Shown here piece after piece: positions 1 to 48,850 of a DNA stretch of 48,850 nt. Within the stretch, counting starts at the first letter, position 1, and each line of letters begins with the position of its first letter. A program made the translations under genes and the position numbers. This DNA is from Microcaldota archaeon (GTDB taxonomy: Archaea; Micrarchaeota; Micrarchaeia; Anstonellales; Bilamarchaeaceae). The DNA lies in the NCBI GenBank assembly GCA_016212505.1, contig JACRGB010000017.1, forward strand, positions 1 through 48,850, in the 5' to 3' direction. The notes under the pieces are model-generated. The model was not told the origin of the DNA. It saw only the letters and a list, made by a program, of their open reading frames with translations, and did not search any database.

Positions 1-158
1 AGCGTCTTCTCTTGGAAGACCCGGCGCCGCTTTGCGGCGCTGCCGCTATTGGCTTAGTTTTTGAAGCTAAAGAAAAAGAATTTATGCCGATTCAACTGCT
101 CGGCTTAAGCCGGCAGTATTCTCGGCCTTTTTTCAATAAAATACAAACTTTGATCTAA
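1..158 (+). CDS. C-terminal fragment of an unknown protein (uncertain)
   Basis: The frame starting at base 3 stays open for 51 codons from the window edge to a TAA at 156-158. The second half (GLVFEAKEKEFMPIQLLG and onward) reads like ordinary protein. I do not recognise the family. Against coding: bases 4-20 and 24-40 form two perfect hairpins (stems GTCTTC/GAAGAC and GCGCCGC/GCGGCGC), and CGGCTTAAGCCG at 101-112 is a palindrome, much like the hairpin arrays elsewhere in the window. The stretch could therefore be the end of a structured RNA, or a gene end carrying a hairpin insert. The upstream part lies outside the window. Confidence 0.35.
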   Translation, partial: RLLLEDPAPLCGAAAIGLVFEAKEKEFMPIQLLGLSRQYSRPFFNKIQTLI

Positions 159-240
159 CTTTTTATCAATTTGGGAATGAAAAGCTATATGTTCTGCATT
201 GCTTTGCAACGCACAAGCAATACGAAAGATGGTATCTGTC

Positions 241-251
241 TTTTAAATTTT
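241..251 (+). promoter_or_regulatory. TATA box for the DJ-1/PfpI gene
   Basis: TTTTAAATTTT is centred about 23 bases before the ATG at 269. The spacing predicts transcription starting at or next to the start codon, so the mRNA is probably leaderless; no Shine-Dalgarno sequence is seen. Confidence 0.5.
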
Positions 252-268
252 GAAGATCATAATATAGT

Positions 269-793
269 ATGGCTAAAATCCTTATGCTTGTTGCCCAGCA
301 GGGTTTCAAAGACGAAGAACTAATTATACCTAAGGAAATGCTGGAAAAAGAAAAGCACAGGATAACTATTGCAAGCATAAGCAGGACAAAAGCAACAAGC
401 AGTGGCGGGAGAATAATAGAACCGGATATTGGAGCGTATGAAGCAAGTCCTGAATTTTTTGATTGTTTTGTAATTGTTGGAGGCCCAGGCTCTCCGACAC
501 TTGCGGAAGACCCTGCAGTCCGCAGGCTACTTGCGGACGCGAATAAGCTAAACAAAAAAATTGCTGCGATCTGTTTGGGGCCAATGGCACTTGCAAAAGC
601 AGGGGTGCTAAAAGGAAAAGATGCTACAGTTTTCCCTGATAGCAAAGCTATTAGCATGCTAAAGGCAAACGGCGCATGCTATTTTGCAAAACCTTTGGTA
701 ATCCACAACAACATAATTACCGCTGATTGCCCAGACAGCGCAGGGATATTTGGCGATGCAATAATAAAAGCGCTGAAAGAGAAAAGTGAATGA
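269..793 (+). CDS. DJ-1/PfpI family protein
   Basis: A 174-residue single-domain protein of the class I glutamine amidotransferase-like fold, the usual length for the DJ-1/PfpI family. The nucleophile-elbow Cys is C102 in AAICLGPMALA; the residue after it is Leu where PfpI-type proteins commonly have His. The conserved Glu near the N-terminus is probably E16 or E17 in KDEEL. Family members act as glyoxalases or deglycases, chaperones or, in Pyrococcus PfpI, a peptidase; which applies here cannot be read from sequence. It is probably cytosolic, with no signal peptide. The gene stands alone: the next gene is on the opposite strand and ends one base away. Confidence 0.9.
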   Translation: MAKILMLVAQQGFKDEELIIPKEMLEKEKHRITIASISRTKATSSGGRIIEPDIGAYEASPEFFDCFVIVGGPGSPTLAEDPAVRRLLADANKLNKKIAAICLGPMALAKAGVLKGKDATVFPDSKAISMLKANGACYFAKPLVIHNNIITADCPDSAGIFGDAIIKALKEKSE

Positions 794-794
794 A

Positions 795-2216
795 TCATCT
801 ATCATAGCGGTTCTCATTAAATCGCTTTATCTCTTCAACTTCTTTTGGAGACATTTGGGGTTCTATTGGTTTGGTGTATGAGGTCGTATTTCCCACAATA
901 GAGCAAATTTTCAAGTAATATTCAATAACTAGTTTTCTTATTTTCTCATCTGGATGAGTTAATTTGGATGGCAATGCAGTAAAATCAAGTGACTGGAACG
1001 CCTCAGGATATTGTAATAGTGCTTCTATAGCGTTTGCATTTTGGGGGTCAACCCAACCTATATTTCCAGGTATGAAACTTTTTGCTATATGAGGTCTTGG
1101 TACCACCCCATATCTCCGAACCATATCTAGCGTAAATTCATAGGCAAGCCTTAGAGTATCTTCTGTATCGATGCCACTATGACCAAAAACCATCAGGATT
1201 TCTGGTGTCAATCCAAAATCTTCTCTTGTAGAACGGATAGCTTCTAAGCATTTGTCCATTGTATTGATTCCTTTGTTAACCGCCCTCCAGACTGCGGGGG
1301 TCATTCCATCCACACCAAAACCTACAGTATGGAAACCTGCTTTTATCAGTTCTTCAATGGATTTTCTGGAGTGGTCTCTTGTTCTTATGAAAGATTCTGC
1401 GGTTGCCAATCCCCTTAACTGAATACTAAAACTTGGATGTGCTCTCTTTACTTCCTGGACAGCACATGCAAATTCAAGTAGTTTTTCAGGAGTTTGGAAA
1501 ACATCAAGATTTGACAAGTAAAGTTGCAGTTGATTTAGACCCAGGCTTTGAACCCTTGATACCAAATACTCAAGATCTTTTTTTATTATTCCAATATCCC
1601 TATAACTTTCCTTGACTTTGCGAAGTTCTCCGGTATTTGGATCCTTGAAGGTTCTAACTGCTGCACAAAAATCACAGGCAAATTGGCAGCCTTGTGAGAC
1701 ATAAAAACTGAATTCTCTTGATAGGTACTCTTTCATATGGCGATCGGCTATTTTTTCGTATGCTGGAATCAACGAAATCTGCTGTGTAGGGGTGAGTGCA
1801 CTACATATTCCCAATAATCGGATTACTGTTTCATCAACATTTCCATTATGCGCAGATTCTCCGAAAAGCCTGGCAAATTGAACGGCCGTTAACCCAGAAA
1901 TTACTTGCCCGCCAAGTAAAAATTGCGGCGATTCGCTTAGTTCGGATTTTATTTGGCTCATGAGCTTTTTTACATCTGGTATGTATGGCGCCCCTAAAAG
2001 ATTTATTCCAATATTTGTAGAAGAAAGTTCTCTTGGTTTTATATTTTCATCATGAAAAGTAACAGCTACACCCGAATCCAAAAGTCGTGCTCCTTCAGTT
2101 AGAAGCGAGGTTGGCATGTAGATATGACCTTGTTTTGTTTTATCTGCTGGCGCATAATTGTGTCTTGGTTGAATCAGATCCATCTTAGTATTCGGATTTA
2201 GAATAAGTTTTTTCAT
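795..2216 (-). CDS. B12-binding-type radical SAM protein
   Basis: A 473-residue radical SAM enzyme. C177, C181 and C184 (CQFACDFC) form the CxxxCxxC site for a [4Fe-4S] cluster that cleaves S-adenosylmethionine. The N-terminal ~120 residues (PTSLLTEGARLLDSG, then VAVTFHDENIK) resemble the cobalamin-binding-like domain that precedes the radical SAM barrel in this superfamily, but no clear DxHxxG cobalamin motif is seen, so B12 use is doubtful. The substrate is unknown. It is divergent from the Lrp-type regulator at 2344 with a 127-base gap, so that regulator could control it. The ATG at 2216 is the only sensible start, directly before MKKLILNPNT. Confidence 0.85.
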   Translation of the reverse strand: MKKLILNPNTKMDLIQPRHNYAPADKTKQGHIYMPTSLLTEGARLLDSGVAVTFHDENIKPRELSSTNIGINLLGAPYIPDVKKLMSQIKSELSESPQFLLGGQVISGLTAVQFARLFGESAHNGNVDETVIRLLGICSALTPTQQISLIPAYEKIADRHMKEYLSREFSFYVSQGCQFACDFCAAVRTFKDPNTGELRKVKESYRDIGIIKKDLEYLVSRVQSLGLNQLQLYLSNLDVFQTPEKLLEFACAVQEVKRAHPSFSIQLRGLATAESFIRTRDHSRKSIEELIKAGFHTVGFGVDGMTPAVWRAVNKGINTMDKCLEAIRSTREDFGLTPEILMVFGHSGIDTEDTLRLAYEFTLDMVRRYGVVPRPHIAKSFIPGNIGWVDPQNANAIEALLQYPEAFQSLDFTALPSKLTHPDEKIRKLVIEYYLKICSIVGNTTSYTKPIEPQMSPKEVEEIKRFNENRYDR

Positions 2217-2311
2217 AACAACACCACCATCCTTATTGTGTTTCTTTCTGCTAAACTATGGTGTTTTATGCATAATAAAGTTTCTTTCAAAAAATGGGCA
2301 AAAACTATCTA

Positions 2312-2322
2312 TTTTTATATTT
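2312..2322 (+). promoter_or_regulatory. TATA box for the double Lrp regulator
   Basis: TTTTTATATTT is centred 27 bases before the ATG at 2344. This decides the start: the open frame extends upstream to 2236, but that region lies before the predicted transcription start. Confidence 0.55.
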
Positions 2323-2343
2323 TTTCATTCAAAAAGCAAAAGT

Positions 2344-3342
2344 ATGGTTGAAATAGTTGGAATAAAGCTCGATAAGGCAGATAGAATTATTTTAGCAGAA
2401 TTAGACAAAAACTGCCGAATACCAATGAATAAATTAGCAAAAATAACGCGAAAATCAAGGCAGAGTGTGGAATATAGGATTATCAGGCTGGTAGAGCGTG
2501 GCATCATTACTGCATTTAAGGCTGCAATAAACCCGCACAAAATGGGGTATAGAATATACAAGCTTTACCTGCAACTGAAGAATGTACCGGAACAAAAACA
2601 GAAACTTCTAGAGTATTTGCGCAGCTCTCCAAATGTCTATTGGTTGGGTGAATGCGACGGAACTTGGGATCTTGTTTTTGCAGTTTATGCAAAATCAGAG
2701 TATGAATTTTATGATTTGAAAAATGACCTTTTTTCCAAATTTAATGAAGTAATTGTAAATAGGTACGGGGATGCACTTTTAGACGTTATGCAGTATCCCA
2801 AAATGTATTTTACAAATAGCATAACAAAACCAACAATATTTGGAGGAGAGATAGTAAAGAACGAGTTAGATCAGCTTGATTATCTCATACTTCAGGAAAT
2901 AGTAAACAATGCGAAAATTCCGATGATAGAACTAGCTACAAGAGTAAAATCAACGCCGCCAACGATTTCCAGCAGACTAAAAAGAATGGAGGAACTTGGA
3001 ATCATAATCCAATATCGTATAAGTGTGGATTTGGACAAGTTAGGGCTGGAGATGTACAAAGCGATAGTTCATCTTGAAAAATATACAAAAGAAGACGAGA
3101 AGAGATTATTGGAGTATGTTTCTGGAATTCCGAACATCCAGTATTTTATCCGAAATAACTGGGATCTAGAGCCAGAATTAGTCGTGAGCAATTATCACGA
3201 ATACCGTGAAATTACAGATGAATTAAGGAAAAATTTTCCACAAGTCATAAGGAATGTAGAGGCAGTACTTATGAAAAGTGATGAGTGGACGCCTGGGTTT
3301 GGGAATATGTTAAGCAATAAACAAGAAAAAGCAAAAGTATGA
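2344..3342 (+). CDS. Lrp/AsnC-type regulator with two winged-helix units
   Basis: A 332-residue protein, about twice the size of a normal Lrp/AsnC regulator. The first wHTH lies at about residues 7-58 (DKADRIILAELDKN, then RQSVEYRIIRLVERGIITAF) and is followed by a RAM-like sensor segment. A second wHTH starts near residue 178 (DQLDYLILQEIVNNAK, then TPPTISSRLKRMEELGII), again followed by a sensor-like region. Such internally duplicated Lrp proteins occur in archaea. The start at 2344 is preferred over 2236 because a TATA box sits 27 bases upstream. The divergent radical SAM gene is a candidate target. Confidence 0.85.
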   Translation: MVEIVGIKLDKADRIILAELDKNCRIPMNKLAKITRKSRQSVEYRIIRLVERGIITAFKAAINPHKMGYRIYKLYLQLKNVPEQKQKLLEYLRSSPNVYWLGECDGTWDLVFAVYAKSEYEFYDLKNDLFSKFNEVIVNRYGDALLDVMQYPKMYFTNSITKPTIFGGEIVKNELDQLDYLILQEIVNNAKIPMIELATRVKSTPPTISSRLKRMEELGIIIQYRISVDLDKLGLEMYKAIVHLEKYTKEDEKRLLEYVSGIPNIQYFIRNNWDLEPELVVSNYHEYREITDELRKNFPQVIRNVEAVLMKSDEWTPGFGNMLSNKQEKAKV

Positions 3343-3360
3343 AAATTAATGTAGTTAAGT

Positions 3361-3516
3361 ATGCTTATGGGATTATTTAAGTTGGGGAAGAACGGAGTAC
3401 TACCAAGCCTGGCAAAATCAGAAACCGCACTTTATGAATTCATGAATGCAGTGAAGAAAAGAAAATTGCCAGAAAAAATAGACTGGGATAAGGAACATTA
3501 TGAACAATTTGATTAG
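3361..3516 (+). CDS. small 51-residue hypothetical protein
   Basis: An ATG at 3361 opens 51 codons ending in TAG at 3514-3516. The product begins MLMGLFKLGKNG and ends DKEHYEQFD; it is amphipathic, with a Lys-rich middle. It follows the Lrp-type gene after 18 bases on the same strand, so it could be the second gene of that transcript, and its stop lies one base from the convergent 1.2 kaa gene. No family is recognised. Size and position make it plausible, but chance cannot be excluded. Confidence 0.4.
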   Translation: MLMGLFKLGKNGVLPSLAKSETALYEFMNAVKKRKLPEKIDWDKEHYEQFD

Positions 3517-3517
3517 T

Positions 3518-6500
3518 TCATTTCAATTTTTGCGGAACCTGGGCGCTTATGCCTGCATGGAATATAATAAGGTTAGTCGGATTTGATGAGTCAAATGTCC
3601 CAAGCTTATGGACATTTCCCGATTTATCAATATATTGGGAAAAATCATACATTCCAGTATCAAGGTTAACTAAATGCTTTACTCCCATCTTTTGTGCCAA
3701 TACTGCAGCTTCCATAAGGGTGATTCTCTCATTAAAATCGATTAGTGCATACGAGCCGTCATTTAAAATTGCAAATACTCTTCGTTTATCTGTAACGCCA
3801 CTCGACTTATCAGTTAGCTGCAGTTCCCCATTATAAAGAAGTAACTGGCCTTGCATTGCACTTGCCTGTGCCTTTTTCATTTTCTTTATAAAGATATCAA
3901 AATCATCAACTTTTTTTCGGAATTCCAAAGGCCCGCTTTCCATCTGGTAGCCAGGAGTTTTAATATCGTTTTTATGTAAATTTCGAACGTCCTTGATATC
4001 TGCTGTGCCATCAGGATAGAATATTATTAGGCCATCGCGGTTTGAAACAAGATAATTGATCATACTACCATTTAAGGCTGCAAAATCAGCAAGCTTTCTT
4101 TCACCACTAGTAAATGCCCCAACTGAAAGTGCTGCAAGGGATAGGCCATATTTATCCTTAACTTCATCAAGATTAAGACCTGAACCTAATTTCACTTCAT
4201 AGCTTATTTTTGCCCCGTTTTCAGCCTTTCCAGTGATAAGAGTAGCGACTAGTTTCCGATCGCCATCAACATAGGATATAAGATCAAAACCCTTGCGTAA
4301 CTGTACGTTTCTGCGTATGGGGGATACGTTCAAATCAATAATTTCCTGCCTTAAGGCTCCGCCAGCGGTTAGTTTTAAGTATGTTTTTGTTATGACATAG
4401 CCGATGTTTCCCTGTTTGATCTGCTTTGATGCTTTAGTTGTTGCAGATTCCTCAAAATCTACGGTAACGCCCATTAAATCTAGTTTTTTAACTGCATCAG
4501 AACGCTCTTCTTCAGTGAACAATTTCTGATTTTTTACTAGATAATCTGCCAAGCGGTTTGCCTGGAACCTACCGATCATTTCGTATAAATTGTTAACGTC
4601 CTGATATGAAGATGGTTTTGAGAAGCAGCAATGATTAACTTCATCCAGTTTAAAGAAGAAATTTCCTTTTGTTATCATATCTTTGCTCATGCTGATGCCG
4701 ACAAAAAGAATAAACTCATCGCCAAGAATTCGGTTAATTTCATTTAATTTAAGCCGGGCAGTTTCAAGCCTTTTAGAGTCAAGCTTTCCTCCGGTCGCAT
4801 CGCGGACAAGTTGAGCAAAATCAATGTTTTGCATGATTGCAGTACGGTATTTGCCAGCAATGACCGGGGAGGTTTCCTTAAATGCATCCGCAATCTGATA
4901 TGCCTCTTCAAGGTCTTGTAGGTTTTTTATTGGTTTGATAGAAGCAACTTTTACCTTTGCAAGCTGGTCAGAAAGATATTTTTTGTATTCTTTTATTTTC
5001 TTGTCCTTGGGAAATAATTCTGAAAGTAAAGTGACAATGGTACTTGAAGAAACAGCGTCACTTAGGTTGGTGCTTGCAATTTCCGGATAATCAAAACGCA
5101 GCCATTGTGGAATTAGCACGATCTTCGAGGCATAATCTTTTGCAAGATTTGGATCAATATTGTTAAGTAAACGGAGCGAAGTGGCAAACCTTTCTGCGCT
5201 GGATGTTTCTTTTATTAATTCTGAAAGGTCGAACGATTTTGCAAGGTGCTGCTCGGAAGTTACATCAATAGAGGAAATTTTCCGTTCAAACTCGAAAGCA
5301 GCACGATAAACAGAATAATGTTTTGTAAGGCTTTCATAGGTAATTTTTTGATATGCTGAAAGAAGAGGTACTATGTCGCCTCGTTCTTTAATTATTTTAT
5401 CAAAATATTCTCCAACATCTTTCAACGTCGTATTGCGACCCTTATTTAATTCGGCAAAAATATCAAGAAACGTTATAATCCTTGTATCTAATTGATAAAC
5501 GGCCGGTTTTGCTTGCCTGCCGAATTTTGTTGAATGAAGTTGATATACCATTTCATGGGCATAAAAAACATCTGCCCTTGTATTGATCCAGGGACGAAAG
5601 TCGTACAAAACACCAAATGATAACATTGAATGCTTTTTTGATATTTCAACAAAAGTATCAACACCAAACTGCTCAAGAAGTCCGGGGGCATTGCGGAATT
5701 GTCCTAAAACTTTAGTTGTCTCTCCACGCAATGTTTTTGCCAAATCAATAAAAGCAGATATGCCATATTTTTCTACCCATTTTGGATCAAGATGGCTACG
5801 ATCAAATATCTCTGCAACATTTGGACTGCAATATCTTACAAATTCGACAAAAGATGCCATACCGTACTGTTTAATCGAAGAAGCAAATCGCCCTAGCATA
5901 GACATTCCACTTTCATCAATACCAGATTTGGCTAATTGGAGAAGACCCCAGGCTTTGGCAGTTAGATCATCTGCACTAGTAATGAATGTAGAATCACCGT
6001 TTGGCCTTAATGCATATAGGCCTTGCCACACTTCTTTCTTTTTGCCTTCGCTTCGGACTGCTATTGATCTTGCAAGAGTGATGAGTTCAGCTTCGGAAAA
6101 TCTTTTTAGGTCTACAAGGTAATGAAAGTAGTTGTAAACTGAGAGTATAAAAAAAGCATTTGATCCTTCGCCCTTTATAAATTCCTTAAAAGTTCGTTCA
6201 AATTCAGGTCTTATCCGGGCCCGCATTTCGTCAAATTTTTTGTGCCATAGTGGAGGAGAATCGTATAATTTTTTATAATCTTGTGTAAACGTGGGCCATA
6301 TTTCTCGAAACTTCATGGTTTCATAATTGGAATAATATTCAGACATTTGATGTATTATTTCGCTGGTGTTTTCTCGGGAAAACGGTGCTAGTTCTAAGGC
6401 AAAGGAGATAAATTTTTTAATATCAAAATCTAAGCCCGAAAAACTAAACTCGTGGACTTTGAGGTCATGTGGCCCATTGAAATCAAATAGTTTTAAGAAT

Positions 6501-7198
6501 TGGGAAAAGTCCGCGCCTAAGTTCTGTGCAATCTTGATTAATGGTGCAAATCCAACCTGGTCAACGACTTCTTCCAGTCCATTGACATTATTGAAATTAA
6601 AATGAGAAGGCTTGAGCCTCCCGATCGTGATCAATTGGGCAAAGGGCTCTAAACCATATCTTTCAATAAGTGATTTCTGATATTTGATTAAAGTGACAGC
6701 ATTGCGACCTAAGTCAGTTTTATTCGAGACTCTATCTATCTTAAGAATATTAGCTGCAGTAGACAAAAATGTTTTTTTATCTTTAATTAAAAAATCAAAA
6801 GCGGCTATGTGGTCGAATGATTTAAGATCCTCATAGAATGCAGCTCCACTACGACCAGAGATATAGAAAGAATGATTATCTAAAGTTGCCTTAAGGAGGT
6901 CGAGAAAAATCTCCAGGCCGTATTGCTCTACATATTTCCGGTTATTGTGAACAGTCTGCAGGAAGTCTCTGGCCACACCGATTTTCTGGCCATCACTAAG
7001 ATCAAAATTGAGGAGTAGTTTCATGCACATTGCATAATTATATCCTTTGTTTCCTAAGGCATAAAAATTAGTATCAGAAATCTCAGTTTTAGTTGCAAGG
7101 CCAATAGTAATTAGCAGTTTTTCGCCTTCTTTTTTCATAAATTTAAGTGGATCTCCCTGTATTTCCTGGGGGATTTGCACTTTGGTAATGGGCGTCAC
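3518..7198 (-). CDS. giant helical-repeat protein with C-terminal NAGPA-like domain
   Basis: About 1226 residues from a GTG at 7198, or 1232 from a TTG at 7216. The GTG is preferred because CTTAAATT at 7221-7229 is a TATA box 27 bases upstream. The N-terminal two thirds are helical and carry a recurring motif of the form (V/I)E-(Q/R/K)-YG-(L/I)-xx-F-x-(D/E)-L; examples are VEQYGLEIFLDLLKA, IERYGLEPFAQLITIGR, VEKYGISAFIDLAKT and LEQFGVDTFVEISKK. The last ~200 residues match the plan of phosphodiester glycosidase (NAGPA, DUF2233) domains: FAALNGSM, FYPDGT, then RRVFAILNDGSYALID and HLVNLDTGMYDFS where family members have NLDGGGSS. No signal peptide is evident. The function is unknown, and the domain call is by motif only. 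Confidence 0.8.
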   Translation of the reverse strand: MTPITKVQIPQEIQGDPLKFMKKEGEKLLITIGLATKTEISDTNFYALGNKGYNYAMCMKLLLNFDLSDGQKIGVARDFLQTVHNNRKYVEQYGLEIFLDLLKATLDNHSFYISGRSGAAFYEDLKSFDHIAAFDFLIKDKKTFLSTAANILKIDRVSNKTDLGRNAVTLIKYQKSLIERYGLEPFAQLITIGRLKPSHFNFNNVNGLEEVVDQVGFAPLIKIAQNLGADFSQFLKLFDFNGPHDLKVHEFSFSGLDFDIKKFISFALELAPFSRENTSEIIHQMSEYYSNYETMKFREIWPTFTQDYKKLYDSPPLWHKKFDEMRARIRPEFERTFKEFIKGEGSNAFFILSVYNYFHYLVDLKRFSEAELITLARSIAVRSEGKKKEVWQGLYALRPNGDSTFITSADDLTAKAWGLLQLAKSGIDESGMSMLGRFASSIKQYGMASFVEFVRYCSPNVAEIFDRSHLDPKWVEKYGISAFIDLAKTLRGETTKVLGQFRNAPGLLEQFGVDTFVEISKKHSMLSFGVLYDFRPWINTRADVFYAHEMVYQLHSTKFGRQAKPAVYQLDTRIITFLDIFAELNKGRNTTLKDVGEYFDKIIKERGDIVPLLSAYQKITYESLTKHYSVYRAAFEFERKISSIDVTSEQHLAKSFDLSELIKETSSAERFATSLRLLNNIDPNLAKDYASKIVLIPQWLRFDYPEIASTNLSDAVSSSTIVTLLSELFPKDKKIKEYKKYLSDQLAKVKVASIKPIKNLQDLEEAYQIADAFKETSPVIAGKYRTAIMQNIDFAQLVRDATGGKLDSKRLETARLKLNEINRILGDEFILFVGISMSKDMITKGNFFFKLDEVNHCCFSKPSSYQDVNNLYEMIGRFQANRLADYLVKNQKLFTEEERSDAVKKLDLMGVTVDFEESATTKASKQIKQGNIGYVITKTYLKLTAGGALRQEIIDLNVSPIRRNVQLRKGFDLISYVDGDRKLVATLITGKAENGAKISYEVKLGSGLNLDEVKDKYGLSLAALSVGAFTSGERKLADFAALNGSMINYLVSNRDGLIIFYPDGTADIKDVRNLHKNDIKTPGYQMESGPLEFRKKVDDFDIFIKKMKKAQASAMQGQLLLYNGELQLTDKSSGVTDKRRVFAILNDGSYALIDFNERITLMEAAVLAQKMGVKHLVNLDTGMYDFSQYIDKSGNVHKLGTFDSSNPTNLIIFHAGISAQVPQKLK

Positions 7199-7292
7199 AT
7201 GAAAAAGATGCAGCAAGCGTAATTTAAGTCTTTAGAATTTACCAAAGCGCAACCTTTTTAGCATCTTTCTAAGAGCAACTAATGTTGATCCT

Positions 7293-7511
7293 ATGATTAC
7301 TATCAAACACGATGGCTGCATCCTTTGCGTTGGCTGCTCTTCAGTATGCCCGACAAATGCAATCGAAGTAGTTGGAACTCGGATGGAGCATTTTGCTGAT
7401 AAATGCATTGACTGCGGGCTTTGCGTTCGGGTATGCCCTGCTAATGTTATTGAAATGTATAAGGGAGTAAAAAATCACAAGGAACTTCCAGCAGGAGCAG
7501 AAGTCGGTTAG
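7293..7511 (+). CDS. 2[4Fe-4S] ferredoxin
   Basis: A 72-residue ferredoxin with two cluster motifs: C9, C12, C15, C19 (CILCVGCSSVCP) and C38, C41, C44, C48 (CIDCGLCVRVCP). Each set binds one [4Fe-4S] cluster, so this is a small soluble electron carrier. The gene lies 31 bases before geranylgeranyl reductase on the same strand, and the two are probably co-transcribed. The obvious inference is that this ferredoxin supplies electrons for reduction of the isoprenoid chains of membrane lipids. Confidence 0.92.
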   Translation: MITIKHDGCILCVGCSSVCPTNAIEVVGTRMEHFADKCIDCGLCVRVCPANVIEMYKGVKNHKELPAGAEVG

Positions 7512-7542
7512 TAAAACAACTTTTATTGAGGAGTAAAATAGC

Positions 7543-8769
7543 ATGGCCAAAGATTTTGATCACGATATAATAGTAGTTGGAGGCGGACCAGCAGGTTCTT
7601 GCTTTGCTAGAATTGCAGCTGGCGCAGGCTTAGATGTTCTAGTTATTGATAAACGAAAAGAAATTGGAGTTCCTGTCCGATGTGGCGAAGGAGTTAATGA
7701 AACCGAAATAATAAAAGAAGGTCTGGATTTGCCACGATCTTGTTATTCCACTCCGATAGTTGGAGCAAAAATCGTAGCTCCAAATGGTAAATCAATCACT
7801 TGGAAAGATAAAGATACCAAAGGATGGATTTTGGAAAGAAAAACATTTGATAAATGGCTGTGCGAACTTGCTGTTGAAAAGGGAGCAACACTAAAAACAT
7901 ACACACGCGCTTTGCAATTGCTAAAAGATGAAAAAGAAAAACCAAATGGACTAACAATTTCACATGGAGGAAGAGAACCATTTGATCTTCATGCACCACT
8001 CATTGTTTCTGCTGAAGGAATGGAATCATTAATTGCTAGGCAAATGGGATTCAAAACAGTGCATGCACTTTATGATGTTGATACTTGCTACGAATACGAA
8101 ATGAAACCATACGATCACGAAAACCTCATAGAGCTTTACTTTGGAAATGCTTTGGCGCCACGAGGGTATGTCTGGATTTTTCCAAAAGCAGACCGAAAGG
8201 CAAATGTCGGCATTGGCGTTGGCGGAAATGTAGCAAACGGCGATAAGTTAGGGGCGCTAAAAGGTGCACAGCCAAAACCGCTTCTTGATCAGTTCATAAA
8301 AGGCAATGAGCAGCTTAAGGAATCAAGCACGCTTTTGGATTTTGGTGGAGTTATTTCGGTTGGCGCGCCGATTAACGAATTTGCAAAAGACAACTGCATG
8401 ATTATTGGAACTGCAGCTAAACAGGTTGACCCAATTCATGGCGGTGGGATTGCCATTGCCATGGAAGCAGGAGTAATGGCAGCTGGAGCAGCCATTAAGG
8501 CATTTGAAAAAAAGGATTTTTCTAAAGCAATATTTACTGAGCACTATGAAAAACCATGGCGGGAAAATACCGGCCCAAGGCTGGCAAAAAGACTGATGTT
8601 AAGAAAGGTTATGGAGAAAGTAAGCGATGATGATATGAACCATATTTTCAGCACAATAACGGACCAGGACTTACAGCAGATTATGAATGGTAATTTTGCA
8701 GGACCGGTTGCCAAAGTAGTGGGGACAAGGCCACAGTTGCTTGGGGTATTGAGGGGATTGATTGGGTAA
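7543..8769 (+). CDS. geranylgeranyl reductase family flavoprotein (archaeal lipid saturation)
   Basis: A 408-residue FAD enzyme. The Rossmann motif GGGPAG is at 13-18, followed by the family RCGEGV segment with C47. YVWIFP at 209-214 is the YxWxFP signature of geranylgeranyl reductases. These enzymes saturate double bonds in di-geranylgeranylglyceryl lipids to give phytanyl chains at the membrane. The second FAD motif reads MIIGTAAKQVDPIHGGGI (from 286): the usual Asp of GDA is Thr290, an odd change in a FAD-contacting position. GAGGAG lies about 11 bases before the ATG. The preceding ferredoxin gene is the likely redox partner. Confidence 0.9.
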   Translation: MAKDFDHDIIVVGGGPAGSCFARIAAGAGLDVLVIDKRKEIGVPVRCGEGVNETEIIKEGLDLPRSCYSTPIVGAKIVAPNGKSITWKDKDTKGWILERKTFDKWLCELAVEKGATLKTYTRALQLLKDEKEKPNGLTISHGGREPFDLHAPLIVSAEGMESLIARQMGFKTVHALYDVDTCYEYEMKPYDHENLIELYFGNALAPRGYVWIFPKADRKANVGIGVGGNVANGDKLGALKGAQPKPLLDQFIKGNEQLKESSTLLDFGGVISVGAPINEFAKDNCMIIGTAAKQVDPIHGGGIAIAMEAGVMAAGAAIKAFEKKDFSKAIFTEHYEKPWRENTGPRLAKRLMLRKVMEKVSDDDMNHIFSTITDQDLQQIMNGNFAGPVAKVVGTRPQLLGVLRGLIG

Positions 8770-8782
8770 AAAAATACGATCA

Positions 8783-8789
8783 TTTAAAT
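8783..8789 (+). promoter_or_regulatory. TATA box for the two-gene unit at 8813
   Basis: TTTAAAT is centred 27 bases before the ATG at 8813, predicting a leaderless first gene. Confidence 0.45.
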
Positions 8790-8812
8790 GAGTTATGTAA
8801 TATCATGTTATA

Positions 8813-9427
8813 ATGAGCGGAAGAATACGATATCGATGCCGATCTTTTTCAGAACGATTCGGCAGAACAATTCTTCCTGTGGTCATATCTATTTCTTTTG
8901 GATGCGCCCCAATTCATGAAAAAATTGCAAGCAGCCTTCCAAAGGAAGATGTTTCTTCAGTCCAAGACAGAAATCGTAGAAAACAAAAGCAAGCAGACGT
9001 TGGTTTAGAATTAAATGCAGGATTAACAATTGCAACTGGAACCGTTTTATTAGATAGTTTATGCGCGAAGAAATTTGGGATTCTGAAGGGTTTGCAGAAT
9101 GGTGCAAACCAAAGAGCAGCTACGGAGAGTTTGCAAAATTCAACAGAAGCGTTAATTTACTCCATCAAAGTATTGGCTAGGTTAAATTCCATCAGGGCAG
9201 GGTACACGGTAAGTCAAAAATTAGCCGCAGTTTTAGGGACGCTACAGGCAAATTATTCTAAGATTCCTGAGATAAATAAAACGAATCCAACAGTTGTGGA
9301 AAGATATTTACAAGCAATTTCTGATTTGGGATTTTCGGCTATTGGGAAAGTACTTATCGATGGGATTAAAAATCTGAATATAGATGAGTTATATCAAAAA
9401 ATGTTTGATTGTGTATGTAGAAGGTGA
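8813..9427 (+). CDS. hypothetical protein, possible lipoprotein
   Basis: 204 residues with no family recognised. The N-terminus is basic (MSGRIRYRCRSFSERFGR), followed by a short hydrophobic stretch TILPVVISISFGC that resembles a lipobox ending at C31, so membrane anchoring is possible. The rest is mostly helical with a Lys/Arg/Gln patch near 50-60. The gene is first in a two-gene unit: the next start is 6 bases after its stop, preceded by GGTG. A TATA box 27 bases upstream supports this start. Confidence 0.7.
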   Translation: MSGRIRYRCRSFSERFGRTILPVVISISFGCAPIHEKIASSLPKEDVSSVQDRNRRKQKQADVGLELNAGLTIATGTVLLDSLCAKKFGILKGLQNGANQRAATESLQNSTEALIYSIKVLARLNSIRAGYTVSQKLAAVLGTLQANYSKIPEINKTNPTVVERYLQAISDLGFSAIGKVLIDGIKNLNIDELYQKMFDCVCRR

Positions 9428-9433
9428 AAACGT

Positions 9434-10279
9434 ATGGGCGAAGAACTATTAATAGAAAAAGCACCGCTTACCAAAGGGTTAATTTATGATGCAGTTAGGG
9501 AGGCACTAAAGATAAGCTCTCCGAAGATGCCGCAACCCATAGTTGCAGGCATACAAAAAACGGCGTCCGAATTCGCAATGGAAAAAGTTGCGCAGAACCA
9601 GGATTTCAAACCATATGTCTTTTCATTTCAAAGCCCGCGGGAAGCAGCCATGTTTTTAGCGGAATTTAAGAAAAAACTAGGGGAGAAATTGGAAGATGGG
9701 GTAAAGGTAGGGACTGGAAAGGATTTTGTCCAAGTCGGGGAGATGAATCTTTCAGTAAGCGGAAGCAAGCTTACGATTAAACCAGCATCTGTTGAAGCCC
9801 AGGAAAAAGTTTCTTATGCCAAAACAACTGAGGAAGAAGCCAGAACGATCCTGAGAAGAGCGTACGAAGCATCTTCTTCTAAGCCAGAGGGTGTCGAGCA
9901 ATTTTGTGATGCAAATGCAAAAACCATAATGGCAGTTTCGGATGGCCTTAAGGCGGGGGTAATGGCCATCGGTAATAGTCCGGGAACTCTCGTCTGGAGA
10001 ACAGCTATTGGCAATTTTTTAGATGCTTATGCAACAGTATTAAAACGAAAGGATGATTCTCCAGACATGACATTTAAGCCATTGGAGATACCAGTTCCAG
10101 ATAAACCATTACGACCTCAGTTCGTAGCTGCTTTTAATGAAGCTGCCAAAGGAGTTAGTATAAACGAAAAACAACCTGGCAGCATAGTAATTGGTGAGAA
10201 AAAAGAGTTCCCGCAGGGTATTGTCGTAAGCGTATATATACCCAAAGGAAAAATGGAGTTCAGCGAGTCGGAAAGATAG
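9434..10279 (+). CDS. hypothetical protein
   Basis: 281 residues, unrecognised. A helical N-terminal part (1-65) is followed by a mixed region and a central helical segment containing EEEARTILRRAYEASSS; the C-terminal end (IVIGEKKEFPQGIVVSVYIP) looks like beta strands. There is no signal peptide, no membrane segment and no Cys-rich motif. GGTG lies shortly before the ATG, as expected for an internal operon gene. It is probably co-expressed with, and may work with, the putative lipoprotein 6 bases upstream. Confidence 0.7.
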   Translation: MGEELLIEKAPLTKGLIYDAVREALKISSPKMPQPIVAGIQKTASEFAMEKVAQNQDFKPYVFSFQSPREAAMFLAEFKKKLGEKLEDGVKVGTGKDFVQVGEMNLSVSGSKLTIKPASVEAQEKVSYAKTTEEEARTILRRAYEASSSKPEGVEQFCDANAKTIMAVSDGLKAGVMAIGNSPGTLVWRTAIGNFLDAYATVLKRKDDSPDMTFKPLEIPVPDKPLRPQFVAAFNEAAKGVSINEKQPGSIVIGEKKEFPQGIVVSVYIPKGKMEFSESER

Positions 10280-10363
10280 CTAAAAAGGAAAAATTTGGAA
10301 AATTTTTCAGAATTGTAATGCCATTTCCAATACAATAAAAACCCTTTCCTGAAAAAGAACGTT

Positions 10364-12001
10364 ATGGAACAATTCACCGATTCAGAAAAATCCATGCTTA
10401 GCCCTTTTGTCAGTAATCTGGATAAGCCAGTTTTTGTACTAACTAACCTTCCTGAAGTAGTAAAAGGAGCAATGTTTTCTCGTTATAGCCGAAGTGCCAA
10501 AAGCCTCCGGCGCGTGCTGCTAGATGAATTCATGCTATCAGGCGAACTGGGAGTAGATGAAATGTTTGGTGGCAAGAGTGCATTGGCCCAGCAAGGCCAC
10601 AGCATGGTCCAGACAAAAAAAGCTGAAGAATTTTACGACCGGGTCCTTGTAGGATATGGGGATGATTCGGTTGCTGAGCTTGCCGGCGCACATATTGCAA
10701 TAGAAGATGTTTCGATACTTGCTACAAAAACGCTCGAGGACTCAAGGCTCGGCCTTTCACCGCTCGAAAAATCCACAAGATATGTTTATTTTGACAACAA
10801 ACGGAACGATAAATGGCTTTATTTAAGGGAGAAAACCTTAATGGCTAGTGAATTTGCAGAGCTTTACGAACAAACCTGCGACTTTGCTTTCCAGACGTAT
10901 GCGGATTTGATTCCAAAAGTCTCAAGCTACATCATGGAGCGAGAACCAAAAGATGAAGCGACATCGGATAGGGCATACAAATCAACAATACGGGCAAAAA
11001 CCTGTGACCTTCTGCGCGGGCTCCTTCCAGCGGCCACATTAACGAACATGGGGTTTTTTGGAGATGGGCGCGCTTACGAATATCTATTGACAAAACTATA
11101 CGCGGATGACTTGGCTGAAATGCGCGAGCTTGCACAATTAATGCAGGGTGAGCTTGGAAAAATAATTCCGTCTTTTGTCAAGAGGGCTAATGACAAATAC
11201 GGTCTCTCCATGCAGGGATATTTCAAAAAAATCCATGCGAGTATGGGGGAGTTTGCACAAAAATATCCAGGCCATTCGCACTCGGGCTCTCTTGAGGGAG
11301 AAGTTGTACTTGTTGAATACGATAAGGAGGCAGAGCGGAAAATAATTGCCGCTGCATTGTACCCTTATTTGGGAAAACCGATGAAAGAAATAAATGGGAT
11401 TGTTGCAAAGATGACTGATGGTGAGAAGCAAGCAATAATCAAGCATTACATTAACGATCGGGAAAACCGAAGGCACAAACCCGGCCGGGGTTTTGAGCAC
11501 GCTTATTACACTTTTGATGTCGTAGCAAATTATGGCGCATACCGTGATATGCACCGCCATCGGATCCTGACCCAGCAAAGGCAGCCCCTAAATCCGTATT
11601 TGGGCTACAAGCTTCCAAAAGAGCTTACAGAAGCAGGTTTTGATAAGGAATTCAAAGAGGTAATGCAGGTTACAAAAGATGCGTATGAGAAAATAGTTAA
11701 AAAACACAAGAAAGAAGCACAGTATGTTGTGCCTTTGGCGTATAACATAAGGTGGTACATGCAGTTCAGTTTACGAGAAGCATATCATATGCTTGAACTA
11801 AGAAGTTCAATGCAGGGCCACCAGGATTATCGCCACATTGCACAGGAAATGTTCAGGGGGATAGAACGCGTCCACCCTCATCTTGCATCAGGAATGAAAT
11901 TCATGGACATGAAGGAATACACACTTGAGAGGCTTGAAGCAGAAAAGCGAATAGATAAAAAAATGGAAGAGATAACGAAGAAGTATGCCACCAAAGAATA
12001 A
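10364..12001 (+). CDS. double-domain ThyX-like protein
   Basis: 545 residues, about twice the length of flavin-dependent thymidylate synthase ThyX, with two ThyX-like halves. In the second half the signature RHRxxSxNxxSxR appears as R398-H399-R400-ILTQQRQPL, with Thr in place of the Ser. The first half has a degenerate version, FSRYSRSAKSLRR (from residue 39). Canonical ThyX makes dTMP from dUMP using FAD, NADPH and methylenetetrahydrofolate. Whether this duplicated form still does so is uncertain; FolD at 19832 would supply the folate. It overlaps the next gene by 17 bases. AATAAAAA, about 26 bases before the ATG, is a weak TATA box. Confidence 0.85.
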   Translation: MEQFTDSEKSMLSPFVSNLDKPVFVLTNLPEVVKGAMFSRYSRSAKSLRRVLLDEFMLSGELGVDEMFGGKSALAQQGHSMVQTKKAEEFYDRVLVGYGDDSVAELAGAHIAIEDVSILATKTLEDSRLGLSPLEKSTRYVYFDNKRNDKWLYLREKTLMASEFAELYEQTCDFAFQTYADLIPKVSSYIMEREPKDEATSDRAYKSTIRAKTCDLLRGLLPAATLTNMGFFGDGRAYEYLLTKLYADDLAEMRELAQLMQGELGKIIPSFVKRANDKYGLSMQGYFKKIHASMGEFAQKYPGHSHSGSLEGEVVLVEYDKEAERKIIAAALYPYLGKPMKEINGIVAKMTDGEKQAIIKHYINDRENRRHKPGRGFEHAYYTFDVVANYGAYRDMHRHRILTQQRQPLNPYLGYKLPKELTEAGFDKEFKEVMQVTKDAYEKIVKKHKKEAQYVVPLAYNIRWYMQFSLREAYHMLELRSSMQGHQDYRHIAQEMFRGIERVHPHLASGMKFMDMKEYTLERLEAEKRIDKKMEEITKKYATKE

Positions 12002-13007
12002 GAATTGGGAAAAGAAAATTTACATTACTGGAGCAACTGGCAGACTTGGACGAGCAGTTTTTGCCTTAGTGGATGGAGCAATTCCTCTTGTCCGTTCTGC
12101 GTCCGGACTAAAAAATGAAATTGTAACTGATTTTTCAGAAGGACAATTGAAGCGAATACTCAATGATGCAGCGACAGTCATTCATCTGGCCGGATCTCTG
12201 GATATGCTAGATGAGCAAAAGATGCAGGAAACTAATGTAAATTTAACAAGAAAAATAGTGGATGCCGCACCAGATAGTTGCAGGATAGTTTTTGCAAGCT
12301 CAATTTCTGTTTATGGCAAGAAATGCGATGCATTTCTTGACTGTCTTGAAAGCTTAGGCTTTCAAGGACATGGGAAAAAACTTGCGGAAATTCCTGCAGA
12401 TGAAAAGACAAAAACAAATCCGGATAGAACTTACGCGAAAACAAAATATGTTGCGGAAAAGTTAGTTAGCACAAAACCAAAACACGTAATTCTCAGAATC
12501 GGAACCCTTTATGGGAAAGATTTTGCTGATTATTTTTACGTATTAAAGCAAATTGAAAAAGGAAAAATGAGAATTATTGGTGATGGGTCGAACCATGTGC
12601 CGTTTGTACATGTTGATGATGTGGCAAAAGCAATCGGCAATGCGGTTAGCAGTATTGGAGAAGGGGCAAAAGCACAAGGAATTTATGTGCTCGCAGGAGA
12701 GCCGATAACGCAAAAGGAAGTTTTGGAAATTGCTGCAAAAGAACTAAAGGTAAATGCGCCAACAAAAAAAATCAGTTTCAAAATAGCGCACACACTTGCA
12801 TCGGTTAATCAGACGATAGCACGAGTTCTTGGAAAAAAGCCGAAAATAACAAGCGAACACATTGCAATTCTTGGATCAGATAGAATTTTTGACTACACAA
12901 AAGCCAAAAAAGAACTCGGATTCAGAAACCGGCCGATAGCCCAAGGGATAAGGGAAATTGTTGAAGAGTATAGAAAAACCAAGGTCTGGTCACTTGCAGA
13001 CAAATGA
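11985..13007 (+). CDS. NAD-dependent epimerase/dehydratase (extended SDR)
   Basis: A 340-residue extended short-chain dehydrogenase. The NAD-binding motif GATGRLG is at 16-22, the active-site Ser lies in FASSISVYG (104-111 region), and the YxxxK pair is Y150 and K154 (YAKTK). VPFVHVDDVAKA and the C-terminal FDYTKAKKELGF segment are typical of nucleotide-sugar epimerases, so it probably acts on a nucleotide sugar for surface glycans; the substrate is not readable. It overlaps ThyX by 17 bases, implying translational coupling. Its 3' end overlaps the convergent CAP gene by 18 bases. Confidence 0.88.
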   Translation: MPPKNKNWEKKIYITGATGRLGRAVFALVDGAIPLVRSASGLKNEIVTDFSEGQLKRILNDAATVIHLAGSLDMLDEQKMQETNVNLTRKIVDAAPDSCRIVFASSISVYGKKCDAFLDCLESLGFQGHGKKLAEIPADEKTKTNPDRTYAKTKYVAEKLVSTKPKHVILRIGTLYGKDFADYFYVLKQIEKGKMRIIGDGSNHVPFVHVDDVAKAIGNAVSSIGEGAKAQGIYVLAGEPITQKEVLEIAAKELKVNAPTKKISFKIAHTLASVNQTIARVLGKKPKITSEHIAILGSDRIFDYTKAKKELGFRNRPIAQGIREIVEEYRKTKVWSLADK

Positions 13008-13787
13008 CCCCCCGTCCCGGGTGCAGTCATAAGGCTGGTAGCAGAAATATTCAGTTCCTTCATGGCAGCAATTTACACCAGTATACCCACAATCAGTGTA
13101 CTTGACAAAAACCTGCGTGAAGTAATAGCTGTTATTTATGAAATAAATGCCCATGCCACTATCAGTAAAATTAGGGAGGAGGATATTGGCACGATGCTCC
13201 GGGCTGTTCATCCAGCTGATCGCTGCAAGCTGGGCAAGTTCAGAGGTAGAATAATAGTGTGGCGAACAAATGGTCCCGTTCGGGTAAGTAAAGTAATAGG
13301 GATAGGCAGGTAGAAGTGCGAGATTTTCCCCTTCAACTTCAAAAGAAAGGTAATTATGGTGCTTTAGCCGCACATCGGCAAAATTGCCGTCAAAATCCTG
13401 GTGGGAAAAATAGTTGTTTATACCCATGTCCTTGCTGTGGTCCCTTCCGGTAGCGGAAATTATATCATCCCATTTAAGGCTACCAAGATCGTGGTTAGTC
13501 CTCTCTTGGTTAATCAGCTGAAAAGTCAGTTTTTCAAGCTCACCTATGTCTATGGTGATTGGCGATGCGCAGGCCGTGGTATCCAGATCAGGAGGAGTAG
13601 TATTTGCAAGGGACTGGGAAATCGGAGTTGTTGGCGGCGGTGGAACGATTGCTGCTTTTGGTACCGGGATAGAAGGGGCAGATCGTGAAGTCGAGGAAAT
13701 TTTTGGAAGGTTGTATTGGTATGCGACAAAATAAAACAACCCCAAGAGGACAAATAGTATGAATATTCCTTTTGCCGAGACTGCCAT
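12990..13787 (-). CDS. membrane-anchored CAP/SCP-domain protein
   Basis: 265 residues from the ATG at 13787; the codon before it is TTG. A hydrophobic segment at about 6-24 is a signal anchor, followed by a Pro/Ser-rich linker to about 75 and then a CAP (SCP/PR-1) domain: LTFQLINQERTNHDLGSLKW, H115 in GRDHSKDM, YFSHQDFDG, EGENLAL and SWMNSPEHRANIL. The tail has several Cys (CGYTGVNCC and onward), suggesting disulfides outside the cell. CAP proteins are secreted, with diverse binding roles. The divergent membrane protein at 13838 shares the same 50-base promoter gap. Confidence 0.88.
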   Translation of the reverse strand: MAVSAKGIFILFVLLGLFYFVAYQYNLPKISSTSRSAPSIPVPKAAIVPPPPTTPISQSLANTTPPDLDTTACASPITIDIGELEKLTFQLINQERTNHDLGSLKWDDIISATGRDHSKDMGINNYFSHQDFDGNFADVRLKHHNYLSFEVEGENLALLPAYPYYFTYPNGTICSPHYYSTSELAQLAAISWMNSPEHRANILLPNFTDSGMGIYFINNSYYFTQVFVKYTDCGYTGVNCCHEGTEYFCYQPYDCTRDGGSFVCK

Positions 13788-13805
13788 CAAAATAAAAGAA
13801 CTGCA

Positions 13806-13816
13806 TAATTAAAAAA
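13806..13816. promoter_or_regulatory. shared bidirectional TATA element
   Basis: TAATTAAAAAA lies 26-27 bases before the ATG at 13838 (+) and about 24 bases before the ATG at 13787 (-). It is the only A/T box in the 50-base gap, so it probably drives both divergent genes. Confidence 0.45.
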
Positions 13817-13837
13817 CTCAAATGTTAGTGTAAGTAC

Positions 13838-14596
13838 ATGAAAAGAATACTTATATTGGTGCTTATATGCGCCATTTCGTGGGCAGCACTTGACCAGAAG
13901 TATGAGCAAACATTTGACAATCAGGGACTATCGACTATTACAAAAAGCTTTGATATCTCGATATTTTCAGCGACCTTGAGCGATGATATGCTGAATTCCT
14001 TGGAAAATAATTGCAAACTTTCGCCAGGTTGCAGTTTTAACCGCTCAAGCAAGCAGATCAGCATAAGCGAAAAGTTAGGCCCAAAAGACGGATATTACCA
14101 GTTTTCTGCAGACTACGGGTTCCCTTTTACAACTTATACGATTAAGATAGACCGGATACCAAATGACCGCTTCAGCGCAGATGTAACCCGGATGATGGGG
14201 ATCGATGAAGGCTCATACCAGGCGACGGATCTAAATGAGGATAATAGCGGCACTGCAATGTTCCTTAAGAAATTCCGTGCAAATGCCACCTATAAGATCA
14301 GCAGCCCAATCGCAATAGATGAGGCAGCTGCCGGACCAGTTGCAGGTGAAATAAACGGGAATTCGGCTACCTTTGACCTTCTGCAACTGATGAACCAGAA
14401 GGGCCCGATAGTGTTGAAAGCGCACGAGCTTAACCTCACATACATAATCATACTAGCCGGAATAATAGCAGTTGGAGCGATTGCACTATCCTTCAAAAAA
14501 TCAGGAAAGAGCAGTATGGCAGAAAAGGAAGGCGAAAACGAAAAAGAAGAGGAAACGATAGAAGCTTCAAAGAAGAAAAAGAAAGCCAAGAAATAA
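13838..14596 (+). CDS. exported protein with C-terminal membrane anchor
   Basis: 252 residues. The N-terminus MKRILILVLICAISWAA is a signal peptide; an ectodomain of about 190 residues follows with two Cys (C48 and C54 region), suggesting a disulfide. YIIILAGIIAVGAIALSF near 205-222 is a membrane helix, and the cytoplasmic tail is first acidic, then ends in a run of Lys. This is a type I membrane topology with the bulk of the protein outside. No family is recognised. It may act with the divergent CAP protein, with which it shares a promoter region. Confidence 0.75.
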   Translation: MKRILILVLICAISWAALDQKYEQTFDNQGLSTITKSFDISIFSATLSDDMLNSLENNCKLSPGCSFNRSSKQISISEKLGPKDGYYQFSADYGFPFTTYTIKIDRIPNDRFSADVTRMMGIDEGSYQATDLNEDNSGTAMFLKKFRANATYKISSPIAIDEAAAGPVAGEINGNSATFDLLQLMNQKGPIVLKAHELNLTYIIILAGIIAVGAIALSFKKSGKSSMAEKEGENEKEEETIEASKKKKKAKK

Positions 14597-14664
14597 AAAC
14601 CAAATCGAGCAAGTTCTTTTTGCTATTTTACAATACTTAATACGATAAATACAATAAACAAAAG

Positions 14665-15714
14665 GTGGTTACTATCGCAGGCATTGTTGGTTATGGAGTT
14701 TATATCCCGATTTATAGAATACAGACTGCTGAGATCGCCCGCGTTTGGGGCGAAGATCGGGAAAGAATAGAAAACGGCCTTGGGATAAAGGAAAAGGCAG
14801 TGGGCGGAATTGATGAAGACACTACTACCATTGCTGTCGAGGCTGCGAAAAATGCGCTTAGCAGGGCGAAAATCGATCCCAAAAGGATAGGCGCAATGTA
14901 TGTCGGAAGCGAATCTCATCCTTATGCGGTCAAGCCAACCTCAACCATGGTTGCCGAAGCGCTTGGCGCAACGCCAAACCTTACTGCAGCAGACCTTGAA
15001 TTTGCATGCAAGGCAGGAACAGCAGGATTGCAGATGGTTCTTGCAATGGTTGATGCAAAAATGATCGAATACGGGATGGCTATAGGTTCGGATACCGCAC
15101 AAGGCAGGCCAGGAGACGCATTAGAATACTCAGCAGCATCTGGCGGAGCGGCATTTATTGCTGGCCAAAATAAGGAATCGCTTGCGGTAGTGGATTCGAC
15201 ATTTTCATTTACGACTGATACTCCTGATTTCTGGAGAAGGCAGCATGCAGATTATCCCTCACATGGAGGAAGGTTCACTGGAAAGCCAGCGTATTTTAGG
15301 CACATCATAGGCGCGACCTTGGGCTTGCTTGCAAAAACAGGAACTAAAATTAGCGACTATGATTATGTTGTTTTCCACCAGCCAAATGGAAAATTCCCAC
15401 TTGAAGCAGGGAAAAAACTTGGAGCTACCAGCGAACAACTGAAAACTGGCCTGCTTACACCAGTAGTTGGCAATACTTATTCAGGCGCTTCGCCACTTGG
15501 ACTTTGTGCGGTTCTTGATGAAGCAAAAGCAGGAAACAAAATTTTGGTTACTTCATTCGGTTCGGGAGCCGGAAGCGACTCATTTGCAATAACTGTTACT
15601 GATAAAATCGAATCAGCACGAAATAGTGCTCCAAAAACAAAAGATTACATAGCAAAGAAAAAGTACATTGACTACTCGACGTACATAAAATACAGGAGAA
15701 AAATAAAAGACTAA
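14665..15714 (+). CDS. hydroxymethylglutaryl-CoA synthase, archaeal type
   Basis: A 349-residue archaeal HMG-CoA synthase, which condenses acetyl-CoA with acetoacetyl-CoA at the entry to the mevalonate route for isoprenoid lipids. The acyl-carrying Cys is C115 ([11 protein letters not shown]), the acid/base Glu is in [13 protein letters not shown] (E83), and the His is H238 (VVFHQPNGK). The start is GTG at 14665, with AAAGGTG overlapping it. Archaea usually keep acetyl-CoA acetyltransferase and a DUF35 zinc-ribbon gene beside it; neither is here. It works in the same pathway as geranylgeranyl reductase at 7543. Confidence 0.93.
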
Positions 15715-15731
15715 ACTAACGAACAAAAAAA

Positions 15732-17216
15732 TCAGTTATGCTTTTTCATTAGGTCAGTTACCGTCCAATCCTGAAGACGATTGGCAAGTTCTCCAAATAG
15801 TGATGTTGAAGGCTTTGTCACTGACATTGCAGAATAAGCGTCAACCCATTCGAATTTACTTGGATCATAAATTGCAATTATGACATTGTATGGCCCGGCA
15901 GGAATTGACCCTTTCTTGAATTTATAGCTAAATTTTCCTGAAGAATCTGTTTTGTTAGTTATGGGTTTGACCTTGGATCTCATAGAAGAAAAAAGATCAC
16001 CTCGTTTATAAGTTTCATAATCCTTCAAAGGCACAACATATATTACCACATTCTGATTTTTCGGATAATTAGCACCGTTTAGGATTATGTCTTCATCGGT
16101 AGTGAAAGTGTATTTCGTAGTCCCGCTTAAATCGGAAGTTTTGATGCTTGCATTGAAGAATTTTTTTATTCCTTCAAATGTTGCTCTTGCGACAACTCTT
16201 TTTGCTTCAAGGTTATCATAGGCAAGCACATTTTGTATATCATTATAGTTAGTATGGAAACCAACTTCCACTAGTGCTGCGGGCATTTTTGTTCCTGAAA
16301 TGACTCCGGGGTTCTTTTGAAACAAAGAACAGGTTCGGGCGTCCACAGCTTTGTTAGGGTCATTAGGCCAGGAGGGGATCTTCTCATTTAAAGCAGTTGA
16401 AATTTGATTATGCAAAGATTCAGCAAGGAATTTTTTCGATAAAGCAAGTGAATTAAATTTCGCATTTTTATCATAAGGACATGCTCCAGTTATCTTATCA
16501 GTAGCAGAGGACCAGCCAGTAACAGTGCCGGTCGCATGGGGGTCTGGTGCATTAGAATGATATGAAATGAAAACATAGTCTCTGGATTTTTCCTTATCAT
16601 ATATGGTGTTTGCAAATTTCCAGCGTATGTCATAATCATAAGGGCTGCTTCCTGCATCTGGCTTTTTTGAACAACCGGAAAAAGCTGGCTTTAACATATA
16701 ACATAAATAGGTGGTTGCACTGTTCCTCCAGTCATTGCCAACATTAGGCTTACGTACCATTGAAAGCATTTGGTCTAAAGAGTAGGATAAGTCCCTGGTA
16801 GAATTGACAGAAAAATCATTATGGATCTCATCATAAAGTGCACGAGCGAAGAACGCACTACCTTCGGGCTCTACATAATCATCAGGATCCCTTGGAACCC
16901 CGCCTTTTCCAGAAACCTTAAGGTATTTGCCACATTCGACCGATTCAACGGTTCCTTGGAGTAATTTTGGCACATTGATGCAGCTTCTTCCGCTTACTAT
17001 TGAAGCACCGGAAGTAGGCCCATATTGCACAAATTTATTACTTGAGAGATTCGCACCTTGGGGGTCTAAATTACCATAAAGGGCATGGCCAGGGTCAATT
17101 ATAACCCCTATATGCTTCTTTTTGGATTCCCACGGGTCTTTTGCATAGAGTAGATTAGAAAACAATAAAATTGAGAAAACGAGAACGGTTAAATGAAATA
17201 TTGTTTTGTTTTTCAT
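15732..17216 (-). CDS. secreted N-acetylmuramoyl-L-alanine amidase-like protein
   Basis: A 494-residue secreted protein with a signal peptide at about 1-25. The amidase_3 domain shows the zinc ligands and catalytic Glu of that family: H44 (IIDPGHALYG), E117 or E119 (YVEPEGSAFF), H220 (VFISYHSN) and E317 (ALVEVGFHTN). The family cuts the amide bond between MurNAc and the stem peptide of bacterial peptidoglycan. A beta-sandwich-like C-terminal module follows (IYVVPLKDYETYKRG onward). It lies 6 bases after its longer paralogue, with which it shares both modules; the two form a tandem duplication. An archaeon has no murein of its own, so the target is probably bacterial. Confidence 0.88.
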   Translation of the reverse strand: MKNKTIFHLTVLVFSILLFSNLLYAKDPWESKKKHIGVIIDPGHALYGNLDPQGANLSSNKFVQYGPTSGASIVSGRSCINVPKLLQGTVESVECGKYLKVSGKGGVPRDPDDYVEPEGSAFFARALYDEIHNDFSVNSTRDLSYSLDQMLSMVRKPNVGNDWRNSATTYLCYMLKPAFSGCSKKPDAGSSPYDYDIRWKFANTIYDKEKSRDYVFISYHSNAPDPHATGTVTGWSSATDKITGACPYDKNAKFNSLALSKKFLAESLHNQISTALNEKIPSWPNDPNKAVDARTCSLFQKNPGVISGTKMPAALVEVGFHTNYNDIQNVLAYDNLEAKRVVARATFEGIKKFFNASIKTSDLSGTTKYTFTTDEDIILNGANYPKNQNVVIYVVPLKDYETYKRGDLFSSMRSKVKPITNKTDSSGKFSYKFKKGSIPAGPYNVIIAIYDPSKFEWVDAYSAMSVTKPSTSLFGELANRLQDWTVTDLMKKHN

Positions 17217-17222
17217 AACAAA

Positions 17223-19439
17223 TCAGTTGTTCAGATATTCGATTAAAGCAGTCGTCTTGTTTTGGGATTTGCTAAAAATTGCCATGTATTTCTTTCCTTT
17301 TACCCCAAAGTCATTGCCATAACTTGTGCCGCCATTTATTTTCTTTCCAACAGCATAGTAGTTTTTGGCATTTGAAAGTGCGATTAGGTTTTTGCCATCA
17401 GAAGTAACTGAACCATAGAACGAAGCGAATATTTTTGCTGCAGTTGTTGGGTTAAGCGCCTTAGCCTGGGGGCAGGCAACCAGATCAGTTACTGTGCAGT
17501 ATTTTTTGTTCTTGCATCCGCAAACGCTCGTTGTCACATTGGAGGAGGCAGTCACGCAATCTGCTCCGCAGTATTTTTCATAATTATATTTGTGGGTTAT
17601 TTGGATATATCCCCGGCCCTTATAGTCAACCCCGCCATCATAAGGAGTGCTCCTGCATTTACCTGAAATTTTATAGCTGCATTTAGGACCCATGCCGTAA
17701 TCGCCTATTTCTTCAACCGGTAGGAAGCTTCCGCCGACTTCTTTTTCCAATGTTGCCATAACTGCGGCAAGCAGTTCAGGAGTCATTGTAGTGCCCTGTG
17801 CCTTAAATGATCCTGAAATTGATTTGAGGGCAGTCATCAGGTTTTGGTTCTTGTCTTTGCCGTATTTGAATAGTTCTGGGAACTTCGAGGCGTTGTAAGC
17901 TCCATAGTTTGCAGTTGATGAATTTAATTTCTCTGCTGCTTTTTGGTAAGAAGTATTGGAAGCTGAAGCAACAGACCCGGTCTTAACAGTTGAGGATTTT
18001 GTGCCAGAACCAAGATACTCGCTTGAATCAGCTTTTGTTGCATCAACAGATATTGTTTTGACGATTGAAAACGTAGAATAAGCATCAACCCACTGGAATT
18101 TGTCTTTATCATATATGGCAACAATAACATCGTATTCACCAGCTGGGAGCGTATTTGGATTTATGATGGCGGTCTTTGGAACTTCACCTAAAATATCTGT
18201 TTTTGACACGTTTTTCTTTTTAACACCCAGAGAAGAGAAAGCCACATCTCTTTTATAATTATCATAGTTTTTATGAGGAACAACATATATTGTTACATCA
18301 TACTTTTGGGGATAACCAGTTCCCCAAACAAATATTTTATCATTAGTAGTAAAGGTATTGGTAGTAAGCCCGGTTTCTCTGAAAGTTTGCACGCCGGCAT
18401 TAAAGTATTTTTTTATACCATCAAAGCTTGCTTTTGCAACTGTCCTTTTTGGCTGTAGTTGATCGTATGCAAGGAGGGTTTTGACATTGTTATAATTTGT
18501 ATGGAAACCAATTTCTATAAGAGTTGATGGGATGTCTGTTTCTCTTATAACTCCATAACTTGCGGTCTGAAGATTGGAGGATCTATCAGACCAGCCAGCA
18601 CCTAATTCTTTATTCAGATCAGGTATTATTTCATCACGGATAAAAGTTGCAAAATATTTTTTCGAGTTGGGAGTTTTCGCAGTAGAGTAAAATACAGTAG
18701 TACCACTTGGTTTGAGATTAGATTTATTAGGCGTAGCATCAGAATGATAGGAAATGAATACATAATCCCTTGATTTATCATTTTTTTGGAGATCATTGGC
18801 GTATTGGTAACGGATACTTATATCATAATCACCACCTTTGGGGTTCGGTTTTTTAAAAGGCCCGCAATAAGTTTGCTTCATATAACAAAGATAGGTGGTC
18901 GCGCCACTGCGCCAATCGTTTCCAGTGTTTGGCTGACGAACAGAGGAAAGCATCCGATCAAAAGAATAAGATAAGTCGCGTGTAGATTCAAGACGCATAT
19001 ACTCATTGTTGGCAAAAGGATGGTTAGAAACAGAGTAAGGTAGAAGCTCTTCGTAAAGAGCGCGGGCAAAAAAAGCCGTTCCTTCAGGTTCAACATAATC
19101 ATTGGAATCTCTAATAGTAACTACTTCAGTCTTGCCATCTTTGGATAATTGAAGGTATTTTCCACAGTTGATCTCCTGTACTGCGCCATTAGCTAAGTTG
19201 GTGACATTTATGCAGCTTCGTCCTCCCTCCCCAGTTCCAGGTGCAGGTTGGTATTTTAAAAAATCTTTTGATGAGATATTCGAACTTTGCGGATCAGTAT
19301 CGCCATAAAGCGAATGGCCGGCATCTATAACTACTCCGATATGACCGAGTTTGTATTCCCAGGGCTCGGCAGCAGAAATTAATGATGAAAATAATAAGGA
19401 AACAACAAAAATTCCGAAAAAGAGTTTATTATTGCTCAT
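17223..19439 (-). CDS. secreted amidase_3 plus GH19-like lytic protein
   Basis: A 738-residue protein with a signal peptide (about 1-23). An amidase_3 domain contains H42 (VIDAGHSLYG), VEPEGTAFF, FISYHSD and LIEIGFHTN. The same beta-sandwich module as in the downstream paralogue follows, then a Ser/Thr-rich linker, then a C-terminal domain (about 500-738) resembling GH19 chitinase/lysozyme: LEKEVGGSF holds the likely catalytic Glu (565 or 567), and YKGRGYIQITHKYNYEKY at 606-623 is the family signature. Two different bonds of peptidoglycan, glycan and amide, could thus be cut by one protein. GGGGGTGC at 19443-19450 is a strong Shine-Dalgarno sequence. It is first in the two-gene unit. Confidence 0.88.
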   Translation of the reverse strand: MSNNKLFFGIFVVSLLFSSLISAAEPWEYKLGHIGVVIDAGHSLYGDTDPQSSNISSKDFLKYQPAPGTGEGGRSCINVTNLANGAVQEINCGKYLQLSKDGKTEVVTIRDSNDYVEPEGTAFFARALYEELLPYSVSNHPFANNEYMRLESTRDLSYSFDRMLSSVRQPNTGNDWRSGATTYLCYMKQTYCGPFKKPNPKGGDYDISIRYQYANDLQKNDKSRDYVFISYHSDATPNKSNLKPSGTTVFYSTAKTPNSKKYFATFIRDEIIPDLNKELGAGWSDRSSNLQTASYGVIRETDIPSTLIEIGFHTNYNNVKTLLAYDQLQPKRTVAKASFDGIKKYFNAGVQTFRETGLTTNTFTTNDKIFVWGTGYPQKYDVTIYVVPHKNYDNYKRDVAFSSLGVKKKNVSKTDILGEVPKTAIINPNTLPAGEYDVIVAIYDKDKFQWVDAYSTFSIVKTISVDATKADSSEYLGSGTKSSTVKTGSVASASNTSYQKAAEKLNSSTANYGAYNASKFPELFKYGKDKNQNLMTALKSISGSFKAQGTTMTPELLAAVMATLEKEVGGSFLPVEEIGDYGMGPKCSYKISGKCRSTPYDGGVDYKGRGYIQITHKYNYEKYCGADCVTASSNVTTSVCGCKNKKYCTVTDLVACPQAKALNPTTAAKIFASFYGSVTSDGKNLIALSNAKNYYAVGKKINGGTSYGNDFGVKGKKYMAIFSKSQNKTTALIEYLNN

Positions 19440-19513
19440 AACGCACCCCCGATCCGTAAATATAGTAAAGGTTTGTTAATTTAAAAGTTGGGATTTTCAG
19501 AAGTTAAGAGGAT

Positions 19514-19775
19514 TGGGCCTGTGGAGAGCCGCAGAGAATTTATCCTAAGATAAAAACTCTTTTGAATTCTGTTAACTTTTTAGCAAGTTAGGTTTTTGTC
19601 AAACTTTTTCCTAAAAAGTTTGCTCCAGACCTACGGCTTTCCTAGGTAGTCAGTCGTAAAGACTGTGCTAGAACGTGTCATATAAGACCGTCGCTCTAAC
19701 CGAGATACTCTCGTTTTTGCATTTTGCGAGCTCGTTGCGAGCAAAATTAGCAAAAACAATCTGAGCTACAGGCCC
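19514..19775 (-). tRNA. tRNA-Ile(UAU) with four intron-like inserts
   Basis: Removing four inserts gives a complete 75-base tRNA: acceptor GGGCCTG/CAGGCCC with A73, D stem GCTC/GAGC, anticodon stem ACGGT/GCCGT, loop CTTATAA (anticodon TAT), T stem TGGAG/CTCCA, T loop TTCAAAT. Exons (minus strand) are 19775-19758, 19701-19681, 19638-19623, 19566-19561 and 19527-19514. The inserts are 56 bases in the D loop before G18, 42 bases at the canonical 37/38 site, 56 bases at 53/54 and 33 bases at 59/60. Most can fold into hairpins of their own. A UAU anticodon is unusual for archaeal isoleucine tRNA, where CAU modified to agmatidine is the rule. TTTTAAAA at 19802-19809 is the likely TATA box. Confidence 0.85.
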
Positions 19776-19801
19776 AATCAAGAGAACAATGGCGATAACG
19801 G

Positions 19802-19809
19802 TTTTAAAA
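19802..19809. promoter_or_regulatory. palindromic TATA box shared by tRNA-Ile and folD
   Basis: TTTTAAAA sits in the palindrome GTTTTAAAAC (19801-19810). Its centre is 26.5 bases before the folD ATG (+) and 30 bases before the first base of mature tRNA-Ile (-), so one symmetric element fits both divergent genes. Confidence 0.55.
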
Positions 19810-19831
19810 CCCTCTCTGTCACATCTTTGTT

Positions 19832-20671
19832 ATGTACAAAATCCTCTCAGGCAGAGAGCCGGCTGCAGCTATTTTGGAAAATGCAAAAAATATTGTGGTT
19901 AAGATGAGTAGAAAGCCCCATCTTGCAATTGTCCTTGTTGGAAATGATCCTGCTTCAGAAGTTTATGTTAGGAAGAAAATGGAAAAGGCCGCTAGTGTTG
20001 GAGTTTTGGCCACGCTCAAAAAACTAAATGAAAAAACGAGCGAAAGCGAGCTCGTTAGCCTTGTCAGTGAACTAAATAACGATAGCGATATCGATGGGTT
20101 TATTGTCCAGGCACCTCTTCCAAAACAGATCAATTATTCCAAAATCGTTGAGGCGATAGACCCAAAAAAAGATGTTGATGGATGGACTTCAACAAATATG
20201 GGTAAAATGTTCCTCGGAATCGAAGAAACATTCATGCCCGCTACGCCCATGGGGGTAATGAAACTGCTCGATTTTTATGGAGCGAAAACCAAGGGCGCCA
20301 ACGTAAGCGTAATTGGAAGGGGAAATGTTGTTGGAAAACCGCTCGCATTCATGCTGCTAAAGGCAGATGCAACAGTTACTATTTGCCATTCGAAAACTAG
20401 CGACCTCAAAGAACATACGAAAAATGCCGACATAATAATAGCCGCAGCAGGTTCGCCAAAGATCCTCAAGGCAGGAATGGTGAAAGTTGGGGCATACGTA
20501 GTTGATGTCGGCACTACACGAGTTGGAGATAAAATTGTCGGCGATGTTGATTATGAGCAAGTGATAAAAAAAGCCCATTGCTCGCCGGTTCCAGGTGGCG
20601 TGGGACCGATGACAGTAGCGATGCTAATTAGTAATGTAATTGAGGCTGCGATAAGAAGAAATAATGTCTAA
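19832..20671 (+). CDS. folD: bifunctional methylenetetrahydrofolate dehydrogenase/cyclohydrolase
   Basis: 279 residues, normal for FolD. It interconverts methylene-, methenyl- and formyl-tetrahydrofolate using NADP and thus feeds purine and thymidylate synthesis. Visible marks are the YxxxK catalytic pair Y45 and K49 (YVRKK), GFIVQAPLP, DPKKDVDGW, the NADP-binding VIGRGNVVGKP and the C-terminal PVPGGVGPMTVAML. Bacterial-type folate use fits ThyX upstream. The mRNA is probably leaderless, with TTTTAAAA 26.5 bases before the ATG, an element shared with divergent tRNA-Ile. It converges on the PP-loop gene, ending 5 bases from it. Confidence 0.95.
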   Translation: MYKILSGREPAAAILENAKNIVVKMSRKPHLAIVLVGNDPASEVYVRKKMEKAASVGVLATLKKLNEKTSESELVSLVSELNNDSDIDGFIVQAPLPKQINYSKIVEAIDPKKDVDGWTSTNMGKMFLGIEETFMPATPMGVMKLLDFYGAKTKGANVSVIGRGNVVGKPLAFMLLKADATVTICHSKTSDLKEHTKNADIIIAAAGSPKILKAGMVKVGAYVVDVGTTRVGDKIVGDVDYEQVIKKAHCSPVPGGVGPMTVAMLISNVIEAAIRRNNV

Positions 20672-20676
20672 ACAGA

Positions 20677-21450
20677 TCAGAGCGAAGGATCATGTAAGGG
20701 ATAGTTTTTATTTAATTCATCAGCATGTTTAAGCAAAATTTTATGAATTCCAGAACCATATTGCATTGCCTGTTTTTTGCGCCTTACTGCTGGAGCGGGC
20801 GCACCTAAAAGAGCCGCTGCTTCCCTAAGAACGCCTTTTTTTAGTTCCTTATCAGCAATCCTCTGCTCTAGGGGGATATCAAAAACAAATTTGGCAAGCT
20901 CCTGATCGTAAAAAGGAAACCGTGCTTCAATATCAAATTTCCTGCAGACTTTTTTTACCCAGCCCACTTCCCTCTGGTTTAATGTCCGGAATTCTTCCTT
21001 GAGAATTGAATCAAGATCTTTGCCTTCTTCTAGGTATTTGTAGTAGCGTTCATAACCAACAAAAAGCTCCTCGCTGCCTGAGCCAAATAGCATTACTTTT
21101 TGGCTATTTTTTGCAGCATCCTGGCAAATTCGATAAACTGGAACGAGAAGCTCTTCCTTGAGAAGTGGGGCAGGAACAATCCGATAACACTCGCCGTAGA
21201 TATCAATGATTTCTTTTTCATCAACAGAACACTCATGCAAAGCCAGTTTCATTATTTTGGCATTTTCACGGGCATATCTGAGGTCTTGGCTGGAATTAGT
21301 GCCGCAGGTAAAAAGATCGACTTGGGCATGGACTTTTGCCAAGTGGGCGATAAGGGTGCTGTCCAAACCCCCGGAAAATGCAACAGACACCCGATCTTCC
21401 AGACATTTTTCGACTGATGATTTTAGAAGCGCGGCTAATTCTGGAATCAT
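20677..21450 (-). CDS. asparagine-synthase-like PP-loop ATPase
   Basis: A 257-residue protein corresponding to the synthetase half of AsnB. The PP-loop motif SGGLDST (from about residue 25) adenylates a substrate carboxylate, and LFGSGSEELFVGYERYY matches the conserved GxGxDExFxGY region. The N-terminal glutaminase domain of AsnB is absent, so it must use free ammonia or a different nucleophile, and true asparagine synthesis is only one option. It follows the GNAT gene by 20 bases on the same strand, with GGATGAT before its ATG, so the two probably form an operon. Confidence 0.82.
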   Translation of the reverse strand: MIPELAALLKSSVEKCLEDRVSVAFSGGLDSTLIAHLAKVHAQVDLFTCGTNSSQDLRYARENAKIMKLALHECSVDEKEIIDIYGECYRIVPAPLLKEELLVPVYRICQDAAKNSQKVMLFGSGSEELFVGYERYYKYLEEGKDLDSILKEEFRTLNQREVGWVKKVCRKFDIEARFPFYDQELAKFVFDIPLEQRIADKELKKGVLREAAALLGAPAPAVRRKKQAMQYGSGIHKILLKHADELNKNYPLHDPSL

Positions 21451-21470
21451 AATATCATCCTTTTATCATC

Positions 21471-21929
21471 TTATTGGATTTTTTTAGAATAAACACTAAC
21501 AAATGGACTAAAGCCCATTTTTTCATGAAATAAAATTGATTTTTCATTTATTTTATAAATGTCGCATAGGATCTGTTCGATATTATTTTCCTTGCAGTAT
21601 TCGTCTAATTTTGCATAAAGTAATTTTCCTATTCCTTTATTTCTGGAATTTTGCTCTACATAAACATAATCTATATAGGCATATTTTACATCGAAAAGAC
21701 CATAATCAACTCCAAAAGGAGTAGCAGTACTTACTATGAACCAGATAAAACCAATTGGTTTTGAATTTTCAACTGCAAGATAGATCCGATTATCTTTTAT
21801 CGCTTTTTTTGCACGTTCTTTTTCTGCAGGCGGATCCGGAATTACGAATTTTTCAATATCTGCAATTTCTTGTCTTCCTGACCAAACAAAGTCAAAATCA
21901 TCCAAAGTAGCGAATTGAAAGGATACCAT
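21471..21929 (-). CDS. GNAT-family N-acetyltransferase
   Basis: 152 residues from the second ATG (21929). GTATAATTAT at 21951-21960 is 26.5 bases upstream and favours this start over the ATG at 21944. The acetyl-CoA binding motif A reads QNSRNKGIGKLLYAKLDEYC, preceded by the strand YAYIDYVYVE; near the end ILFHEKMGF is the usual GNAT C-terminal motif. The substrate is unknown. It is first in a likely operon with the PP-loop gene, so it may acetylate a related small molecule. It is divergent from tRNA-Arg, with only 46 bases between them. Confidence 0.85.
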   Translation of the reverse strand: MVSFQFATLDDFDFVWSGRQEIADIEKFVIPDPPAEKERAKKAIKDNRIYLAVENSKPIGFIWFIVSTATPFGVDYGLFDVKYAYIDYVYVEQNSRNKGIGKLLYAKLDEYCKENNIEQILCDIYKINEKSILFHEKMGFSPFVSVYSKKIQ

Positions 21930-21975
21930 AGAAACCCCAACCATTTAAGAATAATTATACTAAAGATTTTATTAA

Positions 21976-22204
21976 GGGCCTGTAGCTCAGCTTGCCTTGA
22001 ACTGAGAGTTCAAGACTTTCAGGCAAGGCCTGAAATGGATAGAGCGATGCTCTCCTAAGGCATAGGTCGCGAGTTCAAAAGAGCCCTTTTTTGGAAAAAA
22101 GGGCTCCCTATTGAAACGAACAATCGTTTCAATGGGGCACAAGGAACAGCGGTTCCTTGTTGTCACCCCAAAAAACCGGGGAACGGAAAATCTCGCCGGG
22201 CCCG
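21976..22204 (+). tRNA. tRNA-Arg(CCU) with D-loop and T-loop inserts
   Basis: Exons 21976-21993, 22037-22079 and 22191-22204 join to a perfect 75-base tRNA: acceptor GGGCCTG/CGGGCCC with G73, D stem GCTC/GAGC, anticodon stem ATGCT/GGCAT, loop CTCCTAA (anticodon CCT), T stem GCGAG/CTCGC, T loop TTCAAAT. There is no insert in the anticodon loop. Insert 1 (21994-22036, 43 bases) lies in the D loop just before G18 and is almost entirely two 8-bp hairpins. Insert 2 (22080-22190, 111 bases) lies at 59/60 in the T loop and holds at least three perfect hairpins, including GAGCCCTTTTTT paired with its complement. A/T-rich sequence at 21943-21960 is the likely promoter. Confidence 0.87.
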
Positions 22205-22339
22205 TTTTTTGTTTGATTTTAGCGTGAGCCTTGGGATTCCTCAGAAAAAACGGGACAATCATTTTCGCAAAGCGAAAATGGTGCGCCTTGTTCGACGCTT
22301 CGAACAAGTGCGTGGAAGTGAAATTCGCAAATTTCACAA
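22205..22339. repeat. hairpin array downstream of tRNA-Arg
   Basis: No gene is seen. CCCGTTTTTT (22201-22210, partly the tRNA end) pairs with 22245-22254. Three more perfect hairpins follow: 22260-22280 (stem CATTTTCGC), 22287-22308 (stem CTTGTTCGA, containing the family 10-mer CGACGCTTCG) and 22318-22337 (stem GTGAAATT). Stems differ in sequence but are about the same length (8-9 bp), joined by 6-10 base linkers. Confidence 0.7.
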
Positions 22340-22469
22340 CGGGCCCGATTTCTTTTTCTGGTTATCAGTTTTGAGTGTCCAGTGTTCAGTATTACTGAGG
22401 GCAAAACTGCGTTCTTCTGCTCCAACTAAATCGTCTTTTTTCTGACCCTGCAGATTCCGTACCATTCGG
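22340..22469 (+). repeat. 130-base direct repeat, copy 1
   Basis: This stretch aligns without gaps to 23271-23400, with about 21 differences in 130 bases. Both copies begin with CGGGCCCG, which is also the last 8 bases of tRNA-Arg (22197-22204), and end with TACCATTCGG. The two copies flank the VapBC-like module in direct orientation. The remaining bases to 22518 hold nothing recognisable. Confidence 0.85.
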
Positions 22470-22518
22470 ACCCCGCCAACGAATTCGCAAGCACCTATTT
22501 TTTCATTTTTAGTCATAG

Positions 22519-22929
22519 CTACCACCCTCTTTCCAAAATATCTTTTGTACTATAAACTTTAACCTTGGTCTGCTTTTCTTTCAGATCTCGATCGTTAGTC
22601 CATAAAGGAATTTTAAGCTTCAAAGCAAGGGCAATATATGGAACATCTCCTTCATCAGGAGATATTTTTTCTGCTTCTTTTAGGAATGATTGGAATTCAT
22701 TAGCAGGCACAAAATTAATTTTCTCTTTTAAGGATTCGAAAATTTCATTCAATTCTTCATCTGAATGTTTTGTCTTTTTTTCAATTTCTTTTCTGTATTT
22801 CATTACTTCTTCGATAAGAAATTCTGGTGCAAACAAATGAATTTCTGGCTCTACCATTAGGGTTATTGTTATGCCGTTCTTTATGAGTGCGGCAAAAAGA
22901 ATATTTGCATCAACAATAAGGTCCATCAT
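22519..22929 (-). CDS. PIN-domain toxin (VapC-like)
   Basis: A 136-residue PIN-domain ribonuclease with the expected acidic residues: D7 (LIVDANILFAA), E40 or E41, D95 (SPDEGDVPYIALAL) and D113/D115 (LWTNDRDL). They bind Mg/Mn for RNA cleavage. Its ATG overlaps the stop of the antitoxin gene (ATGA), the classic toxin-antitoxin layout with the antitoxin first. VapC proteins typically cut tRNA or rRNA; this target is unknown. The module sits between two 130-base direct repeats near tRNA-Arg. Confidence 0.9.
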   Translation of the reverse strand: MMDLIVDANILFAALIKNGITITLMVEPEIHLFAPEFLIEEVMKYRKEIEKKTKHSDEELNEIFESLKEKINFVPANEFQSFLKEAEKISPDEGDVPYIALALKLKIPLWTNDRDLKEKQTKVKVYSTKDILERGW

Positions 22930-23153
22930 TTCATCTCTTTGTATCTTTTAGCTACTGCTTGATTAACTTTCCTGCCAAGCCTTAATGCATCCTCTTCGGT
23001 CATAGTACTGTCTTTTGTAAATTCCCTGAACTTTTTGAGAAGGGTTATTTTTTGCTTGATTGCTTCTCGTGCAACTGCCGACCAGTTCATTTCAGGAAAT
23101 TCATCCATGTCGTGTTTTAATTCCGAAGGCACAGCCAAAGTTATACTTACCAT
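22926..23153 (-). CDS. VapB-like antitoxin
   Basis: 75 residues from the ATG at 23153, with AGGTG eight bases upstream; an ATG at 23159 would leave only two bases of spacing. The N-terminal strand VSITLAVPSELKHDMDE followed by NWSAVAREAIKQK resembles a ribbon-helix-helix or related antitoxin DNA-binding domain; the C-terminal helix would bind the toxin. It is first in the operon and overlaps the PIN toxin by 4 bases. It probably represses its own promoter at the inverted repeat 23162-23181. Confidence 0.8.
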   Translation of the reverse strand: MVSITLAVPSELKHDMDEFPEMNWSAVAREAIKQKITLLKKFREFTKDSTMTEEDALRLGRKVNQAVAKRYKEMK

Positions 23154-23161
23154 AATCATAT

Positions 23162-23181
23162 CACCTGATAGTACTTAGGTG
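23162..23181. promoter_or_regulatory. possible operator of the vapBC-like operon
   Basis: CACCT (23162-23166) and AGGTG (23177-23181) form an inverted repeat around the predicted transcription start, with a TATA-like TTTTTAAAC at 23189-23197. The proximal arm is also the Shine-Dalgarno sequence of the antitoxin, so the symmetry may be partly accidental. Confidence 0.35.
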
Positions 23182-23270
23182 CATTATGTTTTTAAACATA
23201 TCATACGGATTTCCGTTTCATTCCTGAAAACCGGGCACCGGCAACTGGAAACATTCTCTTCTCTGTTCGT

Positions 23271-23400
23271 CGGGCCCGATTTCTTTTCTTTGTGTTCAGT
23301 TTTGGGTGTCCCGTGTTCGGTACCACTGACGACAAAACTGCCTTCTCCAGCATCTGCCAAATCGTCTTTTTTCTGACCCTGCAAATTCCGTACCATTCGG
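23271..23400 (+). repeat. 130-base direct repeat, copy 2
   Basis: Direct copy of 22340-22469, gap-free and about 84% identical, beginning CGGGCCCG and ending TACCATTCGG. It lies between the two toxin-antitoxin modules. The flanks (23182-23270 and 23401-23460) contain no recognisable gene. Confidence 0.85.
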
Positions 23401-23468
23401 GATGCGCACGCCCCCTCAACGTCAGCTTAGAAATTGCAATATAATTCTCCAACTGCGTGTTTTATAAT

Positions 23469-23487
23469 ACTTTAGTGCTATAAAAGT
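23469..23487. promoter_or_regulatory. possible operator of the mazEF-like operon
   Basis: ACTTTAGTGCTATAAAAGT is an imperfect palindrome (ACTTT/AAAGT arms) between a TATA-like TTTATAATA at 23461-23469 and the antitoxin ATG at 23513, where an autoregulating antitoxin would be expected to bind. AGGTGAT at 23501-23507 is the Shine-Dalgarno sequence. Confidence 0.4.
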
Positions 23488-23512
23488 AATATGAAAATGC
23501 AGGTGATCTTTA

Positions 23513-23773
23513 ATGAATGTAAATCTTCATCTAAAAGGAGAGCTTGAGAGATTTGTCAATAATTTGGTAGAGCGGGGAATTGCTGCAAATAAAACAGAGG
23601 CCATCAGGTTAGCTCTTACCAGGTATTATGAGCAGCAAACAGTACAAATGAAAAAAAGAGTTGAAAAAGAACCTCTTAATCAATCGACAATAGAAGCGCA
23701 CTGGAACAATCCGTCTGATGAAAAATCATCTGAATTCTATGTAAAGAGGTATTTGAATGACAAAAAAGCCTAG
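23513..23773 (+). CDS. antitoxin of a MazF/PemK-type module
   Basis: 86 residues. The N-terminal NVNLHLKGELERFVNNLVERG then NKTEAIRLALTRYYEQQ has the strand-helix-helix form of a ribbon-helix-helix antitoxin; the C-terminal half is charged, as in toxin-binding tails. It directly precedes the MazF/PemK-like toxin. The stop at 23771-23773 falls inside the first hairpin of a hairpin element that separates the two genes. Confidence 0.75.
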   Translation: MNVNLHLKGELERFVNNLVERGIAANKTEAIRLALTRYYEQQTVQMKKRVEKEPLNQSTIEAHWNNPSDEKSSEFYVKRYLNDKKA

Positions 23774-23810
23774 CTTTTTTGACTATCGTGAACGAAGCAT
23801 CGTTCACGAC
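23762..23810. repeat. two-hairpin element between antitoxin and toxin
   Basis: Hairpin 1 is 23762-23780 (stem AAAAAAGC/GCTTTTTT), the linker is GACTATC, and hairpin 2 is 23786-23809 (stem TCGTGAACGA/TCGTTCACGA, loop AGCA). The linker and the CGAAGCATCG core match other members of the family in this window. It is flanked by direct repeats ATGACAAAAA at 23757-23766 and 23811-23820, as if inserted with target duplication. Confidence 0.7.
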
Positions 23811-24134
23811 ATGACAAAAAGGCGTGAAGTAGTACTTGCAAAAGTTTATTTCACTGATTCTAGTGAAAGCAAAACAAGGCCTGCGATAGTGCTTTCCAAT
23901 GATACTTACCATGAAGATGATTTTCTGTTAGTTGCTTCTATCACAACAGCTAACGATGAATATTGTATGCCGCTATCAGAAAAAGACGTTAATTGTATTC
24001 TTGATAAAAATAGTGGAGCAAGGTTTGATGGAATCATAAAGATACACAAAAAGCAGGTTCAAAGAATAATCGGGAAAGTAACACCTGAGTTTCATTCAAA
24101 GCTTGTAGAAAAAATTATTAGCAGGATAAATTAG
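23811..24134 (+). CDS. MazF/PemK-like toxin
   Basis: 107 residues from the ATG at 23811. The frame is also open from an ATG at 23757 (125 residues), but those 18 codons are just the hairpin element read through. KRREVVLAKVYF, then KTRPAIVLSND, is the typical MazF/PemK start (GxVvlv.F..g...k.RPavVls). LLVASITT and FDGIIKIHKKQVQRIIGKV match the rest of the fold. The family are mRNA-cleaving endoribonucleases held off by the upstream antitoxin. If 23811 is the true start, translation must reinitiate after the hairpins. Confidence 0.8.
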   Translation: MTKRREVVLAKVYFTDSSESKTRPAIVLSNDTYHEDDFLLVASITTANDEYCMPLSEKDVNCILDKNSGARFDGIIKIHKKQVQRIIGKVTPEFHSKLVEKIISRIN

Positions 24135-24163
24135 CATGATAAAATAGTTTAACAGCTCAAGGA

Positions 24164-24261
24164 CAAATTTAGCAAAATTTGGCCTGTTGTGGAGTAATAC
24201 TCCACGACTGTCGGGAAACGTTTTGCGTTTCCCGCCATGTTTGGAAATCATACAATTTCCA
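24164..24261. repeat. four-hairpin array of the GACTGTC family
   Basis: No gene is seen between 24135 and 24350. Hairpins: 24164-24181 (CAAATTT), 24189-24205 (GTGGAGT), 24213-24233 (GGGAAACG) and 24242-24261 (TGGAAAT). The linker between the second and third is GACTGTC (24206-24212) and the third is followed by GCCATG, matching the linkers seen at 23781 and 40549 although all stems differ. Confidence 0.65.
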
Positions 24262-24319
24262 TACAATAAAAATTTGTAGGAAATTGCGTTTTATCACTTT
24301 GAGCAACAACTTACCACCA

Positions 24320-24328
24320 TTTATAAGG
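24320..24328 (+). promoter_or_regulatory. TATA box of the Cys-rich lipoprotein gene
   Basis: TTTATAAGG is centred 27 bases before the ATG at 24351, predicting a leaderless mRNA. Confidence 0.55.
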
Positions 24329-24350
24329 TTTTCCTTCTATATTATAATGC

Positions 24351-25802
24351 ATGAAACTGCTGATCAGTCTATTGATCGTGGGAAGTTTACTTTTATACGG
24401 GTGCACATTCAAGGGATTAGGATCGGATAATACCAAAAACACTACCTCTTGTTCTTGCGATTCATACAAACCAGTTTGCGGCTCTAACGGGAAAACTTTT
24501 GATTGCCGGGGGACTGCAGGATGCGCAAATATTAGCGTTACATATGAAGGAGAATGCAATTCATTTGAAAAAACATGCAGCGACAGCGACGGCGGCAGGG
24601 ACATTTTCGCCAAAGGAAGCGTGGTGGATTCGGATGGGGTCCATCAGGATAAGTGCGAAGGAAGTAGTTCTATTGTTGAATATTATTGCAGTTTAACCGT
24701 GGCAAAACCCGAAACAATCAAATGCCCGGACGATTATGAGTGCAGTGATGGGGCGTGCATAAAGAAAATACCGCCACCATCTCCAAAATGCGCTGACAGT
24801 GATGGAGGATTAGGATATTTCACTGCGGGTAAGGTAAATTCTTATGGAACAGTTTATTCGGATGTTTGTACCGGCATAGGCCAGGTAAAAGAATATTACT
24901 GCCAGGGAGATAAAGTTTCTTCAGTTATTTATCCTTGCGCGCCGGATTACGAATGCCGAAATGGCGCATGTGTTCCACTTACACAAACATGCCGGGACGA
25001 TGACGGGGACGACATATACAGAAGCGGCAGGACGACAATAACCAGTACCTTGTATGTTACTTCGAGCGATGATTATTGCATTAACAGCCAGACCGTAAAA
25101 GAATTTTATTGCAGCGGCACTTACGAAAAAAACAACAATGTTGATTGCCCGCGGGGTTACGAATGCAAAAATGGGGCATGTGTTGGAAACCCCTGTTATG
25201 ACTCGGATAATGGCAACGATATTTATACCAGGGGAACAGCGAGTCGAGGGGGAACTTATTCAACAGATTATTGTACAGGCGGATCGAGCGGAATCGAATA
25301 TTATTGCGCTTACGACCAAATTTACAGCAATTCATTTACCTGTCCTCAAGGAGATAACTGCAACGATGGCAGGTGTACATACCAAGGCGGATGGTGCAGT
25401 GACAGCGATGGTGGGGATAACATAAACAGTCCCGGAAGCGTGAGCAAAGGCGCTAATAGTTATTCGGATTCCTGCAGCAACAGTAAAAGCGGAACTGAGT
25501 ATTATTGCAGCGGTAATGATGTATCAAGTTATTCCTTTAGTTGTGCATTTGGATATAGCTGCATCGGGTCTCCAGGTTATTGCACACCAAGATGCGAAGA
25601 TAGTGATGATTCGAATCTTTATACTCAGGGCACTACCGGAAAGGGAGGAACGAACTATCAGGATTATTGCAGCCCTGCAGCGGGAAATATTGTTGTTGAA
25701 TATAGCTGTAACCAGGATTTCGAGGTAGTGGCCAACTCAGTTACTTGCCCGGTAGACTCTTATTGTAATCAAGGCATGTGCGTTTCAAGTAAGTTTACTT
25801 AA
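24351..25802 (+). CDS. lipoprotein with Kazal domain and six Cys-rich repeats
   Basis: A 483-residue surface protein. The signal peptide ends in the lipobox LLLYGC with C18 as the lipid anchor. Residues of about 34-69 form a Kazal-type serine protease inhibitor domain (PVCGSNGKTF, six Cys). Six repeats of about 65 residues follow, each of the form C-xDSDGG-x-D/N-I-xxxG, then DxC, EYYC, and CPxxYECxxGAC. The even Cys count implies disulfides outside the cell. The role is unknown; protease inhibition or adhesion are possibilities. Its stop overlaps the convergent CDF gene by 4 bases. Confidence 0.88.
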   Translation: MKLLISLLIVGSLLLYGCTFKGLGSDNTKNTTSCSCDSYKPVCGSNGKTFDCRGTAGCANISVTYEGECNSFEKTCSDSDGGRDIFAKGSVVDSDGVHQDKCEGSSSIVEYYCSLTVAKPETIKCPDDYECSDGACIKKIPPPSPKCADSDGGLGYFTAGKVNSYGTVYSDVCTGIGQVKEYYCQGDKVSSVIYPCAPDYECRNGACVPLTQTCRDDDGDDIYRSGRTTITSTLYVTSSDDYCINSQTVKEFYCSGTYEKNNNVDCPRGYECKNGACVGNPCYDSDNGNDIYTRGTASRGGTYSTDYCTGGSSGIEYYCAYDQIYSNSFTCPQGDNCNDGRCTYQGGWCSDSDGGDNINSPGSVSKGANSYSDSCSNSKSGTEYYCSGNDVSSYSFSCAFGYSCIGSPGYCTPRCEDSDDSNLYTQGTTGKGGTNYQDYCSPAAGNIVVEYSCNQDFEVVANSVTCPVDSYCNQGMCVSSKFT

Positions 25803-26707
25803 TGTTTTTTCAATTTTATTGTTCTATCTAAATCGTGTTCTTCATCAGGTTCCATATGAATAATTACTTCTTTTACATCAGGGCACTTTTCTATAATTTT
25901 TATTTCCAGTTCTTCCGCGATCTTATGCGCTTTTGTAAGGGAGATATCCGATTTCAGATGGACGGAAACATCAATAAATATTTTCCTTCCGGAAAGCCGC
26001 CCCCTGAGGGAATGATATGCCAGTATTCCGGGGTATTTTGAAATTACTGTAGAAATTTTACCCAGGATTTCTTCACTAGGTGCCTGGTCAAGCAAAATGA
26101 AAGTTGATTCTTTTGCGATATTAACTGCAACATAGAGCATAATAAGCGCAACAACTACCGCACCGGCTATATCCGCTAGTGGATAACCGATGGCAGTTGC
26201 ACCCAAGCCCACAATCACTGCGATAGCACTGTACATATCAGTAGTAAAATGAAATGCATCAGCCTCTAAGGCAGCGGAGTTTGTTTCTTTGCTTTTCTTA
26301 TGAAGAAAAGCTGAAATTTTGACATCTATTATCAGGGTAATTACCATTACGGCTATTCCCAGAAAACTCTCCCTAACTACATAATTTGGGGCCTCAAATT
26401 TAAGATGAGCCTCGTAGAGTATGAAAACGCTCGTAAGGCCAAGAAGGATCGACTGGATTATGCTGGAGAGGTTTTCAAACCGTTCATGGCCATAATGGTG
26501 GGTCTTATCAGAGGGTTCAGATGCTTTTTTTATCCCAAAATAAGCAAAAAAAGAGGCCGCAAGGTCAAAAACAGAGTGGAGTGAATCTGCCAGGATGCCC
26601 AGGGAGCCAGTATATAACCCAACCGCCAGCTTGATTATTATGATGAAAAGGTTGGCAAAAACAGAGTATTTTGCAGCGCTTAGCTTTTCATGCTCATGCT
26701 CGTGCAT
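25799..26707 (-). CDS. cation diffusion facilitator (CDF) transporter
   Basis: 302 residues with a His/Glu-rich N-terminus (MHEHEHEK), about six membrane helices and a cytoplasmic C-terminal dimerisation domain. Site A residues are D41, H44 and D48 (ADSLHSVFD) and an HxxxD pair in DAFHFTTDMYS; these form the metal site for Zn, Mn, Fe or related divalent ions exported against protons. The ion cannot be told from sequence. TTTTTATT about 25 bases before the ATG suggests a leaderless mRNA. Confidence 0.92.
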   Translation of the reverse strand: MHEHEHEKLSAAKYSVFANLFIIIIKLAVGLYTGSLGILADSLHSVFDLAASFFAYFGIKKASEPSDKTHHYGHERFENLSSIIQSILLGLTSVFILYEAHLKFEAPNYVVRESFLGIAVMVITLIIDVKISAFLHKKSKETNSAALEADAFHFTTDMYSAIAVIVGLGATAIGYPLADIAGAVVVALIMLYVAVNIAKESTFILLDQAPSEEILGKISTVISKYPGILAYHSLRGRLSGRKIFIDVSVHLKSDISLTKAHKIAEELEIKIIEKCPDVKEVIIHMEPDEEHDLDRTIKLKKH

Positions 26708-26765
26708 AAGTTTCTTTAGAAGAGTAAGAATAAAAACTTCCAGTACGGATCAGATACGGGAACAT

Positions 26766-27326
26766 ATGGGATATTTGGGACAGATAAGGTACAATTTCCA
26801 ATACAAAAACAAAAGAACCCCCTTTCCGCTCGCTCTGGGAGTTGCAGCCGTACTGGTTTTCTTAATTATTTTTGGTTGCATTGCAAACACACAGAACCAA
26901 CCGAATCCTGGCCCTAGCATGAATGATGAACCGAATAGCGAACCGAATAACCCTCCTAGCGTCAATAGCCCCGTATCATTAGCAGGAAGCTGGAGAATCT
27001 ACCCACTTAGGCTGAACATTGAAGGAGGGGTAGACTACAGAGTATTATCTTCCCGCAAACTCGAACTACATGAGGATGGTAGTTGGGATTTTGGAAGCTC
27101 ACATGGAACTTGGAAAAGCCAGACCATAACTGAGGCAGATTGGCAAAAATGGAGCACCGAAAAATATGGCCCCACAAAAAAAATCGTTTTGGATGGTTGG
27201 GAGGGGAAGGTTGTTGATGGACCAGTTGATGAAGAAAATGGGGCAGTAAACTTTTTCTGGTTGATTTACGATGTGAAAAATTCCTATGATAAGACAGTAC
27301 AGCTACAGCTTAAGTTTGGGCATTAG
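26766..27326 (+). CDS. membrane-anchored hypothetical protein
   Basis: 186 residues from the ATG at 26766. The frame is open upstream, but only over the start of the divergent CDF gene. A hydrophobic segment PLALGVAAVLVFLIIFGC precedes a Cys that could be a lipobox. A Pro/Asn-rich linker follows, then a beta-rich domain beginning LAGSWRIYPL and containing LELHEDGSWDFGSSHGTW, reminiscent of lipocalin-like ligand-binding modules. The outside face of the membrane is the likely site. No function is assigned. Confidence 0.7.
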   Translation: MGYLGQIRYNFQYKNKRTPFPLALGVAAVLVFLIIFGCIANTQNQPNPGPSMNDEPNSEPNNPPSVNSPVSLAGSWRIYPLRLNIEGGVDYRVLSSRKLELHEDGSWDFGSSHGTWKSQTITEADWQKWSTEKYGPTKKIVLDGWEGKVVDGPVDEENGAVNFFWLIYDVKNSYDKTVQLQLKFGH

Positions 27327-27420
27327 CCAGAATCTAGTTATAGCTTCTTAATTTCTCTACTAAAACTGCATCGCGGTTAAAAATAAGCCGTTTTCCTAGT
27401 GCACTCTGATCAGATGATAT

Positions 27421-27485
27421 TGCAGGGAGCAAAACTCCCGAGCAGGTTTCAGTTCATCAGTATTACACCACATTTTTATAAAAAT
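27421..27485 (-). other. partial copy of the tRNA-Leu 3' end plus palindromic A/T box
   Basis: The stretch 27327-27508 has no gene. It holds TGCAGGGAGCA at 27421-27431, identical to the 3' end of tRNA-Leu at 27509-27519, here followed by a GGGAG/CTCCC hairpin, and a symmetric ATTTTTATAAAAAT box at 27472-27485 that could be a promoter in either direction. What it drives is unclear. Confidence 0.35.
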
Positions 27486-27508
27486 TATCGACGTAAAAAA
27501 GCATAAAA

Positions 27509-27732
27509 TGCAGGGAGCAGGATTGTCAGTACCATTTTAGCACGCCCGTTTTTGGGCGTACCTTTTTACTAAAAAGGTACGTTTGAACCTGCGAAGACAC
27601 TAAGTCACGGGATTTCCTCAAAAAACCGGAGATTTCCGATTTCTTTGATGAAACTTTCTTTACCTAAGAAATATTAGAATAAAGAAAGTTTCCTTAAGTC
27701 CCGCGCATTTGACCGGGCTCTGCCATCCCTGC
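27509..27732 (-). tRNA. tRNA-Leu(UAA) with anticodon-loop and T-loop inserts
   Basis: Exons 27732-27693, 27613-27582 and 27522-27509 (minus strand) join to an 86-base leucine tRNA: acceptor GCAGGGA/TCCCTGC with A73, anticodon stem CGGGA/TCCCG, loop CTTAAGA (anticodon TAA), a long variable arm GAC-TTAGT-GTC, T stem GCAGG/CCTGC, T loop TTCAAAT. A 79-base insert at the canonical 37/38 site begins with a 13-bp hairpin. A 59-base insert at 59/60 holds an 11-bp hairpin (CGTACCTTTTT) and GCCC/GGGC. The first 8 bases, GCAGGGAT, recur 53 bases upstream at 27785-27778, close to the predicted transcription start. Confidence 0.85.
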
Positions 27733-27814
27733 GAGCGAAAGCGAGCGGGGATGTGATGAACTAGCAAGTTCAGCAATATCCCTGCACGTTAGATGAAATA
27801 GTAAGGATATTGTT

Positions 27815-27822
27815 TTTATAAA
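27815..27822 (-). promoter_or_regulatory. TATA box upstream of tRNA-Leu
   Basis: TTTATAAA is centred 86 bases before the tRNA start at 27732 but only 33 bases before the duplicate GCAGGGAT at 27785. The transcript therefore begins near the duplicate, not near the main tRNA copy. Confidence 0.5.
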
Positions 27823-27878
27823 CTAATTAGATTAGTAAAATAAAAAGAAAAAACACGAAACAGGTAGGAGATGCAAAC

Positions 27879-28619
27879 TTATCCGAACATCGATCCGCCT
27901 TCTTCTGCCGAAGGTCCTTTCCGCTTGGAAAGCTTTGCCTTAATCACTGCTTCCTTAATGGATTTTGAAAGTTCAGTTGCTTCTTTTTCCAGGCTGCCAG
28001 TATTTATCTGAATTCCGGTCAGCTTAGAAAGGGTAACTATGACCTTGGACGCTGCTTTTGGGTCCAAATATTCTTCAGATGATTCTGCCAAGATCGTAGT
28101 TACCGGGAAACTTTCCAAAGTCCCTTTTGTAAGCAAGATGCCGGTTACGCCTGTTGTTGCTCCTTCTTTTATTGGCTTGGCGATTTTCTTTGCTAAAATA
28201 TCTTTTATGGTTTTCTGGTCGGATGAAACTGCGTAAACTTCGCCTTTTTCTTCCTTTAGTGAAATGCCTCCCAATGAGACTATTGATGATGCTTCAACTG
28301 ATTTTGCAAATTCATAAATCCGATCTGCAACATCTAATGAAGAGCCAACAGGGATAGTCATCTCTGAGATCATAACGATCAGGTTGTGTTTTTCAGAATA
28401 ATGGATGCGCGCGGCCGGCATCGGCTTATAATTATGTATTGCAGCAAGTGGAGCGAAATTTGAGCTAGACATATAGCCGCCAAAGCTCATTCCCAAGGAT
28501 TCTACTATCTGTGATGCTGCAACAGAACCGACAAGGCCAGTTCCAGGAAAACCTATAACAAAGAGGGGTTTTTTCAACTTTCTCATATCTGCCGTCTTGT
28601 GTATTTCAACTTCGCTCAT
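27879..28619 (-). CDS. PAC2-family protein (proteasome assembly chaperone-like)
   Basis: A 246-residue PAC2-family protein. The N-terminal LFVIGFPGTGLVGSVAASQIVESLGM is the family hallmark, followed by HNLIVMISEMTIP and SIVSLGG. Archaeal members include PbaB-type homologues of proteasome assembly chaperones, some of which do not act on the proteasome. It is cytosolic. It shares its promoter gap with secG: the box at 28644-28651 is about 28 bases upstream of the ATG. The C-terminal tail KRKGPSAEEGG is probably disordered. Confidence 0.85.
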   Translation of the reverse strand: MSEVEIHKTADMRKLKKPLFVIGFPGTGLVGSVAASQIVESLGMSFGGYMSSSNFAPLAAIHNYKPMPAARIHYSEKHNLIVMISEMTIPVGSSLDVADRIYEFAKSVEASSIVSLGGISLKEEKGEVYAVSSDQKTIKDILAKKIAKPIKEGATTGVTGILLTKGTLESFPVTTILAESSEEYLDPKAASKVIVTLSKLTGIQINTGSLEKEATELSKSIKEAVIKAKLSKRKGPSAEEGGSMFG

Positions 28620-28643
28620 AAGTATTAACAGCAGAACAAAAGC

Positions 28644-28651
28644 TTTTATAT
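28644..28651. promoter_or_regulatory. TATA box shared by PAC2 and Sec61-beta genes
   Basis: TTTTATAT lies about 26 bases before the ATG at 28674 (+) and, as ATATAAAA, about 28 bases before the ATG at 28619 (-). No other A/T box is present in the 54-base gap. Confidence 0.45.
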
Positions 28652-28673
28652 CGTTCGCATGGAAAAGATTATT

Positions 28674-28841
28674 ATGGCAAACGATCGTGTGTCAATGCCG
28701 CTTTCTGGTGCGGGAATTATTGGCTTTTCTTCAGACATGAAACTTAGTGGGATACAGGTTGATCCCAAAACGCTCCTAATAGGGGTTGCAATTTTTGTAA
28801 TTGCAGTAAAAGTTGCCAGCGTGGCCATAGGCACTTTCTAA
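28674..28841 (+). CDS. secG: preprotein translocase subunit Sec61 beta
   Basis: 55 residues from the second ATG (28674), chosen because the TATA box is 26 bases upstream; the ATG at 28659 would place the box too close. The sequence MPLSGAGIIGFSSD then GIQVDPKTLLIGVAIFVIAVK is the archaeal Sec61-beta pattern: a short cytosolic N-terminus and one C-terminal membrane helix. It is the small subunit of the SecYE-beta channel, which would export the many signal-peptide proteins in this window. The stop overlaps the convergent HD gene by 4 bases. Confidence 0.9.
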   Translation: MANDRVSMPLSGAGIIGFSSDMKLSGIQVDPKTLLIGVAIFVIAVKVASVAIGTF

Positions 28842-29953
28842 TACTTTCTGATATAGTCGGCTAGTTTTTGTTGCTTTTCTTCCTTGAATTTTTGGTTAGC
28901 AAGTATAAGGACCATCATCCTTTCCTCTTCTGAACTTTTTAGCGATTTTACCATGCCGGAAAGTTCAGTTATTGGAGCTAGTCCTTGCGGAGTTTTCACC
29001 TTAAGTGCCACTGGCTTGAAAAATGGGTGCGGATAGTCCACAATAATATCCGTCTTGAATTTTTCTGAAAGGTCTTTTTCCAATTTTTCTGCTTCTTGTT
29101 GGGTACATTTTGATCGTGGGATGGTGGCAACTTCCTTGTATAGTTTTCGAGTAAGCAATGCATTGGCATATAATGATCCGTTTTTCGATTGGGAAATTTT
29201 TGCGAGGGCCTCTTCATCCCCAAGGGAAGTGAAATCCTTTGGCTTAAGCGTACCATCAGATAATGCGCCGTCAATTGCACGGTATAACATTGCAGTTGCG
29301 ATCCGAACAGTGTGGTGAAGATAAACCGCAGAAAACATCATGAACCTGGCAATCAGCAGGTATTCTGCTGCTTCCAATCCTCCTTTTTCAATGCAAAGTT
29401 CTCCCTTTTCCATCGCAAGGGTATGGACAATGCGGTCGATATCGATCATACCGTAAGCTACACCGGTATTTAGCGCATCCCGCTTAAGGTAATCCATGCG
29501 GTCGGAACCAAGATCAGATGTAATTATCGCACCGTGATGGGAATGCTCCATTGCTGCAATTTCTTTTGGATCAAAAGTTTCTGATAGGATGTCTTTTAGC
29601 TCGCCCCCAAGTATGAGCTTTTTGCCAAGCGATTCATGGTCGCCGAGGTAGCGCTTTAGTACGTCCTCGCCTTCATGCGAAAATGTGGTGTGGCCGATAT
29701 CATGAAGTAGCCCGTATAGCTTGATTTTTCTGGAGGTATCCTCATCAAAGCCAAGTTTTTTTGCAATTAGCCATGAGAGGTGCGAGGTTCCGATCGAGTG
29801 CTCGAATCTTGTGTGGTTTGCACCAGGATAAACCAAATTAGTCACTGACATCTGCTTTATTCTTCGCAGGCGCTGGAAGGATTCGCTATCGATTATTTGC
29901 TCTTCCAGTTCGTTGAATTCGATTGTCCCATGAACCTGATCACGAATTATCAT
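28838..29953 (-). CDS. HD-domain phosphohydrolase (COG1078/SAMHD1-like)
   Basis: A 371-residue HD-superfamily hydrolase. The metal site is visible: H52 (HTRFEHSIGT), H84 and D85 (LLHDIGHTTFSH) and the downstream Asp in SDRMDYLKRD. The N-terminal RDQVHGTIEF and FQRLRRIKQM are typical of the dNTP triphosphohydrolase/SAMHD1-like group. It probably hydrolyses nucleotide triphosphates in the cytosol and could tune dNTP pools or act in defence. The ATG at 29953 begins the conserved MIIRDQVHGTIEF, so the start is secure. Confidence 0.9.
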   Translation of the reverse strand: MIIRDQVHGTIEFNELEEQIIDSESFQRLRRIKQMSVTNLVYPGANHTRFEHSIGTSHLSWLIAKKLGFDEDTSRKIKLYGLLHDIGHTTFSHEGEDVLKRYLGDHESLGKKLILGGELKDILSETFDPKEIAAMEHSHHGAIITSDLGSDRMDYLKRDALNTGVAYGMIDIDRIVHTLAMEKGELCIEKGGLEAAEYLLIARFMMFSAVYLHHTVRIATAMLYRAIDGALSDGTLKPKDFTSLGDEEALAKISQSKNGSLYANALLTRKLYKEVATIPRSKCTQQEAEKLEKDLSEKFKTDIIVDYPHPFFKPVALKVKTPQGLAPITELSGMVKSLKSSEEERMMVLILANQKFKEEKQQKLADYIRKY

Positions 29954-29983
29954 TAAAGAAATAGTGCAGGTTAGTGTTAATAA

Positions 29984-31156
29984 TTACCTGCCTTCGGCAC
30001 CAAAAACGTAGCAGCCATACTCTTTGTTTCTTGGATTAAAGACGACGGCAACTACTGCATATCTGTGCAGTCCACCACCCAGATAGTTATCAACTTCAAA
30101 TTTATAATAAATCGCGCGGTTGCGCCTTACTAATTCAACGCCAGTTTCGCGGCTTGCAACAGGTATTTCAATGCAGCCATTTCTAGAGCCGTTGAATTTG
30201 TAATCAACCCATATTTTGCCATTGCCATTACCTTCCCGATTAATTTTAACCATACTTCCACTGACATTAATAGTTGTGCCGTGTTTACCTATTGGAATTG
30301 CTGCAGTAGTGGCAGTAAGATGGATCTCAGGGACTTTCTGAATTATCAAATCCAAAGCCAGCTGCTCGGGCATAACAAATGCGGAAGAAGGATCATCATC
30401 AAAATCAGCAGGATCTGCTTCCCTGGCCGGCCTTGGTGGTGCATTATGGGCTGGGAGAACAGGTTTTTGTGGTTCCGATCTTGCTTCGTGCTGACCTTGA
30501 CCGTATCGTGAAGGCTGAGGATAAGCATAAAAATTATTTTGAACTGTGACATTGCTGGTAAGAGTTACATTGAGTTGCGCTTGCTGAGCAGGCCCTGCAC
30601 TCGCTCCAGGATATACAAGATCCGAAGACTGCACAAGAACGTCCTTATGTTCTCCAAGACTAACCCAAACCACTCGCCAATCATTTGGCCTCACTCTTCG
30701 GTCCACAAACACAAGTTCTTGGGCTTGCACATTTGATAGTAAATAGCGGTTAAAATGTTCCTGGGCACCGAAGAGGTTTCCTATCTCTGTGCCAGTCCAA
30801 AGCTGGCCCACATAAAGTTCAAATTTTCCGGTTCGGTTATCCCTTGTGAGTCTCCTTCCAAGGCCATATCCGTTGGGAGTAGCATATTCTAAAAGATCGG
30901 AACGAACGCTTCTGAGAGTTATGCATGCAGGTCGTTGGCCGGTAAGCAATACATTTCCGCCCAAAGGTATTTCAAAAGATGTTGGATTGCTGCCAAATTG
31001 CGCTAGCCCACCCAAAACGTCACCAACTCTTTTTGCAAAGCGGGCTTCAGAATCGAATAACCTTCCTAAAAAACCTTTCTGCGAACCGATAACGCCAGCA
31101 TGCGCCAATGCACCTGAATTAGCATGTGGATTATAGCGGACTAGTTTGCCTGTCAT
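29984..31156 (-). CDS. hypothetical protein with beta-rich C-terminal domain
   Basis: 390 residues, unrecognised. The N-terminal part (1-200) is mixed and followed by a low-complexity region rich in Gln, Pro and Tyr (LNVTLTSNVTVQNNFYAYPQP and onward, then Pro/Ala). The last ~120 residues appear to be beta strands, with GKIWVDYKFNGSRNGCIEIPV. There is no signal peptide or membrane helix. TTTATAAA at 31180-31187 lies 27.5 bases before the ATG and supports this start. The next two genes on this strand are also unknowns. Confidence 0.7.
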   Translation of the reverse strand: MTGKLVRYNPHANSGALAHAGVIGSQKGFLGRLFDSEARFAKRVGDVLGGLAQFGSNPTSFEIPLGGNVLLTGQRPACITLRSVRSDLLEYATPNGYGLGRRLTRDNRTGKFELYVGQLWTGTEIGNLFGAQEHFNRYLLSNVQAQELVFVDRRVRPNDWRVVWVSLGEHKDVLVQSSDLVYPGASAGPAQQAQLNVTLTSNVTVQNNFYAYPQPSRYGQGQHEARSEPQKPVLPAHNAPPRPAREADPADFDDDPSSAFVMPEQLALDLIIQKVPEIHLTATTAAIPIGKHGTTINVSGSMVKINREGNGNGKIWVDYKFNGSRNGCIEIPVASRETGVELVRRNRAIYYKFEVDNYLGGGLHRYAVVAVVFNPRNKEYGCYVFGAEGR

Positions 31157-31179
31157 GTTACTATTTATGCATAGAAGTG

Positions 31180-31187
31180 TTTATAAA
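31180..31187 (-). promoter_or_regulatory. TATA box for the 390-residue hypothetical gene
   Basis: TTTATAAA is centred 27.5 bases before the ATG at 31156; a leaderless mRNA is expected. Confidence 0.55.
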
Positions 31188-31214
31188 GATATGGCCAAAA
31201 GAGGCAACTGGGGA

Positions 31215-32060
31215 CTACACCGGAGCAAAAAGCCCTTTTCTTTTTTCTAAAATATCCCCATTTTCAGCCATCAACCGAAGGACTGCGGTGCAGCCTTCGG
31301 GATCAATTTTTGCGATTGTTGCAATTGAACTTGCACTCATATCCTCCTTAAGCACATTGGATATTACAGACTGAACCCGGTTAAAATAATCCCGGCTTAC
31401 CATGTAGAATTTGTTATCAAACCCTTTTATTCCTACAAACTCGCCGGTCTTTACCTGCTGGCTGAGGCGATCGGAAAGGAGCCGGGCGGCATTTTTATCT
31501 GCAAGGACAATAAAACCCTGGCTCCTTAAAAGAGTAAACGGATCGGATGGGTCTATTGCAGGCAGAGAAGAAGGGTGAGAAGATGAGGGAACAGAAGACG
31601 AACGAATGTTTTGTTGCATATTTTGGTTTGGTTTTGTGACTGAACCGCTTTGTGCGTTTTGCATGATTACGGGGTAAATCCCATCATCAATATTATACAC
31701 ACCGTCCTTGTATTTTGCGCTTTTGAAAACTCTGATGAATTTTTTCCCTTCAAGATCTTTTAGGATTTTTTTCTCAGAATCATTAAAAAGTTTATTAACA
31801 TTTGGAGGAATCCGGTCCTGGAACCGAATATCAAGAAGTTTTCTGAGAACCAATCTTTCAGGATCGGTAATTTCTTTTGAATCTTTTTGATCTTTTTTTG
31901 TTTGGGGCACTTGGGCTGGCTCGGTTTGAGCAAGAGGAGGAGAAATCAGATAAAATCCATCTTTTAATTTGAAAAGTTCGACTTCCTCTACATTAAATAA
32001 TTCTGGCGGAAGCTCGAGGTAAGAGAGGTTTTGTTTTTTAAGAATGCGGACTTTTACCAT
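31215..32060 (-). CDS. hypothetical protein with AbrB-like N-terminus
   Basis: 281 residues from the ATG at 32060. TTTTAAAT about 25 bases upstream favours it over a GTG at 32075. The first ~45 residues (VKVRILKKQNLSYLELPPEL then KLKDGFYLISPP) resemble a SpoVT/AbrB swapped-hairpin DNA-binding domain. A central region is helical and charged, a Ser/Pro-rich linker (SSSVPSSSHPSS) follows, and the C-terminal ~60 residues (VISNVLKEDMSASSIATIAK then GCTAVLRLMAENGDILEKR) look like a winged helix. It may be a DNA-binding regulator; the family is not recognised. Confidence 0.7.
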   Translation of the reverse strand: MVKVRILKKQNLSYLELPPELFNVEEVELFKLKDGFYLISPPLAQTEPAQVPQTKKDQKDSKEITDPERLVLRKLLDIRFQDRIPPNVNKLFNDSEKKILKDLEGKKFIRVFKSAKYKDGVYNIDDGIYPVIMQNAQSGSVTKPNQNMQQNIRSSSVPSSSHPSSLPAIDPSDPFTLLRSQGFIVLADKNAARLLSDRLSQQVKTGEFVGIKGFDNKFYMVSRDYFNRVQSVISNVLKEDMSASSIATIAKIDPEGCTAVLRLMAENGDILEKRKGLFAPV

Positions 32061-32115
32061 ATAATTATATCCCACGGGAGGTTTTAAATCGCTCGCTACG
32101 AGTTAAAATAAGCAC

Positions 32116-33285
32116 TTACTGGACAACCCTTGCCAGAGGCCTTTGTGGTTGACCAGCCGGTGGTAGAGAGGCTGCACGCCTAGCAAAAATAATCCTTAAT
32201 GCCTGGGAGCGGTCCTCTGTCCTAGGAGCAGTATCAACAATAATTTGTGCGATGCGGTCTACCCTCTTGCTGCTTATTGCAGTTAATCCTTTTTCTGCCT
32301 CTGTCTTTAGGTTAGCAGGGCCTCTGGCCAGGACATGGAAAAGCGCATCTTCGACGCCATAGAGCATACCGCCAAGTAAAGCCTGTTGCTCAGGGTCATG
32401 TATCTTAGATAGAGCATAATCGAACTTAACCGAAAAGCTGACTAATTGCATTATCGCAATTTCAAGCTTAGGATCAGGGGTATCAAAGTTTGAAGATAGG
32501 ACTTTTTCGACCGCACCATAAATTTGGTCGACAAGAGGAGGTATTTGAACGGATTTTGATTGGAATATTCCGCTTATGTGGCCAAATTCGAGTTGTGCGC
32601 TGGCAAGCTTATCCCTTCGCCTTAAGGTACCTAGAGTATCATAGGCAGCCATCCGGACCGCATCAGGATTAGATTTGGATGAAAGTTTTTTGAGCAGTAT
32701 TTTTGAGTGTTGTTCTCCCAGCAAAGTGGGAAGTGAGGAGGTCACATAAACCTTAACACTATCCGACCCTTTTTCCAGGGCATGCAAAAGAACCTCTTCA
32801 GACAGCTTTAGAAACGAGGCGGGATCGGGAAGGGAGATATCGCCCCTATTTATTCTGGCCCGGTCAGCACATACATAAACAGCAACAGCAAAATAGGGAT
32901 CTGCTGAAACTAATGGTTTTAGTCCGTCAGCAATTCTTTGTTCATTTATACGCAGGAATTCCGCAGCACTCATCCCACTTAGATGCCCGTATAATACCAA
33001 AGAAGCAAGATTAGAATAAACACGAAAAACAGTACAGTCCTTCGTATGCTGCCTAAGGGCATTGTCTTGAAACTTAACTAGGCGATCTCTTCTTGGGCCT
33101 TGAAGGTTAATCAAACCAGTTATAGAAGCGTGCCAGATGGGAGCAATGTTTCGGGGGGGAATCCTTGTTGATTCCATAAAAGCAGAAACCTGGGCAATGG
33201 CCTGAGGATCCGCCTGCGACAAGCGCTCCAAAAGCGCTGGATCGACTGCTGATATGGTTATACCTGAATCGTGCAAAATTGCCAT
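32116..33285 (-). CDS. helical (HEAT-like) hypothetical protein
   Basis: 389 residues from the ATG at 33285, with AGGTG about ten bases upstream; a GTG at 33297 would add four residues. The protein is almost entirely helical, and several segments (KVYVTSSLPTLLGEQHSKIL, AVRMAAYDTLGTLRRRDK) have the Ala/Leu spacing of HEAT-like repeats used for protein binding. The C-terminus is Pro/Arg-rich and probably disordered. There is no signal peptide. The upstream region 33300-33440 separates it from the divergent transglutaminase-like gene. Confidence 0.7.
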   Translation of the reverse strand: MAILHDSGITISAVDPALLERLSQADPQAIAQVSAFMESTRIPPRNIAPIWHASITGLINLQGPRRDRLVKFQDNALRQHTKDCTVFRVYSNLASLVLYGHLSGMSAAEFLRINEQRIADGLKPLVSADPYFAVAVYVCADRARINRGDISLPDPASFLKLSEEVLLHALEKGSDSVKVYVTSSLPTLLGEQHSKILLKKLSSKSNPDAVRMAAYDTLGTLRRRDKLASAQLEFGHISGIFQSKSVQIPPLVDQIYGAVEKVLSSNFDTPDPKLEIAIMQLVSFSVKFDYALSKIHDPEQQALLGGMLYGVEDALFHVLARGPANLKTEAEKGLTAISSKRVDRIAQIIVDTAPRTEDRSQALRIIFARRAASLPPAGQPQRPLARVVQ

Positions 33286-33444
33286 ATAAGAATTCACCTA
33301 AGCATTTGAAAATTTTTCAACTTTTTTCACATCATTTGAGCAAGAGTTAAACTGAGGAAGTAAAATTTTCCTTATACTTTAATTGAATAAGAAGATTTTT
33401 AAATATTGAGTCAGGAGCATTAGGTTAACCGAGGTTAAATATCT

Positions 33445-35976
33445 ATGAAAAGATTATCTTTGTTGTTTTGCGTCTTTGTTTTTTTCTCATTTTTATTCTC
33501 GCTTTCTTTTGCCACAACTCATATTGGAGATAGTCTTTATCAGTTAAATGTATCGGATTCAGTGACATCCTCAAATAGCTTTTTTGTACTGGTCACTGGA
33601 ATAGCTTGGCACTATAATCCAAATCAACAGATAGTGGTAGATAGTGCAAATTATACAATATCTTTTGATGGTGCACCAGTAGCTACACGTACTCTTTTAG
33701 CAGGTGAAAGTTATACTGCTTCGAATTTCGAGGGGAAAAAGAACGTAACAATAACTGCAGTTTCACTTGGGTATAATACAGTTATTGATCCTGAGAGCGG
33801 GGCAACTTCAATTGCTCCTTATGTGAATACTCAAGTAGTATCAAAGACTTATGTTCCACCAGCACCACCAGCGCCGATAATAGACGTATTTATATTCCAG
33901 CCAGTGACTTCGTCTGGTTTATTTGATGTTAATATAAGTTGGACTACTAACGCTTCAGCAAATGGGACAGTTTACCTTATGAATACCAGTGACGGGATAG
34001 TCTGGAAGACTGCTCTAGACAGTACGTTCTCCACCGGCCATACTGCGTACCTATCAGAACTCAAGTCAAATACGTATTACTATTTCAAAATTAAATCATG
34101 CACAGTAAATAGTTGCGTAACTACATATAATTATAACTTCCTAACTAAGCCATTAATACCGGACATATCCGGAGTAAACGCAACCAATGTAACTGATACC
34201 TCTGCAGCCATTGTTTGGAAAACAGATGTGCCTTCAGATTCAACAGTCTACTATCGCAAAAAAGGAACCTATGTTTGGACAGCGGCTCCTCCGCCGGGCA
34301 CACTTGATATTGAAAAAATAAAAAGTTTTGTTATAGTTGATAATTCTCAGATTGTAACAAAGACAGGCGGAATAACAAAAACTAATGAGCCAGTTAAACG
34401 CGCAGGTTCAAAGAATGAGGCTTCACTAGATGGATATGTTTTCGCCTCATCCTCTAGTATTGGTCCTGGTGCAAGCCCGGCCGCCATTGTACCTCAAGAC
34501 ATAGTTAGCATGCTCATTAAACCGAGCCATGCAATAAAAATCTCGGGCTTGCAAGCTGATACCACATACGAATACCTGGTACAATCATGTGCAGACCAAT
34601 GTGTCAACTCAACTCTAAGCGATGCAGCAGGCTATGTAGAGCCAAAATTTGATGGGGCTATAAGAATGGTTGGGAGCGGAGATTATCTTACATTCAAAAC
34701 CAAAAGAACTCTTATTCCCCCAGATCTTGTTATTAATGCAGATAGCAGTACAATTGCGCACGGAAGTAGCGCTTTGATTGTAATAGCCCGAAAGGCATTA
34801 TCACCTGGTTCCCGTATAAGTTCGACAACACTTGAATGGGATGATACTGACGGCCACCATACGCTTAATCCGGTATTTGGCGGAGATCCAAAAAGCTTTG
34901 TCCCAGCTTCCAATGACAATACCGCAGTTGTTAGTGTAACTTTTAGCGGAACCGGGCTTTTTATCCTGACCGTAACTGCTAAAGACAATTATTCAGCTAC
35001 TTCAAGCAGAACCATAAGTATTCAAGTTGATCCAAATGCAGCATGCAGCGCAACTGGTGCAAAATATTATCCTTCTGACACAGGTTGCACGGATAAATGG
35101 CCTAATAATGGCGGTGCGGGCATAAAATATAATAGCCCAATAGGCGCATGCCATGCTTATGAGGTTTGTTCTAACGACTTAGATTATATGAACGCAGAGG
35201 CAGAAAGCTGCTGCAGTGGTGAACGAATCTATTCAGACAATCCCCAGTTGACCCGCGGGTACGATTACGATAAGAACGCAGCATGCGATGCTGCGATCGA
35301 CAATACTAAAAAGAAAGGTGCAATGAAAACCCTAGATGCTGCAAACTCTATGAAACTTTGCAAGGCATCCTATCTTGTTTACGGAATTGGGTCTAAAGCA
35401 GTTTACTTGAAAGATTATTACCTAGGGGAAACTTGCTGCGCTGAAGATAAAAAACTTTGTGATAGTAAAAAGTACGCGTACTTCCAGGCCAGTAACCCGT
35501 GGCCGGAAAGCAACATAAAATTCAATAGTTTATATTGTTCTTACACTCATTATAGCTTAGTCGTAACATCTTGGAATGAGCGAAAGACTGGATGGTGGGG
35601 CTCGGACACAGACCCGTCTAAAAACAATAATGCCATGGTGGATGCGCCAGCCCATTCATCGGTTAATATTATGAATACAGGCACCTGCGTAGACTATTCT
35701 TTTGTAACTGCAACAGCACTTAGAAAATCCGGTTTTGCTGCAAATGAAATAATGTCAGTGCGTGCACCCGGGCATCTTTACAATGCAATATGGTTACCTG
35801 GGGATTCCAGGTACACTTTCATTGATACTGTAGGTAATAGTGGAGGGGAGTTCTTTTCAGGACCGGGCTGGAAATGGAACAATAATATGACAACTCACTG
35901 CAGTTATGATGCATGCTCTAATGATCTTGGAATGCGTTCATGCCCAATAAGAGGTACGCAAATGGCAGGGTGCTAA
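33445..35976 (+). CDS. secreted Fn3-like and transglutaminase-like protein
   Basis: An 843-residue protein with a signal peptide (MKRLSLLFCVFVFFSFLFSL and onward). Two fibronectin-III-like units are visible (INVSWTTNASANGTVYL-type and NVTDTSAAIVWKTDVPSDST; each ends in TYYYFKIKSC- or TYEYLVQSC-type strands), then a PKD-like beta domain near 430-530. The Cys-rich C-terminal part ends in a transglutaminase-like core with C748 (GTCVDYSF), H777 (PGHLYNAIW) and D794 (FIDTVGN). Such folds act as peptidases, transglutaminases or amidases. A TATA box at about 33397 and GAGGT before the ATG give it a leader. It is followed after 2 bases by a membrane partner gene. Confidence 0.8.
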   Translation: MKRLSLLFCVFVFFSFLFSLSFATTHIGDSLYQLNVSDSVTSSNSFFVLVTGIAWHYNPNQQIVVDSANYTISFDGAPVATRTLLAGESYTASNFEGKKNVTITAVSLGYNTVIDPESGATSIAPYVNTQVVSKTYVPPAPPAPIIDVFIFQPVTSSGLFDVNISWTTNASANGTVYLMNTSDGIVWKTALDSTFSTGHTAYLSELKSNTYYYFKIKSCTVNSCVTTYNYNFLTKPLIPDISGVNATNVTDTSAAIVWKTDVPSDSTVYYRKKGTYVWTAAPPPGTLDIEKIKSFVIVDNSQIVTKTGGITKTNEPVKRAGSKNEASLDGYVFASSSSIGPGASPAAIVPQDIVSMLIKPSHAIKISGLQADTTYEYLVQSCADQCVNSTLSDAAGYVEPKFDGAIRMVGSGDYLTFKTKRTLIPPDLVINADSSTIAHGSSALIVIARKALSPGSRISSTTLEWDDTDGHHTLNPVFGGDPKSFVPASNDNTAVVSVTFSGTGLFILTVTAKDNYSATSSRTISIQVDPNAACSATGAKYYPSDTGCTDKWPNNGGAGIKYNSPIGACHAYEVCSNDLDYMNAEAESCCSGERIYSDNPQLTRGYDYDKNAACDAAIDNTKKKGAMKTLDAANSMKLCKASYLVYGIGSKAVYLKDYYLGETCCAEDKKLCDSKKYAYFQASNPWPESNIKFNSLYCSYTHYSLVVTSWNERKTGWWGSDTDPSKNNNAMVDAPAHSSVNIMNTGTCVDYSFVTATALRKSGFAANEIMSVRAPGHLYNAIWLPGDSRYTFIDTVGNSGGEFFSGPGWKWNNNMTTHCSYDACSNDLGMRSCPIRGTQMAGC

Positions 35977-35978
35977 AT

Positions 35979-36761
35979 ATGAAAACTAACCAAATCGTAG
36001 TTGGATCTGTGACTAAGCTTGCATATGTAATTGCTGCAGTCCTCTTGCTAACTGGAATTTCATTTGCCTCAGTAACAGTAGAGTCAACAAGTGGAGGCCC
36101 CCCGCCAAAGGTTAATGGGATACTACAGGTGGTAAAAACCGCACCGGAAAATGTAGCTCTGGGTGAACAATTTAATGTGGACATAGTTATTACCAACCTG
36201 GGCAAAGACTCAGTTAATGCGACAGTCCAGGAATCGCTTGGCAACGTTGAACCGATCTCTGATGTACCAATATACTCAGATCCAGAAAGTGATGTTTATG
36301 CAGCAGAACCGCCCAAACTAATATGGGTGGTTAATATTGCGCCTGGTGCTACCCAGACCATAAGTTATACGGTTAAGCCCATCAGCGTAGGGGTAATTTC
36401 AATGGGTCCGACATCGGTTTTTGTATCTGGAAGCAAGTTTTTCTCAAATAGTCTTTTTGTCAATGTTGAATGTAGTTCTTCGCCGACATGCGATCCTAAA
36501 ATCGGTGAAGGCCCACTTACCTGTCCTGCAAAATGTGGCGGAAATATAAGTGTGGCACCACCGGCTGCACCAGAGCAGCAACTTATTCCAACCCCGCCCG
36601 TAAATGACCCGGTAAAAAATCCGGAGAGCGTAGTTACCGATGAAGATAAGGCGCGGTTAGACGAATATAATAACCGCCAGAACATGGAATATGTAATTAT
36701 AGTAGTTGTTGTTTTCATAGTTTTTGGAGGCTCTTTCCTGTTTCTACGCAAAAAGAAATAG
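35979..36761 (+). CDS. membrane-anchored exoprotein with CARDB/DUF11-like domain
   Basis: 260 residues from the ATG at 35979, two bases after the upstream stop; the earlier ATG at 35940 lies inside the upstream gene. An N-terminal signal (VTKLAYVIAAVLLLTGISFA) precedes a beta domain beginning APENVALGEQFNVDIVITN, typical of CARDB/DUF11-like adhesion modules. A Cys-containing stretch, a Pro linker, and a C-terminal membrane helix (EYVIIVVVVFIVFGGSFLFL) ending in RKKK follow. It probably forms a surface pair with the transglutaminase-like protein. Confidence 0.8.
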   Translation: MKTNQIVVGSVTKLAYVIAAVLLLTGISFASVTVESTSGGPPPKVNGILQVVKTAPENVALGEQFNVDIVITNLGKDSVNATVQESLGNVEPISDVPIYSDPESDVYAAEPPKLIWVVNIAPGATQTISYTVKPISVGVISMGPTSVFVSGSKFFSNSLFVNVECSSSPTCDPKIGEGPLTCPAKCGGNISVAPPAAPEQQLIPTPPVNDPVKNPESVVTDEDKARLDEYNNRQNMEYVIIVVVVFIVFGGSFLFLRKKK

Positions 36762-36821
36762 CAACTTGCCAAATTCTTACCAAAATTGTAGCTTATTAAT
36801 CTTAATCATTCAAAGTAATTT

Positions 36822-38132
36822 ATGGTTATTTCCCCATTTGAAGATCGGTACAAAACCGAGATTAACGCTCTTTTTGATGAAGAGGCCAAGCTACAGAAGT
36901 GGATGATTGTTGAGGTTGCACTAGCCAAAGTGCATGCGCAACTGGGCAATATTCCAAAGGATGCACCAAAAAAAATTGAAAATGGGGCAACAAAAGTAAA
37001 AGTCGAGCGCGTGCACCAAATCGAAAATGAAATCCATCACGATCTAATGGCAATGGTAAAGGCACTAAGCGAACAATCAGGAGATGCTGGCAAATACGTT
37101 CATCTTGGCGCAACAAGTTATGATATTGAGGATACTGCAACTGCGCTTATTTTTGTCGAAGCTATCGGAATGGTTCAGAAAAGTATGGAAAAGCTTGGTG
37201 CGACAATAAAAAAATTAGCAATACAAAATAAAAATCTGGTTTGTGTGGGAAGAACACATGGCCAGCATGCTGTACCGACTACTTACGGATTGAAATTCGC
37301 GATATATTACCAAGAGCTAAAGCGCAATATGGAAAGGCTGGGTGAAGCCAAGAAAAGGGTTGCTGTTGGAAAAATGTCAGGCGCGGTTGGAACAATGGCA
37401 ACTTTTGGAACTGGGGGGCCAAAGATCCAGAAAATGATCATGAAAGAGCTTGGCCTTGAGGAATCAAAGGCATCAAATCAAGTGATACAAAGAGACAGAC
37501 ACGCGGAAGTCTTGTGCGATCTTGGGCTTATTGCCGCAATGCTTGAAAAAATTGCAAAAGAAATTAGAAATTTACAACGAACGGAAATTGCTGAAGTGTA
37601 TGAATCATTTGGTGCTAAACAAGTTGGTTCGTCAACAATGCCACAAAAAAGAAATCCGCACAAAAGCGAGAGGGTTTGTTCACTTGCGAGGCTTGTACGG
37701 GCGAACGTACTCACTGCGATGGAAAATATTGCACTTGAACATGAGCGCGACCTAACAAATAGCGCAAACGAACGGGCAATATTTGCAGAAAGTTTCATTT
37801 CCGTAGATTACATGCTGGTCGAAATGACAAAAATCTTGGGCGGACTAAACTTTTTCCACGAGAATATCAAGCGAAATCTCGAACTGACAAATGGGTTAAT
37901 CATGTCCGAGCGGCTCATGATTTATTTAGTTGAAAATAAAAAAATGGGAAGGCAGGAAGCGCATGAATTAGTAAGAACAATGGCGCAAGAGGCGTTTAGC
38001 GGAAAAAAACACCTCAAGGCGCTTGTAATTGACAAAAAACTCCTGAGCAAAAAAGAAGCTGATGAGCTTTTTGATTATTCGACATATACCGGATGCGCAA
38101 AGGAGATTGTGGAAAACGCGGTTAAGGATTAA
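36822..38132 (+). CDS. purB: adenylosuccinate lyase
   Basis: A 436-residue member of the fumarase/aspartase superfamily, of normal PurB length. It cleaves SAICAR and adenylosuccinate, releasing fumarate, in purine synthesis. The signature GSSTMPQKRNPHKSE begins at residue 269 with the catalytic Ser in the flexible loop; the His-containing VGRTHGQHAVPTTYG and the N-terminal FDEEAKLQKWMIVEVALAK are also typical. CTTATTAAT is about 26 bases before the ATG, so the mRNA is probably leaderless. No other purine genes are nearby. Confidence 0.95.
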   Translation: MVISPFEDRYKTEINALFDEEAKLQKWMIVEVALAKVHAQLGNIPKDAPKKIENGATKVKVERVHQIENEIHHDLMAMVKALSEQSGDAGKYVHLGATSYDIEDTATALIFVEAIGMVQKSMEKLGATIKKLAIQNKNLVCVGRTHGQHAVPTTYGLKFAIYYQELKRNMERLGEAKKRVAVGKMSGAVGTMATFGTGGPKIQKMIMKELGLEESKASNQVIQRDRHAEVLCDLGLIAAMLEKIAKEIRNLQRTEIAEVYESFGAKQVGSSTMPQKRNPHKSERVCSLARLVRANVLTAMENIALEHERDLTNSANERAIFAESFISVDYMLVEMTKILGGLNFFHENIKRNLELTNGLIMSERLMIYLVENKKMGRQEAHELVRTMAQEAFSGKKHLKALVIDKKLLSKKEADELFDYSTYTGCAKEIVENAVKD

Positions 38133-38143
38133 ACCTGATGAAC

Positions 38144-39205
38144 TCATTCAACAAGTAGTTTTTTCCAGGAGCTATTACGTTCTAATGTTTTGAAAGCAGA
38201 TTCTAATTCCACTTTTATATCAAAAGAAGTAAGTTCTTTAAGTTCTGGAATTTGATTTCTACGGATTTCAGGTTCAAATCCGAAAAAAGCAGTCACTAGA
38301 AATTGCTGGAGTTTAGGAAGTGTTTTGAGCGTTTTTTTCATCTCCCGAAGATCATCTATTGCATCTTCCATATCAGTTTTAACAATTGGTACGGGATTTC
38401 TCCCTTTCTTAAATGAATCTACATCAGTTTCCCAACCGCCTTCTCTTTGTGCATCTAGCCTAAGAATTGCTTTTTCTCGAGTACTTTTATCCCGTAATTT
38501 CTGAAGTACAGAAGCTCCTTGTCTCCCTAAAGCTTCGCGTTGTTCTGGGGTTAGATTAGCTGCGTGTGTTTTACCCCCTTTGACGGAAGCTTTTCTCATT
38601 TTTTCCTTATAGTCAAGATTTTTCCAGAGATCCTTTTGCCTCTTGCTATGGACAGTTTTGTGAGCATTAACAAAATCTGGCTGTTTCCATAAATCAAGCA
38701 TTACCTCGCTCTGAGATTTGAGCCTTACTTTCTTAGGTTTGGCAACCACCGCCCTCTTTTTTCTTGGTTTTTGTACAATTTTTGCCCTTACCCTTGCCAT
38801 TTTTCCAATTCTCCACATTTTTGAGAATCTGCTGCGGGCCCTTTCTACTGCCGCACTTGCAAACTCAGGGCTTTTCCATTGTTCAGTCATTCTTTTTCTT
38901 GAAGCATCTGACGAAAATTCTTTATTTGCTTTAACACGAGCCTGCAGCATAGGGCGTCTCTTATCAAGAAAATCTTTCCAGCTGGTCCAAACAACTCTTG
39001 CATCGGTTGGAGAGTTCACTCGTTTGGGTGAAATGGAAAACATTCCGGTATCAGGAAAATAAGTTCTTTCAACTAAAGCCAGAGATTTCTCTGGGTGATA
39101 CCGATCATGAAGTGTTTCTACAACTGCTTCTTTGGACCTTCCCTGTGAAAATAATATCAGCGCACGGGACCTTTGTGAAATGGAAATCCGCATCGTTTTA
39201 GGCAT
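38144..39205 (-). CDS. basic DNA-binding-type protein with NUMOD-like repeats
   Basis: 353 residues from the ATG at 39205; an ATG at 39223 and one at 39193 are alternatives, and the A/T box at about 39225-39234 fits 39205 best. An HTH-like N-terminus (SQRSRALILFSQGRSKEAVV) is followed by Lys/Arg-rich repeats of the form W-(K)-xP-(E/D)-F: EQWKSPEFASAAVERAR, DLWKQPDFVNAHKTVHSK and DLWKNLDYKEKMRKASV. These recall the NUMOD-type DNA-binding repeats attached to homing endonucleases, but no HNH or GIY-YIG nuclease is visible. The function is unknown. Confidence 0.7.
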   Translation of the reverse strand: MPKTMRISISQRSRALILFSQGRSKEAVVETLHDRYHPEKSLALVERTYFPDTGMFSISPKRVNSPTDARVVWTSWKDFLDKRRPMLQARVKANKEFSSDASRKRMTEQWKSPEFASAAVERARSRFSKMWRIGKMARVRAKIVQKPRKKRAVVAKPKKVRLKSQSEVMLDLWKQPDFVNAHKTVHSKRQKDLWKNLDYKEKMRKASVKGGKTHAANLTPEQREALGRQGASVLQKLRDKSTREKAILRLDAQREGGWETDVDSFKKGRNPVPIVKTDMEDAIDDLREMKKTLKTLPKLQQFLVTAFFGFEPEIRRNQIPELKELTSFDIKVELESAFKTLERNSSWKKLLVE

Positions 39206-39266
39206 GATTAGACTATTAAACACATTAAATTTTATTATATTAGTGCATTACAAAAAACTGGGATAA

Positions 39267-40187
39267 TCAAAATCTGAAAACCTTCTCATCTATTTTACAG
39301 CTAGGGTTAATGCTCGCTTGAGGAACTCCATGATCAGCCAGGCTCATCCATAAAGAAAGCCCGCTTCGTATGGCCTCATAGTTCTGGCCAATTAAGTTGG
39401 TTGCTTTTTCAGTTTCTCTAAATATCTTATACACCATATAGAACAGCTCATCAAAATCAATTTCTTTGAACCCTGCTCCTTTTTTCCCATAATCTCCGCC
39501 GTAGGCCCAGCATTTTATTACTGCAGCATAAAATGTTGCAAAATTTATAAGAGTCTCATCCTTCTTACACGCTCGATGATAGGCAGACATTGAATTGATG
39601 CGACCAACTTCAAAGAATACGGTCTTTAGTTCGCCTCCTATTGCCCTATGATGATAGTTTGCTTCAGCATGTGGAACCATTATGCCTGCATTTCTTGTAA
39701 CTGAAGTAAATGCCATTAGATCAGGATTACGTATTTGCTCAAGTTCATCTGCCTGATGAAGTATCTTTTTTGCTGCATCTGCATTTGTTTCAGCATAATA
39801 TCTTCTCATTGCTTCTCGCCTTCTACCTGCAACGCCGGTTTCATCAGGTACAAAATCAGAATACATTGCAGCGAATTTGCGGGGATATCTTTCGAAGAAG
39901 CGCAGCTCCCTTACAGCAACAAAATTATCAGGCAAAACCGAGTGGGCAAAGTCAAGAGCAAGATATCTGAGGATGTGGTAGTAGACTCTTGAAGGACTGA
40001 AAACGGAATATTCGTCAACTTTAAAGATTTGGTCCGGACCGAATGCCGCTATAGGTTGTGTCCTTTCAACAAGTCCATTATATGGCAAGCGGGCAGTTAG
40101 TCGGGCCACTATGGACTCGTCAGTGGGGCACTTCAGAAAATGATCTCTATCCTTAGCTCGGATTGGCCCTTTACAAACAATCATCAT
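39267..40187 (-). CDS. hypothetical protein
   Basis: 306 residues, unrecognised. The protein is mixed alpha/beta with many aromatic and basic residues (FERYPRKFAAMYSDF, RREAMRRYYAETN) and no signal peptide or membrane helix. TTTATAAA at 40211-40218 is 27.5 bases before the ATG, so it is probably leaderless. The same symmetric box would also start the divergent ncRNA at about 40241. It follows no clear operon; the NUMOD-like gene downstream is separated by 60 bases. Confidence 0.65.
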   Translation of the reverse strand: MMIVCKGPIRAKDRDHFLKCPTDESIVARLTARLPYNGLVERTQPIAAFGPDQIFKVDEYSVFSPSRVYYHILRYLALDFAHSVLPDNFVAVRELRFFERYPRKFAAMYSDFVPDETGVAGRRREAMRRYYAETNADAAKKILHQADELEQIRNPDLMAFTSVTRNAGIMVPHAEANYHHRAIGGELKTVFFEVGRINSMSAYHRACKKDETLINFATFYAAVIKCWAYGGDYGKKGAGFKEIDFDELFYMVYKIFRETEKATNLIGQNYEAIRSGLSLWMSLADHGVPQASINPSCKIDEKVFRF

Positions 40188-40210
40188 GTTATAAATAGTG
40201 TCAAAGAGTC

Positions 40211-40218
40211 TTTATAAA
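40211..40218. promoter_or_regulatory. palindromic TATA box for ncRNA (+) and hypothetical gene (-)
   Basis: TTTATAAA within CTTTATAAAG is symmetric. It is 27.5 bases before the ATG at 40187 (-) and predicts a plus-strand start near 40241, just before the first hairpin of the structured RNA. Confidence 0.5.
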
Positions 40219-40240
40219 GCCATCGCCTTAGAGGTAAGAA

Positions 40241-40477
40241 TATGTGCTATATCCCCGACCAAGTAAGTTTTCTGTATCAGTGGTCGGGGGATGTCGTGAT
40301 CGTCGTAACGATCAGGAGCATCAGCAAGTTCGCATTAGTGAACTTGTCTGATACAAAATACTGTGTATTTTGTACATGTTCGTGAAAGCTTTTCTGCTTT
40401 CGCGACATAGTTGATTCATCCTAAAATGCATCAGCATTTTGGGAGCTACTGACCAATAGTCAGTGGAGCTTTTTTTG
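40241..40477 (+). ncRNA. candidate structured ncRNA of seven hairpins with terminator
   Basis: No protein gene fits here. Seven hairpins follow one another: 40251-40292 (ATCCCCGACCA, 11 bp), 40297-40314, 40320-40352, 40353-40373 (9 bp), 40376-40408 (13 bp with G-U), 40420-40443 (10 bp) and 40444-40470 (AGCT plus ACTGAC). The last is followed by seven T (40471-40477), as in a terminator, and a TATA box lies at the right distance upstream, so an independent transcript of about 235 bases is likely. I find none of the RNase P or SRP RNA signatures. The spacer GATGTC-hairpin-GAGCAT also occurs at 48761. Confidence 0.6.
40444..40477 (+). terminator. hairpin plus T7 terminator of the ncRNA
   Basis: AGCT...ACTGAC pairs with GTCAGT...AGCT around a CAATA loop, directly followed by TTTTTTT. 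A T-run is sufficient for termination in many archaea. Confidence 0.5.
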
Positions 40478-40505
40478 CTGGATCAGTATATCCCGAAGTG
40501 ATCAA

Positions 40506-40697
40506 TGTGACCGAAGAGACCCCATGGCAAGAAAGCAAAGCTTTCTTGACTGTCGTGATCGAAGCGTCGATCACAACACTGCAAGCACTCGCCAGTTCAT
40601 GGCTCGGTCGCTTCGCGACGTGGGGTATGCCTCATTCGGTCACAACTTTCAAAATTGGGTCGCTGCAAGCAGCGGGGTATCAAACCCAATTTTGAAA
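40506..40697 (+). ncRNA. second multi-branched RNA-like domain
   Basis: An outer stem TGTGACCGAA (40506-40515) pairs with TTCGGTCACA (40635-40644). Inside it, ACCCCA (40519-40524) pairs with TGGGGT (40621-40626), enclosing three hairpins at 40528-40548, 40555-40574 (the GACTGTC-family hairpin) and 40607-40619. After the outer stem, a 13-bp stem (40647-40659 with 40685-40697) encloses CGCTGC/GCAGCG. This nested junction looks like functional RNA. No promoter of its own is visible; it may be readthrough of the upstream RNA or the 5' region of the operon at 40765. Confidence 0.5.
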
Positions 40698-40707
40698 TGA
40701 AACCATG

Positions 40708-40718
40708 TTTTATATATC
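40708..40718 (+). promoter_or_regulatory. promoter of the VirB4-like operon
   Basis: TTTTATATATC is centred about 27 bases before a predicted transcript start near 40740. The short leader then carries GAGGT (40752-40756), nine bases before the ATG at 40765. Confidence 0.55.
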
Positions 40719-40764
40719 TTCTAGTAGAATCTAGGAAACAGGAGTATGAAAGAGGTATCAAAAT

Positions 40765-41574
40765 ATGAACGGCATGGCATCAAAAAACTATCTTTATGCA
40801 TCTTTGGGTATAGGCGCTTTTGGGGCGCTTTTGGCATTTATTGCGGGGGGGCCTTTTGCGTTCGTGGGAGGGCTTTTGGCCATGATAGGGTCCTTAGGCG
40901 GAGTATTAGTCTGGAAATACGGCTACCTGATCATCCCACTCATAACCCAGAGAACAAAAATCATCATGATGAGCGAGGAGGGATTTGAAATCCCGCCCGG
41001 CCAGGACGTAGTGATAAAGAACGTCGATGGTGTTTTTTACGCATCCGCTTTCTTAGGCCTGAAGATATTCGAATCGGCAACGGAAAAATCCGCTGAAGAA
41101 ACAATGACCTACACCCAATTTTTCGAGCGCGCGATATCCAACCTCAAATACGTAACAAAAATCTCGTACTTACTTTATGTAGAAGATGTAGGCGAAAAAA
41201 GGAAGACTGTTGAAACAAAAAGGGCCGAGTATCAGCTTCGGCTTTCGAGGGAACGGGACAAGGCCCAACCCGACCCGATAAAAATCGACCGCTACGAGCG
41301 TGATGTGGCACAATGGGACGGGCAACTGACACGATTAATTAAGGGGGTAAAACCCATGGGAATAATCGCATACGCCCAGACCACTGCAGCTGGAATAAGC
41401 AAGGAGGCTGCAATGGCATCGGCAAAGGCACAGGCAAACGAATTGCGCACAGTGCTTGCAAATGCGCTCAATGTCGAAGTAGTTACTCTTGTTGCTGATG
41501 ATATGCTGAGGTGCTTTGAATGGGAAAAATTCTTCCCGAGCAGCCCGCAGGAACTGGAAGAAAGTGTAATGTAA
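40765..41574 (+). CDS. membrane protein resembling PrgI/VirB4 N-terminal region
   Basis: 269 residues. Two membrane helices lie at about 9-50 (ASLGIGAFGALLAFIAGG, then FVGGLLAMIGSLGGVLVW), followed by a cytoplasmic region: a beta segment GFEIPPGQDVVIKNVDG, a basic coiled stretch (KRAEYQLRLSRERDK) and a C-terminal alpha/beta part. The two-helix start followed by a domain encoded just before a VirB4-like ATPase resembles the PrgI plus VirB4-N arrangement of type IV secretion systems, so this may be the separated N-terminal partner of the ATPase. First gene of the operon; GAGGT precedes the start. Confidence 0.7.
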   Translation: MNGMASKNYLYASLGIGAFGALLAFIAGGPFAFVGGLLAMIGSLGGVLVWKYGYLIIPLITQRTKIIMMSEEGFEIPPGQDVVIKNVDGVFYASAFLGLKIFESATEKSAEETMTYTQFFERAISNLKYVTKISYLLYVEDVGEKRKTVETKRAEYQLRLSRERDKAQPDPIKIDRYERDVAQWDGQLTRLIKGVKPMGIIAYAQTTAAGISKEAAMASAKAQANELRTVLANALNVEVVTLVADDMLRCFEWEKFFPSSPQELEESVM

Positions 41575-41633
41575 AATAAAGTAATAAAAGTAATTAATGT
41601 AAAAAAGTAATGTAAAAGATGTGAAGGGATTAC

Positions 41634-43217
41634 ATGCCACTTGCAGGAAGATTAAAGCTAACCAAATTGTCCAATCACGATATTTCACGCCGAGATATCC
41701 TTGTGCGGCCGCCAGTTCCGCCGATGTCAGTCCTTTTTTCTGATCCTACAAACGGAATATATATCGGAAAGACAAGTGTATTCAATATCCCTTTTTACTG
41801 GAGCTATGAAAATGTTGCAAATCCGCATATTGCAGTTGTAGGAATTTCAGGTTCTGGTAAAAGTTATTTTATCAAAACCTTCCTCCTAAGGGCAGCATTT
41901 GTCTGGAATACCAATGCCTTAATCATCGATTGGGCAGGGGAATATAAGGACTGGGTGAGGGACACTTCAGGAAAAGTCATTGCCTTAGGCAAAGGATCAT
42001 ACCTTAATCTTCTCGATCTCGGTGGCATGAAACCGTATGACCGGATAAAACAAGTTATGCGGACGCTCGAGCTGCTGACAGATATCGCTAATTACCCAGA
42101 ACAAAGAAGGCTTACCGAGCAGGCAATTGAAAAAACATATTTGGAAAATAAGTTCAAGATGGATGCCCGGGAGCAAAAAGATGAGCTTGGTAACCCGCTC
42201 TCCGCCCCTACATTAAAAGACGTGGTAAGGATACTCACTGAGCAGGGACAAATAGGCACTTATGAATTTCCTGCAGAGTTGGAAAATGCCATTTATAGGC
42301 TAAAACAGTTCACAAAACCAGGGGAAGATTTCTTTGCCCAGCAAAGTACAGTAAAACTCGAAGTGCTGATCAGTTCCGGTTTGGTGGATCTTGACCTATC
42401 CGGATTGCCGGATGAATCATCACGTGCGCTTGGCGCTCTTACGATTTTGCAGTTTATCAAGGAAAAAATGCGCCAGGAAGGATGGTCTGAAACAAAAGGC
42501 CTGAGACTACTAGTTGTACTTGATGAGGCATGGAAGATTGGCAAGGACGATAACTCGGATGCAGTCATGATAGTCCGAGAGGGGAGGAAATATAATTTCG
42601 GTATGATTATCGCATCGCAAAACCCGACAGATATCAGCGAAAACATATTCAGCAACGTCGGAACGACATTTATGCTTAAAGTCAAGTTCGAGCGGTTCCT
42701 TGATTATTTACAGGGGTCGCTTAATTTCAGCCCGTATATGAGGGAGGAAATTGGAAGGTTAGGTGTCGGGCAGTGCGCAGTCAATATGTCCTTGACACTA
42801 TCAACCCCATACCCATCAACATTTTTATTGCAGAAAATAGAAGGGGAAGAGCCAAGCCGGGAATACTTCCTTGACTTGGCGCTGATACTAAGTGAAAAAC
42901 AACGGAGGGATGTCAACGTGTCCAGAAGTGTTGCGTTTATGAAAGAGGATTTTAGGCGGAAATTAAGGCAGTTTGGGATTAATGATGAGCGGATGGAAGA
43001 AGTTACCAAGTTGTTTGATAAAAATAACCGCCACATGGATGTCGTTTCATTTGTAATTTTACTCGAGCGCGACGGAGTGGCACGGCGAAATATCGGCGAT
43101 TTCCTTAAGGAATCCGGAGTGGATGATATAACGATCATAAACATATTCGGAAAAGTTGATCTGAAAAAAGGTGGCGGAGTGGGCCGCGAAATAAGCCAGG
43201 TGGTGCTTGAAGAGTAG
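41634..43217 (+). CDS. VirB4/HerA-superfamily ATPase
   Basis: A 527-residue motor ATPase. Walker A is GISGSGKS at 70-77, IIDWAGEY at 97-104 matches the HerA/VirB4 D-x-x-x-E-Y signature, Walker B is LLVVLDEA with D297 and E298, and IIASQNP at 325-331 carries the sensor Gln. The ~65 residues before Walker A form a small barrel-like segment as in HerA. The family powers DNA or protein translocation through conjugative pilus and type IV secretion machines, or DNA end resection (HerA). Membrane-protein neighbours and the absence of a NurA gene favour a secretion or pilus motor. Confidence 0.85.
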   Translation: MPLAGRLKLTKLSNHDISRRDILVRPPVPPMSVLFSDPTNGIYIGKTSVFNIPFYWSYENVANPHIAVVGISGSGKSYFIKTFLLRAAFVWNTNALIIDWAGEYKDWVRDTSGKVIALGKGSYLNLLDLGGMKPYDRIKQVMRTLELLTDIANYPEQRRLTEQAIEKTYLENKFKMDAREQKDELGNPLSAPTLKDVVRILTEQGQIGTYEFPAELENAIYRLKQFTKPGEDFFAQQSTVKLEVLISSGLVDLDLSGLPDESSRALGALTILQFIKEKMRQEGWSETKGLRLLVVLDEAWKIGKDDNSDAVMIVREGRKYNFGMIIASQNPTDISENIFSNVGTTFMLKVKFERFLDYLQGSLNFSPYMREEIGRLGVGQCAVNMSLTLSTPYPSTFLLQKIEGEEPSREYFLDLALILSEKQRRDVNVSRSVAFMKEDFRRKLRQFGINDERMEEVTKLFDKNNRHMDVVSFVILLERDGVARRNIGDFLKESGVDDITIINIFGKVDLKKGGGVGREISQVVLEE

Positions 43218-43285
43218 TGCTGGGAATTTTGGAACGTCAGAGTTCAGATATGCCGGAATGTGAATAAGAGGAAAGAGGGTTTTGA

Positions 43286-43804
43286 ATGAAAGTGTGTATC
43301 ATATGCGAAAAGGAAATCCAGGGCAAGGCAGTTGCAGTAAAGGAAGACCGCATAATTAGGGTCCTTAGAACGATCAAAAAAACGTTTAATGTTGCAAAAA
43401 TGAATGACCTTTATGTTTGCGAAGAGGATAAAAAGAAGCACGAAGAACGGAGAAAATCTTTCGAAAAAGGGGTGCTCTTTGCAAGCATTGGCGCAGGAAT
43501 CGTCATAGTCATATTGCTGGCCAAAACGATCCTAACCGGAGCGATAGAGGCCTGGTCAATACTATCTGGATTGATACTTGCAGGTTTCATAATTTTATTG
43601 CCGCTTTTTAGATATACACCTGCAGTGGAAGGTATGAATAGCCAGTTGCTCCCGCTTTTGAAGGGGAAAAATGAAAAGGCGCCCGAGACAAAAATAGCTG
43701 CAGGCGAAGTGCCTAAGGCACGGGAAAGTTTTGCAGTTAAGGCAAATTCCAAGGTAACGAAAAAAAGCAGAATGAATTTCAAAAAAGCAGATGAATCGAA
43801 ATGA
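43286..43804 (+). CDS. zinc-site membrane protein of the VirB4-like operon
   Basis: 172 residues. The N-terminal cytoplasmic part has C4 and C7 (CIICEK) plus C45 and H52, a plausible treble-clef-like zinc site. Two membrane helices follow (about 62-82 and 88-108), then a basic tail rich in Lys and Ala. GAGGG precedes the ATG. No family is recognised, but its position between the ATPase and the coiled-coil gene, and only 15 bases before the latter's start, indicates a part of the same apparatus. Confidence 0.7.
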   Translation: MKVCIICEKEIQGKAVAVKEDRIIRVLRTIKKTFNVAKMNDLYVCEEDKKKHEERRKSFEKGVLFASIGAGIVIVILLAKTILTGAIEAWSILSGLILAGFIILLPLFRYTPAVEGMNSQLLPLLKGKNEKAPETKIAAGEVPKARESFAVKANSKVTKKSRMNFKKADESK

Positions 43805-43819
43805 GTTGAGGTGAAAATT

Positions 43820-44596
43820 ATGGCCATACCCCAGATAAAACCCGGAGCGCAGGCAGCTAAAAAGCAGGGTGGCCCAGCCCAGGCCCAGCAGCCGCCGCAG
43901 GTTGACGGCTTTAAGATAAAAGGAAAAAGAAGCGGAGACCTTAAGGACGTGGCAAATACACTGCGGTCAATATCATTTTTGGAAATTGCACCTGAGAAAG
44001 ATCGGGTTAATGTTGTTTATATAGAAAGCAAGGACATAAACAAGAATCCATACTTATTTTCAGTGATAAAGATATCTGATGATGAGATAGAGGTAGTATA
44101 TTCGATTCCTCAGGAAATAGGGCCAAAAAAACGCCGTATTGATGTGATACGTTATCTTCTGAACATACTCTCACTCATAGACCCATATTTTCATGTGGAA
44201 AACAAGACACTTTACCAGCTTATTGAAAATGCAGTAAAGGAAATTTCTGAAGCAGTGTCAGTAGACTATAATTCACTCTATACCAACTACGATTCGCTAA
44301 GGAAGGAAGTCGAGGACCATAAGAAAAAAATTGAAAGGTTAGATGACCAGAACAAGGCACTTACAACTAGAAATTATGAACTTAAGGCCCAGAACGATGA
44401 ACTGCACCTAAAAATAGGAAAGCTCGAGGGCCTATCGGATGAATCGCTAAAGGCAAAAATCCAGGAATGGGTTTTGGAGCACAGCGGAACAATAAATGTC
44501 CCTGAATTTGCAAAGGTATTCAAAACTACTGAAGCAAGAGTGGAAGAAACGTTAAACCGTTTAGTAAGTGAAGGTTATCTAGAGGCAGGGCAATAG
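43820..44596 (+). CDS. coiled-coil and winged-helix protein of the VirB4-like operon
   Basis: 258 residues from the ATG at 43820, which has GAGGTG six bases upstream; a GTG at 43811 is part of that ribosome site. The start is a Gln/Pro/Ala-rich flexible region. A globular alpha/beta domain (about 38-145), a coiled coil (about 148-205, NYDSLRKEVEDHKKKIERLD and onward) and a C-terminal winged helix (TINVPEFAKVFKTTEARVEE) follow. It is cytosolic. It ends two bases before the large membrane protein gene, whose C-terminal region also looks like a winged helix, so the two may interact. Confidence 0.7.
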   Translation: MAIPQIKPGAQAAKKQGGPAQAQQPPQVDGFKIKGKRSGDLKDVANTLRSISFLEIAPEKDRVNVVYIESKDINKNPYLFSVIKISDDEIEVVYSIPQEIGPKKRRIDVIRYLLNILSLIDPYFHVENKTLYQLIENAVKEISEAVSVDYNSLYTNYDSLRKEVEDHKKKIERLDDQNKALTTRNYELKAQNDELHLKIGKLEGLSDESLKAKIQEWVLEHSGTINVPEFAKVFKTTEARVEETLNRLVSEGYLEAGQ

Positions 44597-44598
44597 AT

Positions 44599-47175
44599 AT
44601 GGTAGAAGTAGGTGGAATCAAACTCAAGAAGAAAATCTATAACGTCAGTGTCAGGAAAAGATACCAGTATGCCGGCCGCTATAAGATACGAAAAAGGACA
44701 TATGCAGATATTATAAGGGACATACAAAAATCAATACTTACAAAAAAAGGGGAAAAGACCGGAAAAATTGGCGAAAGTGGAGTCCCTCCAAAGGGAGGAA
44801 CCAATGTCATTGTCCTGGTCACCTTTATCCTCTTAGGGATCATTGTACTTATCAGTGGGTGGGTATACCTTAGTTCCCAAATAGACCAGATCCGGTTGGG
44901 TGGTCAAAATGCGCAGGTAGAAAAACCGCTGGTAAACAATCTCATACTAAATGGCCAGACCCTAGATGCTGGGGAAAGAAGAAGCGATGACCGGGTCGCC
45001 TTACTGCTCATCGATTATAAGACCACGAACCTGAAGAACTATACAATAAATATAACCAACTATAAGGACGTTATTCCTTCCCAGGTCTTCATATTAGAAA
45101 GTGAAAAATTTGAAGCTGGCAGCTACCCGGAATTCATACGCTCATTAAGGGAAGAACTTGGAAAAAGAAAAACACTGGTAAACGACATATCGATTAGCCA
45201 ATTGGAAACCATACCTCAAGGGGCCATAGTCATCATACCCAGTGGGGTTATGCCAAAAGAGATGCTTGGAATAGATAGCAATATAGATATAGAAAAACTG
45301 GTAGATAAGGGAATTGTATTCATATATATTGGAGAACCATTCAAAAAAATGCTCAAGGGAAACCTGGTGGTTTCCACCCCCGGAGAGGTAATTAAAAACA
45401 TTCCTTTTGCATTTAATGAGAACGCCCAACTCCAATCAACGGATGAGTTCCACCTTTTCCAACCCCTCTATCAGGTCTCTTCCAGGGGAAGTTGGAGCAG
45501 CCGATCAGCATATGGTTCGGTGAGTATACTCAAAAAAGGAAATGGCGCATTCATATTTGTCCCTCAGACCCTAGATGGCGGTTGGAGGGGAAAATCCACA
45601 GTTGCTGCAGGGGACATTGCAAGAATCGTTAATGAGATACCCTGGTCAGCGCAAGAGGGCGAATCGAAGATATATCACATAGGCAGTTCGAATAACTATA
45701 GTGCAACAGAATATTTCTACTCCAACACATTCAAAGGAACCACAGAGACTCTTAAGGCAGAATTTACAGGTTATTCCCCAACTTATTCCCCAACTGGATC
45801 ATTGCCAATAGAGCAGGTGCTTTTTTACACTGTTGAAAAAGAGGTCCGGGGCGATTTGAACATTGAAAATGGCTATAAAGTAGTATCTAGCAATGTCACA
45901 AATAATTTTGTGAGGCTTAATGCAAACCTCAAAGAGCCAACACCCGCACAGCCCAGCATGTCCCTCTCAATAGTGGACAAAAATGGAAATGAAATCCAGA
46001 GCATCCCACAGGGAAATATTGATGATCAGGCCGAGGCATCTTTTGATATTCCGGTTTATGTAAATGATGGGGAGTACACAGTAAAGCTCGTGGACGATGG
46101 GGGGAAAGTTTACGCACAAACGTATATGAAAGTTGTTTCTATAGACATAAAATATAACCCCTACAAAGGGGAAAACGCGCACAGCTACGTATTTGACATA
46201 ACAATGGACGGGAACCCGATATCGCTTGCCGAGGTTAATGTAAAAGTAGATAATGGGCAAAGCGGCACATATAAGTTTTCGGATAAGTCAACCCTTTTAG
46301 TCGATGTCAACCAATATACCGGGGGAGACCATCTTCCATTTGGCAACCACAACTTCGAATTTGTTGCAGGTGGACTGAAAGTGAATGTACCTGTCGCAGT
46401 GGAACGCCAACGAAGTCTCTTTACAGATCCATTTTTCTACGGTATAGTGATTTTTGCGGTGTTGATCGTGGGGGCAGGAGTAATATTTGCAAGAAGGGAG
46501 GAGGTGCATTATTCTGTTGACATACCGGATTTTCCTCCAGTAGCTAGAACTAAAATTGCATTAGCTGGAGATGTCATACTTTCAATATTTGAAAAGGTAA
46601 ATGAAAATTACCGCTGGCAAAATACGCCGCTAACACCTTCTGAAGTAAAAAATGGGTTTAAGGATATTTTCTATAAGGGAAAGCCAACTTACATAACTGA
46701 TTACAATGTCGAGTACCTGCTTGAGGAACTTGAGAAGAAAGGTTTTGTCAAGGAATCATTAGGGTATTTCGGGCTAAAATCCTGGGAAGAACGGGCAAAG
46801 AAAAGCATCGAATACCTTTCAATGCTCAGAAAGCTAAGGGACATATGCGTTGACAATGCAGTGCCATTTACAGGATTAAAAGAATCAAAAGTTTCTGACA
46901 GCGAAGTAACTGTGGCAGGCCAGCAGATGTTCCTGCACTTTTATGATCCTCAGGAAGATCTGAGAAACATTTTCAAAAACGCACTTGGAACTATTGGAAA
47001 AGGGATAACCATCATCCTCTTCAAGAGCAAGGCAGATAAGGCCGCATTTGAAGCTATAGTGCATTCTCCTTCTGCCGCACCGCTGATTATGAAGATGGAA
47101 AAGGAAAGTGGTGCGGTCCAGTTCCTTACAGGCGACGAATTCGAAAAAATGGTAAAGGAATTTAAGATGATTTGA
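44599..47175 (+). CDS. large two-helix envelope protein of the VirB4-like operon
   Basis: 858 residues. A basic cytoplasmic start (1-68) precedes a membrane helix (about 69-91), an extracellular region of about 520 residues, a second helix near 612-632 (IVIFAVLIVGAGVIFA), and a cytoplasmic part of about 225 residues with winged-helix-like sequence (YITDYNVEYLLEELEKKGF). The ectodomain begins with an alpha/beta part similar in style to glutamine-amidotransferase-like domains (GAIVIIPSGVMP, GIVFIYIGEPF) and continues with beta-rich modules (YTVKLVDDGGKVYAQTYMKV). It would span the membrane and connect the cytosolic motor to the surface. The family is not recognised. Confidence 0.75.
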   Translation: MVEVGGIKLKKKIYNVSVRKRYQYAGRYKIRKRTYADIIRDIQKSILTKKGEKTGKIGESGVPPKGGTNVIVLVTFILLGIIVLISGWVYLSSQIDQIRLGGQNAQVEKPLVNNLILNGQTLDAGERRSDDRVALLLIDYKTTNLKNYTINITNYKDVIPSQVFILESEKFEAGSYPEFIRSLREELGKRKTLVNDISISQLETIPQGAIVIIPSGVMPKEMLGIDSNIDIEKLVDKGIVFIYIGEPFKKMLKGNLVVSTPGEVIKNIPFAFNENAQLQSTDEFHLFQPLYQVSSRGSWSSRSAYGSVSILKKGNGAFIFVPQTLDGGWRGKSTVAAGDIARIVNEIPWSAQEGESKIYHIGSSNNYSATEYFYSNTFKGTTETLKAEFTGYSPTYSPTGSLPIEQVLFYTVEKEVRGDLNIENGYKVVSSNVTNNFVRLNANLKEPTPAQPSMSLSIVDKNGNEIQSIPQGNIDDQAEASFDIPVYVNDGEYTVKLVDDGGKVYAQTYMKVVSIDIKYNPYKGENAHSYVFDITMDGNPISLAEVNVKVDNGQSGTYKFSDKSTLLVDVNQYTGGDHLPFGNHNFEFVAGGLKVNVPVAVERQRSLFTDPFFYGIVIFAVLIVGAGVIFARREEVHYSVDIPDFPPVARTKIALAGDVILSIFEKVNENYRWQNTPLTPSEVKNGFKDIFYKGKPTYITDYNVEYLLEELEKKGFVKESLGYFGLKSWEERAKKSIEYLSMLRKLRDICVDNAVPFTGLKESKVSDSEVTVAGQQMFLHFYDPQEDLRNIFKNALGTIGKGITIILFKSKADKAAFEAIVHSPSAAPLIMKMEKESGAVQFLTGDEFEKMVKEFKMI

Positions 47176-47242
47176 AAATGGGTTTTGCTAAATTCGGTTC
47201 CACTAGAAAGTTGCATGAATAAAATTAGAAAATTAAAAAGAG

Positions 47243-48034
47243 TTATTTCCTATTCTCGAAAAGGTTGCCGATCATTTTTTCATCGACAAATTCAAGCAAC
47301 TTTTCACAGCGGTCGCATTTGAAATTTATCGTCATTGCGGTCTCAAAATCAACGATGCTGTGCGCACCGCAAGAAGCGCAGGCATAATGATCAGAACCAG
47401 AGTTTAGGGTGGAACGATTATTTTGTTTTCCTGCCCAGCGCCCGATCTTTTCAACATTCAGAGACCAGCTATAAGAGTACCATCCGGTTTCGTTATCTTT
47501 TTCCCTTAAATAATTAACAATCCCTTCACTATGCAACTTGTTCAAAGTTGCCCGGACATCGCTAATTTTCAATTTCAATTTTTTTGCCAGTTCATCATCG
47601 CTGTGACTTCCGCGTATGTTCCTTATAAGTGCAAGGGCATTCTCGCCGCCCAATTCTATAAGAGTCTGACGAATATTAGAATCAGCTAAAATAGTTGCAA
47701 TGGTAGCCAAATCGGCTTTTGTTAGTTCGGTATTTTTAATTTCAACAATCGCGGCAACCTTAGAAGTAAGGGGTTTGGCGGTTTTCATAGCTTTTTTGGG
47801 GGGATTCAGAGTAGTGACCTTGGACCCCTTAGCCTTCAGCTTAACCTGATTTTTTGATAAATTTTTATTAGAAACCTTCTTTACAACAGTTTTTACAGAT
47901 TTTATAGTCTTTGCAGTCTTACCTGCAATTTTCTTTTGCATTTTTTTCAACCGATCACCAGTAACTTTTCGTGCAGGTTTCTTATTAGCGCGTTTTTTAT
48001 ATATAAGCTTTGTCTTTTGAGTCGTTTTTTTCAT
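47243..48034 (-). CDS. tfe: transcription factor E (alpha) with Lys-rich N-terminal extension
   Basis: 263 residues. Residues of about 120-195 form the TFE winged helix (LIELGGENALALIRNI, ATLNKLHSEGIVNYLREKD, WYSYSWSLN), and C219, C222, C240, C243 the zinc ribbon (CASCGAHS... and FKCDRC). TFE helps open promoters and stabilises the RNA polymerase complex. Standard archaeal TFE is about 170-190 residues; here an extra ~90 residues at the start are Lys-rich (KKRANKKPARKVTG and onward), like a histone H1 tail. A TATATAAA box lies about 36 bases upstream. Confidence 0.88.
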   Translation of the reverse strand: MKKTTQKTKLIYKKRANKKPARKVTGDRLKKMQKKIAGKTAKTIKSVKTVVKKVSNKNLSKNQVKLKAKGSKVTTLNPPKKAMKTAKPLTSKVAAIVEIKNTELTKADLATIATILADSNIRQTLIELGGENALALIRNIRGSHSDDELAKKLKLKISDVRATLNKLHSEGIVNYLREKDNETGWYSYSWSLNVEKIGRWAGKQNNRSTLNSGSDHYACASCGAHSIVDFETAMTINFKCDRCEKLLEFVDEKMIGNLFENRK

Positions 48035-48193
48035 AACACTACCCTACCATATTATACCACTAAGAGTATATAAATGTGCTGGTTTAAGGAAAAACCAGGA
48101 AATACTGTGGCAAAAAATTTACCTCATGGAATTTAACAGATGTCGTAAAAAAGAAAAAAAAGTCAGAATGAGTATCATAAGTTGCCTAATTCA

Positions 48194-48655
48194 TTAGGGG
48201 GTTAGGAGCACCTGCTCTGAGATCCGCTCGCCAGCAATTATCATCTTCTTGAGCAAATCCTTCTTCCCCTCGTCTATAGCCATATGGTCGATTTGTCTGA
48301 GGCGATTTTGGTACTTCCGATAGGCTTTAACCGCGCCAGCATAAGAATCACGGACATGTGGATCTTCCAGATTTGCCAGTTTTTTTCCAATTTCCCGTTT
48401 TTCGATCTTGCTGAGGCTTTGGGAAGGATAAAATAGTTTTACATTAAGCCTTGCAGCGACTTTTTTCACAAAATGCGATGGCGGGTGGGTGTCGGACGCG
48501 ACAATTATCGGGATGCCGAACTGCGAAATAACAGAAACAATTTTCTCATCGCTCGCTTCTTTTAAGGTGCCGCTAGAAACCAAATTGCCTGATAAATCAA
48601 GAATAGCATAGCCGGTGTTTATCCCTGCATCAATACCTACGATAGTATAAATCAA
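48194..48655 (-). CDS. RNase H-fold (COG2433/DUF460-type) protein
   Basis: 153 residues with the RuvC/YqgF-like RNase H fold. D9 in VGIDAGINTGYAILDL is the first catalytic Asp; IIVASDTHPP gives a second acidic position (D53) and EDPHVRDSYAGAVKAY the last (D101). The arrangement matches the N-terminal domain of archaeal COG2433 proteins, which are normally much longer with a coiled-coil region, so this is a minimal version. It starts at TTG (48655), with AGGTGGG directly before it. The nucleic-acid substrate is unknown. Confidence 0.8.
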   Translation of the reverse strand: MIYTIVGIDAGINTGYAILDLSGNLVSSGTLKEASDEKIVSVISQFGIPIIVASDTHPPSHFVKKVAARLNVKLFYPSQSLSKIEKREIGKKLANLEDPHVRDSYAGAVKAYRKYQNRLRQIDHMAIDEGKKDLLKKMIIAGERISEQVLLTP

Positions 48656-48680
48656 CCCACCTGCGCACCGTGCTCACTTT

Positions 48681-48850
48681 TCGGCTCTGTAGAAACCCTC
48701 TATAGCAGTGGCACCATCAACAAGCCGATCCAACAAAAAAAGTTGGATCGTATATGTTGTGATGTCAGGATCAATTAGTTGATCCTGAGCATGCTCGTGA
48801 TCTTTGCGAAGATCACGACATCGACGCTTCGATCACGACAGTCAAGAAAC
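48681..48850. repeat. hairpin array at the window end
   Basis: No gene is seen. TCGGCT/AGCCGA (48681-48686 with 48723-48728) encloses CTGTAGA/TCTATAG. Further hairpins are 48726-48750 (CGATCCAAC), 48765-48788 (TCAGGATCAA) and 48795-48818 (TCGTGATCTT). Bases 48820-48849 are the exact reverse complement of 40542-40571 (30 of 30). The array continues beyond the window; the transcribed strand is not clear. Confidence 0.65.

Follow-up and report, generated by a model that had tools for sequence, protein, structure and literature searches.

The window analysed here, a stretch of 48,850 nucleotides, carries on its minus strand, from 19775 to 19514, a tRNA-Ile(UAU) gene in which four introns separate five exons (Table 1). 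Joined in order, the five segments yield a 75-nt tRNA (GGGCCTGTAGCTCAGCTCGGTTAGAGCGACGGTCTTATAAGCCGTAGGTCTGGAGTTCAAATCTCCACAGGCCCA) from a total of 262 bp, and the joined sequence folds into a cloverleaf (MFE -32.0) in which all stems are intact and the anticodon is UAU. The initial annotation had described a 75-base tRNA spread over 262 bases and interrupted in the D loop, at 37/38, at 53/54 and at 59/60, and the exact exon and intron coordinates, together with the orthologues described below, bear this out; for the D-loop insert, 15/16 is a possible placement. Directly downstream of the tRNA gene are two neighbouring genes (15732-17216 and 17223-19439, minus strand) whose products have N-acetylmuramoyl-L-alanine amidase domains, which is unexpected in an archaeon. 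The HMG-CoA synthase encoded in the window is 82, 80 and 78% identical to proteins of the MAGs STA_33, DeMMO3_13 and LFW-283_2, respectively, the last of which is Ca. Bilamarchaeum dharawalense of the Anstonellales, Micrarchaeota (PMC8561730). The host is a small uncultured DPANN archaeon of the Micrarchaeota, in the genus of Ca. Bilamarchaeum, and not a member of the Thermoproteales, from which the initial annotation had drawn its context.

Table 1. Exons and introns of the tRNA-Ile(UAU) gene, listed from 5' to 3' (coordinates are those of the window).
Feature	Coordinates	Strand	Length (nt)	Description
Exon 1	19761..19775	-	15	Acceptor 5' strand, positions 8-9, D-stem 5' strand, A14 G15
Intron 1	19705..19760	-	56	D loop, 15/16; missing from most relatives
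Exon 2	19681..19704	-	24	Remaining D arm, anticodon stem 5' strand, loop through A37, anticodon UAU
Intron 2	19639..19680	-	42	Canonical 37/38; conserved TCTARYACA core
Exon 3	19623..19638	-	16	Position 38, anticodon stem 3' strand, variable loop, T-stem 5' strand
Intron 3	19567..19622	-	56	53/54
Exon 4	19561..19566	-	6	TTCAAA, T-loop positions 54-59
Intron 4	19528..19560	-	33	59/60
Exon 5	19514..19527	-	14	Position 60, T-stem 3' strand, acceptor 3' strand, discriminator A; CCA not encoded

An intron-aware alignment of the locus to the tRNA of the family scored 110, compared with a mean of 16.5 (maximum 41) for 150 Markov shuffles and a mean of 16.3 (maximum 43) for 233 random segments of the window, and a chance match is excluded as the source of the five-exon alignment. 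ARAGORN and Rfam scans of the window left the gene undetected because its introns are non-canonical. A probe for the anticodon arm matched tRNA-Ile(UAU) in 15 of the 16 further members of the genus and in another 13 genomes of the family. This probe spans the first bases of the 37/38 intron and is blind to genes that lack it. Such genes were sought with a second probe, directed at the uninterrupted anticodon arm, which had no match in the source genome or in the rest of the family. An uninterrupted copy elsewhere in the genome, which the initial annotation had raised as a counter-explanation, was thus not found with this probe in the assembly, whose completeness of about 90% leaves some room for a second copy. 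Seven genomes from other families of the class (L229-L235) possess fully uninterrupted, near-identical tRNA-Ile(UAU) genes, which also lack the 37/38 intron.

Parsing and hand curation of the 29 tRNA-Ile(UAU) genes of the family, including that of the window, gave four introns in three genes, three in eight, two in nine and one in nine. The four-intron genes are those of the window genome, of G019 from the same genus and of G036 from a different genus. All 29 genes found contain the 37/38 intron, while the other inserts come or go independently. Exon 1 was delimited by alignment to the 28 family orthologues and the seven uninterrupted orthologues of the class. As each insert is independently present or absent among orthologues that carry zero, one, two, three or four introns around near-identical exons, the exon boundaries are fixed, and since it is the orthologues that set the exon ends, a misread repeat is excluded. 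In four relatives (L114, L118, L122 and L123) the intron-aware aligner shifted the boundaries because the short T-loop exons align ambiguously, and these loci were re-read by hand via the conserved splice geometry. A tRNA-Ser parse with four inserts (L156) was rejected as a template mismatch. Three relatives (L121, L135 and L140) have an intron in the variable loop (45/46) of their tRNA-Ile(UAU), a site that is unused in the window gene.

The same orthologues bear on whether the gene contains fewer introns, with the whole insert from 53/54 to 59/60 being one T-loop intron and TTCAAA a chance match inside it. TTCAAA is just six bases long and low-complexity introns can mimic it, but the T loop would then be without the conserved TTCAAA. 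Moreover, of the two T-loop introns L120 has just that at 53/54, and L119, L140 and L142 have just that at 59/60, each at the site used in the window gene, and the six-base exon noted in the initial annotation recurs between both T-loop introns in six relatives (L114, L118, L122-L124 and L139). We regard a single T-loop intron as highly improbable.

All four junctions fit one geometry, which consists of two 3-nt bulges and a 4-bp central helix and in which the cut falls between bulge bases 2 and 3 (marked by a hyphen below). Intron 1 forms a strict bulge-helix-bulge (BHB) motif with a fully paired central helix (GCTC/GAGT, 4/4), bulges AG-A and AT-C and helix H2 paired at 8/8, and none of 5000 intron shuffles was as good. 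Introns 3 and 4 form relaxed BHB motifs: the former has central helix CTGG/ACAG (3/4), bulges AG-C and AA-T and H2 paired at 7/8 (1 of 5000 shuffles as good), and the latter has central helix TTCA/TGCG (3/4), bulges AA-A and GC-T and a helix paired at 6/8 (6 of 5000). The boundaries given in Table 1 rank top (tied) of 169 shifts for introns 1, 3 and 4. The central helix of intron 2 (CTTA/TAGG, 4/4) is stacked on the anticodon stem, with bulges TA-T and AA-A and a weak intron-side helix. The boundary score of intron 2 was reached by 357 of 5000 intron shuffles, and the support for its junctions comes from the RNAalifold consensus fold of 30 relatives, in which the central helix is paired. At 53/54, the intron strand of the relatives' central helix co-varies with the exon strand of the T stem (CCTG/CAGG, CCGG/CTGG and CTGG/CCGG). 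The initial annotation had proposed folding each junction for BHB motifs. The geometry is indeed found at all four, but unconstrained thermodynamic folding favours the complete motif for intron 1 only, part of it for intron 3, helix H2 without the central helix for intron 4, and does not favour it for intron 2. The outer helix H1 of intron 4 is the T stem, which can pair fully only after intron 3 is removed, and exon 4 supplies a strand of the intron 4 central helix; for these reasons the splice-site geometry implies an ordered splicing in which intron 3 should leave before intron 4.

The genome encodes the proteins that such splicing would need. A splicing endonuclease of 391 aa is 50% identical over 388 aligned columns to the epsilon2 enzyme of ARMAN-2 (4fz2/9w2k, E 1.5e-132), and its catalytic residues Y236, H251 and K282, the ASL residues Y160/K161 and K228, R275 and W384 are all conserved. 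The ligase RtcB is also encoded. Besides the epsilon2 enzyme there is a second splicing-endonuclease-like gene of 192 aa (L082; G000:C31:3459-3704), in which the catalytic histidine appears, by eye, to be replaced. TiaS (PF08489) was detected in four control archaea but in none of the 147 genomes searched, the source genome included. The usual CAU isoacceptor for AUA requires TiaS (the agmatidine route), and with TiaS undetected in the clade a UAU anticodon is the expected, normal state there. The rarity of UAU noted in the initial annotation thus holds across archaea, but not in the host's class, where this anticodon is ordinary. Among surveyed archaea, only Nanoarchaeum and Korarchaeum have been named as decoding AUA without TiaS (PMC8450103).

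These observations also weigh on the alternative that many insertions have left a tRNA pseudogene in decay at this locus, with AUA being read by another tRNA. That ARAGORN and Rfam miss the locus would be in keeping with decay, but the exon bases all match those of functional orthologues, the stems are intact, the splice geometry is preserved, and the searches found neither TiaS nor, in the assembly of about 90% completeness, an uninterrupted copy; a pseudogene is very unlikely. A tRNA assembled from separate or permuted transcripts rather than by splicing in cis is barely credible: split and permuted tRNAs exist in some archaea (PMC3218864), but here all exons follow one another in sequence on a single strand and span 262 bp, with the same arrangement in the 28 family orthologues.

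Interrupted tRNA genes are widespread in this genome. Only six tRNA genes exceed the Rfam cut-off, in contrast to 36 and 45 matches (at a looser threshold) in two relatives of the family, and most of the 20 other tRNA genes parsed are interrupted. The sequence of intron 1 (TTGTTTTTGCTAATTTT) occurs five times in the genome at no more than one mismatch, its own copy included. Four of these copies are in D loops right after CTCAG, in the genes for tRNA-Ile(UAU), tRNA-Lys and two tRNA-Thr, and the fifth is at the same D-loop place in a tRNA gene with a CAU-like anticodon loop. A sixth, looser copy of this family is found in tRNA-Asn. Members of the intron 3 family are likewise found in the genes for tRNA-Ile(GAU) and tRNA-Thr, in both cases in the D loop, and in the T loop of that for tRNA-Gly, with matches beyond those of 500 shuffles. 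That introns 1 and 3 belong to families common to several tRNA genes suggests that they may have spread by intron transposition.

Two further interrupted genes are found in the window. A tRNA-Arg(CCU)-like gene (21976-22204, plus strand) has a D-loop intron of 43 nt and a T-loop intron of about 112 nt, and a tRNA-Leu(UAA) gene (27732-27509, minus strand) has an anticodon-loop intron of about 80 nt and a T-loop intron of 59 nt that shares its family with intron 3 of tRNA-Ile(UAU). Another intron family (CTTTTTGACTTCTGT...GGCAAAA) is represented in the D loop of L139, in the T loop of L121 and in L159 and L226 (G000), and crosses both tRNA positions and species. The 37/38 intron, 27-74 nt long, has a TCTARYACA-like core in nearly all 29 genes of the family. 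This conserved core may serve a function such as intron-dependent modification; no guide-RNA explanation for it was established.

Based on the gene structure, its orthologues and the splicing machinery, we propose, with a probability of about 0.92, that the locus is a functional and apparently the sole tRNA-Ile(UAU) gene of a Bilamarchaeum-related micrarchaeon, in which its product would read AUA codons; charging with isoleucine is predicted from the anticodon and orthology. All five exons would be transcribed as one precursor, from which the epsilon2 endonuclease would excise four protein-spliced BHB-type introns, with intron 3 removed before intron 4, and RtcB would join the exon ends. Intron 2, at the canonical 37/38 site, is probably the family's old intron. 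The other three would be later, lineage-specific insertions, and introns 1 and 3 may have been drawn by transposition from the intron families spread among the tRNA genes of the genome. A broader interpretation, which we consider possible but somewhat doubtful, is that the four-intron gene captures one moment in the life of a small but active population of mobile tRNA introns in the Bilamarchaeaceae. At least six tRNA genes would then have received a member of the intron 1 family at one common site, to which pairing between the 3' end of the intron and the shared D-stem GCTC would have directed it. The intron 3 family would have spread between D- and T-loop positions, with reverse splicing as the probable route, and the invariant 37/38 intron alone would be retained for a functional role, for example in intron-dependent modification of the anticodon.

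According to reviews and tRNAscan-SE 2.0, archaeal tRNA genes have at most three introns (PMC8450103, PMC4033280). Literature searches of main texts found no published archaeal tRNA gene with four, and priority is uncertain. The initial annotation's view that four introns would be exceptional is therefore right with regard to the highest published count found, but within the family 2 of the 28 other genomes with the gene also have four. Multi-intron tRNA genes of the Thermoproteales have been reported (Sugahara 2008; Fujishima 2010; as cited in PMC8450103, PMC4033280, PMC4090602). As in the window genome, similar introns are common to different tRNAs there, which the passages concerned read as transposition (PMC4090602), and neighbouring introns are described as being removed sequentially. 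The same passages report no more than three introns per gene, in contrast to four in the DPANN gene of the window, and the Thermoproteales possess the crenarchaeal (alpha-beta)2 endonuclease instead of an epsilon2 enzyme. Another related system is that of Ca. Micrarchaeum acidiphilum (ARMAN-2), whose pre-tRNA-Ile(UAU) is cut in vitro (PMC12397907); it shares with the host the phylum, the UAU tRNA and the enzyme type with ASL Y160/K161, but the ARMAN-2 substrate has a single BHB-type intron, to which the window gene adds three non-canonical ones (PMC12397907). The tRNA-Ile(UAU) gene of Cyanidioschyzon merolae is of the same isoacceptor and is also interrupted in the D, anticodon and T arms, but it is that of a eukaryotic red alga and has three introns (PMC9602550). 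In Atabeyarchaeia and Freyarchaeia, main-text passages describe 92-95% of tRNA genes as interrupted, many by non-canonical introns and more than half by multiple introns; these are Asgard archaea, and the same passages give no four-intron gene (PMC11291895).

With this gene, the highest intron count found for a single tRNA gene rises from three to four; one of its exons has just six bases, and an order of splicing is implied. The results also extend AUA decoding without TiaS across the host's micrarchaeal class. The close relatives with one to four introns and the uninterrupted outer orthologues make it possible to date individual gains and to read the target sites. This intron series opens to test the spread of tRNA introns and the question of whether epsilon2 endonucleases, with their broad specificity, permit it.

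Follow-up and report, generated by a model that had tools for sequence, protein, structure and literature searches.

We conclude that the twin hairpins sharing the linker ACTGTC (family A) are best explained as short mobile DNA elements of approximately 50–57 nt, which consist of two hairpins and have no coding capacity of their own. They insert with fixed ends, nest within each other, are tolerated in genes and conserve their structure. Probably, they are selfish elements working like the double-hairpin elements of mitochondria and the palindromic elements of Rickettsia.

Twin-hairpin families of the genome

The window (48,850 nucleotides) is the whole contig C4 of a 1.48-Mb genome in 46 contigs (G000), all of which were analyzed. 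Hairpins with stems of at least 8 bp number 28 in the window, compared to 3–11 in four shuffles, and 621 in the genome, compared to 165 after shuffling in 200-base blocks. Adjacent hairpin pairs, 2–8 bases apart, occur 124 times in the genome vs. 5 times in shuffled sequence. The hairpin excess in window and genome is not due to chance. Several families of twin hairpins were found, each with linkers of its own: family A, the subject of the initial annotation; family B (GGACAAA... gc ATTGGAA...); family C (ATTGAACG... GGG(C)GCA ...), which is seen in tRNA introns; family F (GGAGAAATTC t GTAGCGAAC); and further ones.

A family A unit reads TGG/[CAARAA..-loop-..TTYTTG]-ACTGTC-[second hairpin]-NNCA, with ACAGTC or ACTATC as rare variants of the linker. 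Four parts are conserved: TGG just ahead of the unit, CAARAA/TTYTTG as outer half of stem one, the linker, and NNCA at the end. Inner stem halves and loops are variable, and so is the greater part of the second hairpin. In 38 parsed copies, 27 distinct sequences of the first arm and 29 of the second were counted. Nevertheless, mismatches and wobble (G.U) pairs are nearly absent from both hairpins (H1 and H2) of these 38 copies, save for a C-A that recurs at the edge of second stems when these are extended. This statement is limited to family A, since family B stems are less perfect and carry one to two mismatches in 10 of 34 cases. The covariation score of family A, computed on a structure-independent MAFFT alignment, is 0.431 and was reached by none of 500 shuffles (0.153 ± 0.019); sliding the stem partner by one base gives at most 0.19, and 12 of the 14 pairs vary on both sides. 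Long terminal inverted repeats are absent from the aligned copies.

A covariance model was built from 25 copies, including the window copies later scored by it, and finds approximately 28 distinct places in the genome. In the window, it matches at 12311, 23755, 24185 and 40522 (four complete copies, with E-values of 8e-16 to 1e-5 in a whole-genome search by the model to which they had contributed) and at a truncated copy at 48801 (Table 1). The four twin hairpins listed in the initial annotation are all present, but a fifth one, the best-scoring copy of the window (12311–12373), lies in a protein gene and was missed there. At 22293, where the inverted loop core was reported, the hairpin is real but is part of a separate twin-hairpin group, which uses another linker and lies shortly downstream of an interrupted tRNA gene. 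The wider claim of a dispersed family with conserved linkers and variable, complementary stems is borne out by the further copies in this genome and its relatives, and by covariation beyond shuffled controls.

Table 1. Twin hairpins and associated repeats of the window.
Feature	Position	Strand	Structure and remarks
Left direct repeat TGG	12314–12316	+	Right copy 12371–12373; seen in the sequence
Family A copy in epimerase ORF (11985–13007)	12317–12370	+	H1 12317–12339, linker ACTGT 12340–12344, H2 12345–12366, GACA 12367–12370
Other twin/triple hairpin group, not family A	22260–22337		Linkers GTGCGC, TGCGTGGAA; contains inverted CGAAGCGTCG
TGA repeats flanking the 23761 copy	23758–23760 and 23812–23814		
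Family A copy at start of PemK-family toxin ORF (23757–24134)	23761–23811	+	H1 23761–23781, ACTA, H2 23786–23809, then CA
Family B twin hairpin (GGACAAA.. and TTGGAAAT.. hairpins)	24161–24263		Split by the 24187 family A copy; outer limits approximate
Family A copy inside family B element	24187–24238	+	H1 24189–24205, GACTGT, H2 24212–24234, CCA
Other twin hairpin (TACAAAATACtgtGTATTTTGTA CATGT TCGTGAAAGC..GCTTTCGCGA)	40352–40404		Different linker; just upstream of the 40528 copy
Family A copy, intergenic	40528–40578	+	H1 40528–40548, ACTGTC, H2 40555–40574, AACA; CCATGG precedes
Structured repeat of approximately 200 nt	48680–48850		Also at C36 and C37 starts, C24:24950–25284, C30:2121, C8:11554
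Family A copy truncated by contig end	48801–48850	-	Adjoins more twin hairpins (48726–48788) of a larger dispersed repeat

Contigs C36 and C37 repeat the region of the truncated copy at their ends and contain the complete unit (C36:64–134 and C37:64–134). The dispersed structured repeat of approximately 200 nt (GGCTCTGTAGAAACCCTC...) sits at several contig ends and collects twin-hairpin insertions.

Family A was found in 12 of 43 genomes of the same family and in none of 41 genomes from other families of the order. At E ≤ 1e-4, and including a few places matched a second time on the mirror strand, there are 30 hits in the window’s own genome, 12 in G009, 7 in G012, 4 in G057, 3 each in G008 and G024, and fewer or none elsewhere. 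Hits in congeners number 12, 7, 3, 2, 1 or 0, and G013, G003 and G014 are among the genomes without copies. Such a range, from congeners lacking the element to a genome with 30 hits, agrees better with a mobile element than with a conserved RNA. Scanning GTDB contigs for the exact pattern returned 15 matches, among which the whole unit is clear only in Bilamarchaeum (twice in LFW-283_2, and in DeMMO3_13); most others look like chance matches. The same scan gave no match in viral contigs. The sequences matched in LFW-283_2 and DeMMO3_13 were also located in G009 and G008, which belong to the window’s genus. LFW-283_2 is the type genome of Candidatus Bilamarchaeum dharawalense and is listed as Bilamarchaeum, order Anstonellales, in PMC8561730; the window’s genome was assigned to Candidatus Bilamarchaeum (Micrarchaeota) because of these shared element sequences.

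Insertion sites and interrupted genes

Family A copies are clean insertions with fixed ends, as was seen by comparing genomes and paralogous repeats. They sit between genes, within other repeats, and in the interior or at the termini of protein genes; their orientation relative to genes is random. One copy lies in the linker of another, i.e., C30:14179 equals C2:20967 plus a 55-nt unit. On contigs C24 and C8, twin hairpins of 53, 63 and 92 nt occupy sites which are empty in paralogous repeats, and family F is found at one and the same position of family B in both orientations (C29:66839, C24:42067). In the window, the family B element split by the 24187 copy reads GGACAAATTTAGCAAAATTTGGCC ... 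TGGAAATCATACAATTTCCA, while its uninterrupted counterpart is present at G000:C43:23992 (GGCCTGTTTGGAAATT).

When the unit is taken to end in NNCA and three bases are compared on each side, the flanks agree in 5 of 31 automatically scored copies, with 2.35 expected (permutation P = 0.015). This count is approximate, since automatic parsing went wrong for at least one copy (L160) and placed some boundaries incorrectly, e.g., at 24187. In copies whose left triplet departs from TGG, the right triplet often matches the left (TGA/TGA, TCT/TCT, AGG/AGG, and TGT/TGT at both junctions of the 24187 copy). That the matching flanks are a short target repeat is moderately supported by these sequences.

Four genes were found to tolerate copies. 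In the gene of an NAD-dependent epimerase, the element together with one TGG repeat forms an in-frame, stop-free insert of 57 nt (19 codons), which is missing at the same residue in 12 of 12 homologs from genus and family. In an AlphaFold model of the protein, the 19 residues are modeled with low confidence (pLDDT of approximately 51–57), whereas the remainder of the fold is confident (mean of the fold 84.6). In a gene whose sequence suggests ATP-synthase subunit B (atpB; G000:C25), a copy turns the usual tail KYMKK.. into KYMARTKRS*. The former AAAAAGAAACGGTAA tail is still present after the element, and most relatives keep the native KYMKK.. tail. A putative M24-type peptidase, named from its sequence, carries a copy in its last codons in both G012 and G002, with the native tail sequence continuing after the element; the tail is uninterrupted in G013 (79% identical to G012) and other relatives. 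H1 is identical in the two peptidase copies, whereas H2 differs by two compensated pairs. A paired change has, thus, occurred at what seems to be a shared insertion, which is compatible with both routes of stem maintenance discussed below, although two independent insertions in G002 and G012 are also possible since G013 has no element. Finally, an ORF of the PemK family (23757) starts inside a copy. A second in-frame ATG follows directly after the element (23811–23813), so that the first 18 codons may come from the element; in this gene, we infer the element-free state of the site from the flanking repeat only.

Copies are read in different frames in different genes, as GGC AAG in the epimerase and as ATG GCA AGA in atpB. 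A fixed coding frame, as in Rickettsia palindromic elements (RPE), looked promising due to SFLDC(R/L)(E/D)R in several ORFs, but was rejected as the atpB copy uses another frame. Besides family A, hairpin elements of the type GGACAAA.. / TGAAAAATTTT.. lie at or near ORF starts in G000 (C10:2567, C25:40496, C27:9568, C30:1806, C36:1543), where they may provide the start codon and the initial residues of the protein, e.g., MKNFAKIFQQRKFDRIYD or MRTKFVKLCP.

Many tRNA genes of G000 contain inserts in their D, anticodon or T loops (e.g., C3:53240, C5:15807, C38:39825, C43:26950), and some of these inserts are homologous, covarying hairpins common to different tRNAs. In this genome, estimated to be 90% complete, Rfam detects only 6 tRNA genes above its cut-off, vs. 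35 in the congener G003. Most tRNA genes of G000 appear to be interrupted. In the window, a tRNA-Arg(CCT) gene (21976–22204, +) has two interruptions, a twin hairpin in the D-loop (approx. 21995–22037) and several hairpins in the T-loop (approx. 22080–22189). As it stands, the gene is detected by neither ARAGORN nor Rfam, but its three exon pieces, when joined, give a normal cloverleaf in ARAGORN.

Mechanism of spread and alternative explanations

New copies arise as clean insertions with fixed ends, usually beside a TGG-like trinucleotide, which often recurs beyond the element, as seen for several events. Recognition of the hairpin bases and the linker, probably on single-stranded DNA, would be the task of a recombinase or transposase acting in trans. 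The initial annotation had proposed such recognition of the linker; this is plausible because the linker and the stem bases are the conserved parts. The copies would be selfish: intergenic regions and other repeats accommodate them, and genes do so only if their frame or function can be kept. Stems with diverging inner halves could stay complementary if only well-folded copies are mobilized or if template switching copies one arm from the other. Perfect stems may, therefore, reflect selection, arm correction by template switching, or both. The earlier suggestion of selection on structure agrees with the complementary, covarying stems, but the scarcity of mismatches and G.U pairs also fits homogenization by template switching or young copies. 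Selection on a structure recognized as RNA or by a protein is a possible cause of the complementarity.

Could template switching alone explain the family? Quasi-palindromes would then be copied and corrected by polymerase strand switching, one arm templating the other and no transposition enzyme being involved. Template switching is documented to homogenize the arms of quasi-palindromes (PMC8604942), and few internal mismatches, save the recurrent edge C-A, remain in H1 and H2 of the 38 parsed elements. The same-site peptidase copies, exact in H1 and compensated in H2, point in the same direction. In several genes, moreover, the first arm resembles the downstream target, to a degree reached by 16 of 500 permutations; its derivation from the target is suggestive in the coding insertions and weak overall. 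However, all insertions, at unlinked sites, have the same two ends and linker, while switching at microhomologies would leave ragged ends. Template switching as the sole process is, thus, improbable. One candidate for an inverted loop, a hallmark of template switching, was noticed in family B only (C17:2484, tgcg vs. cgca). As an objection to the preferred reading, dispersal by replication-based copying, with no dedicated enzyme, could in principle suffice.

A functional structured RNA or regulatory hairpin under selection, such as a terminator, a 3′-UTR stabilizer or a riboregulator, would agree with the strong covariation and with those copies that lie at gene ends or starts. However, family A has no match in Rfam 15 at the gathering threshold, G.U pairs are nearly absent, no gene context is favored, and copies are not enriched between convergent genes. 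Furthermore, copies lie within coding genes and within each other, and their presence differs among congeners. A regulatory RNA is, consequently, very unlikely, and a terminator or 3′-UTR role was rejected because of the gene context of the copies.

Even less probable are introns removed from RNA by the archaeal splicing endonuclease, i.e., bulge-helix-bulge introns which spread to protein genes. This reading draws on the heavily interrupted tRNA genes, where some inserts hold twin hairpins of other families, and on the broad specificity of the ARMAN-type splicing endonuclease (PMC12397907). However, the RNA of the epimerase insert is predicted, from this single sequence, to fold into two plain hairpins with no bulge-helix-bulge at the junctions, and intron-start and second-exon sequences are not complementary. 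In addition, this insert is stop-free and in frame, and the atpB copy swaps the tail for another short basic one.

REP/BIME-like repeats moved by a RAYT (Y1 HUH) transposase share short palindromes, dimers, and subfamilies with complementary stem changes (PMC3733652), but this is the least probable reading, as the genome, estimated to be 90% complete, contains no match to a Y1 transposase (PF01797), which argues against mobilization by Y1/RAYT, and the GTAG/CGTC tag is absent from the ends of the aligned copies.

A reverse transcriptase was also rejected as mobilizer: matches occur in only 5 of 17 genomes and are unrelated to copy number or element distribution. The sole match in G000 is a gene piece with one in-frame TAG (C38:26512–27009).

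The preferred reading, selfish mobile double-hairpin DNA, can be extended, though only tentatively. Family A might represent a new archaeal class of mobile element, in which an enzyme unknown to the literature reads folded, single-stranded hairpin ends and the stems are rewritten at or after insertion by arm copying, partly from the target. Sequence would then drift fast while structure is renewed, and in Bilamarchaeum, tRNA introns, essential genes and the elements themselves would have been invaded by related twin hairpins.

Relation to known elements and significance

According to the initial annotation, no known element type fits exactly. This is only partly right, since the architecture (tandem hairpins that are mobile, nested, and found both in genes and between them) is that of double-hairpin elements (DHE) and the behavior in genes is RPE-like. 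The DHE of fungal mitochondria (Allomyces, Schizosaccharomyces; PMC10085805, and PMC2800124 citing Paquin et al., 2000) are closest in build, and RPE closest in behavior within genes. Like DHE, family A has two tandem hairpins per short unit, is dispersed, varies between related genomes, and is mostly intergenic but also found in genes; a mobilizer is known for neither. Mobility is seen in family A from presence and absence between relatives and from nesting. In contrast to the mitochondrial DHE, family A resides on an archaeal chromosome and possesses a conserved inter-hairpin linker (ACTGTC). It may also differ by the 3-bp flanking repeats of several events, as Allomyces DHE are reported to lack flanking duplications (PMC2800124). 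Since the analogy is structural only and the chromosome archaeal, we do not file family A under DHE by descent.

RPE are likewise palindromic and inserted into unrelated protein genes without destroying them, here those of the epimerase, atpB, the M24 peptidase and the PemK ORF. However, RPE are approximately 150 bp long and encode a conserved peptide (PMC10969869), whereas family A elements have 50–57 nt and frames that vary by gene. Small palindromes and subfamilies with alternative complementary stems are shared with REP/BIME and RAYT (PMC3733652), from which family A differs not only in transposase and tag but also by the near absence of G.T pairs and by the twin hairpin as regular unit. 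Archaeal MITEs are also non-autonomous, short and multicopy, with possible short target repeats (PMC10969869); family A appears to differ in having two separate internal hairpins and, in the aligned copies, no long terminal inverted repeats joining the ends, and, as an incidental observation, no autonomous partner with family A ends was noticed.

A search of open-access papers in PMC found comparable elements described for no DPANN archaeon, which is weak evidence of novelty. The literature found describes mobile double-hairpin DNA for mitochondria, where its movement is still open. In Bilamarchaeum, one family reaches approximately 28 copies in a genome, several sister families exist, congeners either carry or lack copies, and insertions lie in identifiable genes. 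This archaeal lineage is, therefore, a comparative system for testing the mechanism and the origin of perfect but variable stems. DPANN genomes, often called streamlined, can bear a heavy load of micro-elements which alter proteins, e.g., the ATP synthase B subunit.
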